A stretch of 48,514 nucleotides of DNA from Bacteroidales bacterium (lineage in GTDB: Bacteria; Bacteroidota; Bacteroidia; Bacteroidales; VadinHA17). The notes under the pieces were generated by a model. It saw only the letters and a list, made by a program, of their open reading frames with translations. It ran no database searches and was not told where the DNA came from. Positions within the stretch are counted from its first letter, which is position 1. Every line of letters starts with the position of its first letter. Both the position numbers and the translations under genes were made by a program. The stretch lies in contig JALOMO010000004.1 of the NCBI GenBank assembly GCA_025455395.1, forward strand, positions 1 through 48,514, written 5' to 3'. Shown here one piece after another: positions 1 through 48,514 of this stretch.

Positions 1-36
1 GAATATAGCCTGTTGGACAAAAAAAAATCAAATGTC

Positions 37-1977
37 ATGTTTAAGCCTAAGTTGTTCTTAATAATTATGTTATCAGGATGTTCTTATCTGACCTTTGCGC
101 AGAATTTTACCCTGGAGTCACCTGACGGAAGGATCAAAGTCAATATAAATAACGGGGAATTGCTTACCTATTCTGTACAGTTTGATGGGAGGGATATAAT
201 TCTTAAGTCGGCACTTGGTTTTGAGTTTAAGGGAGAAGAGCCGATGAGGGGCAACTTCTCTGTTATAAGCCAGGAACTGAAAAGTGTAAATGAGAAGTGG
301 ATTCCGGTAGTTAAGTCAAAACATGCCGAGGTGACAGATAAGTACAACGAATTTCACCTTGTATTTAAGGAGAGTGTTGGTCTCAGGAGGGATTTCGACC
401 TCTGGGTCCGGGTATATGATGATGGCACAGCCTTCAGGTACAAACTCCCGAGAGCCGGGAAAATAGGAGACAGGGAGATAACACGTGAGGTAACAACCTT
501 TCACATTCCCGGTGATCCCAAAGCATGGGTCGTTGAATATAAAGGCTATTCATCAAATAATGAGGCAGAATTTTTTGAACATCCCCTGAGTTATGTAAAT
601 GAAAAGACCATTGCAGGGATGCCATTCCTGATGGATTATGGTGATAGCTGTTGGGTTGCAATTACTGAAGCAAAGATCGATAATTATGCTGCTTTTTACA
701 TTGGCACAAATGGCACCGGATCACAGCTTACCACCAAGCTTGTGCCACTTCCGGGAGAGACAGAGGAGGGGGTGAAAGTCAGATTCAGTGATGAGGTATA
801 TTCCCCCTGGAGGGTTATCATGATCGGAGATTCACCGGGAAGACTCATTGAGTCTGAAATAATCCAGAATTTAAATGATCCTTGTGCCATAAATGATCCT
901 TCATGGATCAAACCTGGAATCAGCGCCTGGGATCACTGGTGGAGCGGTGAGGTAAAAATGGAAATGCCTGTCATAAAACAATACATTGACCTCGCATCGG
1001 AAATGGGCTGGCCATATATGCTTGTTGACTGGCAGTGGTATGGGAAGTTCAATTCACCAGATGCGGATATAACAAAGTGGGCCCCCCAGATAAGCATGCC
1101 TGAGATCATTGAATATGCCCGTTCGAAAAATGTGAAAATAATTGTCTGGCTCTATTCAAATGACGTCAACCGTAATTCAGCCTTTAAAAAGGCATTCCCC
1201 ATTTACAGGGAATGGGGCCTTGCCGGTGTTAAAATTGATTTTATGGATCGTGATGACCAGCAAATGGTAAACTGGTATCATGATATTATCAAATGTGCCG
1301 CAGAAAACCATCTCCTTGTCGATTTCCATGGTGCCTATAAACCTGACGGAATCATTCGTACATGGCCCAATATGATTACACGTGAAGGTGTGATGGGGAA
1401 TGAATACTACAAGTTCTCAGACAAAATGAACCCTGAGCATAATGTAAAGCTTGCATTTACCAGAATGCTTGCGGGGCAGATGGATTATACCCCGGGGGGA
1501 TTCCTGAATGTGACAAGAGATAAATGGCAGCAGCAGACCCCTGCACTAGTGTGGAATACCCGCGCAGCAGAGCTCTCTAAATTCGTAATATATGAGAGTC
1601 CCCTTACAGTCGTCTGTGACCATCCTGACAATATCCTCGGGCAACCGGGCACAGATTTCCTGAAGATCGTTCCGACAGTGTGGGATGATACCAGATTTCT
1701 CGGAGGTTATCCGGGGGAGTATGTCGCCATTGCAAAACGCAGCGGTGATGAGTGGTTCGTGGGAGTAATGAATAACAGCATCGGGAAAACTGTTGACCTT
1801 AGGCTCGATTTTCTTCCTGAAGGCAGCTATGTTGCTGAACTATGGTCTGATACAAAAAAATCAAATAAGGAACCGAAAGATATCGCCTGCAGTAAAAGAG
1901 ATTGCAGGGCGGGAGAAACGATAAAGGTAACAATGGCCGATAACGGTGGATTTGTTGCTGTTTTCAGGAGAAAATGA
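37..1977 (+). CDS. GH97 glycoside hydrolase, retaining (alpha-galactosidase-like) type
   Basis: Exported family-97 glycosidase expected to cleave alpha-linked galactose or a similar alpha-glycoside. The N-terminus is a signal peptide with a lipobox-like LSGC and a possible AQ cleavage site further on. A beta-sandwich N-domain (about residues 25-270) precedes a TIM barrel and a C-terminal beta domain. Two residues stand out: Asp401 in GVKIDFMDRDD and Glu456 in GVMGNEYY. Their spacing of 55 matches, as I recall it, the nucleophile/acid-base pair of the retaining Bacteroides GH97b enzyme, whereas inverting SusB-type enzymes lack the Asp. I chose ATG 37 over TTG 13 because it begins the signal peptide directly. 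It is the first gene of a plus-strand run, and any promoter lies outside the window. The family is near certain; the exact substrate is inferred. Confidence 0.93.
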   Translation: MFKPKLFLIIMLSGCSYLTFAQNFTLESPDGRIKVNINNGELLTYSVQFDGRDIILKSALGFEFKGEEPMRGNFSVISQELKSVNEKWIPVVKSKHAEVTDKYNEFHLVFKESVGLRRDFDLWVRVYDDGTAFRYKLPRAGKIGDREITREVTTFHIPGDPKAWVVEYKGYSSNNEAEFFEHPLSYVNEKTIAGMPFLMDYGDSCWVAITEAKIDNYAAFYIGTNGTGSQLTTKLVPLPGETEEGVKVRFSDEVYSPWRVIMIGDSPGRLIESEIIQNLNDPCAINDPSWIKPGISAWDHWWSGEVKMEMPVIKQYIDLASEMGWPYMLVDWQWYGKFNSPDADITKWAPQISMPEIIEYARSKNVKIIVWLYSNDVNRNSAFKKAFPIYREWGLAGVKIDFMDRDDQQMVNWYHDIIKCAAENHLLVDFHGAYKPDGIIRTWPNMITREGVMGNEYYKFSDKMNPEHNVKLAFTRMLAGQMDYTPGGFLNVTRDKWQQQTPALVWNTRAAELSKFVIYESPLTVVCDHPDNILGQPGTDFLKIVPTVWDDTRFLGGYPGEYVAIAKRSGDEWFVGVMNNSIGKTVDLRLDFLPEGSYVAELWSDTKKSNKEPKDIACSKRDCRAGETIKVTMADNGGFVAVFRRK

Positions 1978-2015
1978 CTCTTTGATTATTCAGTGAAAAA
2001 AGGGGGAGTGTACTT

Positions 2016-3830
2016 ATGAGAAAAGCCGGATTGATATTAATATTATTTGTAATGGTACAGTGCAGTAATTCAGATAATGGCATCAGGGTTACTCACGGTC
2101 CGCTGCTCGGAAGGATAGATTCGGAATCTGTTGCTGTCTGGGCAAGAACTTCAAAACCTGGTGTTTTCAGGATTAAGTATGGGCTTTCACCTGGTGAGAT
2201 GACATCTCTCTCCGATGAAGTAATTGCATTGCCTGAAAATGACAATACAGGTTGGGTTATTATTAAAGGCCTTAACCCGGCTACGAAGTATTATTATGAA
2301 CCTGTTACAGATGGCAAGGCATTCCCTGGTGGTACTTTCAGAACTCTTCCTGATACATCACTTTACAAGGATGAGAAGCTAAATCCGGAAGGTCTTTTCA
2401 ATTTTTCATTTGAGTTTGCCTGTGGCAATAACCAGGCTAAAAATGACGGGCTGGGAACAGCTTTACCGACCTTCAGGACAATTATCGACAAGTTTGCTGA
2501 CGAAATTTCTTTTTCGATACAGAATGGTGACTGGCTTTATGAGGAGGATCGAGAATATACTGTTGCACAATGGTGTGAACAGACCGGAACAGATTCATTG
2601 GAGATACCGGAGATAATGAAGCTGGCCCCCTCCGTTTCAGGTGTCTGGCAGAATTATAAGGGTTATATGGAACGGGGAGACAACCTTGCGGAATTTCACC
2701 GGATAATTCCCTGTTTTTATACAATAGATGATCATGAGATTCTTAATGATGTAATTGCATGTGGTGAGACAGGATACGTCAGTCGCAGGACTGTGTTCAG
2801 GGATATTGGTGAGAAAGCCTGGTATGACTACCTGGCCTGGAGTAATCCTGTCAGTTTCACTGAGCCTATCAGGTTTGGCAGAGCCTCCCTGGAGGCTGGC
2901 AGCACGCTCCTGGTGGATTCATCTGCCAGCTTTACTTCTATGGATCGGGAACAACAGATTAATCTGCACATTCACTGGGGTACTGCAACAGCAGGTGTTA
3001 ACAGGACCAGCCTTGATACAGTACCGGGAGATCTCAATGCAGGAGTATATGATATTGTCAGAGTCATTGATGACAACAGGTTGGAGATCACACCACCGGC
3101 CAAAGCTGACGGCTTTGCTTCCTACTCAATCGGCCGGCACTCTTATTTCAAAAAGTCGGTTGCCAACTGTGATTTTTTCTTTTTGGACACAAGGTCTTCC
3201 AGAGATCTTCACGATCATCTTGACAGGGCAAATCCTGATAAGTCGATGATAGGTGAGCCCCAAAAAAAATGGCTTCTTGAGGAGATTGATAAAAGCACTT
3301 CTGATTTCATCTTCGTAGTCTCGAGCGTAAATTTCATGATTCCACATTTATCAGGAGGTGAGAAGATTGTAGATTTTAAGGATGATGCATGGACGGCGTT
3401 TCTGTCTGAGCGGGAAGAGCTGATCAGTTCTTTCGACACGAAAGAGGCTCCGGTATTTATTCTGACGGGAGATCTTCATAACAGTTTCGCCATCAGCATA
3501 ACAGATAATGTCTGGGAATTTGCATCAGGTCCAAGGAATTCGAGGAATCATAATTATATGAATGAAGGCGGCCGGCCGGCAACAGGTCCCTACAGGTCAT
3601 TCGACAGAGACTGTAATATCAGGTGGTCTACATGGTTCCTGAATGATACGCCGAATCAGAAGCTGCTCCATCCGCACTTCTGTATAGTACAGGTCAATAA
3701 TGTACTTAACAGCCCTACGGAGCCAGATGGGACACGGTATATTGCTTATGAAAAACCACAGGTTATTTTCCGCTATTATAACGGTTTAACGGGAGCCCTG
3801 GAGTATGCTGAATCGATTACCTCCCGATGA
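2016..3830 (+). CDS. PhoD-like metallophosphatase lipoprotein
   Basis: Predicted exported alkaline-phosphatase-D-type phosphodiesterase/monoesterase. The short signal ends in VMVQC, so the mature protein is probably a lipoprotein. An N-terminal beta-sandwich (about 25-110) with the VAVWART signature of PhoD proteins precedes the metal centre. Likely metal ligands are around FACGNN (about 133), NGDW with Asp172, IDDHE (Asp238, Asp239, His240) and TGDLHN (Asp486, His488). A segment of roughly 80 residues (about 285-368) between the metal motifs is beta-rich and looks like an insertion compared with ordinary PhoD. A purine-rich AGGGGGAG lies 8 nt before the ATG. Its place among sulfatases and glycosidases suggests removal of phosphate from a substituted glycan, but nothing in the sequence proves the substrate. 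Confidence 0.88.
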   Translation: MRKAGLILILFVMVQCSNSDNGIRVTHGPLLGRIDSESVAVWARTSKPGVFRIKYGLSPGEMTSLSDEVIALPENDNTGWVIIKGLNPATKYYYEPVTDGKAFPGGTFRTLPDTSLYKDEKLNPEGLFNFSFEFACGNNQAKNDGLGTALPTFRTIIDKFADEISFSIQNGDWLYEEDREYTVAQWCEQTGTDSLEIPEIMKLAPSVSGVWQNYKGYMERGDNLAEFHRIIPCFYTIDDHEILNDVIACGETGYVSRRTVFRDIGEKAWYDYLAWSNPVSFTEPIRFGRASLEAGSTLLVDSSASFTSMDREQQINLHIHWGTATAGVNRTSLDTVPGDLNAGVYDIVRVIDDNRLEITPPAKADGFASYSIGRHSYFKKSVANCDFFFLDTRSSRDLHDHLDRANPDKSMIGEPQKKWLLEEIDKSTSDFIFVVSSVNFMIPHLSGGEKIVDFKDDAWTAFLSEREELISSFDTKEAPVFILTGDLHNSFAISITDNVWEFASGPRNSRNHNYMNEGGRPATGPYRSFDRDCNIRWSTWFLNDTPNQKLLHPHFCIVQVNNVLNSPTEPDGTRYIAYEKPQVIFRYYNGLTGALEYAESITSR

Positions 3831-3855
3831 ATAATAACAATAAAGAGACTAAAGC

Positions 3856-6102
3856 ATGAGGAGGAAGTTACCTATACACCTGTCATTTTCTGCAATATTC
3901 CTGATCGCCGCTTCCTGTGCGTTTACACAAAAAACTGAGGTCTTTTTTAATTCCACGCCACAGATAGATTTTGCCTTGTCAGAGCTTTGTAAAGTGATGG
4001 GTGATGGGAATATTCAGAGATTTGTCCCTGAAGATATTATTCATAGCAAGTCCGGGGTAAAGATTGCCCTGTTGCTCCTCAGCGATGCAAATACAATCCA
4101 TGGGCTCACAAACCAGGAAGACAAATTGAAAGGGTTGGGGGAGGAGGGATTCTCCATTGTTGTTAATAGCAACAGGGTTGGACGACAAATATATGTAATA
4201 GGGTACGATGAACCCGGATTAATGTACGGCACACTCGAGCTGGCAGAACAGGTGAGTCAGAAAGGACTTGCAGGTGTTACGGAAACAATGCAAAACCCCT
4301 ATATGAAAACAAGGGGTACGAAGTTCAATTTGCCACTTGATGTAAGGACTCCGAGCTATACGGATGTAAGTGACGCGGCCCAGCAAAACATCAGCAATAT
4401 GTGGGACATCGAATTCTGGAAAGCATATATTGATAACCTGGCTAGGAACCGTTACAACCTCATATCACTATGGAATCTTCACCCTTTCCCTTCAATGGTA
4501 AAAGTTCCTGAGTATCCCGATGTGGCTCTTGATGATGTCCAACGCTCAACAACAGAATGGAAAGAGTTTTACCCTCTCGAAGGTCTTGGATTCTGTACTC
4601 CGGAAATTCTCAAAAATGCCGAAGTAATGAAAAAAATGAACATAGATGAGAAGATAGAATTCTGGCGCAGTGTCATGCAATACGGCAAGGAGCGAAATGT
4701 TGATTTCTTCATAATTACATGGAATGTCTTTGTATACGGGGCCCAAGACAAGTACGGGATAACAGATGATTACAAAAATCCTGTCACGATTGATTACTTC
4801 AGGAAGAGTGTAAAGGAGTTGATTCTTACATATCCTGACCTGAAGGGCATAGGACTTACCACAGGCGAGAATTTCGGTAAGGCCACGCCGGATGAGAAGG
4901 AAGAGTGGGCTTACAACACATTTGGTCTCGGGGTGCTTGATGCCCTTGCTGAGGAGCCGGGCAGGAAAATAACTTTAATTCACCGTCAGCACCAGACAGG
5001 CGCGCTTGAGATAGCCCGTAAGTTCAAACCATTGACAGACAATCCTGACATCAGGTTTATTTTCAGTTTCAAATATGCACAGGCACATGTCTTCAGTTCA
5101 ACCATCCAGCCATTCAGTAATAATTTTGTAAAGGAGATCAAATCAGAGGGTGATCTTAAGACTCTCTGGACTTTGCGCAATGATGACAACTATCTTTACC
5201 GGTGGGGAGCCCCGGATTATGTCCGTGAATTTATTAAGAACATACCTTATGATGTAACCGCAGGCTTCTATTACGGCTCAGATCAGTGGATATGGGGAAG
5301 GGAGTTCCTTATAAAGGATGCTGCAGATGCTGGCCAGCTTGAGATTGAGAAGCACTGGTACCACTGGATGCTTTGGGGAAGACTTGGGTATAATCCTGAT
5401 TTAAGCAACGATGTATTCAGGGGCATGCTGTCTGCCAGATACCCTGAAGCTGATCCCGAAAGACTTTTTACAGCCTGGCAGGATGCATCAATGATATATC
5501 CCCTGACCACGGGTTTTCACTGGGGAGCTCTCGATTTTCAGTGGTATATCGAAGCATGTAAAAGCCTTAAAGGCTTCGCCCGGAATGAAACCGGCTTCCA
5601 TGATGTGAACCGGTTCATCTCCCTGGCACCTCACCCGGGGACAAGGAATCAGTCAATTCCCGCATATGTTAATATGATAAAGTCCGGATTATCGACGGAT
5701 AGTATTACCCCTCCTGAGGTATCGGCAATGCTACATGAGCATTCTGACAGGGCACTTGCAGTTCTCGAAACCATCCGTTCAGGAGAGAACCGGGAACTGG
5801 CGTCCCTGGTTACTGATATAAAGGCAATGGCATTTCTTGGTAAATATTATGCACATAAAATTATGGGTGCAGCCGAACTGCATAAATACCGAACTATCGA
5901 CACAATGAAGATGGAGAACCAAAAGCGTGCCGTAGAGGAGCTTACTCAAGCTGCATCTTACTTCAAATTATATACGGAACTTTCAGAAAAGAGTTACAAA
6001 AACCCTTTCTGGACAAACAGAGTCGGGGATGTGGACTGGGAGAAGATTTATAGCTGGGTTCTTGAAGATATAAGTATTGCCAACCAATCAATGAGTGATT
6101 AA
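3856..6102 (+). CDS. alpha-glucuronidase-like (GH67-related) glycosidase, copy A
   Basis: Exported protein of 748 residues. Its first third has the layout of the GH67 alpha-glucuronidase N-domain: a small alpha/beta domain ending in the phrase DEPGLMYGTLELAE, followed by a TIM barrel. Barrel blocks include KFNLPLDVRTPSY, FWKAYIDNLARNRYN, LWNLHPFPSMV and GLTTGENF, and a later RNDD block precedes WGAPDY. The signal peptide MRRKLPIHLSFSAIFLIAASC may be type II. It is clearly paralogous to the gene at 9706-11922; all these blocks recur there in order. The expected role is release of a uronic acid or related sugar from glycan side chains outside the cytoplasm. Assignment to the superfamily is firm, but the catalytic residues and specificity are not established. 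The gaps to its neighbours are 25 and 12 nt, consistent with one operon. Confidence 0.8.
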   Translation: MRRKLPIHLSFSAIFLIAASCAFTQKTEVFFNSTPQIDFALSELCKVMGDGNIQRFVPEDIIHSKSGVKIALLLLSDANTIHGLTNQEDKLKGLGEEGFSIVVNSNRVGRQIYVIGYDEPGLMYGTLELAEQVSQKGLAGVTETMQNPYMKTRGTKFNLPLDVRTPSYTDVSDAAQQNISNMWDIEFWKAYIDNLARNRYNLISLWNLHPFPSMVKVPEYPDVALDDVQRSTTEWKEFYPLEGLGFCTPEILKNAEVMKKMNIDEKIEFWRSVMQYGKERNVDFFIITWNVFVYGAQDKYGITDDYKNPVTIDYFRKSVKELILTYPDLKGIGLTTGENFGKATPDEKEEWAYNTFGLGVLDALAEEPGRKITLIHRQHQTGALEIARKFKPLTDNPDIRFIFSFKYAQAHVFSSTIQPFSNNFVKEIKSEGDLKTLWTLRNDDNYLYRWGAPDYVREFIKNIPYDVTAGFYYGSDQWIWGREFLIKDAADAGQLEIEKHWYHWMLWGRLGYNPDLSNDVFRGMLSARYPEADPERLFTAWQDASMIYPLTTGFHWGALDFQWYIEACKSLKGFARNETGFHDVNRFISLAPHPGTRNQSIPAYVNMIKSGLSTDSITPPEVSAMLHEHSDRALAVLETIRSGENRELASLVTDIKAMAFLGKYYAHKIMGAAELHKYRTIDTMKMENQKRAVEELTQAASYFKLYTELSEKSYKNPFWTNRVGDVDWEKIYSWVLEDISIANQSMSD

Positions 6103-6114
6103 AAGTCAGATAAT

Positions 6115-8175
6115 ATGAAAAGATATCTTCCCATAATTGCTCTGCTTTTAATATTTATACCTGACATATTCTCACAGGTGAAAGAATTAAGGGCCCCGTC
6201 TTACCCTCTGATAACGCATGATCCATATTTCAGCATCTGGATATCTGACGAGAACCCGACGGAAGTCGACGCGACACACTGGACAAACAAGCCGATGCCG
6301 GTAAGAAGCATGGTGCGCATTGATGGCAAAGTATACCGTCTTATGGGCAAACTGCCTGCCTATGTTCCAGCAGCTCTGTCAACGGGTGCAACTGTTACGG
6401 CAACACAGACAACTTTTTCGTTTACGCAGGATGGTATCGGCATTGAGATGACATTCATGTCTCCACTTATTGTTGAGGATATTGACCTTGTTACCCGCCC
6501 GGTAACATATGTCACATGGGAGATAAGGTCCGAAGACGGCAAGCCTCACAAAGCGGACTTGTACTTTGAGATTTCAGGTCTCGCATGCGTTGACAACAGA
6601 TCACAGCAGGTGGTCTGGGATCATCGGCAGGCTGGAGGTCTTGAAGTACTTAAGATCGGCACTCAGTCACAGGAGATTCTGAAGAAGAGTGGAGACGATG
6701 TCCGTATTGACTGGGGTTATCTTTACGCAGCTGCTCCCGGCACCGATATTGGCTCCGCTTATGCCGGAAGAGGTGAAACAGCCTCTGCTGCCTTTACTGA
6801 AGGGGAAAAACTGCCATTTACCTCCACAACAGAAACTGGAGGACGAGTTGCTGATCTCAATCCTGTTCTTTCTTTTGAGATCCCTGCAGATATCTCTGTT
6901 GGAGAGAAGAAGGAGAGGCATGTTCTGCTTGCTTATGATGATATTTTTTCTGTTGAGTATTTCGGCAGGCAACTGGAGGGATACTGGAAAAAGAAGTTCA
7001 CGGGCATAGACGAACTACTTGCAGTTGCTGAAAAGGAGTATAATGATTTGAAAGCCCGATGTAATAAATATGACAATAATATGGCAGTACGGGCAGAATC
7101 TGCTGGCGGGGAGAAGTATGCCAGTATATGCATCCTGGCACACCGCCAGTGCATGGCAGCTCATAAGGTCGTCATGGATGAATCAGGCCAGCCCCTCTGC
7201 TTCTCAAAGGAAAATTTCAGCAACGGTTCAATGGGCACAGTGGATGTATTTTATCCTGCCTCACCCTTCTTCCTTTATCTCAACCCTGAGCTGCTAAAAG
7301 CACAGACCACCCCCATCTTTGATTATGCTGAGTCAGGGCGCTGGCCATGGCCTTATGCACCGCATGATATTGGCAAATATCCACTGGGTAATGGCCAGAA
7401 ATATGGTGGAGGTGAGCTGACAGAAGAGAGGCAGATGCCTGTAGAGGAATGTGGTAATATGCTTATACTGGCCTATGCAATAGCCTGTACCGAAGGCGAT
7501 GCTGAGTATGCCGGGAAGTATTGGCAAACCATTACAAAGTGGGCTGAATATCTCAGGGAAAAAGGATTTAATCCTGACAACCAGTTGTGTACAGATGATT
7601 TTGCCGGTCACCTTGCCCACAACGCCAACCTATCTGTAAAAGCTATAATGGGCATTGCCTCCTATGCATCTCTTAGCGATATGCTTGGACATAAAGAGGC
7701 TGCCATTGAATACAGGTCAGAAGCTGAGAAGATGATGAAAAACTGGATCAGGGAAGCAGATGACGGCGATCATTACAGGCTTGCATTCGATAAGCCGGGC
7801 ACATGGTCACAAAAGTATAACATGGTGTGGGATGAGGTGCTGGGATTCAGTCTTATACCCGATGATGTCATCAGTAAGGAAATTAAGCACTATTTAAAGG
7901 TCCAGAACCGATATGGCTTACCACTCGATAACCGTTCAACATACACAAAGATTGACTGGATTCTGTGGACCGCTTCCATGGCAGGTACTGAAGAGGATTT
8001 TAGACAACTTGTCAGCCCTGTTTATAATTTTCTGGATGAGACACCTGACCGCGTGCCAATGACTGACTGGTACTGGACAACAACGGGAGAGATGAGAGGG
8101 TTTGTTGCGCGCTCGGTTGTAGGCGGTGTATACATGGAGCTTTTAAAGGAGAAAATGAAATCAAAAAATCAATAA
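6115..8175 (+). CDS. DUF4965/DUF5127 glutaminase-A-like secreted protein
   Basis: Exported protein of 686 residues with the domain order of the glutaminase A (GtaA) group: a DUF4964-type start (APSYPLITHDPYFSIWISDE, about 26-45), a DUF5127-like beta region to about 300, then DUF4965 and DUF1793-like alpha-helical toroid sequence from about 330 to the end. The helical part carries CTDDFAGHLAHNANLSVKAI and KIDWILWTASMAG. The signal peptide ends near FSQ. Family members are annotated as glutaminases after a fungal enzyme, but the toroid fold and the frequent location beside glycosidases in Bacteroidota suggest some act on glycans. Here it sits between two sugar-degradation genes, so a glycosidase role is a reasonable but unproven reading. 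It starts 12 nt after the previous stop codon. Confidence 0.85.
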   Translation: MKRYLPIIALLLIFIPDIFSQVKELRAPSYPLITHDPYFSIWISDENPTEVDATHWTNKPMPVRSMVRIDGKVYRLMGKLPAYVPAALSTGATVTATQTTFSFTQDGIGIEMTFMSPLIVEDIDLVTRPVTYVTWEIRSEDGKPHKADLYFEISGLACVDNRSQQVVWDHRQAGGLEVLKIGTQSQEILKKSGDDVRIDWGYLYAAAPGTDIGSAYAGRGETASAAFTEGEKLPFTSTTETGGRVADLNPVLSFEIPADISVGEKKERHVLLAYDDIFSVEYFGRQLEGYWKKKFTGIDELLAVAEKEYNDLKARCNKYDNNMAVRAESAGGEKYASICILAHRQCMAAHKVVMDESGQPLCFSKENFSNGSMGTVDVFYPASPFFLYLNPELLKAQTTPIFDYAESGRWPWPYAPHDIGKYPLGNGQKYGGGELTEERQMPVEECGNMLILAYAIACTEGDAEYAGKYWQTITKWAEYLREKGFNPDNQLCTDDFAGHLAHNANLSVKAIMGIASYASLSDMLGHKEAAIEYRSEAEKMMKNWIREADDGDHYRLAFDKPGTWSQKYNMVWDEVLGFSLIPDDVISKEIKHYLKVQNRYGLPLDNRSTYTKIDWILWTASMAGTEEDFRQLVSPVYNFLDETPDRVPMTDWYWTTTGEMRGFVARSVVGGVYMELLKEKMKSKNQ

Positions 8176-8197
8176 ATCAAAATCTCAAGTTACTTAT

Positions 8198-9709
8198 ATG
8201 AAAATCAAATCAATTTCCGCATGCATGGTGTTCATGATAGTGATTCTATTATTCTCATGCAGTGAGCAGAAGCAGGTAATAGAGACAAAAGAAACTCCAA
8301 AAAGTCGCGTCATTGTCCTTACTGACATGCTTAACGAGGCAGATGATTCTCAAACGATGGTGCGTCTTCTTATGTATGCCAATAAATTTGATATCGAAGG
8401 GTTGATAGCTGTTTCATCATGCCATCAATATAAAGGGCGTAATGACACTATCCCTGCACGTAATGATGTCCATCCTGAGGAGATCGTTAAGTTTATTGAT
8501 GCCTATGAAGATGTCAGGGAAAATCTTTCTTTACATGAAGATGGCTGGCCAACTGCCGGATACCTTCTGGAACGGGTTGGACAGGGGCCTTCCGGCTTTG
8601 GAATGTCAGATGTGGGTGAAGGAAAATCCACAACTGGCTCACAGCTCATTGTCAACGCATTATTGAGCGATGATCCCAGGCCATTGTATATTTGCATAAA
8701 TGCCGGTGCGAATTGTCTTGCCCAGGCTCTGTTTGATTTGAGGGCATCATATGATCAGCAAAGGTTCAGGCAGCTGACAGAAAAGTTAAGGGTTTATGAT
8801 GATGCCGGACAGGATGATGCAGGTGCCTGGATAGCCTATAATTTTCCGGAGATCCATTACCAGCGAAGTCAATCACAGGTATTCAGTTTTATCAGCAACA
8901 ATGGTCCTGTTACATGGGATTCAACGATGTATCCGGGCATGGGACAGCACATTTGGGCTCGTAAGAATATCCAGAATGATCATGGTCCGCTCGGAGAACT
9001 CTACCCTGACAGGATGAAATGGAAAGACCCGTCAACCTACAGTACGCTCGAAGGTGGAGGTACAAGCACCTGGATAGGGCACGTTAACCATGGCCTTTAT
9101 GTGGCTGAAGAGATGACATGGGGCGGGTGGGGTGGCCGCTTTGATAGCGTCAGAAAAGAGAATATCACTGCTGACCAGCTGAAAATATGGCAGATGGAAG
9201 GCACTGAAGATCCTTTTAAACCTTTCTATATGTATGGTGAAGCTATGGATGAGTGGACAGATCCGATTACAGGTAAAGTTTATAATGAAGTGGGAACCGC
9301 CATTTATCGCTGGAGAAGAGCATACCAGAATGATTTTGAGGCGAGGATGGACTGGTGTTTGAAACCATACAATGAGGCGAACCATAACCCGGTCTCTGCA
9401 TTTAACGGAGACAAAACTGATGGCATTGTGTTCATAGAGGCAAAAGGAGGGACAAAAATTTTACTTGATGCCACTGCCTCTTCTGATCCTGACGGCGATA
9501 GCCTTCAATACCGATGGTACACATATCCTGAGGCAGGAAATATCATCGTAAAATCAGAGATTACGGATGCTTTAAGTCCAAAGGCAACCTTTACAGTACC
9601 CCTGGATGCACCTGAGGGGCAGATTCATATAATCCTTGAAGTATCAGATCAGAATGAAATCATACCACTCTTCGATTACCGGCGTATTGTATTAAACATA
9701 ACAAAATGA
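8198..9709 (+). CDS. DUF1593 nucleoside-hydrolase-like lipoprotein (Sde182 type)
   Basis: Exported 503-residue protein with the two-domain build of the DUF1593/Sde182 family. A nucleoside-hydrolase-like Rossmann domain (about 38-330) carries VIVLTDMLNEADDSQTMVR, whose Asp cluster corresponds to the metal-binding start of that fold. A C-terminal Ig-like domain (about 395-503) contains LLDATASSDPDGDSLQYRW. The signal peptide ends in ILLFSC, pointing to a lipoprotein. A distant relative was reported to bind cellulose; catalytic activity on N- or O-glycosides is plausible but not shown. Its stop codon overlaps the next start (ATGA), so translation of the two genes is probably coupled. Confidence 0.85.
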   Translation: MKIKSISACMVFMIVILLFSCSEQKQVIETKETPKSRVIVLTDMLNEADDSQTMVRLLMYANKFDIEGLIAVSSCHQYKGRNDTIPARNDVHPEEIVKFIDAYEDVRENLSLHEDGWPTAGYLLERVGQGPSGFGMSDVGEGKSTTGSQLIVNALLSDDPRPLYICINAGANCLAQALFDLRASYDQQRFRQLTEKLRVYDDAGQDDAGAWIAYNFPEIHYQRSQSQVFSFISNNGPVTWDSTMYPGMGQHIWARKNIQNDHGPLGELYPDRMKWKDPSTYSTLEGGGTSTWIGHVNHGLYVAEEMTWGGWGGRFDSVRKENITADQLKIWQMEGTEDPFKPFYMYGEAMDEWTDPITGKVYNEVGTAIYRWRRAYQNDFEARMDWCLKPYNEANHNPVSAFNGDKTDGIVFIEAKGGTKILLDATASSDPDGDSLQYRWYTYPEAGNIIVKSEITDALSPKATFTVPLDAPEGQIHIILEVSDQNEIIPLFDYRRIVLNITK

Positions 9710-11922
9710 TCTATATGAAATTCATGAAGAATTGCTCAATATTATTATCTGTACTGCTTTTATCTGCATGCAACGGGAAATCAGGGGAGGAAGTATTCTC
9801 TTATGATGCAGGGAAGCCCTGCCCACAGGTTGAATTCGCGATATCTGAGATAGAATCCTCTCTTAAACATTCTCCCCTGAAAATAACCCACAGGTTCAGA
9901 TTTGTAGCCGACTCCTCTCTCGGAGAGCAGGCTTACCGTATCTCAGCCCGGCCAGGAAAGGTTATTGAAATTGCCGGAGGAGACAACACCGGACTGATGT
10001 ATGGAGGGCTGGAGCTGGCAGAGCTTATTATTATTGAAGGCCGCATTCCCCGGTTGCGCGAACCTGTTACCGGCGCGCCTTATATCAGTCAGAGGGGTTT
10101 GAAATTCAATGTCCCTCTTGATATCCGTACTCCAAGCTATCAGGATGCCGGGGATGCTGCACAGAAGAACATTGCAGAAATGTGGAATATTGACTTCTGG
10201 AAAGCCTATCTCGATATGATGGCAAGGAACAGGTACAACGTGCTTACCCTTTGGAATCCACACCCTTTCCCCTCAATGGTCAGACTTGACAAATATCCGG
10301 GCGTATCACTTGAAGATGTATGCGGAACAAGCTTCCCGCTTGATACGGACAGACCGGATGAGCCGGTGGCCAAATTCATTGCCGGATGCGGTGTCTCAAA
10401 GGAAGTCACTGATAACCTGGTGGTGTTGAAGCAGATGACAATAGATGAAAAGATTCTGTTCTGGCAGGATGTGATGAAATATGCACGTGGCAGGGGTGTT
10501 GACGTTTATTTTATTACCTGGAATATCTGGATGAACAGCCTTGCTCCTCCGGGATGGTACAGGGAACAGGAAAACAAGAAGGGGAGTGAAGGCAAATATG
10601 GAATCAATAATGACCAGGAAAATCCGAATACAATTGTCTATCTGAGGGAAGCGGTCAAACAATTCATAATCACCTACCCGGATCTGGCAGGAATCGGAAT
10701 TACAGCAGGTGAAAACATGGAAGACCGAAACGATGAATATGACAGGGAGAAATGGTTGTGGAAAACATATGGTGAAGGAATCCTTGATGCCAAAAAGATA
10801 CAGCCTGACAGGGAAGTGAAATTTATCCACCGTCACTGGCAGAGCGGGGTTGACAAGATGGTGAATGATTTCATATCAAAATATCCAGATCAGATTGATC
10901 TGAGCTTCAAGTACGCCCGTGCAAGGATGTATGCAACCCCTGCACCCCGGTGGGCTGATGAATATATCTCAGAAATTAAGAAATATGGACTGAAGAGCTG
11001 GTGGAATGTTCGGAATGATGATATCTTCCACTTCCGCTGGGGCGACCCTGAGTATGCTTCAGAGTTTATTAAGAACATTCCTCCAGCGGAAGTTACCGCC
11101 GGTTATTACATGGGGTCAGATGGGTATGTCTGGGGACGGGAGTTTATCAGCAGGAATCCGTCCGATCCTCGCGAGCTGGAAATAGATAAACACTGGTATA
11201 ACTTCATGCTATGGGGCAGGATGGGTTATGATCCGGATCTATCGGCTGACAGGTTAAGAGGGCTTTTAAAGCTTAAATACCCCGGAGCTGATATTGAGGG
11301 ACTCTACAAAGCCTGGAGCACTGCCTCACGCATTCCTTCAATGGTTACAAGGTTCCACTGGCATGACTGGGATTTTATGTGGGCGGTGGAAGGCTGTCTT
11401 GACCTGAGACAGGGATTCCACACGGTCGAAGACTTCATCAGTAAGCCACCGATGGAAGGTTCTGGCATACTTGGTGTGTCAGAGTATATTGAGAAGATTA
11501 AAAATGGCACGGAGGTGACCGGTATAACTCCTCTTCAGGTTGCATCTTCCCTCGATTCGTGTGCAACGGAAGTACTTGCCTTCCTGGACTCAGAATGGCC
11601 CATGGAAGGAGAAATTTCCAACAGTTATGACGAGGTGTTATATGACCTTAAATCATGGGCATTTATGGGAAAATACTATGCTAAGAAAATACGCGGTGCC
11701 TATTACCTTCAGTCATACAGGCAGGGAGTCAACTCTGAAGGAAAAGATCTCGCCACGGAAGAGTTGAAGGGGGCTATTGAGATGTGGGAGAAATATGCCG
11801 GGGCAGCTACACGTAATTACATGCCTCAGTTTATGGCAAAAACCAGAACCATTGACTGGGAAGCACTAAAGGATGATGTCAGGAAAGACCTGATAATTGC
11901 AGAAAATGAATTAAATAGGTAA
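9706..11922 (+). CDS. alpha-glucuronidase-like (GH67-related) glycosidase, copy B
   Basis: Second paralogue of the GH67-related protein at 3856-6102, 738 residues, lipoprotein-type signal LLLSAC. It repeats the same blocks: NTGLMYGGLELAELI, KFNVPLDIRTPSY, FWKAYLDMMARNRYN, LWNPHPFPSMV, GIGITAGENM, WNVRNDD, HFRWGDPEYASEFIKNIP and FHWHDWDFMW. It is therefore a full-length, probably active copy, not a remnant. Differences lie in the loop after the PFPSMV strand, which is longer here, and around the GENM segment, suggesting different specificity. The start could be ATG 9706, 9715 or 9724; 9706 is used because it forms an ATGA overlap with the upstream stop. The role is removal of a uronic acid-type residue from oligosaccharides, inferred from the superfamily. 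Confidence 0.8.
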   Translation: MIYMKFMKNCSILLSVLLLSACNGKSGEEVFSYDAGKPCPQVEFAISEIESSLKHSPLKITHRFRFVADSSLGEQAYRISARPGKVIEIAGGDNTGLMYGGLELAELIIIEGRIPRLREPVTGAPYISQRGLKFNVPLDIRTPSYQDAGDAAQKNIAEMWNIDFWKAYLDMMARNRYNVLTLWNPHPFPSMVRLDKYPGVSLEDVCGTSFPLDTDRPDEPVAKFIAGCGVSKEVTDNLVVLKQMTIDEKILFWQDVMKYARGRGVDVYFITWNIWMNSLAPPGWYREQENKKGSEGKYGINNDQENPNTIVYLREAVKQFIITYPDLAGIGITAGENMEDRNDEYDREKWLWKTYGEGILDAKKIQPDREVKFIHRHWQSGVDKMVNDFISKYPDQIDLSFKYARARMYATPAPRWADEYISEIKKYGLKSWWNVRNDDIFHFRWGDPEYASEFIKNIPPAEVTAGYYMGSDGYVWGREFISRNPSDPRELEIDKHWYNFMLWGRMGYDPDLSADRLRGLLKLKYPGADIEGLYKAWSTASRIPSMVTRFHWHDWDFMWAVEGCLDLRQGFHTVEDFISKPPMEGSGILGVSEYIEKIKNGTEVTGITPLQVASSLDSCATEVLAFLDSEWPMEGEISNSYDEVLYDLKSWAFMGKYYAKKIRGAYYLQSYRQGVNSEGKDLATEELKGAIEMWEKYAGAATRNYMPQFMAKTRTIDWEALKDDVRKDLIIAENELNR

Positions 11923-11926
11923 AACA

Positions 11927-13036
11927 ATGATGAACAACAGGATTCTGATATTAACCCTGACTATTCTACTGAATGGGGCTGACCATGCAGCCGGGCAATT
12001 GCACATAAGCAGCAGCTCACCCATTGACCCACTGCCGCCACATATTAAGATCGTAACAACTTTTGGTGAGAGGTGTGACTGGTCACATGATGGCAGGAAG
12101 CTTATTTTCCTTGAAAGAACTTTTGGTGATGTATTTGAGGTTGAAATTGAGACAGGTAAGCTCAGACCTCTTACCCATCACTTTTTCCATGAAGGATTTG
12201 TGAGGGCTTTGTACCTGGCAAACGGGGATATTTTATTATCAGGTTCAAGAACATTTGATGTAAATGATCCATGGAAAAGCAGAATGCCTGAGCAGGCAGA
12301 GCTATGGGTGCTTAAAAGCGATCTTTCCGGGCCGCCAACACCACTTGGAGTCTTCTGTAAAGAAGGCCCTACTTGTTCGAGAAAGCAGATGAAGATCGCC
12401 TGGACTGTGGATGATATTTACATGGCAGAAATTATTTATAAGGATGGGATACCAATGCTTGAGAGTGTTGACACTCTGGTACGTCCCTCCGACCTTCCCG
12501 GCGCTGTCAGGAACTGGAACCTGGAAACACAGAATTTCAGGCCGCCGTATGATAAGGAGCTGATCTTTAACGCTCATTTCCCGGCTGTTGAATATGAGGC
12601 AGAGGTCATGGGGATTGATCTGGAGACAAGGAAGATTGTAAATTATTCCCTCCGGCCTGACCGATATGATGAACCTGAAGGAATCTTTCCTGATGGAAAA
12701 TCCATCCTGGTTGAAAGCACACGGCACCATCCGAAAAGGGGAGAAAGGACAACCTGGGATTATATAGACCTTTATAAGCTTGAACTTGACGGGTCAGGCC
12801 ATATGGAAAGGGTAACATGGTTCAATGAAGGTTTAAAGTTCAGGGCCACAAATCCCGTAGTAAGCGATGACGGTGGTTATATGGCTTTTCAATATTCCCT
12901 GGTTGGAGAAACCACAGGTATTGGTCATGGTATCATTATCTGGGACTTCAGGAAGGCAGAAAAACAAAGGAAGTCAATGATCAGGAAAGGAATCAAGATT
13001 GACTATTCGAACAACTACGAAGCATCAAATGAATAA
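11927..13036 (+). CDS. exported TolB/PD40-type beta-propeller protein
   Basis: Exported 369-residue protein starting 4 nt after the preceding stop. After a signal peptide (about 1-24) come repeated propeller strands of the WD40-like PD40 kind: CDWSHDGRKLIFLE, PDGKSILVEST and VVSDDGGYMAFQYS, each resembling the SPDGKxIxF repeat of TolB and the DPP IV propeller. No peptidase domain follows, so this is a stand-alone propeller. Its size and repeats would also suit a PL22-type oligogalacturonate lyase, but I could not identify that family's His metal ligands with confidence. Its position among glycosidases suggests a glycan-binding or lyase role; the function should be treated as unknown. The 3' end overlaps the next gene by 8 nt through ATGAATAA. 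Confidence 0.7.
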   Translation: MMNNRILILTLTILLNGADHAAGQLHISSSSPIDPLPPHIKIVTTFGERCDWSHDGRKLIFLERTFGDVFEVEIETGKLRPLTHHFFHEGFVRALYLANGDILLSGSRTFDVNDPWKSRMPEQAELWVLKSDLSGPPTPLGVFCKEGPTCSRKQMKIAWTVDDIYMAEIIYKDGIPMLESVDTLVRPSDLPGAVRNWNLETQNFRPPYDKELIFNAHFPAVEYEAEVMGIDLETRKIVNYSLRPDRYDEPEGIFPDGKSILVESTRHHPKRGERTTWDYIDLYKLELDGSGHMERVTWFNEGLKFRATNPVVSDDGGYMAFQYSLVGETTGIGHGIIIWDFRKAEKQRKSMIRKGIKIDYSNNYEASNE

Positions 13037-14477
13037 AAATATGGTTTCGAACAGATTAAATCCCCGATCGTTTGTTCTTGCCTCTTATCTGTTGACATTT
13101 TTAAGTTGTGAACCGGGTGGCGGACAAACTTTGACTGACAATTCCTATCCCTACGGGAATCCGGTGATAACGCATTTGTATACTGCTGACGCAGCTCCCA
13201 GAGTAATGCCTGACGGAAACGTATGGATGGTGACATCGGTTGACAGTGAGCTAGGAGGGGGATATTCAACAATGCATTCCTATCATACCTTTTCTTCTGC
13301 AGATATGGTTAACTGGACCGATCATGGAGAGATACTGAATCTGTCAGATCTTGATGAGCCGGAAGGAGAAGACTGGGCATTATGGGCTCCTGACATGATA
13401 TATGCAAAGGGCAGCTATTATCTCTACTTCCCTATAAGGGTAATTATGCCGGATAAGAAAGTAAAATCATGGATAGCCGTCGCGCAGAGCGACTCGCCTG
13501 ATAAAAGGTTTAAGGTCATAAGCAATAGGATAGAGGGAACTTCAGGCATTGACCCGGCGATCTTCTGCGATGATGATGGACGGTACTATCTTTATTGGGG
13601 CTCCCGAAAGGTAGCCCGCTTGAATGAGGATATGATTACCCTCGCTGAAAACCCAAGATTCCTTGAGCTCGGTGTTAATAACTTCATGGAGGCATCATGG
13701 ATGCATAAGCGCAAGGGTATCTATTATTTTAATTATCATACCAGGTATGATAAACCTGTCTCACCTGATAACCCCGATGATATTAACCGAGAGAAATCAC
13801 AGTTGGATTATTGCACCGGAGACTCCCCGTACGGGCCTATGAAATATGCCGGAGTGCTGAACTATGAGCTTGGTGTTAATATAAAAAACGGCCCGGTCTA
13901 CCCAGGCAGGGAGTATGTCCCCTGGAGACTTACCCAGTCAAATCATGGAGGAGTGGTTGAGTTTCACGGCCAGGATTACCTCTTTTATCATAATTCAGCT
14001 CTCTCATCATGGAGGCAGGATAAATTCAAGGAAGAGGGTACCTGGACTCAACGATCTGTATGTATTGATAAGATCTTCTATAATGATGACGGGACCATTA
14101 TCCCTGTCCGGCAGACAGTTGAGGGTGTCTCTGAAGTAAGGGTAACGCAGCCTTTTGAAATTAACATTAAGGATGAAGCGGGGACCTTAATAGCGGGGAA
14201 GTATATTCAGTTCAGAAACATTGATCTTGGTTCAGGGTATTATTATTTCAGCCTTGAAGCATCCGGTGTATCACAAGCCGGGAAAGTCGAGATTAGAACA
14301 GACCAGCCCGATGGGAAACTCCTGGGTACAGTCCATATAAATGGGAATGGGCTGGTGGAGTGTTCCCTGAGAGAAGCTCAAGGGAAACATGACATTTACC
14401 TGGTTCCCGACGCTGGCTTCACCGTATCACGGGTGAGATTTTTTGCAGGTTTACCATTGGACCAGAAGAGTCCGTAA
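13029..14477 (+). CDS. GH43-family glycosidase with C-terminal CBM6-like domain
   Basis: Exported five-bladed propeller glycosidase of family 43, likely an alpha-L-arabinofuranosidase, beta-xylosidase or exo-acting relative. The expected acidic triad is present: Asp54 in YTADAAPR (general base), Asp175 in SGIDPAIFCDDDG (pKa modulator) and Glu221 in NFMEASWMHK (general acid). A CBM6-like beta-sandwich follows (about 370-485) with QFRNIDLGSGYYYFSLEASG. The signal sequence contains FLSC, possibly a loose lipobox. The start is placed at ATG 13029, inside the end of the upstream gene; the TTG at 12999 would add residues with no signal character. ATG 13041 is also possible. Confidence 0.9.
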   Translation: MNKNMVSNRLNPRSFVLASYLLTFLSCEPGGGQTLTDNSYPYGNPVITHLYTADAAPRVMPDGNVWMVTSVDSELGGGYSTMHSYHTFSSADMVNWTDHGEILNLSDLDEPEGEDWALWAPDMIYAKGSYYLYFPIRVIMPDKKVKSWIAVAQSDSPDKRFKVISNRIEGTSGIDPAIFCDDDGRYYLYWGSRKVARLNEDMITLAENPRFLELGVNNFMEASWMHKRKGIYYFNYHTRYDKPVSPDNPDDINREKSQLDYCTGDSPYGPMKYAGVLNYELGVNIKNGPVYPGREYVPWRLTQSNHGGVVEFHGQDYLFYHNSALSSWRQDKFKEEGTWTQRSVCIDKIFYNDDGTIIPVRQTVEGVSEVRVTQPFEINIKDEAGTLIAGKYIQFRNIDLGSGYYYFSLEASGVSQAGKVEIRTDQPDGKLLGTVHINGNGLVECSLREAQGKHDIYLVPDAGFTVSRVRFFAGLPLDQKSP

Positions 14478-14496
14478 TTGATAAGACCCGAATAGC

Positions 14497-15870
14497 ATGG
14501 AAAGGCCAATATTAGAGTTCTCTGTTGCAGGACTGGGCGCACTTTTCTCTTTGGGTGTTGCAGCACAGGAGAAGCCCAATGTCATCATGATCTGTGTTGA
14601 TGATATGAATGGTTATGGCTTACTGGATCAATACGCGCCCATTAAGATGCCCTACTTTGAGAAACTGAAGAAACAATCGGTTGTTTTTACAAACTCGTAT
14701 TGTGCTTCACCTGTTTCATCACCCTCCAGGGCTGCATTTTTCAGTGGAATGTACCCTCATAATACCGGTAACTACAGGAATGGGGCCACCTCATGGGTTG
14801 AGTCAGAAGTGCTCACAACTGTCGAAGCACTGCCTGAATACTTTAAGCGTAACGGTTATGAGACATGGGGACGTGGTAAGATATTTCATGCTCCAATTCC
14901 TAAGGAGCGTGAAGAGGCAATGTTTGATAACCGTCCAATATACCAGGGAGGGTTTGGCCCCTTCCCCTCGGCGGAGAACCAGCTGAGCGGCAGATTCTGG
15001 GGCATAGAAGCTTTTCCTGACCAGGATTTTCCTGATGTCATTAATGGAGATGCAGCTGTCGAATTTCTCAGGGCTGACCATGATAAACCATTCTTTCTGT
15101 ACTATGGACTGTGGCGGCCACATACACCTTTTACCGCTCCGCAAAGATTTTTTGACATGTACTCTGTCGAGGACATAACCTTCCCCGAGGGATATAAACA
15201 ATATGATCTTGATGATGTGCCGGAACAGGGGAGGGAGCTTTCTGACGAACTGAAACGCTTTATTATTTCAGGCGAAACGACCCCGGAGATGTGGAAGAAA
15301 TATATCTGGGGCTATTGTGCAACAAACTCTTTTGCTGACTGGAATGTTGGGAGAGTAATTGAAGCTCTTGACAAAAGTCAGTATGCAGATAACACAATTG
15401 TCATAGTCTTTTCTGACAACGGTTATCACTGTGGAGAAAAAAATCATTGGGAGAAATCCACTTTATGGCATATGGCTGATTATGTGCCTATGTTTATCAG
15501 GATGCCACAGGGCAAAGGAGCAATCTGCAAAACACCTGTGAGCCTTGTGGATATATATCCTACTCTGGCAGAATATTGCGGACTTGATCAACCAGCTCAG
15601 ACTCTTGACGGGGAAAGTATGGTATCTATATTAAAAAACCCTGAGAAAGCGATTAGGAGAACTGTGCTTACATCATTCGGTGAAAACTATTCTGGTGTTA
15701 CTGACGGCCGTTACAGGTATATCCGCTATCCTGATGGCAGCGAAGAGTTTTACGATCATCAGACTGACCCTCACGAATGGAACAACATCTCATCTGACCG
15801 CAGGATAGGACAGATAAAGAAGCGCCTGGAAGGGGAGATTCCCAGAGTCTGGTATCCATCTTTAAAATAG
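14497..15870 (+). CDS. secreted sulfatase, iduronate-2-sulfatase-like (S1 family)
   Basis: Formylglycine-dependent sulfatase removing sulfate esters from a glycan in the periplasm or at the surface. A short signal peptide ends near VAAQ. The metal-binding strand is NVIMICVDDMNGYG. The active-site signature is Ser74-Ser-Pro-Ser-Arg78, followed by AAFFSG, so the residue to be converted to formylglycine is Ser, which requires an anaerobic radical-SAM maturase. VFSDNGYHCGEKNHWEKSTLW supplies the second metal and sulfate ligands. The C-terminal block GRYRYIRYPDGSEEFYDHQTDPHEW is typical of iduronate-2-sulfatase-like members (S1_7-type). It is similar in layout to the gene at 40850-42301. The specific linkage attacked cannot be read from sequence. 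Confidence 0.92.
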   Translation: MERPILEFSVAGLGALFSLGVAAQEKPNVIMICVDDMNGYGLLDQYAPIKMPYFEKLKKQSVVFTNSYCASPVSSPSRAAFFSGMYPHNTGNYRNGATSWVESEVLTTVEALPEYFKRNGYETWGRGKIFHAPIPKEREEAMFDNRPIYQGGFGPFPSAENQLSGRFWGIEAFPDQDFPDVINGDAAVEFLRADHDKPFFLYYGLWRPHTPFTAPQRFFDMYSVEDITFPEGYKQYDLDDVPEQGRELSDELKRFIISGETTPEMWKKYIWGYCATNSFADWNVGRVIEALDKSQYADNTIVIVFSDNGYHCGEKNHWEKSTLWHMADYVPMFIRMPQGKGAICKTPVSLVDIYPTLAEYCGLDQPAQTLDGESMVSILKNPEKAIRRTVLTSFGENYSGVTDGRYRYIRYPDGSEEFYDHQTDPHEWNNISSDRRIGQIKKRLEGEIPRVWYPSLK

Positions 15871-15910
15871 GGTATGCGGTGGATAATAGTTAAAAAAAGA
15901 CAGATTGAAT

Positions 15911-15926
15911 ATATTGTATATAAATA
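15911..15926 (+). promoter_or_regulatory. repeated AT-rich element upstream of sulfatase gene
   Basis: The 16-mer ATATTGTATATAAATA lies in the 87-nt gap before the sulfatase at 15958 and occurs identically at 40826-40841 before another sulfatase. A 12-nt core (TATTGTATATAA) recurs at 37333. It may be a promoter part or a regulator site; it does not match the Bacteroidota TAnnTTTG promoter element, so the call is tentative. Confidence 0.3.
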
Positions 15927-15957
15927 AAGATAAGTAGTATTCTATTCCAAACTGAAG

Positions 15958-17502
15958 ATGAATATAAAACCACTGTTTCATTCGCTCACCGCAGGAGCTG
16001 CATCATTGTCATTAATGTCAATATCATCATGCAGTACCGGTAATACTGCTGAGAATAGATCAGCAGGAGAGGAGAGACCCAATGTACTCTGGATCTTTGC
16101 AGAGGATATATGTCCACTGATCAGCAGCTACGGGTATGAACTCAACCAGACGCCGAACATTGACAGGCTGGCCCAAAATGGTGTACTTTTCAAGAATGCC
16201 TATGCAACCACTCCCGTATCATCCGCAGCCAGGTCAGCCATAATTACCGGGTATATGCCGACCACCCTTGGAGTACACAACCATCACAGTTCCCGGACGG
16301 CTGAAACGGCAATCTGGTTACCTGACAATGTGAGAACAATTCCAGAAATATTCAGGGAGGCAGGTTACTATACCTATAACAACGGCAAGGATGATTATAA
16401 TTTCATGTACAACCGCAAAGAGCTCTACAGCGGTGAAATTAAAACCAATTACTGGTATACTCTCGTAGGAGGCGGTCACTGGCGTGACCCGGAAAGAAAG
16501 CCCGGACAACCATTCTTCGGTCAGATCCAGCTTGAGGGAGGGAAATATGCTCTTCAGTACAAGAATCCGTCATCAAAGTACCAGAAGGTATTACCTCCGG
16601 AAGAGAGGATGGATTCCATGAGACCCGAGGTGCTTCCTTATATGCCTGATCATCCGCTTCTTCTTAAAGACTGGGCGCTTCATCACGACGCAGTCAGGAT
16701 GGTAGATTATGATGTTCAGAGGATACTGAAAGAGTTGGAGGAAGATGGCCTGCTCCGGAACACCATAGTGTTTTTCATCTCTGACCATGGGTACGAGGGA
16801 TTGCGTCACAAGCAATTCCTATATGACGGCGGTCTGCATGTCCCTTTCATCGTTTCTTATTTTGGTGATCATGAGATAATAAAGCATGGCGTTGAACGAT
16901 CCGATCTTGTCAGTGGCATAGATTTCGGAATAACTGCATTAGCCCTTGCAGGGCTTGATATTCCTGAGGGTGTTGAAGGACGGAATGTGTTCGCGAAAGA
17001 TTTTCACAGGGACTATATCATTGGAACGCGTGACCGTATGGATTTTACCATTGACCGGATAAGAGCCGTCCGGAGTGACAGGTACAAGTATATCCGTAAT
17101 TTCCACCCCGAAAGATCCTACATGCAGCCTCAGTACCGCGATACCAGGGTTGAGTTCAAGACAGTAAAAGATATGTATGAGAAAGGGGAACTGAATGAGG
17201 TGCAGGCAATATACTGGAAACCTGAGAAACCGGTGGAGGAGTTATATGACATTGAAAATGACCCTCATGAAATCAAAAACCTATCGGAGACCCCTGAATA
17301 TAAGGAAATACTGGAAGAGCACCGGGCTATTCTTGATACATGGATCAGGGAGACTGATGATAAGGGCCAGTATCCTGAGGATATTGAGGGACTCCGTTTT
17401 ATTGTCATGAAATGGGGTATCGATCGTTGCGTCAACCCTGAATATGACACACTCCGGAAGAATCCCTATATGGATGGAACTCCGCCATGGGCCAGAAAAT
17501 AA
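15958..17502 (+). CDS. secreted sulfatase (S1 family, S1_8-like)
   Basis: Second sulfatase, 514 residues. The signal peptide ends in SISSC, suggesting a lipoprotein. The start of the catalytic domain reads NVLWIFAEDICPLISSYG, with Glu-Asp where most sulfatases have Asp-Asp; this is seen in heparan N-sulfatase-like and S1_8-type groups. The signature is Ser88-Ser-Ala-Ala-Arg92 followed by SAIITG, so the formylglycine precursor is Ser. FFISDHGYEGLRHKQFLYDGG provides the second Asp-His metal pair and Lys. The gene begins 87 nt after the previous sulfatase, the largest gap in this plus-strand run, and may have its own promoter. Substrate unknown; an anionic glycan is implied by the context. Confidence 0.9.
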   Translation: MNIKPLFHSLTAGAASLSLMSISSCSTGNTAENRSAGEERPNVLWIFAEDICPLISSYGYELNQTPNIDRLAQNGVLFKNAYATTPVSSAARSAIITGYMPTTLGVHNHHSSRTAETAIWLPDNVRTIPEIFREAGYYTYNNGKDDYNFMYNRKELYSGEIKTNYWYTLVGGGHWRDPERKPGQPFFGQIQLEGGKYALQYKNPSSKYQKVLPPEERMDSMRPEVLPYMPDHPLLLKDWALHHDAVRMVDYDVQRILKELEEDGLLRNTIVFFISDHGYEGLRHKQFLYDGGLHVPFIVSYFGDHEIIKHGVERSDLVSGIDFGITALALAGLDIPEGVEGRNVFAKDFHRDYIIGTRDRMDFTIDRIRAVRSDRYKYIRNFHPERSYMQPQYRDTRVEFKTVKDMYEKGELNEVQAIYWKPEKPVEELYDIENDPHEIKNLSETPEYKEILEEHRAILDTWIRETDDKGQYPEDIEGLRFIVMKWGIDRCVNPEYDTLRKNPYMDGTPPWARK

Positions 17503-17524
17503 CTTAATTAAAACCTATAGTCTA

Positions 17525-18688
17525 ATGAGAAAAGTATTTATTGTTTCAACGCTTGCATTCTCACTGATTGCCGGCATCAATGCGCAGAAGTTTACTGTAT
17601 CACCTGCTGAGGTGGTTGTGACAAATGAACAGATGAAGTTACAAGGCATAAGGGAGTTTGATAACGGCATATACGGTATTATTGAAAAGGAGAACATAAA
17701 ATGGTTCAGTTCATGTTCAAGAACACCAATGGGACAGACAGTCTCAGTAGGTCCGGCTGAAGAGCCGCTGGAGTTTATCTGCACAAAGGGAGCACAGATT
17801 GAGTCTTTTCCCAATCTTCGCCCCGACCGTGACTACCCGGGTAATTTTGCATGGATAGCCAATGTATATGACATGAAGAACGGCGATGTGCTCGCCTTTA
17901 TCCATTGTGAAGAGAGCTTAAATTCAAAATCACCATCGAAAAGGGGTGGTGTTTATTTCAGGTTCGGCCTGGCTATTGCCAAAAACGGGGGCCGCGACTG
18001 GAAATGGCTGGGATATATAATTGAGCCCAACGTCTCTTTCAGGGAATGGTACATGAGTGTCTATCCCAACACAAATCTCAATGTCGGATATGCTAATTAT
18101 ATCATAAAGGACGGGTACTTCCAGGTTTACTACAGGGATAACATGGGTGTCAAAGAGGGAGATCCGGCAAAAGATGGCATTGCCATCGCAAGGGCAAAAG
18201 TGGATGAGGTAGTTGAGGCTGCCGAGAATGGAAGAATATGCGTCTGGAATAAATACTATAATGGCAAATGGGATGAACCCGGTCTCGGAGGAAAGTTCAC
18301 ACCGCTGAATATCCCCACCAGCGGACTTATGCACGGTGATGCAGCCTACAACAAGTACCTCAACAAGTACGTGATGGCTGTGAGGGGGAGCAAATGGGAG
18401 AAAGTTGATAAGAGTGAAATTAAATTATCATTCTCTGATGACGGATTTACCTGGACTGACTGGAAGATAATTCACCAGGACCAGCACCTGAATGACTATC
18501 CTACAATTATTTCCATGGGCTCAACCGAAGGTGTTTCTGAAAGGGAATTTCATTCCTATGCCCCTGGTGACAGCAATGAGATCACAGGCAAAGAATTTTA
18601 CGTATACTTCCTTTGCCACTATGACAAGCTGATGCCTGAAAAATTCGGGAAGACCTGTTATAAGAGAGTTAAGATCACACTCGAATAA
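17525..18688 (+). CDS. secreted beta-propeller-like protein (sialidase/GH43-like superfamily), function unknown
   Basis: Exported protein of 387 residues from ATG 17525, which begins the signal peptide MRKVFIVSTLAFSLIAGINAQ. An upstream in-frame ATG at 17444 lies inside the sulfatase gene and is unlikely to be used. I do not recognise a named family. The visible features are bladed-propeller phrases resembling Asp-box motifs: AKNGGRDWKW and LSFSDDGFTWTDW. It also has WIANVYDMKNGDVLAFIHCEE and a late HLNDYPTIISMG block. These are compatible with a GH33/GH43-type propeller that acts on or binds sugars. It follows the sulfatase by 22 nt and precedes the mutarotase-like gene by 15 nt, so the three are probably cotranscribed. 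Confidence 0.6.
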   Translation: MRKVFIVSTLAFSLIAGINAQKFTVSPAEVVVTNEQMKLQGIREFDNGIYGIIEKENIKWFSSCSRTPMGQTVSVGPAEEPLEFICTKGAQIESFPNLRPDRDYPGNFAWIANVYDMKNGDVLAFIHCEESLNSKSPSKRGGVYFRFGLAIAKNGGRDWKWLGYIIEPNVSFREWYMSVYPNTNLNVGYANYIIKDGYFQVYYRDNMGVKEGDPAKDGIAIARAKVDEVVEAAENGRICVWNKYYNGKWDEPGLGGKFTPLNIPTSGLMHGDAAYNKYLNKYVMAVRGSKWEKVDKSEIKLSFSDDGFTWTDWKIIHQDQHLNDYPTIISMGSTEGVSEREFHSYAPGDSNEITGKEFYVYFLCHYDKLMPEKFGKTCYKRVKITLE

Positions 18689-18703
18689 ATGAAATGACAG
18701 CAA

Positions 18704-19696
18704 ATGAGAAAGTTTTTCGTTTTTATTTTAGTTATATCCCTTGTATTATTGAATATCTCCTGCGCCATGGATACCAATGAAGGAACAGCAATTATTGAAC
18801 AGTACGGTTACAGTAACTGTATTGAATTAAGAAACAATGAAGCAAGAGTTGTTCTTGAACCTAACATGGGAGGGAGGGTTATTGCTTACGAACTCGATGG
18901 AAGGAATGTTCTTTACCGCGACTCACTTCAGGATGGTGTTGTCTTCGAACCGGGGAAGGTCATTACTCATCCTGCCGGGGGAAGGTTTGATATCGGTCCT
19001 GAAAAAACCAGTCCTAAAAGACCTGCACTTTTTTTTGGCAAGTGGGAGGGAACCATTACCGGTGACCGGGAGGCAGAAATGGTTAGTCAGCAAGACACCT
19101 CTTCGGGTGTAATGCTGGTAAGGAGATTCAGGCTTGATGATAAGGGAAGCCGGCTGACCTGTACTCAGACTATCAAAAACATCAGCAGTGAGACCAAACG
19201 ATATTGTTACTGGAGCAGGACATTTGCAAAAGGGGGAGGGATTTCCCTCACCCCTCTCAATCATGACAGCAGATTTCCGAAGGGTTATATGATTTACGGT
19301 CCGGGCAACGTGATGGATTTTGTGCCTGCTGAAGAACCCAATATACGGGTACGCGAAGGTATACTGGAGATCATAGGCCCGCCCGAAAGACCTAAATTCG
19401 TAATGGATGTAGCAGAAGGGTGGCTGGCTTACATTACCCGCGACGGACAATTGTTCATCAAGACCTTTCCGGTCTATCCGGAGAGGGTATACGGTGAAAT
19501 GTCCGGAGCAAATGTCTCTGTATGGTATAATAAAGAGCAGATGTGCGAAATAGAGCCAATAGGGCCGATGGAGACTATCAGACCGGGGGAGGAGGTCTCG
19601 TTTACCGAGACCTGGCATCTCTTTGACTATGAATATCCTGAAGACAGACTACCTGACCTTGATGAGGTGAGGAAGATTATTGCCGGCTGCCTTTAA
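18704..19696 (+). CDS. lipoprotein with galactose-mutarotase-like (DUF4380-type) fold
   Basis: Exported 330-residue protein; the signal ends in LNISC, a lipoprotein-type site. The body is almost all beta. It starts with IELRNNEARVVLEPNMGGRVIAYELDGRNVLY, the typical opening of aldose-1-epimerase-superfamily sandwiches (a conserved GG-R turn), and later contains QTIKNISSETKRYCYWSRTFAKGG and FTETWHLFDY. DUF4380-type proteins share this pattern. It may be an epimerase, a lyase-like sandwich or a sugar-binding protein; no catalytic His/Glu pair could be assigned with confidence. It is the last gene of the plus-strand block and ends 5 nt from the end of the convergent minus-strand operon. Confidence 0.65.
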   Translation: MRKFFVFILVISLVLLNISCAMDTNEGTAIIEQYGYSNCIELRNNEARVVLEPNMGGRVIAYELDGRNVLYRDSLQDGVVFEPGKVITHPAGGRFDIGPEKTSPKRPALFFGKWEGTITGDREAEMVSQQDTSSGVMLVRRFRLDDKGSRLTCTQTIKNISSETKRYCYWSRTFAKGGGISLTPLNHDSRFPKGYMIYGPGNVMDFVPAEEPNIRVREGILEIIGPPERPKFVMDVAEGWLAYITRDGQLFIKTFPVYPERVYGEMSGANVSVWYNKEQMCEIEPIGPMETIRPGEEVSFTETWHLFDYEYPEDRLPDLDEVRKIIAGCL

Positions 19697-19701
19697 GACG
19701 A

Positions 19702-20661
19702 TCAGACCCGGTAAATCTCTTTATTTACATACTTCATCAGACTGTTGAAGTCCTCATTCCTCATCATCTCCAGCAGGCTGTTGTGATCAAGTGACTTTGC
19801 CAGGTTATAAGCGCCCAGGGTTATTTCCGAATGCCGGTTAAAGAATTCAACGACATCAAAAATCCTGGGCGAGGCATCAGTGGTAAAGTACTTATCATAA
19901 TTGCATTGCTGTGCCCAGAACATCAGTTCCACATAGTGGAGAAAGTGCCGGCTTGCACCCACAAGATCCCAGTCAGCTTTAGTGTCATTATCATTTGTGT
20001 GGATATAGGCATCAAATCCTGACTCATATATAGTTACAAGTGCCTGGGCCGGATTTTCCTGGCTCTGGAGCGAGTGACCCATATCGAGGGTCACCCCTGT
20101 TGCAGGGTTTCCAACTTCCTTCAGAAGCAGCAGTGCTTTGGCAGTAGAGTCGAGCTGGCAATGAACCCTTGTTTCAGAATATTTTGGTTCAATGAAAAGA
20201 GGTATTTCGGGAAGGTAATCTGCAGCTTCACCAATGGCATCAACCATGTAGTTCCATGCCTGACGATAATTGACCTGGAAAAGAATATCGTAACCGTCAC
20301 TCAGGGGGCAGCAGGTGACGTGAGGAGCACCGACCGCCCTTGCATAATCCTTTGCCTTTTTTATCATTGACACGGCCCTGTCGCGTATCCCTTTATCTGG
20401 CCGGGTGAGGGCTCCCGGGACCCATTCGGATTCTTTCTTAATATTGACATTTATTGCAGCAAAGCAGAGATTCATTTCATCCATCATCTGTTTCGTCTCC
20501 GCCGGATCCCCGGTCTCGTAAGGGAAGACCATTTCCACACCATCAAAGCCCTCTATCCTCGACACTATTTCAAGTTTTTCCCTTGTTGTGGCCGGTTTCT
20601 GGTACTCTGAGAAACGATCCTGAGTCTTGCCCAGGAATCCTATTATCACGCCTTGTTTCAT
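19702..20661 (-). CDS. sugar isomerase/epimerase, xylose-isomerase-like TIM barrel
   Basis: Cytoplasmic TIM-barrel protein of the sugar phosphate isomerase/epimerase (AP endonuclease 2-like) superfamily, 319 residues, no signal peptide. Metal-site residues are visible: Glu158 in LFIEPKYSE, Asp193 and His196 in VTLDMGHS, and HTNDND near 220. It would interconvert an aldose and ketose or an epimer pair. It is the last gene of the minus operon, 42 nt after DhaL, and differs clearly from the second TIM-barrel gene at 22848-23711, so two distinct isomerisation steps are implied. Rhamnose-, xylose- or apiose-type isomerases and 3-epimerases all share this fold; specificity is open. Confidence 0.8.
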   Translation of the reverse strand: MKQGVIIGFLGKTQDRFSEYQKPATTREKLEIVSRIEGFDGVEMVFPYETGDPAETKQMMDEMNLCFAAINVNIKKESEWVPGALTRPDKGIRDRAVSMIKKAKDYARAVGAPHVTCCPLSDGYDILFQVNYRQAWNYMVDAIGEAADYLPEIPLFIEPKYSETRVHCQLDSTAKALLLLKEVGNPATGVTLDMGHSLQSQENPAQALVTIYESGFDAYIHTNDNDTKADWDLVGASRHFLHYVELMFWAQQCNYDKYFTTDASPRIFDVVEFFNRHSEITLGAYNLAKSLDHNSLLEMMRNEDFNSLMKYVNKEIYRV

Positions 20662-20703
20662 AGTTTAGTTTACTAAGTGTACAAAAATCAGGTGAGTGAA
20701 ATA

Positions 20704-21342
20704 TTACAACAGCAACTTAATTGATGACGCCATTGATTCGAGAATAATGCAGCACGATGCGGCCCCTGCGTCTATAACGCCTCTTGAGCGTTCTCCCAGC
20801 CTGCTTGCCCTTCCGATCCTTGCCACCATATCTTTTGTGCTGTCTCTTCCACTTCGGGCAGCCTCAGTCATCATGTCAAGCGCTTCACTGAATGACCCGC
20901 CTTCATCCAGGGCTTTCCTGAATGCGTTGACAGCCGGGGAGAGGGTGTCGATAAGGGTTTTGTCCCCAGGTCTGGCAGAAGAGATTTTACCGAGCTCCTC
21001 CATTACTGCCTCAAGAGAGGCCAGGAAATCCTCCTTCCCGATCTCAGTCTTACCCTCATACGATCGTGCAAGAGCACTGAAGAATTTGCCATACAGAGGA
21101 CCCATTGAACCCCCTATCTTCATCATAAGTATTTTTGAAAGGGTTCTGAATGAATGGGCCAGGTCTCCAGGCTCCCTGTCAAGAGCCTCACGGCACATGG
21201 TAAAACCCTTGTTCATATTAATGCCATGGTCACCATCACCAATGGCGCCATCAATATCGCTCAGGTATTGTTTTTCAGATTGAATAGCTATTATAAGCCT
21301 GTCCGCAACAATACTCCCTTCAGAGATCTTAAATGCCTGCAT
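20704..21342 (-). CDS. dhaL: dihydroxyacetone-kinase L subunit (DhaL domain)
   Basis: Nucleotide-binding subunit of a dihydroxyacetone-type kinase, 212 residues, all-helical. The hallmark IDGAIGDGDHGINMNKGF (about residues 30-47) carries the Asp residues that hold the ADP/ATP-Mg. Further family marks are GSMGPLYGKFF and the C-terminal DAGAASCCIIL. It is separate from DhaK rather than fused. Free-standing DhaL is typical of PTS-dependent enzymes, yet no DhaM or other PTS gene is nearby, so a two-subunit ATP-dependent kinase is likely. The neighbouring isomerases suggest the phosphorylated ketose may not be dihydroxyacetone itself (an erythrulose-type sugar is an alternative). It starts 12 nt after the DhaK stop. 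Confidence 0.9.
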   Translation of the reverse strand: MQAFKISEGSIVADRLIIAIQSEKQYLSDIDGAIGDGDHGINMNKGFTMCREALDREPGDLAHSFRTLSKILMMKIGGSMGPLYGKFFSALARSYEGKTEIGKEDFLASLEAVMEELGKISSARPGDKTLIDTLSPAVNAFRKALDEGGSFSEALDMMTEAARSGRDSTKDMVARIGRASRLGERSRGVIDAGAASCCIILESMASSIKLLL

Positions 21343-21354
21343 TTCTTCAATTAA

Positions 21355-22362
21355 TTAGTGATGCCTGAACTGACGCAATCCGACTGAATCTGCCTCATAA
21401 TCCATACATGACTTAAGCTCAGCGTCAAGTTTCATGATTGTGAGTGTGGCTCCTGACATCTCAAGTGAAGTAAAGTAGTTTCCTACATAAGAAAGGTATA
21501 CTTTAATTCCCCGTTGATCAAGTATTTTTACGACGTCGTTATAGAGTATATAGAGCTCCATTATCGGGGTGGACCCCAATCCGGAAATCAGCACCACCAC
21601 TTCGTCATCTCGCTTAAAGGGCAGGTCAGGGATGATCTCATCAGTCATTCTGGCGGCAATGGCAGATGATTTCTCAATGTCACTGACAGCTATTCCGGGT
21701 TCACCATGGTGACCTATACCCACTTCCATCTTACCCTCTTCGATGGTGAAGTTGGGATGCCCCACTTCTGGTATGGTACAGGGACTTAAGCCGACACCCA
21801 TGCTTCGAGTGTTATTGATTGCTTTCTGCGCAGCAGCAGTCACCTCGTCGAGGTTACCACCCATTGCAGCCTTTGCCCCGCCAACTTTCCACATCAGTAT
21901 TTCTCCTGCCACGCCCCGGCGCTTACCGGGTTCTGATGCCGGAGCAGAAGGGACATCATCATTTGCCACTACTTTGGTTACCCTTATGCCGTCTTCTTCA
22001 GCCTGTTCCATAGCCATGGCTACATTCATGTTATCCCCGGCGTAGTTGCCGTACAGGATGGCCACACCATTGCCGGCATCGGCTGCTCTTACGGCATCGT
22101 AGAACATCTGGGCGGGAGGTGAGGAGAATATCTCTCCCACAGCCACTGCATCAACCATATTCTTTCCGATGTACCCAATAAAGGCAGGTTTGTGGCCTGA
22201 TCCGCCACCTGTAACAATTCCAACCTTGCCTTTTACAGGCGCATGAATGTATTTCAGTACTCTCTCATTATCCGTTTCAGCAACCAGATCAGAGTGGGCC
22301 CTGATGAAGCCTTTAAGCATCTCATCCACTACTTCATGTGGTTGATTGATAATCTTTTGCAT
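21355..22362 (-). CDS. dhaK: dihydroxyacetone-kinase K subunit (DhaK domain)
   Basis: Ketose-binding subunit of a dihydroxyacetone-type kinase, 335 residues. Key residues line up with E. coli DhaK with an offset of one: His57 in GGGSGHKP, Asp110 in NYAGDNMN and His219 in GHHGEPG, the His that forms the hemiaminal bond with the ketone. NDDVPSAP and the KRRGVAGEILMWK block also fit the family. Unusual points are Lys after GGGSGH, where Glu is usual, and Phe61, where the common form has His; both lie near the substrate pocket and hint at a substrate other than dihydroxyacetone. It is packed between DhaL (12 nt) and the RpiB-like gene (7 nt). Confidence 0.92.
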   Translation of the reverse strand: MQKIINQPHEVVDEMLKGFIRAHSDLVAETDNERVLKYIHAPVKGKVGIVTGGGSGHKPAFIGYIGKNMVDAVAVGEIFSSPPAQMFYDAVRAADAGNGVAILYGNYAGDNMNVAMAMEQAEEDGIRVTKVVANDDVPSAPASEPGKRRGVAGEILMWKVGGAKAAMGGNLDEVTAAAQKAINNTRSMGVGLSPCTIPEVGHPNFTIEEGKMEVGIGHHGEPGIAVSDIEKSSAIAARMTDEIIPDLPFKRDDEVVVLISGLGSTPIMELYILYNDVVKILDQRGIKVYLSYVGNYFTSLEMSGATLTIMKLDAELKSCMDYEADSVGLRQFRHH

Positions 22363-22369
22363 AGTATTA

Positions 22370-22843
22370 TTATTTTTCGGGGTGAAACGATTTCCTTTCC
22401 AGCATCCTCATCTGTTCTACTTTCGGCAATGACCCGCCCTTCTCAAATTCAGCATTAAGCCAGGCGCTGACGATTGTCTTTGCCAGTTCGGTCCCTATTA
22501 CCCTTGAGCCCATTGTAAGAATCTGGGCATCATTACTTTTTCTTAATCTTTCTGCAGAATAAACATCATGACATACCCCTGCATAAACGGTTTCGACCTT
22601 ATTGGCTATCATTGCCATTCCCAAACCGGTACCACAGATCAGAATCCCTCTGTCAAACTCTTTATTCTTTATTTTGAGAGCAAGATTATAACCTACTTCA
22701 GGGTATAATGCACCTGGGTGTTTACCTGCATAGTCAAGGTCGGTAACATCGACACCTGAATCCAGCATGTGCTTAATTAGAACTTTTTTAAGGCTGACAG
22801 CTATATCATCACTGTCAATTGTGACACGAATTTTCATGTTCAT
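22370..22843 (-). CDS. rpiB: RpiB/LacAB-family sugar-phosphate isomerase
   Basis: Aldose-ketose phosphate isomerase of the RpiB/LacAB family, 157 residues, cytoplasmic. The active-site strand ILICGTGLGMAMIANK carries Cys70, the expected proton-transfer Cys. CHDVYSAERLRKSNDAQ (His92) and MGSRVIG match the phosphate-binding and dimer parts. The N-terminal motif differs from normal RpiB: SDDIAVSLKK stands where CDHAGxxLK is usual, so the conserved His is replaced by Asp13. The family includes ribose-5-P, galactose-6-P, allose-6-P and D-erythrulose-4-P isomerases. Linkage to DhaK/DhaL and a TIM-barrel isomerase favours a tetrulose or similar phosphate. The start may be Met1 or Met3. Confidence 0.88.
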   Translation of the reverse strand: MNMKIRVTIDSDDIAVSLKKVLIKHMLDSGVDVTDLDYAGKHPGALYPEVGYNLALKIKNKEFDRGILICGTGLGMAMIANKVETVYAGVCHDVYSAERLRKSNDAQILTMGSRVIGTELAKTIVSAWLNAEFEKGGSLPKVEQMRMLERKSFHPEK

Positions 22844-22847
22844 TTTC

Positions 22848-23711
22848 TTATTTTGTTAACTCAGGCATAATCCGCTGCAGGTATGAGAGGCTTTCCCGGA
22901 CCCACAAATCCGGGTCCTCGACAAATCCTCCGCTTGCTTCACTTCCCATTTCGATACCGGCAACGCAGGGTTCGCCATATTTCATGCAGTTTTCCTCGAT
23001 ACCCAGTTCAATCAGTTTGTCAATGTATGCTTTAAAGTCAACCACACCTGTCCCCAGGATGCTGTTGGTATGTGCAAATGACTCTGTTTCACTGAGGTGG
23101 ACATGTAGGAGTCTGCTTTTAAGTTTTTCAAGTTGGGCAGGTACTTCCCTGGTTATTACCAGGTGACCGACATCAACGTTAGGATATACATTTGGCAACC
23201 CGATGTCTTCCACTGCCTTTGCCAGTTTGTAGGTGTTATTGCATATGAAATAGACATGGGGGTCAAGTTCAATTCCAACAAGCAGATTTCTTTCCAGGCA
23301 CCATTCGGCAAACCGTCTTATATTTTCAACCATATTGAGCCATGATTGTTCAGGAGAGACCCCCAGTTCATAAAGTCCTCCACCCCAGCATACAAGGAGC
23401 TGACGGCCGCCCAGTTCCATCTGGAAATCGGCGCATGTTTTCATATAGTCAAGAACTGCATCACGTTTCCTGTGGTCAGGGTGCGCTGTATCTTTGGTAG
23501 CGACAAGCAGCATCTGTGTCACTTGAAGATCATTCTCTCTGACAATGGTTAATGTTTCTTTTTTTTCTGCAGCGGACATTGTCTGAGGGTTACCTTTTCT
23601 GATGCCGGCATATTCAATATAACGAAATCCGAATTTTACGGCACTTGAGAGTGATTCCGCAGGCCCTCTTCCGCCAACCTCATATACAAGAGTATTTAAA
23701 GCAAGTTTCAT
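22848..23711 (-). CDS. sugar phosphate isomerase/epimerase, TIM barrel
   Basis: Cytoplasmic TIM-barrel isomerase/epimerase (xylose-isomerase-like/AP endonuclease 2-like), 287 residues. Candidate metal ligands are Glu148 in GIELDPH, Asp180 and His183 in NVDVGH, His205 in LLHVHLSE, and a Glu near 252 in AGIEMG. It starts 39 nt after the upstream exported-barrel gene and ends 4 nt before the RpiB-like gene. In characterised erythritol/threitol pathways an isomerase of this type and an RpiB homologue act after a Dha-type kinase, converting erythrulose phosphates to erythrose-4-phosphate; the arrangement here fits that logic. Hydroxypyruvate isomerase or a 3-epimerase activity remains possible. 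Confidence 0.82.
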   Translation of the reverse strand: MKLALNTLVYEVGGRGPAESLSSAVKFGFRYIEYAGIRKGNPQTMSAAEKKETLTIVRENDLQVTQMLLVATKDTAHPDHRKRDAVLDYMKTCADFQMELGGRQLLVCWGGGLYELGVSPEQSWLNMVENIRRFAEWCLERNLLVGIELDPHVYFICNNTYKLAKAVEDIGLPNVYPNVDVGHLVITREVPAQLEKLKSRLLHVHLSETESFAHTNSILGTGVVDFKAYIDKLIELGIEENCMKYGEPCVAGIEMGSEASGGFVEDPDLWVRESLSYLQRIMPELTK

Positions 23712-23750
23712 TTTTTTGTTGATTTTAACACTAAACTAATGAATTTGACC

Positions 23751-24779
23751 CTACCGTGTAAGATCATTTTGCCGGGAAGTCAAATGTGAATTCACAGGCA
23801 AGAGCGCAGTCGTGACCGGCAAATTCCAGACAAGTTCTGACTTAAGCATGAAATGGTCATCTGTCCGGTTCAAATACATCCCCCTTGTGACACCTGTGCC
23901 GGAAATTCCTTCCCATTTTCCTATACCGTCAATAAATTCGTATGACCCTGGTCCCTTATTATACCACCATATATGCAGCAACCACACTACATCTCCGTCC
24001 TGGTCAGTATCTTCAAGGAGCATTATGTCGCCCAATGTTTTTCCGTTAAGTTTGACCGTATTCCCGCGGTCAAAACAGGTGGCATTGTTTCGGGGGCTGA
24101 CTTTGCCGGGGTCAAGCATGCTCATCAGCACTCCCGACTGGGTGCTGAATTCAAGTGAGATGCCATTTGAGAGCTCCTTTGAGAGAAGGAACACATGCGG
24201 TCCGTGAAAGCTGAGGCACTGGTCGGAGTATTTATACTTCTCCTTACCCGGTATCTGATCAGAGTTCGGAGCGTTTACAGGATCAATTTCCCATTGGATA
24301 TTATACTCAGGCATGATGAAGCCATCTGCTCTTTCTGTGTGGCGACCGGTTATTCTCCCGGTTCCTTTTATACCTGCCCACTTGCCTGTTCCCTGAACCA
24401 GTTGAAAGGTTCCGGGTCCCCGGTTACCATCAGGGTAATGAAGTACACTCCAGTTGAGATCACCATCTTTATCGCAGGCTTCGAATATTACCACCTCTTT
24501 CAGTTCTTTCCCGGATGAGTCTGTCAATATTGACCCATGGGCAAAGAGTGTGGCATTGAACCATGGACTGACAGTGTTTTCAGTAATAATCACCCCATCC
24601 TGAGTAAATGCAGTTATAAATACATCAGGTTTGATTCTTTTTGTTTTTATCACCTTGCGTGGTCCTGTCATATAGTACCCCGAATCACTGTTTTGCTTCG
24701 GTTGTGCGCCAGCATCACCTGTTGAGCATATTATTGAGGTAACGGCGCAAATTATTGCAGCAATAGTCCTTTTATGCAT
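23751..24779 (-). CDS. exported protein with two tandem allene-oxide-cyclase-like barrel repeats
   Basis: Secreted or periplasmic protein, 342 residues, signal peptide about 1-26 ending in AGAQ. It is an internal duplication. Repeat 1 (about 52-164) and repeat 2 (about 207-319) share the order NAT-F, DKDGD/DQDGD followed by W, GPGTFQLVQGTGKW versus GPGSYEFIDGIGKW, GIKGTG versus GISGTG, and a closing strand ending in W. The GxGxWxGIxGTG pattern resembles the small lipocalin-like barrels of the allene oxide cyclase-like/DUF3224 group, which bind or act on small hydrophobic or sugar-like ligands. The function here is unknown. Its place between MFS transporter and isomerase genes (9 and 39 nt gaps) suggests it serves the imported compound, as a binding protein or an isomerase/cyclase. 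Confidence 0.65.
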   Translation of the reverse strand: MHKRTIAAIICAVTSIICSTGDAGAQPKQNSDSGYYMTGPRKVIKTKRIKPDVFITAFTQDGVIITENTVSPWFNATLFAHGSILTDSSGKELKEVVIFEACDKDGDLNWSVLHYPDGNRGPGTFQLVQGTGKWAGIKGTGRITGRHTERADGFIMPEYNIQWEIDPVNAPNSDQIPGKEKYKYSDQCLSFHGPHVFLLSKELSNGISLEFSTQSGVLMSMLDPGKVSPRNNATCFDRGNTVKLNGKTLGDIMLLEDTDQDGDVVWLLHIWWYNKGPGSYEFIDGIGKWEGISGTGVTRGMYLNRTDDHFMLKSELVWNLPVTTALLPVNSHLTSRQNDLTR

Positions 24780-24788
24780 AGCAGAGAT

Positions 24789-26060
24789 TTATTGGTTTGT
24801 TTGCGGTTCGAGGGTTTTGTCAGGCTTCATAAAGAACCAGGCTGCCACAGCAACAAGAGAGAGCCCGGCACAGATAAAGAAGAATGTCTCATGCCCTCCT
24901 GTCCATTTATACATATAAGGGAAGGCTATGATGGTTACGAAGGCACCAAGATTCCCGGCCATATTCATTGTCCCGGATACAGTTGCGGCATTCTCCCTGC
25001 CGATATCGATACAGAATGCCCATGAGGGGCTCAGGGTCATGTCGGCGCCGAATATGGCAAGAGAGAGGAATATGATCGAGACCTGGGGGCTCTCTGCAAA
25101 TGCCATCATCATCATTCCTGTTGCTGCCAGTACAAAACCGATCACTGCGGGTATCCGTCGTGAAAGAGCAAGAGGCAACTTGCGGTAGAGGTAATCTACC
25201 ATGATTCCAGAGAACCAGTTGCCGGCAGCACCTGCCAGAAGAGGAGCCATTGCGAAGAAACCGGCTTCAAGGCCGTCAAGGGCAAAGCGGTTCTTAAGAT
25301 ATGGGTACATCCAGGTAAGAGTGAAATAGAATGTAAAATTGCTGCAGATGTACTGCAACATCGTAAGCCACATGTTCCCTGACCCGATGATTGTTGAGAA
25401 TGAAAGTCTTCCTGCTGCAGTCTTGTCCTGCTGCTGCCTGTTGGAAATAATATACTCCTTTTCTTTTTCGCTTATAATTGATGATTCTTCGGGCCTGTTC
25501 CTGAAGAGCAGGTACCACAAAAAGGCAAAAATCACACCTGCCACTCCGAGAAGTGCAAATGTGTGCCTCCATCCGGTAAGAGATATTAACCACGCGATAA
25601 GAGGAAGGGCAAAAGCAGCCCCGATACGCGAACCGGAAAAGTTTATTCCCTGTACGATTCCTCTCTCTCTTACAGGAAACCAGGAGTATGTGACTTTAGC
25701 GAGGGCCGGGAATGCCCCTGCTTCACCCCCTCCGAAGACGAATCTGATGATGAGAAGAGAGGTGTAATTCCAGGCTGCTCCTGTCAAGGCGGTAAGAGCT
25801 GACCAGAAAGAGACAATCCAGGTAATAACGGCACGGGGGCCAAATTTATCAGCAAGCTTGCCGGAGGGAGTCTGAAAGAGTGCATATCCGAGGGTGAACA
25901 TTGCCATTATCCAGCCAAATTGTGTGGCAGAAAGGTTCAGATCTCCTGAAATATCGTCTTTAGCCACTGATATTACAGTTCTGTCGATATATAACAGTAC
26001 GGTGAGAAGGAATGATCCCAGCACAAGAAAAATCCTGAAGGGAAGTAGGGTCTTTTTCAT
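24789..26060 (-). CDS. MFS transporter, anion:cation symporter (ACS/hexuronate-type) family
   Basis: Inner-membrane carrier of 423 residues with about 12 hydrophobic helices. The N-terminal half shows ACS-family marks: LLYIDRTVISVAKDDI, TQFGWIMAMFTLGYALFQTPSGKLADKFGPR (loop 2-3 motif) and FGGGEAGAFPALAKVTYSWFPVRERG, which is very typical of hexuronate, galactonate and glucarate permeases. It would import an anionic sugar acid, in line with the two alpha-glucuronidase-like enzymes of the plus block, although neutral substrates are not excluded. It lies 26 nt after the GH27 gene and 9 nt before the duplicated barrel protein. Confidence 0.88.
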   Translation of the reverse strand: MKKTLLPFRIFLVLGSFLLTVLLYIDRTVISVAKDDISGDLNLSATQFGWIMAMFTLGYALFQTPSGKLADKFGPRAVITWIVSFWSALTALTGAAWNYTSLLIIRFVFGGGEAGAFPALAKVTYSWFPVRERGIVQGINFSGSRIGAAFALPLIAWLISLTGWRHTFALLGVAGVIFAFLWYLLFRNRPEESSIISEKEKEYIISNRQQQDKTAAGRLSFSTIIGSGNMWLTMLQYICSNFTFYFTLTWMYPYLKNRFALDGLEAGFFAMAPLLAGAAGNWFSGIMVDYLYRKLPLALSRRIPAVIGFVLAATGMMMMAFAESPQVSIIFLSLAIFGADMTLSPSWAFCIDIGRENAATVSGTMNMAGNLGAFVTIIAFPYMYKWTGGHETFFFICAGLSLVAVAAWFFMKPDKTLEPQTNQ

Positions 26061-26086
26061 ATTTGTTCCTGGTTCTTGGGTTGGGG

Positions 26087-27490
26087 TTATAGTGAAAGCT
26101 TATAGATTTTTGATCCGTGCGGAGGGATATCGGCTTTCAATCTGTCCTTTACAGCACCTATCTCTTTTCTCTCCCAGAGGTCACGGACCCTGTACCTGTT
26201 TTTCATGCCTGCATCCTTGAGTTCAAATGTGATACTCCTGGGGAGATCTGAGGTATTGAACAGGGCAACATATTTTTCATCTTTTCCAGGGGCATCCGCA
26301 ATCCATACAACTTCTTCATTTTTGTTGTACAATTCCCTGCTGTTGTAACACTTCTTATTGACCTCAATTATCTCCGGGTTTGTGATCAGCTTAAGCAGAA
26401 AATCATCTGTTGAAGGAAGGTTACCCCCAAGCATCAGTGGTGACCGGAAGATGCTCCACAGGGTTAAGAGTGTATAATGTTCATCATCAGTGAACCTGCT
26501 CTTTCCCTTAGGTGGGAAGGGACCTCTCTGGCGCAGATCGCCAACAGGAAGCATGTCAGCATCGGGCCATGAACCAGGTCCTGACATGGAAGCCCACAGG
26601 GCACATCTGCTGAACTGGGCCTTAAGCTTTTTCCAGTCATCCCAGAAATCACCTGATATTCTCCACATCTGTGAATATTTCTGTAAGTGGTCCTTGTTCT
26701 CGTAGCTGGTTCCAGGAGAAAGACTGAGTACTATCGGTCTCCCGCATCCGGCTATCGCCCTGCTGAATGCCTCAACTTCAGCCTTCCAGTAAGTATGGTT
26801 TGAGGTATGCTCGGCATCATCGAGTTTTATGAAGTCAACGCCCCAGTCGGCGTATAGTTTAACGATTGAGTTGTAGTATTCCTGGGAACCACTCTTCGAC
26901 ATGTCAACTCCATACATAAGATTAAGCCACTGGCATGTTGATGTTGTGTCAGCAACCTGATCAGCTGTTATACCGTTGATACCGAGCACAGCTGATTTTG
27001 CCCATACGGCCTGCCTTGGTATGCCTCTCATGACATGTATCCCGAATTTCAGCCCTTTGCTGTGGACATAATCTGCCAGAGGCTTCAGCCCCTGGCCTCC
27101 GGCTGACGAGGGGAATTTGCCCGGATCAGGCAGGAGACGACCCCATTCATCCATCGGCATCCATGGAACAGGTGCACCCTCATTCTTGAGCCTGAACTGC
27201 GGGGGATTATCCTGTGTACTTCCGGGTGGATGCGGGTAGTACCAGCAATAGTCAAGAACAATGTATTCCCAGCCGAAATCCTTCAGATAGATGCTCATGT
27301 AATCAGCATTTGCCTTTATATCACTCTCCGTAGCTGTGGCTCCAAAGCAGTCATAGCTGTTCCATCCCATCGGAGGGACAGGCGCCAGGTGTCTGACGGG
27401 TTCCTCCTGCCCATTTACCATATTCATGCCGTTAAGAAATAAAAGTGTAATTGAAATTGCTAAACATGCACTGAAGGTTTTCATAATCAT
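26087..27490 (-). CDS. GH27 alpha-galactosidase-like glycosidase, exported
   Basis: Retaining alpha-galactosidase or beta-L-arabinopyranosidase of family 27, 467 residues, with a signal peptide ending near VNGQ. The barrel opens with PPMGWNSYDCFGA and the metal-free substrate motif VLDYCWYYP. The nucleophile is Asp224 in DFIKLDD, and the acid/base is Asp281 in WRISGDFWDDW. The C-terminal beta domain runs from about 375 to the end (WIADAPGKDEKYVALFN). Two start codons, 27490 and 27484, are possible. It is the only clearly exported glycosidase of known family inside the minus operon and would trim terminal alpha-galactose-like residues before uptake. Substitution of the usual KYDNC by KLDDAE suggests specificity different from standard melibiases. 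Confidence 0.9.
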   Translation of the reverse strand: MIMKTFSACLAISITLLFLNGMNMVNGQEEPVRHLAPVPPMGWNSYDCFGATATESDIKANADYMSIYLKDFGWEYIVLDYCWYYPHPPGSTQDNPPQFRLKNEGAPVPWMPMDEWGRLLPDPGKFPSSAGGQGLKPLADYVHSKGLKFGIHVMRGIPRQAVWAKSAVLGINGITADQVADTTSTCQWLNLMYGVDMSKSGSQEYYNSIVKLYADWGVDFIKLDDAEHTSNHTYWKAEVEAFSRAIAGCGRPIVLSLSPGTSYENKDHLQKYSQMWRISGDFWDDWKKLKAQFSRCALWASMSGPGSWPDADMLPVGDLRQRGPFPPKGKSRFTDDEHYTLLTLWSIFRSPLMLGGNLPSTDDFLLKLITNPEIIEVNKKCYNSRELYNKNEEVVWIADAPGKDEKYVALFNTSDLPRSITFELKDAGMKNRYRVRDLWERKEIGAVKDRLKADIPPHGSKIYKLSL

Positions 27491-27546
27491 GGCTCATTTA
27501 ATTAGTTTAAACATTCCCAGGTTTTATCTTCCATAGGATATTACCG

Positions 27547-28434
27547 TCAGACCCTTCCATCCTCCCTCATCCTGTCAAGTGCATCTTCAAGGTTGCCGGT
27601 GTAGGGGCCTATCTTTTCCATTTTGAGGGAGACAAGACTGGCAGCGAACTTCAATGACCAGCCGGCATCCCTGTCAAGCCGTCCGCTCAGGTAAGCTGCA
27701 AAAGTAGTGTCGCCACGGCCTGTGCGTCCCACTACTGACCTGTTGGAGAACTTTTCAAATTTGACTTCACCATTGATAACACCCAGAACACCTTCTCCTT
27801 TTGTAATAAGTACCTCCGGACAACCCCATGATGCTATTTCTTTTGCAGCAGTCTCAATATCATTCGAACCTGTCAGGATTTCACCTTCAACCACATCGAG
27901 CTTTACTTTGCTCATCAGAGTGACGATTTCTTTTTTACGGCTGTCATCGCTATAGCTCACCATCCTCGTTACCGGGTCTGCCTGGCGAACGAAACTCTGG
28001 AGGTCAACAGAAATATTATATCCCTTCTCCTTAAGCCCTCTCATAAACTCCATTGTGAATTCACTGCTGGAGATACCGGCAAGGTGGACGAATGTGGATG
28101 TAATTGCCGGGAAATCATCAATTCTGAACTCACCTGCGTTATGTTTCAGTATCATCTCCCTCTCGTCAACATTATCGCCCGGGTGTCCTACATACATCCA
28201 GCTTGTTTCATCGCTGTATGTCACGAAGCACTGCACCCCAACCTCTTTAAGTGCATCGAGGATATGTTCATCTTTTTTCGCCAGTCTTGTCACCAGGGCG
28301 ACTTTTTTCCCCACACGTGCAGCAACGGCGGCGCCGCATAACACCGCACTTCCCGGGGCTATATAACCCGGTTTGTCGTAATAGGTCACTTCGTCATAGC
28401 ACATGTGGCCGACAAAGGTTATATCATAGTGCAT
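27547..28434 (-). CDS. PfkB-family carbohydrate kinase
   Basis: Cytoplasmic ribokinase-like kinase of 295 residues. It has the N-terminal GSAVLCGAAVAARVGKKVALVTRL glycine-rich segment, ITKGEGVLG before the ATP site, and the anion-hole/catalytic motif GRTGRGDTTFAAYLSG with Asp242 as base. It would phosphorylate a monosaccharide or nucleoside-like sugar released from imported oligosaccharides. It ends 56 nt before the GH27 gene and begins 11 nt after the GH65 gene. Some members act on inositol, aminosugars or ketohexoses; the sequence does not discriminate. With DhaK/DhaL it gives the operon two unrelated kinases, implying two different sugars or two stages. Confidence 0.88.
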   Translation of the reverse strand: MHYDITFVGHMCYDEVTYYDKPGYIAPGSAVLCGAAVAARVGKKVALVTRLAKKDEHILDALKEVGVQCFVTYSDETSWMYVGHPGDNVDEREMILKHNAGEFRIDDFPAITSTFVHLAGISSSEFTMEFMRGLKEKGYNISVDLQSFVRQADPVTRMVSYSDDSRKKEIVTLMSKVKLDVVEGEILTGSNDIETAAKEIASWGCPEVLITKGEGVLGVINGEVKFEKFSNRSVVGRTGRGDTTFAAYLSGRLDRDAGWSLKFAASLVSLKMEKIGPYTGNLEDALDRMREDGRV

Positions 28435-28445
28435 AAGTTCTGTTT

Positions 28446-30980
28446 TTACTTCAGTTCTTTCTTAATCTGAACGGCGTGTTCGTTGTAAGTGTAATAATGA
28501 TTACCCCTCTTTTTGTAATCGGAGCTTATGCTTTTACCGGTTTCAAGCACAACATGCTCTTCATCACATATCTTTACCGTAAGGTTAAGATTGTTTGTCA
28601 CTGCAGAGCTAAGGCTTATCGTCTCCCTGTCAATGACGACGGTTATCATCTGGCTCTTATAGAAGAAATTATATTTAAGCCTGTTCCATCCCTTGGGCAA
28701 TATGGGGTTGAATGTCAATATCCCATCATCGATACCGAATCCTGCGAAGCCATAGTGCACCACCTGCCATGTTCCTCCAGAAGGGGCAATGTGAACACCG
28801 CCCAGCTGGAAGTTGGCCTTCTTTGCAGGGTTGGCACTTTCCAGGTCAATTCTGGCTGACCTGAGGAAGTACCAGAGGGCACGGTCAACACGCCCCACCT
28901 GTGCTGCAACGATACCGTAGGCATTGGGACTGTCACCGGAACCGTGCTCTGTCCTGAGGTCATAATAGTCAAACGTTGCTTTTCTGACTATCGGATGAAA
29001 CTCATCCCTGAACATCACCAGCATCTGTATCGTGTCAGCCTGCTTTATTATCTGTGTATGTACAGCCGGACCAACTGGATAACCCAGGTATTCGTCACGT
29101 ATTATCCGGCTCTTGAATTCCTCGAGGGAGATATCTTCGAGTTCAAAGTATCCGTCATGCTGTTCAATAACCTTCGTTACCGGGTCGGGTTCTTTGAGAA
29201 ACATCTTATCAATTATATCTCGCCAGTATTCAAGCTCACTTTCAGTGATCTTGTGAAGCTCCTTAAGCTTTTTAAGCTTGGCAGGAGACCTCTCCTCCAT
29301 CATTTTGAGGCACTCAAATGCCTTTTCTATTGAGTGCAGCAGTATTCTGTTGGTATAGGCATTGTTTGCAACCTCTTCATGATATTCGTCGGGGCATGTT
29401 GTATGAAGGATTTCATACCTTTCCTTTGGCACTTTGTAATAGACGAGGGAACTGACAAACCGAGCTGTAAGCAAAGTCATCCGGGCACCATAATTCTCAA
29501 TGAAGTCCCAGTCTCCTGTAAGATCAAAATACTGCCATACGGCGTATATCACATCGCCGGCGATATGCCACTGACGGTCGCCAAAGTAATTGCGCATCAT
29601 ACGGCCGCTGTGGATATCCTGCCAGACAAATTTCTTAGTGGCTTCCTCGCCCGTATCAAGTGACTCCCATGCATAGAAAGCACCATCAAAACCAAGGTCC
29701 GTCGCTTTTTTGATCGCATACTCAAGGGCATTGTAGCGATACATGAGAATATTCCTTGCATAATCAGGGAATACTACTGCATAGAAAGGGAAGGCGTATG
29801 TGTCAACCTCCCAGAAGATGGCACCCTTATATGTGGCATATGAAAGTGAGCGTGAAGGTATGGCAGCATAATCGAAACCTTTGGGTACAGAGATGAGCAG
29901 GATATATAGATTGTAGCGCATGAAAAGCTCTGACTTCTTTACTCTGTTCACGTCAGCATTGAGCTCTTTCTCGAGGTGGGCAACTTCATCTTCGGGTTTG
30001 ACAAGCCCGTATTTAACTTCCCTCTTTACCCTGCCGCTCAGAAAATCTTTCATCTCCGCCCGGAGATGGTTATCGATATATGGTTCATCAGTTTCAATTT
30101 CAACGTTTGCTATTTCCCAGTTTTTCTCGAGTTCAGCGATGTGTTTCTTCCTCTCTTCTTCGAAACTGAATGCGGCTGTGAGTGCGTTTGCGACGGGGTC
30201 CATTGAGTCACGGCTTGTGAACAGCGTGTGCTGGCTTGTTACCGTGAACTCAACTGTTTTTTTGAGCTTAATGGAAAAGAGCTGTCGTACCTCCTCCTCG
30301 CCTGTAACAATTTTGCTGCCGGCCGGAGAGGAGAGTGTATGTTTGCTGCTTATTGCGATGGCATATTTATGCTGTTGTGTTTTTGCAGTAAGAATATATC
30401 CGCCATCGCATTCACCGGTTGAGAAGTCTGACAGATGCTTTCCGTTTGCATCAAAGACATCACCTGTTATTCCCGGGCTGTATTCAAGCACTGCATCACC
30501 GTCATGGCAGGTTGCGGCAAATCGGTTCCAAACCAGATTTTTATTATGATAGGTACAGAATCTCTCAATCCTGACATTGAGTTTCTTTCCTGTTTTGGCC
30601 TTGAATATATATTCAAGTGTAAGGATGGCACTTCTCATGTCAAGTGTGATGCGAAAGTTCTCGCAGTTGTCTCCTTCGCGGTTCAGAAAGACCTTCTCTC
30701 CGTCGAAGGTCAGAGGAGCGCTCATGAAATCAGGCATATTGATAATCTCCTTCCAGATGTCCTTTGAGGGATCATCATATCCAAGCTGGTCATAGATACC
30801 AATGCAGTGAATTGAGCTGTCAACCTTTTCATCAAAAAGCTCGCTGAAACAACCGCGAACACCGACAAAACCATTTGCGATAAGTGCAAGGTGATTTCGA
30901 CCTACAATCTTTTTTCCATCTTTAAAATAGCCCTGATAGTCGAGTTTATCAAGCTCTATTATCCAATTCCTGTTGTTCAT
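28446..30980 (-). CDS. GH65 glycoside phosphorylase/hydrolase, cytoplasmic
   Basis: Family-65 enzyme, 844 residues, no signal peptide. Most members phosphorolyse an alpha-glucoside (maltose, trehalose, kojibiose, nigerose, glucosylglycerol or glucosylrhamnose) to beta-glucose-1-phosphate. A beta-sandwich N-domain (about 1-290), an (alpha/alpha)6 barrel (about 330-750) and a C-terminal beta domain are visible. The catalytic acid is Glu532 in TCPDEYHEEVANNAYTN. The region TEHGSGDSPNAYG corresponds to the phosphate-binding loop and supports a phosphorylase more than a hydrolase. It sits between GH36 (10 nt upstream) and PfkB kinase (11 nt downstream), so it probably handles the same imported oligosaccharide. 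The acceptor sugar is unknown; a non-glucose donor would be unusual. Confidence 0.9.
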   Translation of the reverse strand: MNNRNWIIELDKLDYQGYFKDGKKIVGRNHLALIANGFVGVRGCFSELFDEKVDSSIHCIGIYDQLGYDDPSKDIWKEIINMPDFMSAPLTFDGEKVFLNREGDNCENFRITLDMRSAILTLEYIFKAKTGKKLNVRIERFCTYHNKNLVWNRFAATCHDGDAVLEYSPGITGDVFDANGKHLSDFSTGECDGGYILTAKTQQHKYAIAISSKHTLSSPAGSKIVTGEEEVRQLFSIKLKKTVEFTVTSQHTLFTSRDSMDPVANALTAAFSFEEERKKHIAELEKNWEIANVEIETDEPYIDNHLRAEMKDFLSGRVKREVKYGLVKPEDEVAHLEKELNADVNRVKKSELFMRYNLYILLISVPKGFDYAAIPSRSLSYATYKGAIFWEVDTYAFPFYAVVFPDYARNILMYRYNALEYAIKKATDLGFDGAFYAWESLDTGEEATKKFVWQDIHSGRMMRNYFGDRQWHIAGDVIYAVWQYFDLTGDWDFIENYGARMTLLTARFVSSLVYYKVPKERYEILHTTCPDEYHEEVANNAYTNRILLHSIEKAFECLKMMEERSPAKLKKLKELHKITESELEYWRDIIDKMFLKEPDPVTKVIEQHDGYFELEDISLEEFKSRIIRDEYLGYPVGPAVHTQIIKQADTIQMLVMFRDEFHPIVRKATFDYYDLRTEHGSGDSPNAYGIVAAQVGRVDRALWYFLRSARIDLESANPAKKANFQLGGVHIAPSGGTWQVVHYGFAGFGIDDGILTFNPILPKGWNRLKYNFFYKSQMITVVIDRETISLSSAVTNNLNLTVKICDEEHVVLETGKSISSDYKKRGNHYYTYNEHAVQIKKELK

Positions 30981-30990
30981 TTATTTATGT

Positions 30991-32967
30991 TTATCCGGTT
31001 ATCTTTTTCGGTTGCCATCCCTTTTCGAAGGGTTTATCGTTCAGATAGAAGAGTGCCGATTCATGAGGATTCAGACATATAGAAATCGTTCCGTTCAGCT
31101 GAATATTTTCTTCTGTTCTCCATTCGATTGCGTTGGAGCCACTGATACCCAATAGTTCGAGCGGGTATTTTTTTTCTATTCTGGTTTCACCATTATTGAA
31201 GAAAAAGAGAATACCCATTGCATTATCCTTCCGCGTACCACCATAAATGACAAGTTCAGTTTCACGGCCGAGCAGAAGCGGTCTGAATTCAACTGCATTA
31301 TTGTCACCTGCAAGGAATTTGAAAAGATCAAGTCTGTGTTGAGGGCATTCATCAACATAGTCAGAGGTCATGATCATGCCCTGGGCAATTCCCATGTAGA
31401 GAGCCAGTGAGGTAGCCTCAACTTCGGTAATTTTTGTCTCCCACGTGCGCAGCAAAACACAATCCGGATCAACCTCATAGAACCGGTGATTTGTAAAATT
31501 ACGCAAAGCCAGGTCATTGAGGAGTTCTTTTGGGCTATTGTGGGCTACCCACCTGGCGCCGACGTCACGTGATACTCTCATGCAATCGACATACCCCACA
31601 GATGCCCAGATTGGCTGGCCGCACCCGAGCCAGATACTATCCTCCCCGATCTCTTCCCTGATCATCTTGAGAACGTCAGTGAAATACTCCATCCTGGTCT
31701 TGCCCGGGGTATGACGCCTGATAAGCGGCCGCTTTGACTTGTCGGTTATCAGGTTGTGCTTGTTGAGCCCGTCATGGAACCAGCCTCCCTCAAAGCGGTC
31801 CATTGAGCCCCAGAACATGAAATCGGTCTTGAAGTACCTGTAACCCCACTTCCTGTAAGTACGGAAGACGTATCTGAGGTATTCGAATGCTTCAGGATTG
31901 GAAGTATCAAGACAATAATGAATTTTTGACCTGTAGCCCCATACATTATCCTCTCCCAGCGGATTCATGAACTCAATAAGCTCACCTTCCTGATCCCTGC
32001 ACAGCCAGTCGGGGTGTTCCCTGAAGAGTCTGCTTCTGTCAGCCACCATCCATGGTCCTATCCAGATACCGGGAGTATAACCTGCCTTTGTTATTTCTTG
32101 CGCATAATACTCCATCCCTTTCGGGAATTTGCTGTCAGGCCAGAGCCAGTCGCCAAGGTGTTCGAAATGATTTGCATCAATTACGAATACATTCAGATTA
32201 AGGTCTTTACGATAGGGGGCAAATTTCTCAAGGTGCCTCTCAAGAATCTCTCCGCTGAACCAGAAGTAATCATAATACCATGAACACCATCCTGTTGTGG
32301 CTGGTTTCGTAAGTCTGATATTGTTTGTTTTTACCACCAGATCAGCCCACTTTTTTTGAGCGAGGTCAAGATCATCATGCTTAAAAAATACGATCTCGGA
32401 GAAATCAATACTATTAATTCCACCGAGATATTTTCCCTCAAGGAACATTTCAGTAGTGGCAAAGAGTTGGTTTCTCTCCTTTCTGTATCTGAAAGTCTGA
32501 AACATCCTGTCATGGGTGAGGTATCCGGAAAGGGCGATACCGGAAGAGCTGAGGACAACTCCGATGGCGCTGGCTTCAGCCTCGATAATGTCGCCGGCAT
32601 CATACAGAAAACTCTGATCCCAGCTGAAGTAACCATGTGCCAATAGTTTTTCTACTCCTGTCACATATGCATTATCAAACACTGAGACCTTCTCAATCCG
32701 CTCAGTCTTTATCTTATCGATAGTTGTGCGAAGAGAAAGATACTGGTCCTTAACAAGAAAATGGAGAATAAGATTAAAACAGGAAGTACGGTATGTTATT
32801 ACAACAGAGTCAGGATCTGACAAGAGTAAAATATCCTTATTGCTTACAGGTTTTCCATCCACCGAAGGGTAACATTGGTAATAACCTGTTTGACCCATTA
32901 TAATGTCATAGTGGCCGTCATCATAGATATTCAGACAACACTCTTTCTGGAAAATGATTTGTGGCAT
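30991..32967 (-). CDS. GH36 alpha-galactosidase-like enzyme, cytoplasmic
   Basis: Family-36-type retaining alpha-galactosidase, 658 residues from ATG 32967 (MPQIIFQ). An in-frame extension to 33078 would overlap the symporter gene and adds no sensible sequence, so the shorter start is preferred. A beta-supersandwich N-domain (about 1-240) precedes the TIM barrel, which begins at TTGWCSWYYDYFW. The nucleophile is Asp382 in YFKTDFMFWG, and the likely acid/base is Asp468 in MRVSRDVGARW. There is no signal peptide, so it acts on imported oligosaccharides; raffinose-type synthases share this fold and are an alternative. It follows the symporter by 47 nt and precedes GH65 by 10 nt. Confidence 0.88.
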   Translation of the reverse strand: MPQIIFQKECCLNIYDDGHYDIIMGQTGYYQCYPSVDGKPVSNKDILLLSDPDSVVITYRTSCFNLILHFLVKDQYLSLRTTIDKIKTERIEKVSVFDNAYVTGVEKLLAHGYFSWDQSFLYDAGDIIEAEASAIGVVLSSSGIALSGYLTHDRMFQTFRYRKERNQLFATTEMFLEGKYLGGINSIDFSEIVFFKHDDLDLAQKKWADLVVKTNNIRLTKPATTGWCSWYYDYFWFSGEILERHLEKFAPYRKDLNLNVFVIDANHFEHLGDWLWPDSKFPKGMEYYAQEITKAGYTPGIWIGPWMVADRSRLFREHPDWLCRDQEGELIEFMNPLGEDNVWGYRSKIHYCLDTSNPEAFEYLRYVFRTYRKWGYRYFKTDFMFWGSMDRFEGGWFHDGLNKHNLITDKSKRPLIRRHTPGKTRMEYFTDVLKMIREEIGEDSIWLGCGQPIWASVGYVDCMRVSRDVGARWVAHNSPKELLNDLALRNFTNHRFYEVDPDCVLLRTWETKITEVEATSLALYMGIAQGMIMTSDYVDECPQHRLDLFKFLAGDNNAVEFRPLLLGRETELVIYGGTRKDNAMGILFFFNNGETRIEKKYPLELLGISGSNAIEWRTEENIQLNGTISICLNPHESALFYLNDKPFEKGWQPKKITG

Positions 32968-33014
32968 ATAATTCTCTCTATTATTTTTTGCTGTGGTTCT
33001 TAGGCATTCATTTA

Positions 33015-34814
33015 CTAAGTTACAAATACTGAGAATACAAGCATCAATATAAGCATAAGGAGGAAGCTGATAGCCCACCAGAAACCGACACTCCTTAGTA
33101 ATGGCATTTTTTCTCCTTTCACAACGGTTACCTTATTCCAGTTGAATGTCAGATCATCCGATACCTGCTCAGGAGCGGGAGGCGGGGTTAACATTGCTGA
33201 GACAGATGCAATTATCATAGCACATGCCCATACAATCAGCCCCTGGTTTGCGAAAGGTCTGATGAAGTTTGCAAGGGGAGCAGTGGAGTCAGCCAACGGG
33301 CCAAGTTCCAGGTATTTGAGAATTCCTGCAATAGCAAATGAGACAATGACTGCCAGGAAAGCATCTCTGCCGTTTACTCTCCTCCACAGCATGCCAATAA
33401 GGAATATCGCTGAGAATGGGGGAGCAATAAAGGTGTACATCGTCTGTATGTAAACGAAAATATTAATTTTTGTCAGCGCAAGAATAATTGCCAGTGCGAT
33501 TGAAAGTAAAAGAATTATCGTACCCGATAGGCGACCTATCATTATTTCACGTTTATCGGAAGCGTTTTTGTTGATATATTCCTTATAAATATCTATCGTG
33601 AAAATTGTCGAAGTCGAGTTAAGTACTGAGCTGATTGTACTCTGTATTGCACCGAAAAGAGCTGCCATCAGGATACCGGTAAGGACGACCGGGACAAGCT
33701 TTCCAATCAACAGAATGTATGTTTTATTTGTCTCCTGGTTCATGGTCGCCCAGTCATTTCCAAGGAGGAATTCAGGCTTCATTGCAAAGAAAATGAGTCC
33801 GGGAATTACAACAATGAAAGGAAGCAGAAGCTTGAGGAATGAGGCAAGGACCATCCCCATCCGGGCATGATATATATCTTTTGCAGCAAAGACTTTCTGT
33901 ATCATATGCTGATTAATGACAGTATACCATAATCCGATATAGAAAAAGCTGAAAACCCAGTGTGTCCATGGTGTAGTTGAATGATTAAAAGGCTGAAGCA
34001 CTGATAGCCTATGATACTCTGCACCCTCTCCAGCACCCTTTAGCATATTTGAAACGTTTTCAGAAAGCCACTGAGCCGCCCATCCTTCCTGGGCTCTGTT
34101 AGCTTCAACCATGGTTGAGAAGCCCTTAATTATTCCTTCCCCGGCACCAAGGTGCATCAGCCCCAGGAATGTAACGGCAAGACCTCCTCCAATCATAATG
34201 AAGATCGTAAGAAGGTCCATCCACGCAACTGATCTCAGTCCGCCCCAGATAGCCCATATTCCTGAGGCAAATGCAATAAGCCCGATTGAAAGGAAAAGTC
34301 CCCAGTTAATAGCGTTACCTGCATTTATTGAGGCTGTATCAAGTCCGAAAAGCGAGTTGAATTTAAGTGCTTCCTCAACAATAAGGCCTCCTCCGTAAAT
34401 AACCGGTGCCATAAAAGCAGAGATATTGGCGAGAAGGGTTATGGAGGCAAAGAGAAACCGCATTTTTCTGCTGAATCTTTTCTCAAGGAATTCAGGTGTT
34501 GTATATACTTTGGAGTTCAGGAGGAATGGAATAAATATCCATATCAGAAACGTAAATGCAATTACGGAGCTCCACTCAGGAGTAGCTACGACGATCCCGT
34601 ATAGAACCGCTGCTCCGATCATCCCAATGAAGTGTTCCGTACTGATATTCGCAGCTATGTATGAGCTTCCGACTACATACCAGGGCAATGATTTCCCGGC
34701 AAGGAAATAGTCAGATGATACGCTCTTCTTAGATCTTCCGAACCACCATCCTATAAGGCTCAATGCTATAAAGTATCCGAAGAAGGATACATAATCCAGT
34801 AGTTTTAATTCCAT
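33015..34814 (-). CDS. sodium/solute symporter (SSS/SGLT-type) for sugars
   Basis: Inner-membrane symporter of 599 residues with about 14 hydrophobic segments. The N-terminus has SDYFLAGKSLPWYVVGSSYIAANISTEHFIGMIG, characteristic of the SGLT branch of the sodium/solute symporter family (residues of the Na and sugar sites lie here). The last helix is at the extreme C-terminus after an extended hydrophilic loop beginning TPPPAPEQVSDD. It would couple Na+ entry to uptake of a galactose-like sugar or short alpha-galactoside, feeding the cytoplasmic GH36 and GH65 encoded just downstream. There are 27 nt between it and the upstream glycosidase-like gene. Confidence 0.9.
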   Translation of the reverse strand: MELKLLDYVSFFGYFIALSLIGWWFGRSKKSVSSDYFLAGKSLPWYVVGSSYIAANISTEHFIGMIGAAVLYGIVVATPEWSSVIAFTFLIWIFIPFLLNSKVYTTPEFLEKRFSRKMRFLFASITLLANISAFMAPVIYGGGLIVEEALKFNSLFGLDTASINAGNAINWGLFLSIGLIAFASGIWAIWGGLRSVAWMDLLTIFIMIGGGLAVTFLGLMHLGAGEGIIKGFSTMVEANRAQEGWAAQWLSENVSNMLKGAGEGAEYHRLSVLQPFNHSTTPWTHWVFSFFYIGLWYTVINQHMIQKVFAAKDIYHARMGMVLASFLKLLLPFIVVIPGLIFFAMKPEFLLGNDWATMNQETNKTYILLIGKLVPVVLTGILMAALFGAIQSTISSVLNSTSTIFTIDIYKEYINKNASDKREIMIGRLSGTIILLLSIALAIILALTKINIFVYIQTMYTFIAPPFSAIFLIGMLWRRVNGRDAFLAVIVSFAIAGILKYLELGPLADSTAPLANFIRPFANQGLIVWACAMIIASVSAMLTPPPAPEQVSDDLTFNWNKVTVVKGEKMPLLRSVGFWWAISFLLMLILMLVFSVFVT

Positions 34815-34841
34815 CAGTTAGTATATTGTATATTGATTATT

Positions 34842-36086
34842 TTATTTAATGAAAATGTCGCCGTCGCGTTCCGGAACCGTGAACTCCTTTCCAACAGAAC
34901 CATCAGAAGCGCGTTTTCTCTCTTCATTGAATATCACTGTAACAGCAGAATTGGAGTAGTGGTTATAGACAACTGTTCCCCTTTCAAACTCTCTCCATGA
35001 TGATCCATCCTCTTTATCAACCCTGTTTCCAAGAGGTTTTCCGAGACTTACATCCCAGAAAGGATACCAGTCATGAAGATGATCGGGTGTTTTGAGAGGA
35101 TTCGGGTCAGCATACAGGACATAACCATTTGAGTGTGTCAGGCCAAGTGTTGTAGTTGCCCTCATTCGCTGGAGGTCGTCACGGTTTCCCCATACCTCAA
35201 GACAGTTGATGGTCGGTTTCTGCAGGCTGTCCTCAAACCATACCAAAGCTTCCCTTATCCTGTCCCAGGATCTTTTATTGGCGTCCTCACGGTTGAACAT
35301 GACGAGCTCTTCGACCGGCATACTCAGGGAATCAACTGGATTAAGCTCCATGAAAGAGCCGTTGATATAGTCTTTATAGAGCCTGCCGTCTTCAATATCA
35401 TCATGGATGTTAACCATTATTAAAGCAGAGTCTCCAATGGCAGCTCTGATCTTTTTGATTATCTCAAGGTGGCCGCTCCAGTCAAGCATCACGCCATCGT
35501 ATACGCCTGACTCAATGGAGATTTTTGCCTGTCGGGCCACATTATCCTGGAATTCAGGGTTGTCATAATTCAGTTTGTAGAATGGTTCCCATCCGCCCAG
35601 CCAGCCTTTGACAATTGTCCCGGAGGAATCTCTCAGCCACCACGGGCTGTCTTCAGGAAGGAAGCTCATAGGGGCATCTCTCCACCGTATTTCAAAAAGA
35701 AACACCATGTTAGGATTAATTTTCAATGCCTCTGCTCGATTAGCCAGGGCCTGTTCAAGGCTTTCCATGGTGAAGCTATCGGCAAGGCCATGGTGTTTAT
35801 TATCCCATACCAGCCCAAGAACAAGGTCATATCCCTCTCCCAACTGGCTGAGCGGTTCTTCGAAAATAAGGTCATGTTTTGCGGCTACTGACACTCTCTG
35901 CTGGTTGGTTTCCAGCGGAAACTCCGGCATGTCAACAGGGTACCATGCCTGAAAGATGGATGGGAAATCACGACCATCAATCCTTTCTGCAATCGAGTCT
36001 TTGTCCGGCTGAGGTGAATTACAGGATGAAGCTGTTAGTAAGCCAAATCCGGCAATAATAGTCATTAATTTATTCTTCTTCATCAA
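34842..36086 (-). CDS. exported putative TIM-barrel glycoside hydrolase (GHL-type)
   Basis: Lipoprotein-type exported protein, 414 residues, signal ending in TASSC. The body reads as a TIM barrel: YDLVLGLVWDN, NMVFLFEIRWRDAP, FQDNVARQAKISIESGVYDGVMLDWSGHLE, and later GYVLYADPNP and WYPFWDVSLGKP. A short beta tail carries RGTVVYNHYSNSAVTVIF, as found at the end of hypothetical glycosidase family GHL15-like proteins. The Asp of DGVMLDW is the best catalytic candidate. The family has no firmly known substrate that I can name. As the second gene of the minus operon, 62 nt after the oxidoreductase, it may act with GH27 on the substrate before import. Confidence 0.6.
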   Translation of the reverse strand: MMKKNKLMTIIAGFGLLTASSCNSPQPDKDSIAERIDGRDFPSIFQAWYPVDMPEFPLETNQQRVSVAAKHDLIFEEPLSQLGEGYDLVLGLVWDNKHHGLADSFTMESLEQALANRAEALKINPNMVFLFEIRWRDAPMSFLPEDSPWWLRDSSGTIVKGWLGGWEPFYKLNYDNPEFQDNVARQAKISIESGVYDGVMLDWSGHLEIIKKIRAAIGDSALIMVNIHDDIEDGRLYKDYINGSFMELNPVDSLSMPVEELVMFNREDANKRSWDRIREALVWFEDSLQKPTINCLEVWGNRDDLQRMRATTTLGLTHSNGYVLYADPNPLKTPDHLHDWYPFWDVSLGKPLGNRVDKEDGSSWREFERGTVVYNHYSNSAVTVIFNEERKRASDGSVGKEFTVPERDGDIFIK

Positions 36087-36148
36087 TTCTTTATGTTAAT
36101 AATGAACTCTATATTATAATATTAAGCCCGTACAACAAGGCCACATAA

Positions 36149-37246
36149 TCAATTATCTCTGATTTGAACTCCCATTTTTCTGAGGTCATCAATGATTCTG
36201 GTTTCCTCAACTATATTACCCATTAAATATATACCCGGTATATTTATTGTCCGGTCAAGATATTGGTTTAAACAAGCAATGAGGGCAAGGGATGTAAATT
36301 CAAATGCGTCCGGAGAGTGACACTCCAGAACATAATCTTTGTATAATCCGTCTTTCATTCCTTTCGCAAGCAATTTGAATTCTACACCTGGCTTTCCTGT
36401 ATAGTATTTATTAATGCCCCAATGCATCAATTTCCCCGATAACTTTGTCCCCATGCCTTTTTTTATAGATTGCAGCAGCATTGTCAAGGGAAATACGAAA
36501 TTGTCAACAAAGGCATTGAAACCGGCTGAGTAAACCCCCATATTTTTAATACCAAGCTCCTTTTCTAGCGGGTAAACTTCTCTCATCTGCAAAGGATAGC
36601 ATTTCCGTACTCCGAATTCTTCAGAAAATTGAATGTTCAATGCATCTTTGTATGATGACTTTAACCATAGACTATTTTTCAGGATTTTTGCATTTGATGC
36701 TCCGATCTCATTTATAATCTCATGAGTAGATTCGGGTTTTTCAAATTTTGAGTTCATGACCATTACCACATTAGCAGTCTGGTAATCATCGAACTTGTTT
36801 TTAGCATATTTGATAAATGGGGCAGGAAGCCCGGGATGAAATCCGGCTTGGGTGATAAAGATTCTCTTTTTGGAAACAATGTTTTCACGAAATTCTGTAA
36901 GCTTATCAACCACGTCGCCACGAACAAGAATATCAATCATGTCCGTATCAGTTTCAATTGCTGTCTCTGCAATTGTTCCAATATGATCAGGAGTTGTTGT
37001 TGCAACAATTACCAGATCGACATTCTTTAGAGCAATAATAAGACTGCCTCTATCAGTTGCATCTGCGTAAATAGTTTTTATCTGACGATTGGGGTGCTCT
37101 TTTCGCAGGCGATTGGCAACAGTTTCAGCTTTTTCCAGGTTACGACCTGCAATTGTAATGTCAGTAGTTGTATGCTTTAGAAGGTTCTCTGAAATGACTT
37201 TTCCAACGCCACCATAACCACCCAATACCATTATGTGTTTTTTCAT
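36149..37246 (-). CDS. saccharopine-dehydrogenase-like NAD(P)-binding oxidoreductase
   Basis: Cytoplasmic protein of 365 residues. A Rossmann fold opens with MVLGGYGGVGKVISENLL and the NADP-type strand DITIAGRNLEKAE, followed by a substrate domain with ITQAGFHPGLPAPFIKYA. This is the layout of the saccharopine dehydrogenase / trans-acting enoyl reductase superfamily, whose members act on amino acids, polyamines or lipids; the substrate here is unknown. It is the first gene of the minus operon, or a separate unit just upstream, since the 62-nt gap to the next gene is the operon's largest. Its sequence is noticeably more AT-rich than its neighbours, so later acquisition is possible. Confidence 0.75.
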   Translation of the reverse strand: MKKHIMVLGGYGGVGKVISENLLKHTTTDITIAGRNLEKAETVANRLRKEHPNRQIKTIYADATDRGSLIIALKNVDLVIVATTTPDHIGTIAETAIETDTDMIDILVRGDVVDKLTEFRENIVSKKRIFITQAGFHPGLPAPFIKYAKNKFDDYQTANVVMVMNSKFEKPESTHEIINEIGASNAKILKNSLWLKSSYKDALNIQFSEEFGVRKCYPLQMREVYPLEKELGIKNMGVYSAGFNAFVDNFVFPLTMLLQSIKKGMGTKLSGKLMHWGINKYYTGKPGVEFKLLAKGMKDGLYKDYVLECHSPDAFEFTSLALIACLNQYLDRTINIPGIYLMGNIVEETRIIDDLRKMGVQIRDN

Positions 37247-37474
37247 TTTTTTTGATTATTCAGTATTTGAGTGGTGATCCCTTTTCTTTTTATGGGCTTG
37301 AGGTTAACAAGAGGAATCATTTAAACACATTTTATTGTATATAACATCAAGTTTTAGCAAGTAAATATATTAATAAATGTACATCATACATTTATAATTT
37401 TGTGCAATTTTGTATAACTATCAGATTAGGTTTGAAAATTTTTTGGAGAGAGTCTGATTTAAAAATAAAGATGT
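37247..37474. promoter_or_regulatory. divergent intergenic promoter region
   Basis: This 228-nt AT-rich gap separates the minus operon start from the plus-strand GH43. It must hold promoters for both directions. A TAATTTTG at 37395-37402 fits the Bacteroidota -7 consensus TAnnTTTG for the plus direction, but no good -33 TTTG lies at the usual distance. The core TATTGTATATAA at 37333-37344 is shared with the gaps before two sulfatase genes. No long hairpin or riboswitch was recognised. Confidence 0.45.
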
Positions 37475-39139
37475 ATGAAAAAAGCAAAAACATCCATTGT
37501 TTTCTTAGCAGTGTTACTTTTTATTACAGCTAAGAGTACCTTCTGTCAGCAGAAGTCGGGTGATAGTACTACGTTTATGAATCCTGTAATTCCCGGCTTT
37601 TATCCTGATCCTTCCATCATCAGGGTAGGGGATGACTACTACCTGGTTAACTCTTCCTTCGAGTGGTTTCCGGGAGTTCCGCTGCACCACAGTAAAGATC
37701 TTGTCAATTGGGAGAGTGCAGGATATATACTCACGCGACCCTCACAGCTGATGATGGATGAAAAGGTAAAACCCTCTGAAGGTATCTGGGCACCCACAAT
37801 CAGGTATCATAACGGTACATATTATGTTATCACAACATGTCAGAGTTGTGGCGGCAACTTTTTTGTCACAGCCACTGATCCTTCCGGTCCATGGTCTGAC
37901 CCGATTTTTATACAGGATGCACCCGGGATCGATCCGGAAATATACTTTGATGATGACGGTAAGACCTATTATGTAGGTTGTTCTCAGGGTAAGTGGGGCC
38001 CTCCCAGGCGCTGGCCATGGGAGGACAGGATCTATATACAGGAGATTGACCTCAAAAATGGCAGGTTATCGGGCGAGAAGCATTACCTTACAAGTGGCCA
38101 TGCAACGAATGCCAGGTGGGCAGAAGGACCTCATATCTTCAAGAGGAACGGCAAATATATCCTCCTTATTGGTGAAGGGGGGACATGGGAGCAGCATTCG
38201 GTAACGGCACATATCTCAGACTCGATAACCGGTCCTTTTGTCCCTCTTCATACAAATCCGGTACTTACCCATCGTCATCTTGGTAATGAGGTTGATATAA
38301 CAACAATAGGTCACACTGACCTTGTTGAGACACAGAACGGTGAGTGGTGGGCGGTGATGCTTGGGGTACGGCCTGTTGAAGGTAATTTCAGGAATCTCGG
38401 AAGGGAGACCTTCCTCACTCCGGTGAAATGGGAAGGGACGACGCCTGTTTTTAATCCGGGTGTCGGAAGGGTACTGATGAGCGATCGCCGCCCCGATCTG
38501 CCATGGAGTCCGTTTCCTGAAGCCGAAGCAACTGATGAATTCAATGACACCCTTTTACAGTTACAATGGAATTTTCTCAGGACACCAGTTGAGAAGTGGT
38601 ACAGCCTGACAGAAAATCCTGGCTGGCTGACTATCAATCTCAGGCCTGAGAACACCAGGGAGATTGCTAATCCGTCACTCATCGCGCGGCGTCAGCAGCA
38701 TCATAAATGCAGTGTCTTTACAAAGCTTAAATTCAATCCTGAGTCAATTAATGAAGTAGCAGGGTTGGTGGCATTTCAGAATGACCGTTACCACTACAGA
38801 CTTGAGCTGACAAAGGGGCAGAGTGGAAATGTGATAAACCTCTGGAAAGTCGGCAGTGCTGATCGGAATATCCCTTCAGAGACACTTGTTGAGAGTGTTC
38901 CTTACATAGATAATGAGGTTGTTTTGGGATTGAAAGCCTGCAATATGGACTACGAGTTTTTTTACGGGAAAGATTCTCTTAGTATGGTAAGGGTAGCCAA
39001 TGTCCAAGATGGACGTCTGTTGACCTCCAATATGGCCGGGGGTTTTATCGGCACATTCATTGGAATGTATGCAAGCAGCAATGGGACTGTCAGCAGGAAC
39101 AAGGCATATTTTGACTGGTTCACTTACGAACCTGAGTAG
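37475..39139 (+). CDS. GH43 glycosidase (subfamily 12-like) with C-terminal beta-sandwich
   Basis: Exported family-43 enzyme, 554 residues, signal peptide ending near STFC. The triad is Asp45 in FYPDPSIIR, Asp153 in GIDPEIYFDDDG and Glu217 in WAEGPHIFKRNG. FEWFPGVPLHHSKDLVNWE and RWAEGPHIFK are characteristic of beta-xylosidase/alpha-L-arabinofuranosidase members, close to subfamily 12. A concanavalin-like C-domain (about 350-554, with QWNFLRTP and RRQQHHKCSVFTKLKFNP) covers the active site in related enzymes. It is probably transcribed alone: a divergent promoter region lies upstream and a hairpin directly downstream. It would release arabinose or xylose from side chains. Confidence 0.92.
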   Translation: MKKAKTSIVFLAVLLFITAKSTFCQQKSGDSTTFMNPVIPGFYPDPSIIRVGDDYYLVNSSFEWFPGVPLHHSKDLVNWESAGYILTRPSQLMMDEKVKPSEGIWAPTIRYHNGTYYVITTCQSCGGNFFVTATDPSGPWSDPIFIQDAPGIDPEIYFDDDGKTYYVGCSQGKWGPPRRWPWEDRIYIQEIDLKNGRLSGEKHYLTSGHATNARWAEGPHIFKRNGKYILLIGEGGTWEQHSVTAHISDSITGPFVPLHTNPVLTHRHLGNEVDITTIGHTDLVETQNGEWWAVMLGVRPVEGNFRNLGRETFLTPVKWEGTTPVFNPGVGRVLMSDRRPDLPWSPFPEAEATDEFNDTLLQLQWNFLRTPVEKWYSLTENPGWLTINLRPENTREIANPSLIARRQQHHKCSVFTKLKFNPESINEVAGLVAFQNDRYHYRLELTKGQSGNVINLWKVGSADRNIPSETLVESVPYIDNEVVLGLKACNMDYEFFYGKDSLSMVRVANVQDGRLLTSNMAGGFIGTFIGMYASSNGTVSRNKAYFDWFTYEPE

Positions 39140-39140
39140 T

Positions 39141-39159
39141 GGCTTCTCTGAGAGAAGCC
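39141..39159 (+). terminator. hairpin between convergent genes, putative terminator
   Basis: Perfect 8-bp inverted repeat GGCTTCTC-TGA-GAGAAGCC directly after the GH43 stop codon, followed by TTTAAAG. It sits in the 38-nt gap between convergent genes and may stop transcription from the plus side. The U tract is short, so efficiency is uncertain. Confidence 0.55.
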
Positions 39160-39177
39160 TTTAAAGCAGCAGATTGT

Positions 39178-40671
39178 CTAGAATGGTGTATCGGCACTTA
39201 TTCTCTCGTCATAAAGTGACATTATCGGGAGCGGAGTATGGGCCTCCTGCATTATTTTCTGAAGCTCCTTAACTATCTCCGGATACTCCGAAGCGACATC
39301 TTTTGACTCTGACGGATCGGTAGAAATATCGTAAAGCTCCATGGCTGAAGGGTTCCCGCGTCTGACATTAAGAACAATTCCTTTCCAATTGCCTTTCAGA
39401 ACAGCTTGCTTTCCTCCCATTTCATAGAATTCCCAGTAGAGGTATTCATGTTTGGGTTGATTCTCTTCATCTCCTCTTAGTACAGAGAGGAATGATATTC
39501 CGTCTATGGAATCAGGGGAAGATGCTCCGGCGATATCACACAGTGTCGGAAGTATATCCCATCCGGCAGACACATGTTCAGATTTTCTGCCGGGTTCAAT
39601 TACTGCAGGCCACTTTGCGATAAAAGGTGTTCTTATTCCGCCTTCATAAAGGTCTCTCTTTGTTCCTCTGTAAATGCCACTGCTATTGAAGAAATTTGCA
39701 TCATGCTTTCCTTCGTCATGAGGGCCGTTATCACTTATGAAAATGACTATTGTATTTTCATCAATGCCGAGTTCCTTTAGCCTGTTGTTTATCTTTCCGA
39801 CCGAAGCATCCAGGTTGTGCATCATCTGGGCAAATCCTTTTTCAGGATCAGGCCACTCCTTATCCGCAAACTCTCCGTAATCGGGAACCTCCATTCCGTT
39901 ATTGAGAAATGACCCGGCTTCATTGTTGGCATGTGGCGTATTGTATGCCAGGTAGAGGAAAAATGCCGTATCCTTATTTTGCTCGATAAACCCGAGAGCT
40001 TCTTCGTCAATCAGGAAAGGAACGTATTGTTCTTTTGTTTCAGCCACTCCGGTTCCCTCAGGCTCGTTTATCCATGGATTTTTACCGTCTGTTTCATACA
40101 ATTTGTTGCCGGAAAGAGGATATCTTTCGCCGTTTTCATAAAGAAACTCAGGATAGAAGTTATGTGCATGCCACATGTTTATATAGCCGAAAAAGTGATC
40201 AAATCCGTTCCGGCGGGGATCATCGGTGGGAGGGGGATGTCCAATGCCCCATTTACCGATAGCACCTGTAACATATCCGGCTTCTTTCATTTTTTCGGCA
40301 ATGGTTACCTCTTCATCATGGAGAAGTTGTGCAGGCTGATTTCCCCGGACTGAGGTATGGCCTGTGTGTTTTCCTGTCAGCAGGGCTGCCCTTGATGGAG
40401 CGGAAACCGTGCTGCCGCAGTAATGATTAGACAAAAAGATACCTTCGGCAGCCATCTGATCGAGGTTGGGAGTAGAGAACTTTGTCTGCCCTGTCATACT
40501 CAGATCACCAAAACCCAAATCATCGGCAACAATGAGTATTATATTGGGTTTGGACGGCTCTTTCGCCCTTCCGGTTCCTGAACAGGAACCTGCGACTGCG
40601 GCAATGCAGGAAAGCGCAACGCCAGTGGTTCCCAGATTTTCCGCAATTCTGTCAGCAATTGTCTTGATCAT
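39178..40671 (-). CDS. secreted arylsulfatase-A-like sulfatase (S1 family)
   Basis: Sulfatase of 497 residues with an N-terminal signal ending in AVAGSC, likely a lipoprotein. The metal strand is NIILIVADDLGFGDLS. The active-site signature is Ser90-Ala-Pro-Ser-Arg94 followed by AALLTG and KHTGHTSVRGN, a sequence context seen in arylsulfatase A-like S1 subfamilies acting on sulfated galactose or aminosugars. The formylglycine precursor is Ser. IFISDNGPHDEGKHDANFFNSSG and RDLYEGGIRTPFIAKWPAVI supply the second metal site and Lys. It is monocistronic on the minus strand, divergent from the next sulfatase. Confidence 0.92.
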   Translation of the reverse strand: MIKTIADRIAENLGTTGVALSCIAAVAGSCSGTGRAKEPSKPNIILIVADDLGFGDLSMTGQTKFSTPNLDQMAAEGIFLSNHYCGSTVSAPSRAALLTGKHTGHTSVRGNQPAQLLHDEEVTIAEKMKEAGYVTGAIGKWGIGHPPPTDDPRRNGFDHFFGYINMWHAHNFYPEFLYENGERYPLSGNKLYETDGKNPWINEPEGTGVAETKEQYVPFLIDEEALGFIEQNKDTAFFLYLAYNTPHANNEAGSFLNNGMEVPDYGEFADKEWPDPEKGFAQMMHNLDASVGKINNRLKELGIDENTIVIFISDNGPHDEGKHDANFFNSSGIYRGTKRDLYEGGIRTPFIAKWPAVIEPGRKSEHVSAGWDILPTLCDIAGASSPDSIDGISFLSVLRGDEENQPKHEYLYWEFYEMGGKQAVLKGNWKGIVLNVRRGNPSAMELYDISTDPSESKDVASEYPEIVKELQKIMQEAHTPLPIMSLYDERISADTPF

Positions 40672-40825
40672 AGTAATTTGCTTTTGAATACCTTGTATAT
40701 TAGTTTATTATGGCGGTGAGGTCTAAGGGTTAATGATTGCTACCTGCCGGCTAAGTTATAGAATTATGGAACCTGGGACAAGTAATAAGTATAAAATTTA
40801 CACTTAAATTCAATTTGCATACTTA

Positions 40826-40841
40826 ATATTGTATATAAATA
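40826..40841 (+). promoter_or_regulatory. repeated AT-rich element upstream of sulfatase gene, copy 2
   Basis: ATATTGTATATAAATA, identical to the 16-mer at 15911-15926. It ends 8 nt before the proposed ATG at 40850, too close for a -7 promoter element with a normal leader, so it might instead be an operator or part of the translation start region. Confidence 0.3.
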
Positions 40842-40849
40842 TCTGCGTA

Positions 40850-42301
40850 ATGAAATTTCCATTGAATCAATTAAGGTTCCTTGCCCTTTCCCTTCCGGCA
40901 GTTTCTGCAGCTGTTGCTCAGGGCACCGGTGATACTCCTCCAGAAGAGAAAAGGAAGTACAATGTTTTGTTCATTGCTGTTGATGATCTGAATGACTGGG
41001 TTGGTTTCCTCGGAGGGCATCCTCAGACGCAAACGCCCAATATGGATAAACTGGCAAGAGAAGGTGTTGTTTTTGAGAAGGCCTATTGTCCAGTTTCGGT
41101 CAGCAATGCCTCCCGGGCGGCTCTGCTGACCGGGTATCGGGCATCTTCCACAGGCATTTACGGGAATGATAGCTTTTTAAGAGACTCGAAAGTACTTGAA
41201 AAAGCCAAGACTCTTCCTCAATGGCTCTCTGACTACGGATATTTTTGCATGGCACGCGGGAAGATATTCCACACCCCAGGTGGTCCATGGTCAGACCCTC
41301 AGTCATGGAACCTGCAGGTACCGACCGAAGGCAGGTATGGGCATGTGGAAAGGAAGCCGGGATTAATGGCCAACGGAATTCCAGTCGGTGAAGTGGATTC
41401 AAATTTTGACTGGGGCCCTACGGATGCAGCCTTTGAAGAGACCCCTGATTATCTGAATGCAAAATGGGCTGCTGAACAGCTTGCGATAGACCATGACAGG
41501 CCATTTTTCCTTGCCTGCGGGATCTTCAGACCTCATCTTAACTGGTATGTTCCGGGAGAGTTCTTCGATAAATTCAGGGAAGATGAGATGATTCTTCCAA
41601 CCGTAAATGAGGAAGATTACAATGATATACCCGAAGGGGGCTACCAGCCTGCAAGAGACTATTATACTATAAGGAAATACGGTAAGGAGAGAGAGGTAGT
41701 TCAGGCATATCTTGCATGTATAAATTATGCGGATTCATGCATCGGTGTAGTACTTGATGCCCTGGAAAAGAGTAAATATGCTGATAACACCATTGTTATC
41801 CTATGGGGTGACCATGGATGGCATCTTGGTGAAAAGCTCCGTTATAAGAAAGTTACACTTTGGGAAGAGGCATGTCGCATGCCTCTGATAATCAAAGTGC
41901 CGGGTCTTTCCTCCAACGGTATGCACTGTCAGGCAGTGGTAAATCTCCTTGATCTGTATCCTACTCTTACCCAGTTGTGCTCTGTGCCTCATAATACTGC
42001 CAATGAAGGGCGAAGTCTTGTGCCTCTCCTGAAGAATGTTGAAAAGAGATGGAACTACCCTACAGTGACCACAATGGGACAGAACAGGCATGCAGTCCGT
42101 TCTGACAGTTGGCGTTACATAAGATACCAGGATGGTTCAGAGGAGCTTTATGATCACAGGACAGACACCCTGGAATGGACCAACCTTGCAAATGACCCAA
42201 AGTATGACAGGATAAAAAGGAGGCTTGCAAAACATATTCCGCAACTAAATGTGGACAAAGTTCCGGGTAAAGGAATTGGTGATACATCAGGAGCAGATTG
42301 A
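40850..42301 (+). CDS. secreted sulfatase, iduronate-2-sulfatase-like (S1 family)
   Basis: Sulfatase of 483 residues from ATG 40850, which directly opens a signal peptide (MKFPLNQLRFLAL to AVAQ); an upstream in-frame ATG at 40829 is unlikely. The metal strand is NVLFIAVDDLNDWVGFLGG, a hallmark of iduronate-2-sulfatase-like (S1_7-type) enzymes. The signature is Ser85-Asn-Ala-Ser-Arg89 followed by AALLTG, so a Ser-type formylglycine. GDHGWHLGEKLRYKKVTLWEE contains the second metal ligands and catalytic Lys/His, and DSWRYIRYQDGSEELYDHRTD closes the C-terminal domain. It resembles the sulfatase at 14497-15870 throughout. It leads a plus-strand group with porin and two beta-helix enzymes. Confidence 0.93.
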   Translation: MKFPLNQLRFLALSLPAVSAAVAQGTGDTPPEEKRKYNVLFIAVDDLNDWVGFLGGHPQTQTPNMDKLAREGVVFEKAYCPVSVSNASRAALLTGYRASSTGIYGNDSFLRDSKVLEKAKTLPQWLSDYGYFCMARGKIFHTPGGPWSDPQSWNLQVPTEGRYGHVERKPGLMANGIPVGEVDSNFDWGPTDAAFEETPDYLNAKWAAEQLAIDHDRPFFLACGIFRPHLNWYVPGEFFDKFREDEMILPTVNEEDYNDIPEGGYQPARDYYTIRKYGKEREVVQAYLACINYADSCIGVVLDALEKSKYADNTIVILWGDHGWHLGEKLRYKKVTLWEEACRMPLIIKVPGLSSNGMHCQAVVNLLDLYPTLTQLCSVPHNTANEGRSLVPLLKNVEKRWNYPTVTTMGQNRHAVRSDSWRYIRYQDGSEELYDHRTDTLEWTNLANDPKYDRIKRRLAKHIPQLNVDKVPGKGIGDTSGAD

Positions 42302-42375
42302 AAAGCACTTATCACATGTTTATCTAATTACAGGAAAGACACATAATGGTACCAGATAATAAACGGAATAGAGAT

Positions 42376-43680
42376 ATGACAAAGCGGTTTTTTTTGGTTA
42401 TTGCGGTGCTCACAGGAATACAACTGCTTGTCAATGCCCAGGATGCCAGCAAGCTAAACCAACCGAACCTGCGTTTTTACCTGTCTGAGGATAAAAACTC
42501 TTTTGCAGGTCTGGTTATGGTAAATCAGATATGGACCCGGTACAGCTGGAATAATCCTGGAACAGTTGACAGGAACGGAAACCCCATGGAAAGCAGCTTT
42601 GATATAGGCCTGCGACGGAGCAGGCTTGTATTGTATACTCAACTCCTGAACAAAGTATTCATGTATACGCAGTTGGGATATGATGGAATGACAAATAGTT
42701 CAGGCAGGCCTCCATCCGTCAGCCTGATGAATGCTGTAACAGAGTATTATGTTATCAAGGACAAGCTTGAAATAGGCGCTGGCCTCCATACATGGAATGG
42801 TGTATCACGATACACCAACTCCAAATTGATGGAGTATCTTGTAGTTGATTTCCCTGGTTATGCAATTCCAACTGGCAACACATATGATCAGGCAGGACGG
42901 CAACTAGGGGTCTACGCTAAGGGTACGATCGACCGGTTTCATTACAGGGTCTCTGTAAACAAACCATTTCTTTACGATGAAACTGCTCTGCTTGAGCCTG
43001 GCAGGAGTGTGTCTGTATACAGTGAAAAACTAGCCCTTAAGGGATACTTTGACTGGCAGTTCTTTGACAGGGAGAATCATCTTTTCCCATACATGTCAAT
43101 GAATAACCTGGGTGCAAAGAGAGTCCTGAATCTGGGCGCAGGGTATTACTTTCAGCCGGATGCTACCCAGAGTATATCGTGGGATACAGGTGATACTCTT
43201 GTTAATGATATTTTTATCGTGGGAGCTGACCTTTTTCTGGACCTGCCACTTGCCGGCAAAGGTATAGTTACCTCATATATCGGGTATTATTATTATGATT
43301 TTGGGCCGGGGTACCTGCGCAGCCTTGGGAAAATGAGCAGCGGTACAGGCGGGTCACTTATGCAGGGTCCCGGTATAAACGAATGGGAGATTGGTACCGG
43401 GAGCATAGTAAGGATCGAAGGCGGATACCTTTTTCCCCATAAAGAGACCAGCCCTGCCTTTCAGCCTTTCTTCGGGATGACATATAAGGACCTTGAAGCC
43501 CTAGATAAACCTTCAGTTCAATATGATGCCGGTGGAAACATGATCATTCATAAGCATAATATAAAACTAACCCTGCAGTACTCTTCAAGGCCGTTGTATG
43601 AAGGAGACTTTGCCTCAGGTCTCTTTACTGCCGCCGGGATGAAAGGATTACTGATATTTCAGACACAGGTTTGTTTCTGA
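42376..43680 (+). CDS. outer-membrane porin, phosphate-selective porin O/P-like
   Basis: Predicted outer-membrane beta-barrel of 434 residues from ATG 42376 (signal peptide MTKRFFLVIAVLTG to VNAQ). The mature part alternates amphipathic strands rich in Tyr, Gly and Phe: FDIGLRRSRLVLYTQLLNKVFMYTQLGYDGM, KLEIGAGLHTWNGVSR, GYYYYDFGPGY. It ends in a C-terminal strand finishing with Phe (FQTQVCF), the signature for barrel insertion. Motifs match porin O/P-type proteins of Bacteroidota. In a sugar locus without SusC/SusD, it may be the entry route for small desulfated products. It starts 74 nt after the sulfatase stop and is followed 29 nt later by a beta-helix glycosidase. Confidence 0.8.
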   Translation: MTKRFFLVIAVLTGIQLLVNAQDASKLNQPNLRFYLSEDKNSFAGLVMVNQIWTRYSWNNPGTVDRNGNPMESSFDIGLRRSRLVLYTQLLNKVFMYTQLGYDGMTNSSGRPPSVSLMNAVTEYYVIKDKLEIGAGLHTWNGVSRYTNSKLMEYLVVDFPGYAIPTGNTYDQAGRQLGVYAKGTIDRFHYRVSVNKPFLYDETALLEPGRSVSVYSEKLALKGYFDWQFFDRENHLFPYMSMNNLGAKRVLNLGAGYYFQPDATQSISWDTGDTLVNDIFIVGADLFLDLPLAGKGIVTSYIGYYYYDFGPGYLRSLGKMSSGTGGSLMQGPGINEWEIGTGSIVRIEGGYLFPHKETSPAFQPFFGMTYKDLEALDKPSVQYDAGGNMIIHKHNIKLTLQYSSRPLYEGDFASGLFTAAGMKGLLIFQTQVCF

Positions 43681-43709
43681 TGACAAGCATATAACCAATA
43701 TAAATCAAT

Positions 43710-45143
43710 ATGAGTCGAATATTTTTGGTCATTTTCAGCTGCATAATTACCCTTACAGCACAGGCTCAGGTCAAGCTTTACAGGCAACTCCCGGAGTTAC
43801 CCCTGTCGCAGGTTTTTATGGTGGAGGTCCGCCAGGGGGGAAACGATTTTATGCCTCTCTTCACATACAGCCTGCCCGTTACTGAAAGAGTCCTGGTTAC
43901 AAAGAACGAGCATATTACCATGTTCGGGTTTGAACCTGAGTCAGGACCTGCCGAAATCCGGATCACCTCTGCTGAAGGGAAGAAGCTTGACGAGAGTAAA
44001 GTGGAGCTTGTGAACAGGATGTACGAAGGGGTTTCGGTCTCCTTTTATGATGGAGCAATGATCCTGAAGCTAACCAGACCAAGAAAACAACTATTTATCA
44101 GGCTGAAAGATGACCCGGGAAATCCGCTCAATATTTTTGCAGATCCCGTTGCGGAAACTCAACTTCACCCTGATGCGAAGGTAGTCAGGTTTGCTGCCAG
44201 CTCCAGGCCTTATATCCAGGAGAATCAGTATGACAGGTACACGGTACCCAATGATGTCGATGTTGTCTACATTGAAGACGGTGCTTTGATAAAAGGAACC
44301 ATCCATACTGATGCCGGACGGTCAAAGCCGCTACGGATCATGGGACAGGGAATGGTAATAGGTAATGGAGGAATACTGCACGGGCCTTCAAATATTCCAT
44401 ATAATGCGGTCGTGGCAACCAGGGGAATTGGCAACAGCATAGAGGGAATAACCGTAATGAAATCAAGGCATTTCTCAATGGATATAGGGGAGGAGGGCCA
44501 TATAGACAATGTGAAGCTCTTTGGCTATGCATACAATAATGACGGTATTGTGGCTGGAAAGAATTCCCTCATAGAGAATTCCTTCTTTAAGGTCAATGAT
44601 GACCATATAAAGTTATACAATGACAGTATCACTGTCAGGAACTGCGTCTTTTATGTTCAGACCAACGGAGCCGTTCTGCAGTTTGCCTGGAACAAAGTCG
44701 ATCCGGGAGATTTTTGCCTTGTTGAACAGTGTGAGGTGGTTGCCGTTGAATATACCGGGTGCGGCGATCCGATGGAAAGCGACGGGGGACTTGCCCACTG
44801 CTTTATTTCACTCAGGGAGGAGGAGGAGGAGGGCAGGTCACTTACAGGCACCACTGTAAGAAATATCCTCATTCAGGGTCAGCTCCTGAGATTTATGGGT
44901 ATTAACGGCTATTCATTCAAGGGAATAAATGTTAAAGGATTAAAGATTGAGAATGTCAATGTTATGATTCCACCAAGTGATTACAGCTGGATCTACACAA
45001 AAGATAACTACTCGGCAGAAATCTGTTTCAGCAATGTGGTTTTTGGCAACAGGGCAGTTGATGCCTCCGACTTTAAAATATCGGGCGACGTAACCCTGAA
45101 GTTTGATAAGGTAAGCATTCCGTTTAATGGCAAAATGAAGTAA
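43710..45143 (+). CDS. exported right-handed beta-helix glycosidase, GH49/GH28-clan-like
   Basis: Exported 477-residue protein. An N-terminal beta-sandwich (about 20-150) is followed by a right-handed parallel beta-helix from about 155 to the end, as in clan GH-N. The likely acid cluster is Asp278 in YNNDGIVAG plus Asp297 and Asp298 in VNDDHIKLY. The spacing of 19 and 20 matches, as I recall, the dextranase GH49 triad; polygalacturonases of GH28 have slightly longer spacing and a GH pair not obvious here. It is probably an inverting endo- or exo-hydrolase of an alpha-linked glycan, but the substrate is uncertain. A run of five Glu residues near 370 lies in an exposed loop. The next gene starts 1 nt after its stop. 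Confidence 0.7.
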   Translation: MSRIFLVIFSCIITLTAQAQVKLYRQLPELPLSQVFMVEVRQGGNDFMPLFTYSLPVTERVLVTKNEHITMFGFEPESGPAEIRITSAEGKKLDESKVELVNRMYEGVSVSFYDGAMILKLTRPRKQLFIRLKDDPGNPLNIFADPVAETQLHPDAKVVRFAASSRPYIQENQYDRYTVPNDVDVVYIEDGALIKGTIHTDAGRSKPLRIMGQGMVIGNGGILHGPSNIPYNAVVATRGIGNSIEGITVMKSRHFSMDIGEEGHIDNVKLFGYAYNNDGIVAGKNSLIENSFFKVNDDHIKLYNDSITVRNCVFYVQTNGAVLQFAWNKVDPGDFCLVEQCEVVAVEYTGCGDPMESDGGLAHCFISLREEEEEGRSLTGTTVRNILIQGQLLRFMGINGYSFKGINVKGLKIENVNVMIPPSDYSWIYTKDNYSAEICFSNVVFGNRAVDASDFKISGDVTLKFDKVSIPFNGKMK

Positions 45144-45144
45144 A

Positions 45145-47463
45145 ATGAAGAGAAGAATCGGGTTTTCGGGGAAGTGTTGCATGATGGTTTTTCTGTTTTG
45201 CATGACCCCTCTTTTTGCTCAATCCCAGAAAGTTGATATTTCAGCCCTGGTTGAGGCCGCGATTGATAGTATTGAGCCGGCTATTCCAAATGTTGACAGA
45301 CTCTTCCCCTACCATATACGTGACGCTTCAGTATGTAAGGGCTCGGGTGGCAAGTATTACCTCACCGGAACTACGGACGATACATGGGGCATATCGGAAG
45401 GAATAAGAGTCTGGGAATCTGCTGATATGAAGGCCTGGAAGCTTATCGGCAGAGACGGTTATGTATGGAGGGTTGATTCTGAGGCTGTCAGCCCGTCACA
45501 GCTTGAGATAAAAGAGAGACGAGGGCGACTAATGAGAGCTATCTGGGCGCCTGAAATTCACTTTAAAAAGGACAATTACTGGATAACATATTCCATTTCT
45601 GAAGGATATGGGTCAGGGTTATTAAAGAGTCTGTCAGGGAAGCCTGAAGGGCCCTACAGGGACGTCTCTCCGGAAGGATCACTCGTCAAGGGCATTGATG
45701 CCACATTGTTCACAGACACTGATGGTTCTGTATGGTATATCTGGGGTGACGGAAGAATGAAGAAGCTGAAGGATGATATGACGGGTTTTGAAAATGATGA
45801 ACCTCCTCTATATCCTCTCGATGCTGAGGGTAATAAGGTCGGATATGAAGGGGTCAATGTTTATTACCGCGAGGGGAGGTACTACCTTATGGCCGCTGAG
45901 TGGAATTCCGAAGGTCCCGGTAACGGACATATACTCAGGTCTACCAATGAAAACAGGAGGGCTGCCGATGGCAGGTATGACTGTATGATTGCTGTGGCCG
46001 AGAAGCTGACCGGTCCCTACTCAAAACCTTATATTGCCCTTGCCCACGGCGGCCACAACATGATTTTTGATGACTTTGAGGGAAATACCTGGGCCACAAT
46101 TTTTGGTAATGACGAGGCCGCGGCACCATTCAGGGAACAGCCGGGGATTGTAAAAATGAAGTTTTCAGTTGACGGGAGAATATCTCCGGTGATCCCTTTA
46201 CCTTCCCGTCCGGAAAATGATATGCCTGTCATATTTGTTTCTTCGGAAGGCAATGGCAAGGGAGGCACATCCTGGAAAAAGGCATTCAGGTCATTGCAGA
46301 GTGCTGTAGACATAGCCGGTCCAGGAACACAGATATGGGTTGCTGAAGGAACTTATAACGGTCCTGTTACCTTGGCCTCAAAGCAGGGCATTTATATTCT
46401 GGGAGGTTTCAAAGGGAACGAATCATCTTCTGCCGAAAGATCAGGGAAGAATGGTGGTACAATTATTTCCGGCAGTGGGATTGCCAATCATGTGCTATTA
46501 ATTGAAGATTCTGAGTATGTCAGAATTGACGGATTGACTATCGAGGGAGGAAGGGCAGAAGGTGCATGGGAAGATGGGTGCGGGGGAGGAATAATACTGA
46601 AAGGTGGCGGCGAAACAGTCACCTTTTCAGGTTGCATTATCAGAGACAACTTCGCCATAAAGGATGGAGGAGGTGTCTGGGCAGTCAACGGGGCTTCACC
46701 GCTTTTTGTATGTTGTGAATTCATAAATAATGAGGCACATGAGAATGGCGGAGCTGTATACGTGGACTGTAACGCTGACAACGGGTACCATACGCGATTC
46801 TACAATTGTCTGATATCCCGTAATAAAGCGCAGGCAAATGGCGGAGTTGCCTACATCAGGACTGATTTAAAGCAGACAGGCACCCTGAGGTTTGTAAACT
46901 GCCAGATAGATAACAATTTCACCCTTCTCGAGGGAGGGAATATCTTCCTTACCGGAGGGGCTACCTTACTTATGGCCAATTGCACGGTAGTAAATAACAG
47001 AGGATTGTCAAGCGGTACCACAATTGCCACCCTTGGGAATATCCCGGCTCAAAACAGGATCATTAACAGTATCTTCTATGGCAACGAGGGTGGGACAACC
47101 CTATTTACTGCAAATGCATATACCGGTGTTGACAGGATAACCGGCTTTGAACAGAATTGGACCATTGTCAGGAACTGCATCTTTAACAGCAATAAAACAC
47201 TTGCCCTGTTTGGTTATCCTCACAATATGGAAAGATTCTTTACTGTAAAGGAAATCAATGCTCTTTCATGGGGTGAGGGTAATTTCGATACGAACCCTAT
47301 GCTTTCCGACCCCGGAAATAATGACTTCTCGTTGAAGCCCGGTTCTCCTGCCATTGATATGGGTACAAATGATAACTTCTTTCCATTTGATTTTACAGGA
47401 AGAAAACGGACACTGAACCCTGATTACACAAAGAGCTATGTAAATATCGGATGCCATGAATAA
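45145..47463 (+). CDS. fusion of GH43-type propeller with C-terminal beta-helix domain
   Basis: Exported bimodular protein, 772 residues, signal ending near FAQSQ. Module 1 (about 40-340) is a GH43-type propeller with an apparently intact triad: Asp60 in HIRDASVCKG, Asp185 in GIDATLFTD and Glu235 in GYEGVNVYYREGRYYLMAAEW. Module 2 (about 350-772) begins with VSSEGNGKGGTSWKKAFRSLQSAV and contains repeated N-x-A-x-x-x-GG turns of a right-handed beta-helix such as NNEAHENGGAVYVD. Such helices resemble the choice-of-anchor Q type of surface domain, but no clear anchor follows. The helix may bind polysaccharide or be a second catalytic module. It starts 1 nt after the previous stop and overlaps the following small ORF by 8 nt. 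Confidence 0.82.
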   Translation: MKRRIGFSGKCCMMVFLFCMTPLFAQSQKVDISALVEAAIDSIEPAIPNVDRLFPYHIRDASVCKGSGGKYYLTGTTDDTWGISEGIRVWESADMKAWKLIGRDGYVWRVDSEAVSPSQLEIKERRGRLMRAIWAPEIHFKKDNYWITYSISEGYGSGLLKSLSGKPEGPYRDVSPEGSLVKGIDATLFTDTDGSVWYIWGDGRMKKLKDDMTGFENDEPPLYPLDAEGNKVGYEGVNVYYREGRYYLMAAEWNSEGPGNGHILRSTNENRRAADGRYDCMIAVAEKLTGPYSKPYIALAHGGHNMIFDDFEGNTWATIFGNDEAAAPFREQPGIVKMKFSVDGRISPVIPLPSRPENDMPVIFVSSEGNGKGGTSWKKAFRSLQSAVDIAGPGTQIWVAEGTYNGPVTLASKQGIYILGGFKGNESSSAERSGKNGGTIISGSGIANHVLLIEDSEYVRIDGLTIEGGRAEGAWEDGCGGGIILKGGGETVTFSGCIIRDNFAIKDGGGVWAVNGASPLFVCCEFINNEAHENGGAVYVDCNADNGYHTRFYNCLISRNKAQANGGVAYIRTDLKQTGTLRFVNCQIDNNFTLLEGGNIFLTGGATLLMANCTVVNNRGLSSGTTIATLGNIPAQNRIINSIFYGNEGGTTLFTANAYTGVDRITGFEQNWTIVRNCIFNSNKTLALFGYPHNMERFFTVKEINALSWGEGNFDTNPMLSDPGNNDFSLKPGSPAIDMGTNDNFFPFDFTGRKRTLNPDYTKSYVNIGCHE

Positions 47464-47617
47464 GAAGATTCTTCTTTTACCTTTTGGTAGTTTGATCATG
47501 AGCAGTGTTCATGCGCACAAACCGAATTTAGTCTTCATAAAGACAGATGACCCCTGCAGGAGCGAAACTGAGCTGTACGGCACCCCAGAATTTTTTCACA
47601 CACCGACAAAGAAATAA
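47456..47617 (+). pseudogene. decayed N-terminal fragment of a sulfatase
   Basis: A 53-codon ORF overlapping the upstream stop (ATGAATAA). It starts with a good signal peptide (MNKKILLLPFGSLIMSSVHA), then KPNLVFIKTDD, the metal-binding first strand of S1 sulfatases, and LYGTPEFFHTP, which resembles the usual CYGNPxxxTPNIDxLA continuation. It then stops at TAA. Reading on in another frame gives DKEITQLCTASNR, reminiscent of the sulfatase CxASR signature, to about 47660. The rest of a sulfatase is missing. This looks like a frameshifted, deleted gene remnant. Part of the match is my pattern reading and needs alignment to confirm. Confidence 0.55.
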
Positions 47618-47672
47618 CACAACTCTGCACTGCATCAAATAGAATTTCCGGTATAAACCAGCTAAAGTGAGT

Positions 47673-48235
47673 ATGAAAAACAATTATCTCCTCTTAGTTT
47701 TGTTGCTGATCATATTTTTACCTCTGGAGGCGACTGAGGTTATCATGACCTATCCTGCACCTGTGGGTGCTGTACGGTCGTTTGATTTTACCGTGCTTGT
47801 CAATGGCCGGGAAGTTGATCTTTATGGTTCCGAGAACAGGTACGGGAGTACGGCATCGTTCGGATACTTCGATTTTGAGGGAACAGTGACAGTGGATGTC
47901 ATTTTTCACCATGCCGCACCTCACAGTGCCTCTCTGACCATTCTTCCCGAAAGCTATGGTCTCAAACCCGTTAACGTTGAGAATGGACATATCAGGTTCA
48001 GTCTTGACAAGCCGGCTAATCTTTCTGTTATCCATTGCGGTGATTATAACGGGCGCACTCTTCATCTGTTTGCCGCACCTGTAGAAAAGGAGATACCTGA
48101 CAGGAATGATCCGAATGTGATTTATTTCGGCCCCGGGTATCACGAGATCAGCAAAGAACAGAACAGAACAATAACCCTTAAAAGCAACCAGACACTATAC
48201 CTGGAGGGAGGTGCTTATGTTGTTGGGGTGGTGCG
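47673..48235 (+). CDS. exported beta-helix protein, 5' part only (truncated at sequence join)
   Basis: Start of an exported protein: signal peptide MKNNYLLLVLLLIIFLPLEA, an N-terminal beta-sandwich (about 22-150), then NDPNVIYFGPGYHEI and LYLEGGAYVVG, which open the parallel beta-helix of GH28/GH49-type and related glycan enzymes. The same order of sandwich then helix is found in the gene at 43710-45143 (VYIEDGALIKG), so it is probably a relative. About 187 codons fit the family; beyond about 48235 the reading frame stays open only because the sequence becomes GC-rich, and the residues no longer resemble a beta-helix. The 3' end given is therefore the estimated point where true homology stops. 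Confidence 0.7.
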
Positions 48236-48247
48236 GAAGGTCGGGCC

Positions 48248-48280
48248 TGCATGGCCTGCTAGGCCATGTAGTAGTACTAC
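48248..48280. repeat. hairpin plus adjoining palindrome at the composition break
   Basis: CATGGCCT-GCT-AGGCCATG is a perfect 8-bp stem (about 48250-48268) and is followed at once by GTAGTACTAC, a perfect 10-bp palindrome (48271-48280). They lie exactly between the Bacteroidota gene fragment and the GC-rich phage-like segment. They may be a recombination or assembly-join scar or an ordinary phage intergenic hairpin. Confidence 0.45.
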
Positions 48281-48291
48281 AGTGCATTTAA

Positions 48292-48514
48292 CATGTCCAC
48301 CAATGGTGTGTGATGGCCAATACCGTGTACTGGTCAGACCGGGCCGACCCGCTGACCGTGCCAGGCGATTGGGACTACGCCGACCCGGCGAACGAGGCAG
48401 GCCAAGCGGAACTCGCCAGCACGCCCGGGTGGCTAGTGGACGCCGAGCCGCTGCGCGATGCGCTCATCATCTACAAGGACGACGCCATCCACCGGATGCA
48501 GGAAGTGGGCGGGC
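48292..48514 (+). CDS. partial phage-like virion-associated protein in foreign GC-rich DNA
   Basis: The frame is open from 48292, after a TAA, to the window end. It reads NTVYWSDRADPLTVPGDW, then AELASTPGWLVDA and ALIIYKDDAIHRMQEVGG. This pattern (VYWSD ... W ... G-LVD-LPL-D-IIYK-D-I--MQ-VGG) is what I associate with propeller-like structural or tail-associated proteins of tailed phages of high-GC hosts. ATG 48313 is a possible start, but the upstream residues QWCV may belong to the same protein, so the 5' part may be missing. GC content and codon use differ sharply from all other genes here. It is incomplete at the right edge. Confidence 0.55.

Follow-up and report, generated by a model that had tools for sequence, protein, structure and literature searches.

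A possible four-carbon sugar catabolic unit with a DhaK/DhaL kinase and an RpiB paralogue, next to glycosidase genes in a Bacteroidales genome

Introduction

What would a bacterium do with a Dha-type kinase, an RpiB-like isomerase and two different TIM-barrel proteins encoded in a single run with glycoside-cleaving enzymes? The question is raised by a minus-strand run (19702-37246) in the window, by which we mean the whole stretch of 48,514 nucleotides analysed here, contig JALOMO010000004.1 of the Bacteroidales bacterium assembly GCA_025455395.1. An initial annotation had read the run as one pathway, in which imported alpha-glycosides release an unusual ketose or polyol-derived unit that then passes through tetrulose phosphates. 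We divide it into module A (19702-26060), module B (26087-34814) and two flanking genes at the 5' end, and ask what each module may do.

Results

Gene organization

The genes of the run, with the matches on which their names rest, are as follows.

19702-20661, minus strand: TIM1, aldose-ketose isomerase-like TIM barrel, 319 aa (AP_endonuc_2, PF01261; 3ktc)
20704-21342, minus strand: DhaL-type kinase subunit (Dak2, PF02734; TIGR02365)
21355-22362, minus strand: DhaK-type subunit, proposed tetrulose (D-erythrulose) kinase (Dak1, PF02733; clade placement)
22370-22843, minus strand: RpiB paralogue, proposed D-erythrulose-4-phosphate isomerase (LacAB_rpiB, PF02502; active-site residues)
22848-23711, minus strand: TIM2, ketose 3-epimerase-like TIM barrel, 287 aa (AP_endonuc_2, PF01261; model folds)
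23751-24779, minus strand: secreted-looking protein, 342 aa, between TIM2 and MFS (no Pfam match at E<=1)
24789-26060, minus strand: MFS transporter, D-galactonate-transporter-like, end of module A (MFS_1, PF07690; TIGR00893 below cut-off)
26087-27490, minus strand: GH27, start of module B, nearest to beta-L-arabinopyranosidase (PF16499/PF17801; 4nx0, 3cc1)
27547-28434, minus strand: PfkB-family kinase, module B (PfkB, PF00294)
28446-30980, minus strand: divergent GH65, phosphorylase or hydrolase, module B (Pfam GH65; PDB neighbours)
30991-33078, minus strand: GH36-type enzyme, module B (Melibiase, PF02065; 1zy9, 9e-47)
33015-34814, minus strand: SSF-type symporter, module B (SSF, PF00474)
34842-36086, minus strand: GHL15-like protein, flanking (PF14885; lipoprotein-like N-terminus by eye)
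36149-37246, minus strand: saccharopine-dehydrogenase-like NADP-binding protein (SacDH), flanking (PF03435)

Gaps between the open reading frame bounds are 4-62 bases, in keeping with the near-gapless operon of the initial annotation, and the single apparent overlap (GH36, 30991-33078, with SSF, 33015-34814) is probably an artefact of a too-early GTG start. GC is even across the join of the two modules; the SacDH gene has a low local GC of 0.37. The assembly yielded no 16S gene when searched for one. Pfam agrees with the families listed earlier (SGLT-type symporter, GH36, GH65, PfkB, MFS, DhaK, DhaL, RpiB and two TIM barrels), a list that had overlooked the GH27 gene. The polyol dehydrogenase reported as absent is indeed so by Pfam: no model for a polyol or tetritol dehydrogenase matches within 19702-37246, which sets the run apart from tetritol pathways.

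Module A in relatives

We surveyed DhaK neighbourhoods in 56 loci, including L072 and L073, and kept 55 after dropping L058, whose DhaK match was too short; L003, L004, L071 and L074 lie outside the survey. Neighbours were counted at E<=1e-10 over at least half of the query, in flanks of up to 10 kb on contigs of which several end sooner. Many of the loci come from short contigs in metagenome bins, and their phylum labels (for example Kiritimatiellales for L012) may be wrong. Module A, minus the secreted-looking protein (0 matches in the 55 loci), recurs as a block in distant Bacteroidota and in part in Opitutales, without MFS, and Kiritimatiellales, without TIM2; since its order is kept in distant genomes, the arrangement reflects more than chance.

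The window's GH27, PfkB, GH65, GH36, GHL15 and SacDH have no match in the 55 DhaK loci, and the sole module B match is one SSF protein (1/55 loci, 28% identity, 9.1 kb away). The join of the modules is absent from all 55 within flanks of up to 10 kb, and neither GH65 nor GH36 has a match at strict cut-offs in 294 other genomes of the order or 394 of the phylum (for GH65, none at E<=1e-100 among the 294). On these neighbourhoods we reject module A as a conserved partner of GH36/GH65. The tie to alpha-galactoside-type hydrolases and GH65 proposed initially does not appear in the relatives surveyed, the outcome that the initial annotation had itself named as telling against it. That imported alpha-glycosides release an unusual ketose for module A is still suggested by the gapless common strand and the even GC, but with module B families unmatched around DhaK elsewhere, the one distant SSF excepted, we regard such an integrated pathway as improbable. 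The best explanation is that module B is a separate glycoside-use set standing before module A, an adjacency that may be particular to this genome. Some other glycan source is possible, because other hydrolase-like proteins (families F21, F28 and F26, none with an informative Pfam match) lie in or beside module A in 8 of the 13 TIM-bearing loci.

Module B enzymes

The N-terminus of GH27 looks like a signal peptide. Among solved structures the protein comes closest to the beta-L-arabinopyranosidase Abp (4nx0, 1.3e-127), followed by a putative alpha-N-acetylgalactosaminidase (3cc1, 5.5e-120); the top PDB chain named alpha-galactosidase matches at 2.3e-37. For the GH36-type enzyme a signal peptide was not seen by eye. 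L-arabinose use via TIM1, which GH27 might bring to mind, we rejected: AraA is encoded elsewhere in the genome, and both the clade of DhaK and the residue pattern of RpiB described below point to a C4 substrate. The closest PDB entries to GH65 are 4ktr/4ktp, which we take to be 2-O-alpha-glucosylglycerol phosphorylase, followed by kojibiose phosphorylase. Although the first of these may act on glucosylglycerol, module A lends no support to the glyceryl or floridoside-like unit once proposed. When aligned by eye at the specificity residues named in excerpts of PMC8537180 and PMC8626586, GH65 keeps the kojibiose pair Trp391-Glu392 but has Phe for Thr417, Lys for Pro402 and Gly for one of two phosphate-binding serines, and given these replacements we claim it neither as a kojibiose phosphorylase nor as a hydrolase.

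The RpiB paralogue

RpiB was found in 47 of the 55 DhaK loci, 44 of them within 2 kb; the copy counted in L054 is 5.4 kb from DhaK on the opposite strand, and that in L041 is 9.0 kb away. The window protein keeps Cys66 and has Asp for His10 and Ser for both His99 and His134 (E. coli numbering). We aligned 51 DhaK-linked RpiBs, namely those of the window, 46 surveyed loci, L062, L106, L072 and L073, omitting repeats (L001, L002, L066 and L109, identical to the window; L068, L069, L070 and L074, copies of L072, L073 and L057). All 51 keep Cys66 and have Ser at position 99, His10 is found in none of the 50 readable there (37 D, 8 E, 3 P, 2 N), and position 134 is Ser in 49 of 49 readable. His10 and His99 are both kept in 5/5 comparison RpiBs (E. 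coli; Citrobacter and Listeria, beside rpe; one from S. meliloti; and a second copy elsewhere in this genome, with the usual His pattern), while Ser stands at 10, 99 and 134 in the RpiBs of a Rhizobium etli OiaX/TpiA operon and a Roseibium erythritol-type operon (L116), both identified by operon context only; these sequences were hand-picked, five from 60 listed of 708 plasmid records, plus E. coli and the second copy.

With Cys66 kept and His10/His99 lost, the window RpiB has the pattern of the tetrulose-phosphate type (EryI/DerI-like). Against this, it scores 138.3 with NCBIfam NF051858 (D-erythrulose-4-phosphate isomerase, rhizobial DerI), below the cut-off of 240, and is not a member of that family. 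Ring-opening His102 and His138 are named for RpiB in an excerpt of PMC4882579, and erythrulose has no ring form according to part of PMC12780249. A fungal enzyme described in an excerpt of PMC3212906 has Asp17 and Ser109, by our reading probably E. coli positions 10 and 99, and is suspected of acting on shorter-chain substrates; the same excerpt gives His or Asn as usual at position 10, so that Asn there is not diagnostic. The His-to-Ser pattern may offer a simple annotation marker for telling tetrulose-phosphate from ribose-5-phosphate isomerases. A TpiA query from R. etli had no match in the 55 DhaK loci.

The kinase

DhaL scores 171.4 bits against TIGR02365, above the cut-off of 138.3, whereas DhaK scores 359.6 against TIGR02363, below its cut-off of 406.25, which counts against the scheme proposed here. 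Relative to E. coli, DhaK keeps H56, D109 and H218 and has G for K104. In a midpoint-rooted tree of 33 hand-picked rows, none of them biochemically tested and with E. coli DhaK on a long branch, it falls apart from E. coli in a 26-row clade (support 100/100) that includes all seven SDR/DthD-linked rows used. One SDR adjoining DhaK (L043) scores 352.7 against a GolD/DthD cut-off of 286, and the SDR neighbour of a related DhaK in Shinella is annotated as D-threitol dehydrogenase. By such comparison a tetrulose is supported as the substrate of DhaK+DhaL, and we infer D- rather than L-erythrulose. The DhaK of an R. etli oxo-isoapionate locus, near a tetrulose route, sits outside the clade; tetrulose kinases may therefore vary, and the clade by itself fits either enantiomer. 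The family names in Pfam and TIGR would favour a simple dihydroxyacetone kinase to which RpiB is a mere bystander, but both the separate DhaK clade and the His-loss pattern of an RpiB that accompanies DhaK so regularly contradict this, and we consider it the most improbable of the readings weighed here.

TIM1 and TIM2

The best PDB match of TIM1 is 3ktc (6e-26), and the folds nearest to its predicted model are 3ktc, L-rhamnose isomerase and xylose isomerase. Invariant in 14 sequences are E158, K160, D193, H196, N223-D224-N225, D230, D232 and D262, which we take to be the metal-site residues of xylose isomerase. With the fold and metal-site residues of a xylose/rhamnose-isomerase-like aldose isomerase, TIM1 would be a metal-dependent aldose-ketose isomerase. 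TIM2, 75-85% identical across 9 relatives, has a predicted model nearest to UlaE and D-tagatose 3-epimerase and thus appears to resemble ketose 3-epimerases by fold. Both models reach middling pLDDT values (78 and 75) and contain loops of low confidence, which weakens the case. An epimerisation step is favoured by a second ketose-3-epimerase-like protein beside DhaK in 5/55 loci (PsicseEpim 204 bits, below the cut-off of 300).

Discussion

We propose, with a probability of about 0.45 for the scheme as a whole, that module A serves to break down a four-carbon sugar, following the route (L-)aldotetrose, L-erythrulose, D-erythrulose, D-erythrulose-4-phosphate, erythrose-4-phosphate. The sugar or a precursor would be imported by the MFS protein, the aldotetrose (threose or erythrose) would be converted to erythrulose by TIM1, and TIM2 may then turn L- into D-erythrulose, replacing the L-erythrulose kinase/TpiA-like branch of described pathways. 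DhaK+DhaL would phosphorylate D-erythrulose to D-erythrulose-4-phosphate, and the RpiB paralogue would make D-erythrose-4-phosphate for a housekeeping transketolase. These last two steps we hold to be quite likely; the RpiB step draws support from its active-site pattern and from the fact that the genome encodes, at other sites, a second RpiB of the usual pattern and a full-length transketolase. The kinase/isomerase core is thus supported by comparison, and the starting sugar is our conjecture. The route to erythrose-4-phosphate via DhaK/DhaL and RpiB is the part of the earlier tetrulose-phosphate idea that survives, with the DhaK clade, the RpiB changes and the D-threitol-dehydrogenase neighbours behind it. 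Against this scheme stand the lack of any gene assignable to tetrose formation or release, the rarity of tetroses in nature (part of PMC12780249), and the presence of TIM1 without TIM2 in L012. The literature searched, mostly non-subscription papers and so a weak guide, held no gene cluster for a threose/erythrulose epimerase in a Bacteroid.

An acid substrate is suggested by the likeness of the MFS protein (45-70% identical in 11/55 loci; 261 bits against TIGR00893, cut-off 395) to acid-sugar carriers of the galactonate-transporter type, by a GntR/FCD regulator in 8/55 loci and by a mandelate-racemase-type enzyme upstream in L006. The MFS protein might then import a C5 acid or keto acid that TIM1 or TIM2 helps to convert to erythrulose with loss of CO2, before the same kinase and RpiB. 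In rumen relatives this RpiB-DhaK-DhaL set is accompanied by a GntP permease (18/55) and a 2-hydroxy-3-oxopropionate-reductase-type enzyme (17/55, the L035 copy exceeding its curated cut-off), and an RpiB of the same pattern occurs in an OiaX operon. But module A has no dehydrogenase and TIM1's nearest folds are neutral-sugar isomerases, and we judge this route unlikely.

It is also conceivable, if rather unlikely, that TIM1 makes D-apulose, a branched tetrulose, from D-apiose, that DhaK/DhaL phosphorylate it and that a transketolase elsewhere splits it, with RpiB and TIM2 in side roles or TIM2 removing the branch carbon. The better-understood homologues of TIM1 do belong to an apiose-type locus, a point against the tetrose: TIM1 is 29% identical to the isomerase (itself matching 3ktc at 9e-126) of a Rhizobium locus with a split transketolase and an FGGY kinase, laid out like the apiose clusters (apsI, aptA, aptB, aplK) in an excerpt of PMC13001218. 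The halves of this genome's one split transketolase pair share 44% and 38% identity with that locus, and neighbouring proteins look GH28-like by eye. F28 proteins carry a Collagen_bind_2 domain, presumably that known from GH140 apiosidases, yet no apiosidase-like Pfam domain matches them even at E<=1. The Rhizobium transketolase halves (TktN/TktC) match in 0/55 DhaK loci. At a branched C3 an epimerase would find no hydrogen to act on, and no useful product would follow from the RpiB reaction. A variant could explain why one operon holds a tetrulose core together with a TIM1 that resembles apiose isomerases and a TIM2 that resembles 3-epimerases: TIM1 would convert D-apiose to D-apulose (3-C-hydroxymethyl-tetrulose), and enediolate chemistry on TIM2 would expel formaldehyde to leave erythrulose for DhaK/DhaL and RpiB. 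We know of no precedent for such expulsion by a 3-epimerase-like fold; it would be a new reaction if true, and we think it very improbable. Read as a tetrose unit, module A is a compact candidate that holds transporter, isomerase, epimerase, kinase and phosphate isomerase together.

Comparison with known systems

Klebsiella/Salmonella plasmid clusters (L062, L106) share the core (in L062, RpiB 53%, DhaK 65% and DhaL 55% identical), but have an alcohol dehydrogenase and a transaldolase; in the regions viewed none of the genes is annotated as a TIM barrel, and their MFS protein has no blastp match to that of the window at 1e-3. In D-apiose catabolism (Carter et al. 2018, as cited in part of PMC13001218) the isomerase is a remote homologue of TIM1, and an OiaX operon has an RpiB of the window's pattern, whereas the transketolase pair, OiaX and ApnO are unmatched in the 55 loci; by Pfam, neither the transketolase pair nor the FGGY kinase of a non-oxidative D-apiose route lies in 19702-37246, module A included, and FGGY matches occur in 2/55 loci at only 22-25% identity.

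Alphaproteobacterial erythritol operons (Barbier et al. 2014, as cited in part of PMC12780249) share an RpiB paralogue with Ser for the ring-opening His (Roseibium L116, by gene order). The window has a Dak-type kinase that would act on a free ketose. Theirs, as we take the gene roles to be, use a polyol kinase and then epimerise at the phosphate level. Mycobacterium smegmatis catabolizes D-threitol, L-threitol and erythritol (Huang et al. 2015, as cited in parts of PMC12780249 and PMC10733421). It shares with our scheme an erythrulose kinase and an RpiB homologue giving erythrose-4-phosphate, and DhaKs related to the window's adjoin D-threitol dehydrogenases. We take the M. smegmatis erythrulose kinase to be Dha-type. 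Where that pathway has a polyol dehydrogenase and a TpiA-like isomerase, neither of them seen in the run, two TIM barrels, one isomerase-like and one 3-epimerase-like, stand in for the upstream steps.

Modularity of the gene run

The window corresponds to contig C108 (1-48514) in a 3.47 Mb assembly of 207 contigs (89.1% complete). Between 36086 and 19702, genes on the minus strand follow one another at intergenic distances of 4-56 bases by ORF bounds, with one apparent overlap that probably reflects a wrong start codon; the gene at 36149-37246 lies 62 bases from the adjoining gene of this run. Pfam and NCBIfam scans bore out the initial annotation's gene list for the run, and added GH27 and three more genes.

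19702-26060, minus strand: module A (TIM1, DhaL, DhaK, RpiB, TIM2, a secreted-looking protein, MFS; TIM1 and TIM2 are TIM-barrel proteins)
23751-24779, within module A between TIM2 and MFS: the secreted-looking protein, with two similar halves (by eye) and no Pfam match
26087-34814, minus strand: module B (GH27, PfkB, GH65, GH36, SSF), flanked at its 5' end by GHL15-like and saccharopine-dehydrogenase-like (SacDH) genes
1-17502 and 37475-47463, mostly plus strand: island with GH97, three GH43, four sulfatases (one minus strand), Sde182-like and PhoD-like genes; Sde182-like genes also flank module A at L006 and L016

The window's DhaK matched 54 loci in named bacterial and archaeal genomes (best-segment identity 58-79%) under many phylum labels, some of which may be wrong; many of these loci are short metagenome-bin contigs. 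Neighbours were tallied by tblastn at 55 usable loci (the 54 without L058, plus L072 and L073), in flanks of up to 10 kb; several contigs were shorter, and distant linkage could escape detection. DhaL was present at 51 of the 55 and RpiB at 47 (44 within 2 kb of DhaK), followed by a GntP permease (18), a GarR-type enzyme (17), TIM1, TIM2 and MFS (11 each) and a GntR regulator (8). A psicose-epimerase-like protein, a Zn alcohol dehydrogenase (one 9.8 kb away on the opposite strand) and a DthD-type SDR (two weak or distant) each occurred at five. Eight loci (L005, L006, L008, L018, L031, L057, L072, L073) have the complete set MFS, TIM2, RpiB, DhaK, DhaL and TIM1, in some with extra genes inserted; at L073 a DUF5060/Collagen_bind_2 protein (12540-14423) sits between DhaK and DhaL. 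Within the 10 kb flanks, TpiA-like proteins, transketolase halves, ApnO and OiaX were found at none of the 55 loci, nor were the window's GH27, PfkB, GH65, GH36, GHL15 and SacDH, and SSF was found at one, at 28% identity and 9.1 kb away. The coupling of module A to alpha-glycoside import, as initially proposed, is thus not supported. Judged by gene neighbourhood, the kinase/isomerase block is a unit separate from the GH36/GH65 set, which looks like a local neighbour, because the block recurs without module B across these loci. Module A may nevertheless have a glycan source, since at 8 of 13 TIM-bearing loci the block contains or adjoins hydrolase-like proteins (families F21, F28 or F26).

Within the window's taxonomic family, DhaK is matched in 3 of 117 genomes, its own counted, and the other two (47-48% identical) fall outside its clade in our tree; across the order, TIM2 was found in 5 of 295 genomes, its own counted, the other four 78-81% identical. 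This patchy distribution suggests horizontal transfer. As for module B, GH65 (nearest 4ktr and kojibiose phosphorylase) was unmatched at E<=1e-100 among 294 further genomes from the order, and its top outside match across 395 genomes sampled from the phylum, its own included, reached 3e-88 (38% identity, residues 338-811); GH36 (nearest 1zy9, an alpha-galactosidase) had none at E<=1e-90 in the 394 other genomes of that sample. GH27 is nearest to the beta-L-arabinopyranosidase Abp (4nx0, 1.3e-127), then to a putative alpha-N-acetylgalactosaminidase (3cc1, 5.5e-120). In GH27 (26087-27490) the 'DD' that we take to be the alpha-galactosidase motif reads D-Y.

A candidate tetrose pathway

The window's DhaK keeps H56, D109 and H218 of E. 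coli DhaK and has Gly for K104, four positions which we assume to be functional. In a tree of 33 rows, none a biochemically tested kinase, it falls in a 26-row clade (support 100/100, long stem) with seven rows linked to SDRs or D-threitol dehydrogenases; E. coli DhaK, SorC-fused DhaKs and the DhaK of a Rhizobium etli oxo-isoapionate locus fall outside. Genes beside clade members encode, among others, a GolD/DthD enzyme scoring above its family cut-off, an annotated 'D-threitol dehydrogenase' in Shinella and a 'GolD/DthD family dehydrogenase' in Thalassospira. On Klebsiella and Salmonella plasmids, the RpiB/DhaK/DhaL trio is accompanied by transaldolase as well as alcohol dehydrogenase; Klebsiella adds transketolase. 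Because of the link to D-threitol dehydrogenases, we infer that the clade would prefer D- over L-erythrulose.

The TIM1 model (pLDDT 75, weak loops) best matches the fold of 3ktc, with L-rhamnose and xylose isomerases next. A Rhizobium locus that combines a split transketolase with an FGGY kinase, a gene layout shared with the apiose clusters in PMC13001218, encodes an isomerase very close to 3ktc (9e-126); TIM1 is only 29% identical to that isomerase. The TIM2 model (pLDDT 78) matches UlaE and D-tagatose 3-epimerases in fold and, weakly, in sequence; it shares about 27% identity with the psicose-epimerase-like neighbour found in other phyla, which scores below its own family cut-off. TIM2 is absent at L012, labelled Kiritimatiellales, as might be expected of an optional stereochemical adaptor. 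On marine alphaproteobacterial plasmids (L059, L060), a TIM1 homologue (34%) is paired with another TIM barrel and with a TRAP transporter. Elsewhere in the window's own genome (L125, contig C80, 743-6358), a split transketolase pair directly follows GH28-polygalacturonase-like proteins, one with a GH43-like part (both by eye).

On fold, TIM1 would convert an aldotetrose to L-erythrulose and TIM2 L-erythrulose to D-erythrulose; comparison with relatives supports putative phosphorylation by DhaK/DhaL to D-erythrulose-4-P and its predicted isomerization by RpiB to erythrose-4-P. This is the scheme that gives each module A enzyme a role. Counting against it are the resemblance of the MFS to acid-type carriers, the scarcity of tetroses and missed NCBIfam cut-offs. 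In rumen and gut Bacteroidales (L010, L013-L015, L019-L021, L023, L024, L027, L028, L035, L036, L051, L053 and partial relatives), the same RpiB-DhaK-DhaL genes accompany a GntP permease, a protein of 332 aa that matches no Pfam model and a 2-hydroxy-3-oxopropionate-reductase-type enzyme, the last two forming a single 636-aa frame in three genomes (L014, L028, L051); this variant perhaps oxidatively decarboxylates a pentonate to erythrulose.

Comparison with known RpiB enzymes

We aligned 51 DhaK-linked RpiBs (the window's, 46 from DhaK-scan loci, L062, L106, L072 and L073), numbered on E. coli RpiB; they are kin, not 51 independent events, although identity to the window's falls as low as 32%. 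All 51 keep Cys66 and have Ser at 99, all 49 readable have Ser at 134, and none of 50 readable has His10 (37 Asp, 8 Glu, 3 Pro, 2 Asn). Ser also stands at 10, 99 and 134 in an R. etli RpiB whose operon includes OiaX and a TpiA homologue, and in a Roseibium RpiB whose operon, by the gene roles we presume, resembles the erythritol operon. His10 and His99 are kept in the RpiBs of E. coli, Citrobacter and Listeria (the latter two adjoining rpe), S. meliloti and the second copy of the window's genome; position 134 in these five is His in four and Phe in S. meliloti. Together, the DhaK clade and the RpiB pattern strengthen the initial tetrulose reading and make it more specific.

In the T. cruzi enzyme, His102 and His138 are ring-opening residues (PMC4882579), and PMC3212906 describes a fungal enzyme with Ser at the His102 equivalent and Asp where His or Asn is usual, for which shorter-chain substrates are suspected. 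By our own reading these positions would be E. coli RpiB 99, 134 and 10. Since erythrulose does not cyclise (PMC12780249), the pattern of the linked RpiBs fits a tetrulose phosphate substrate.
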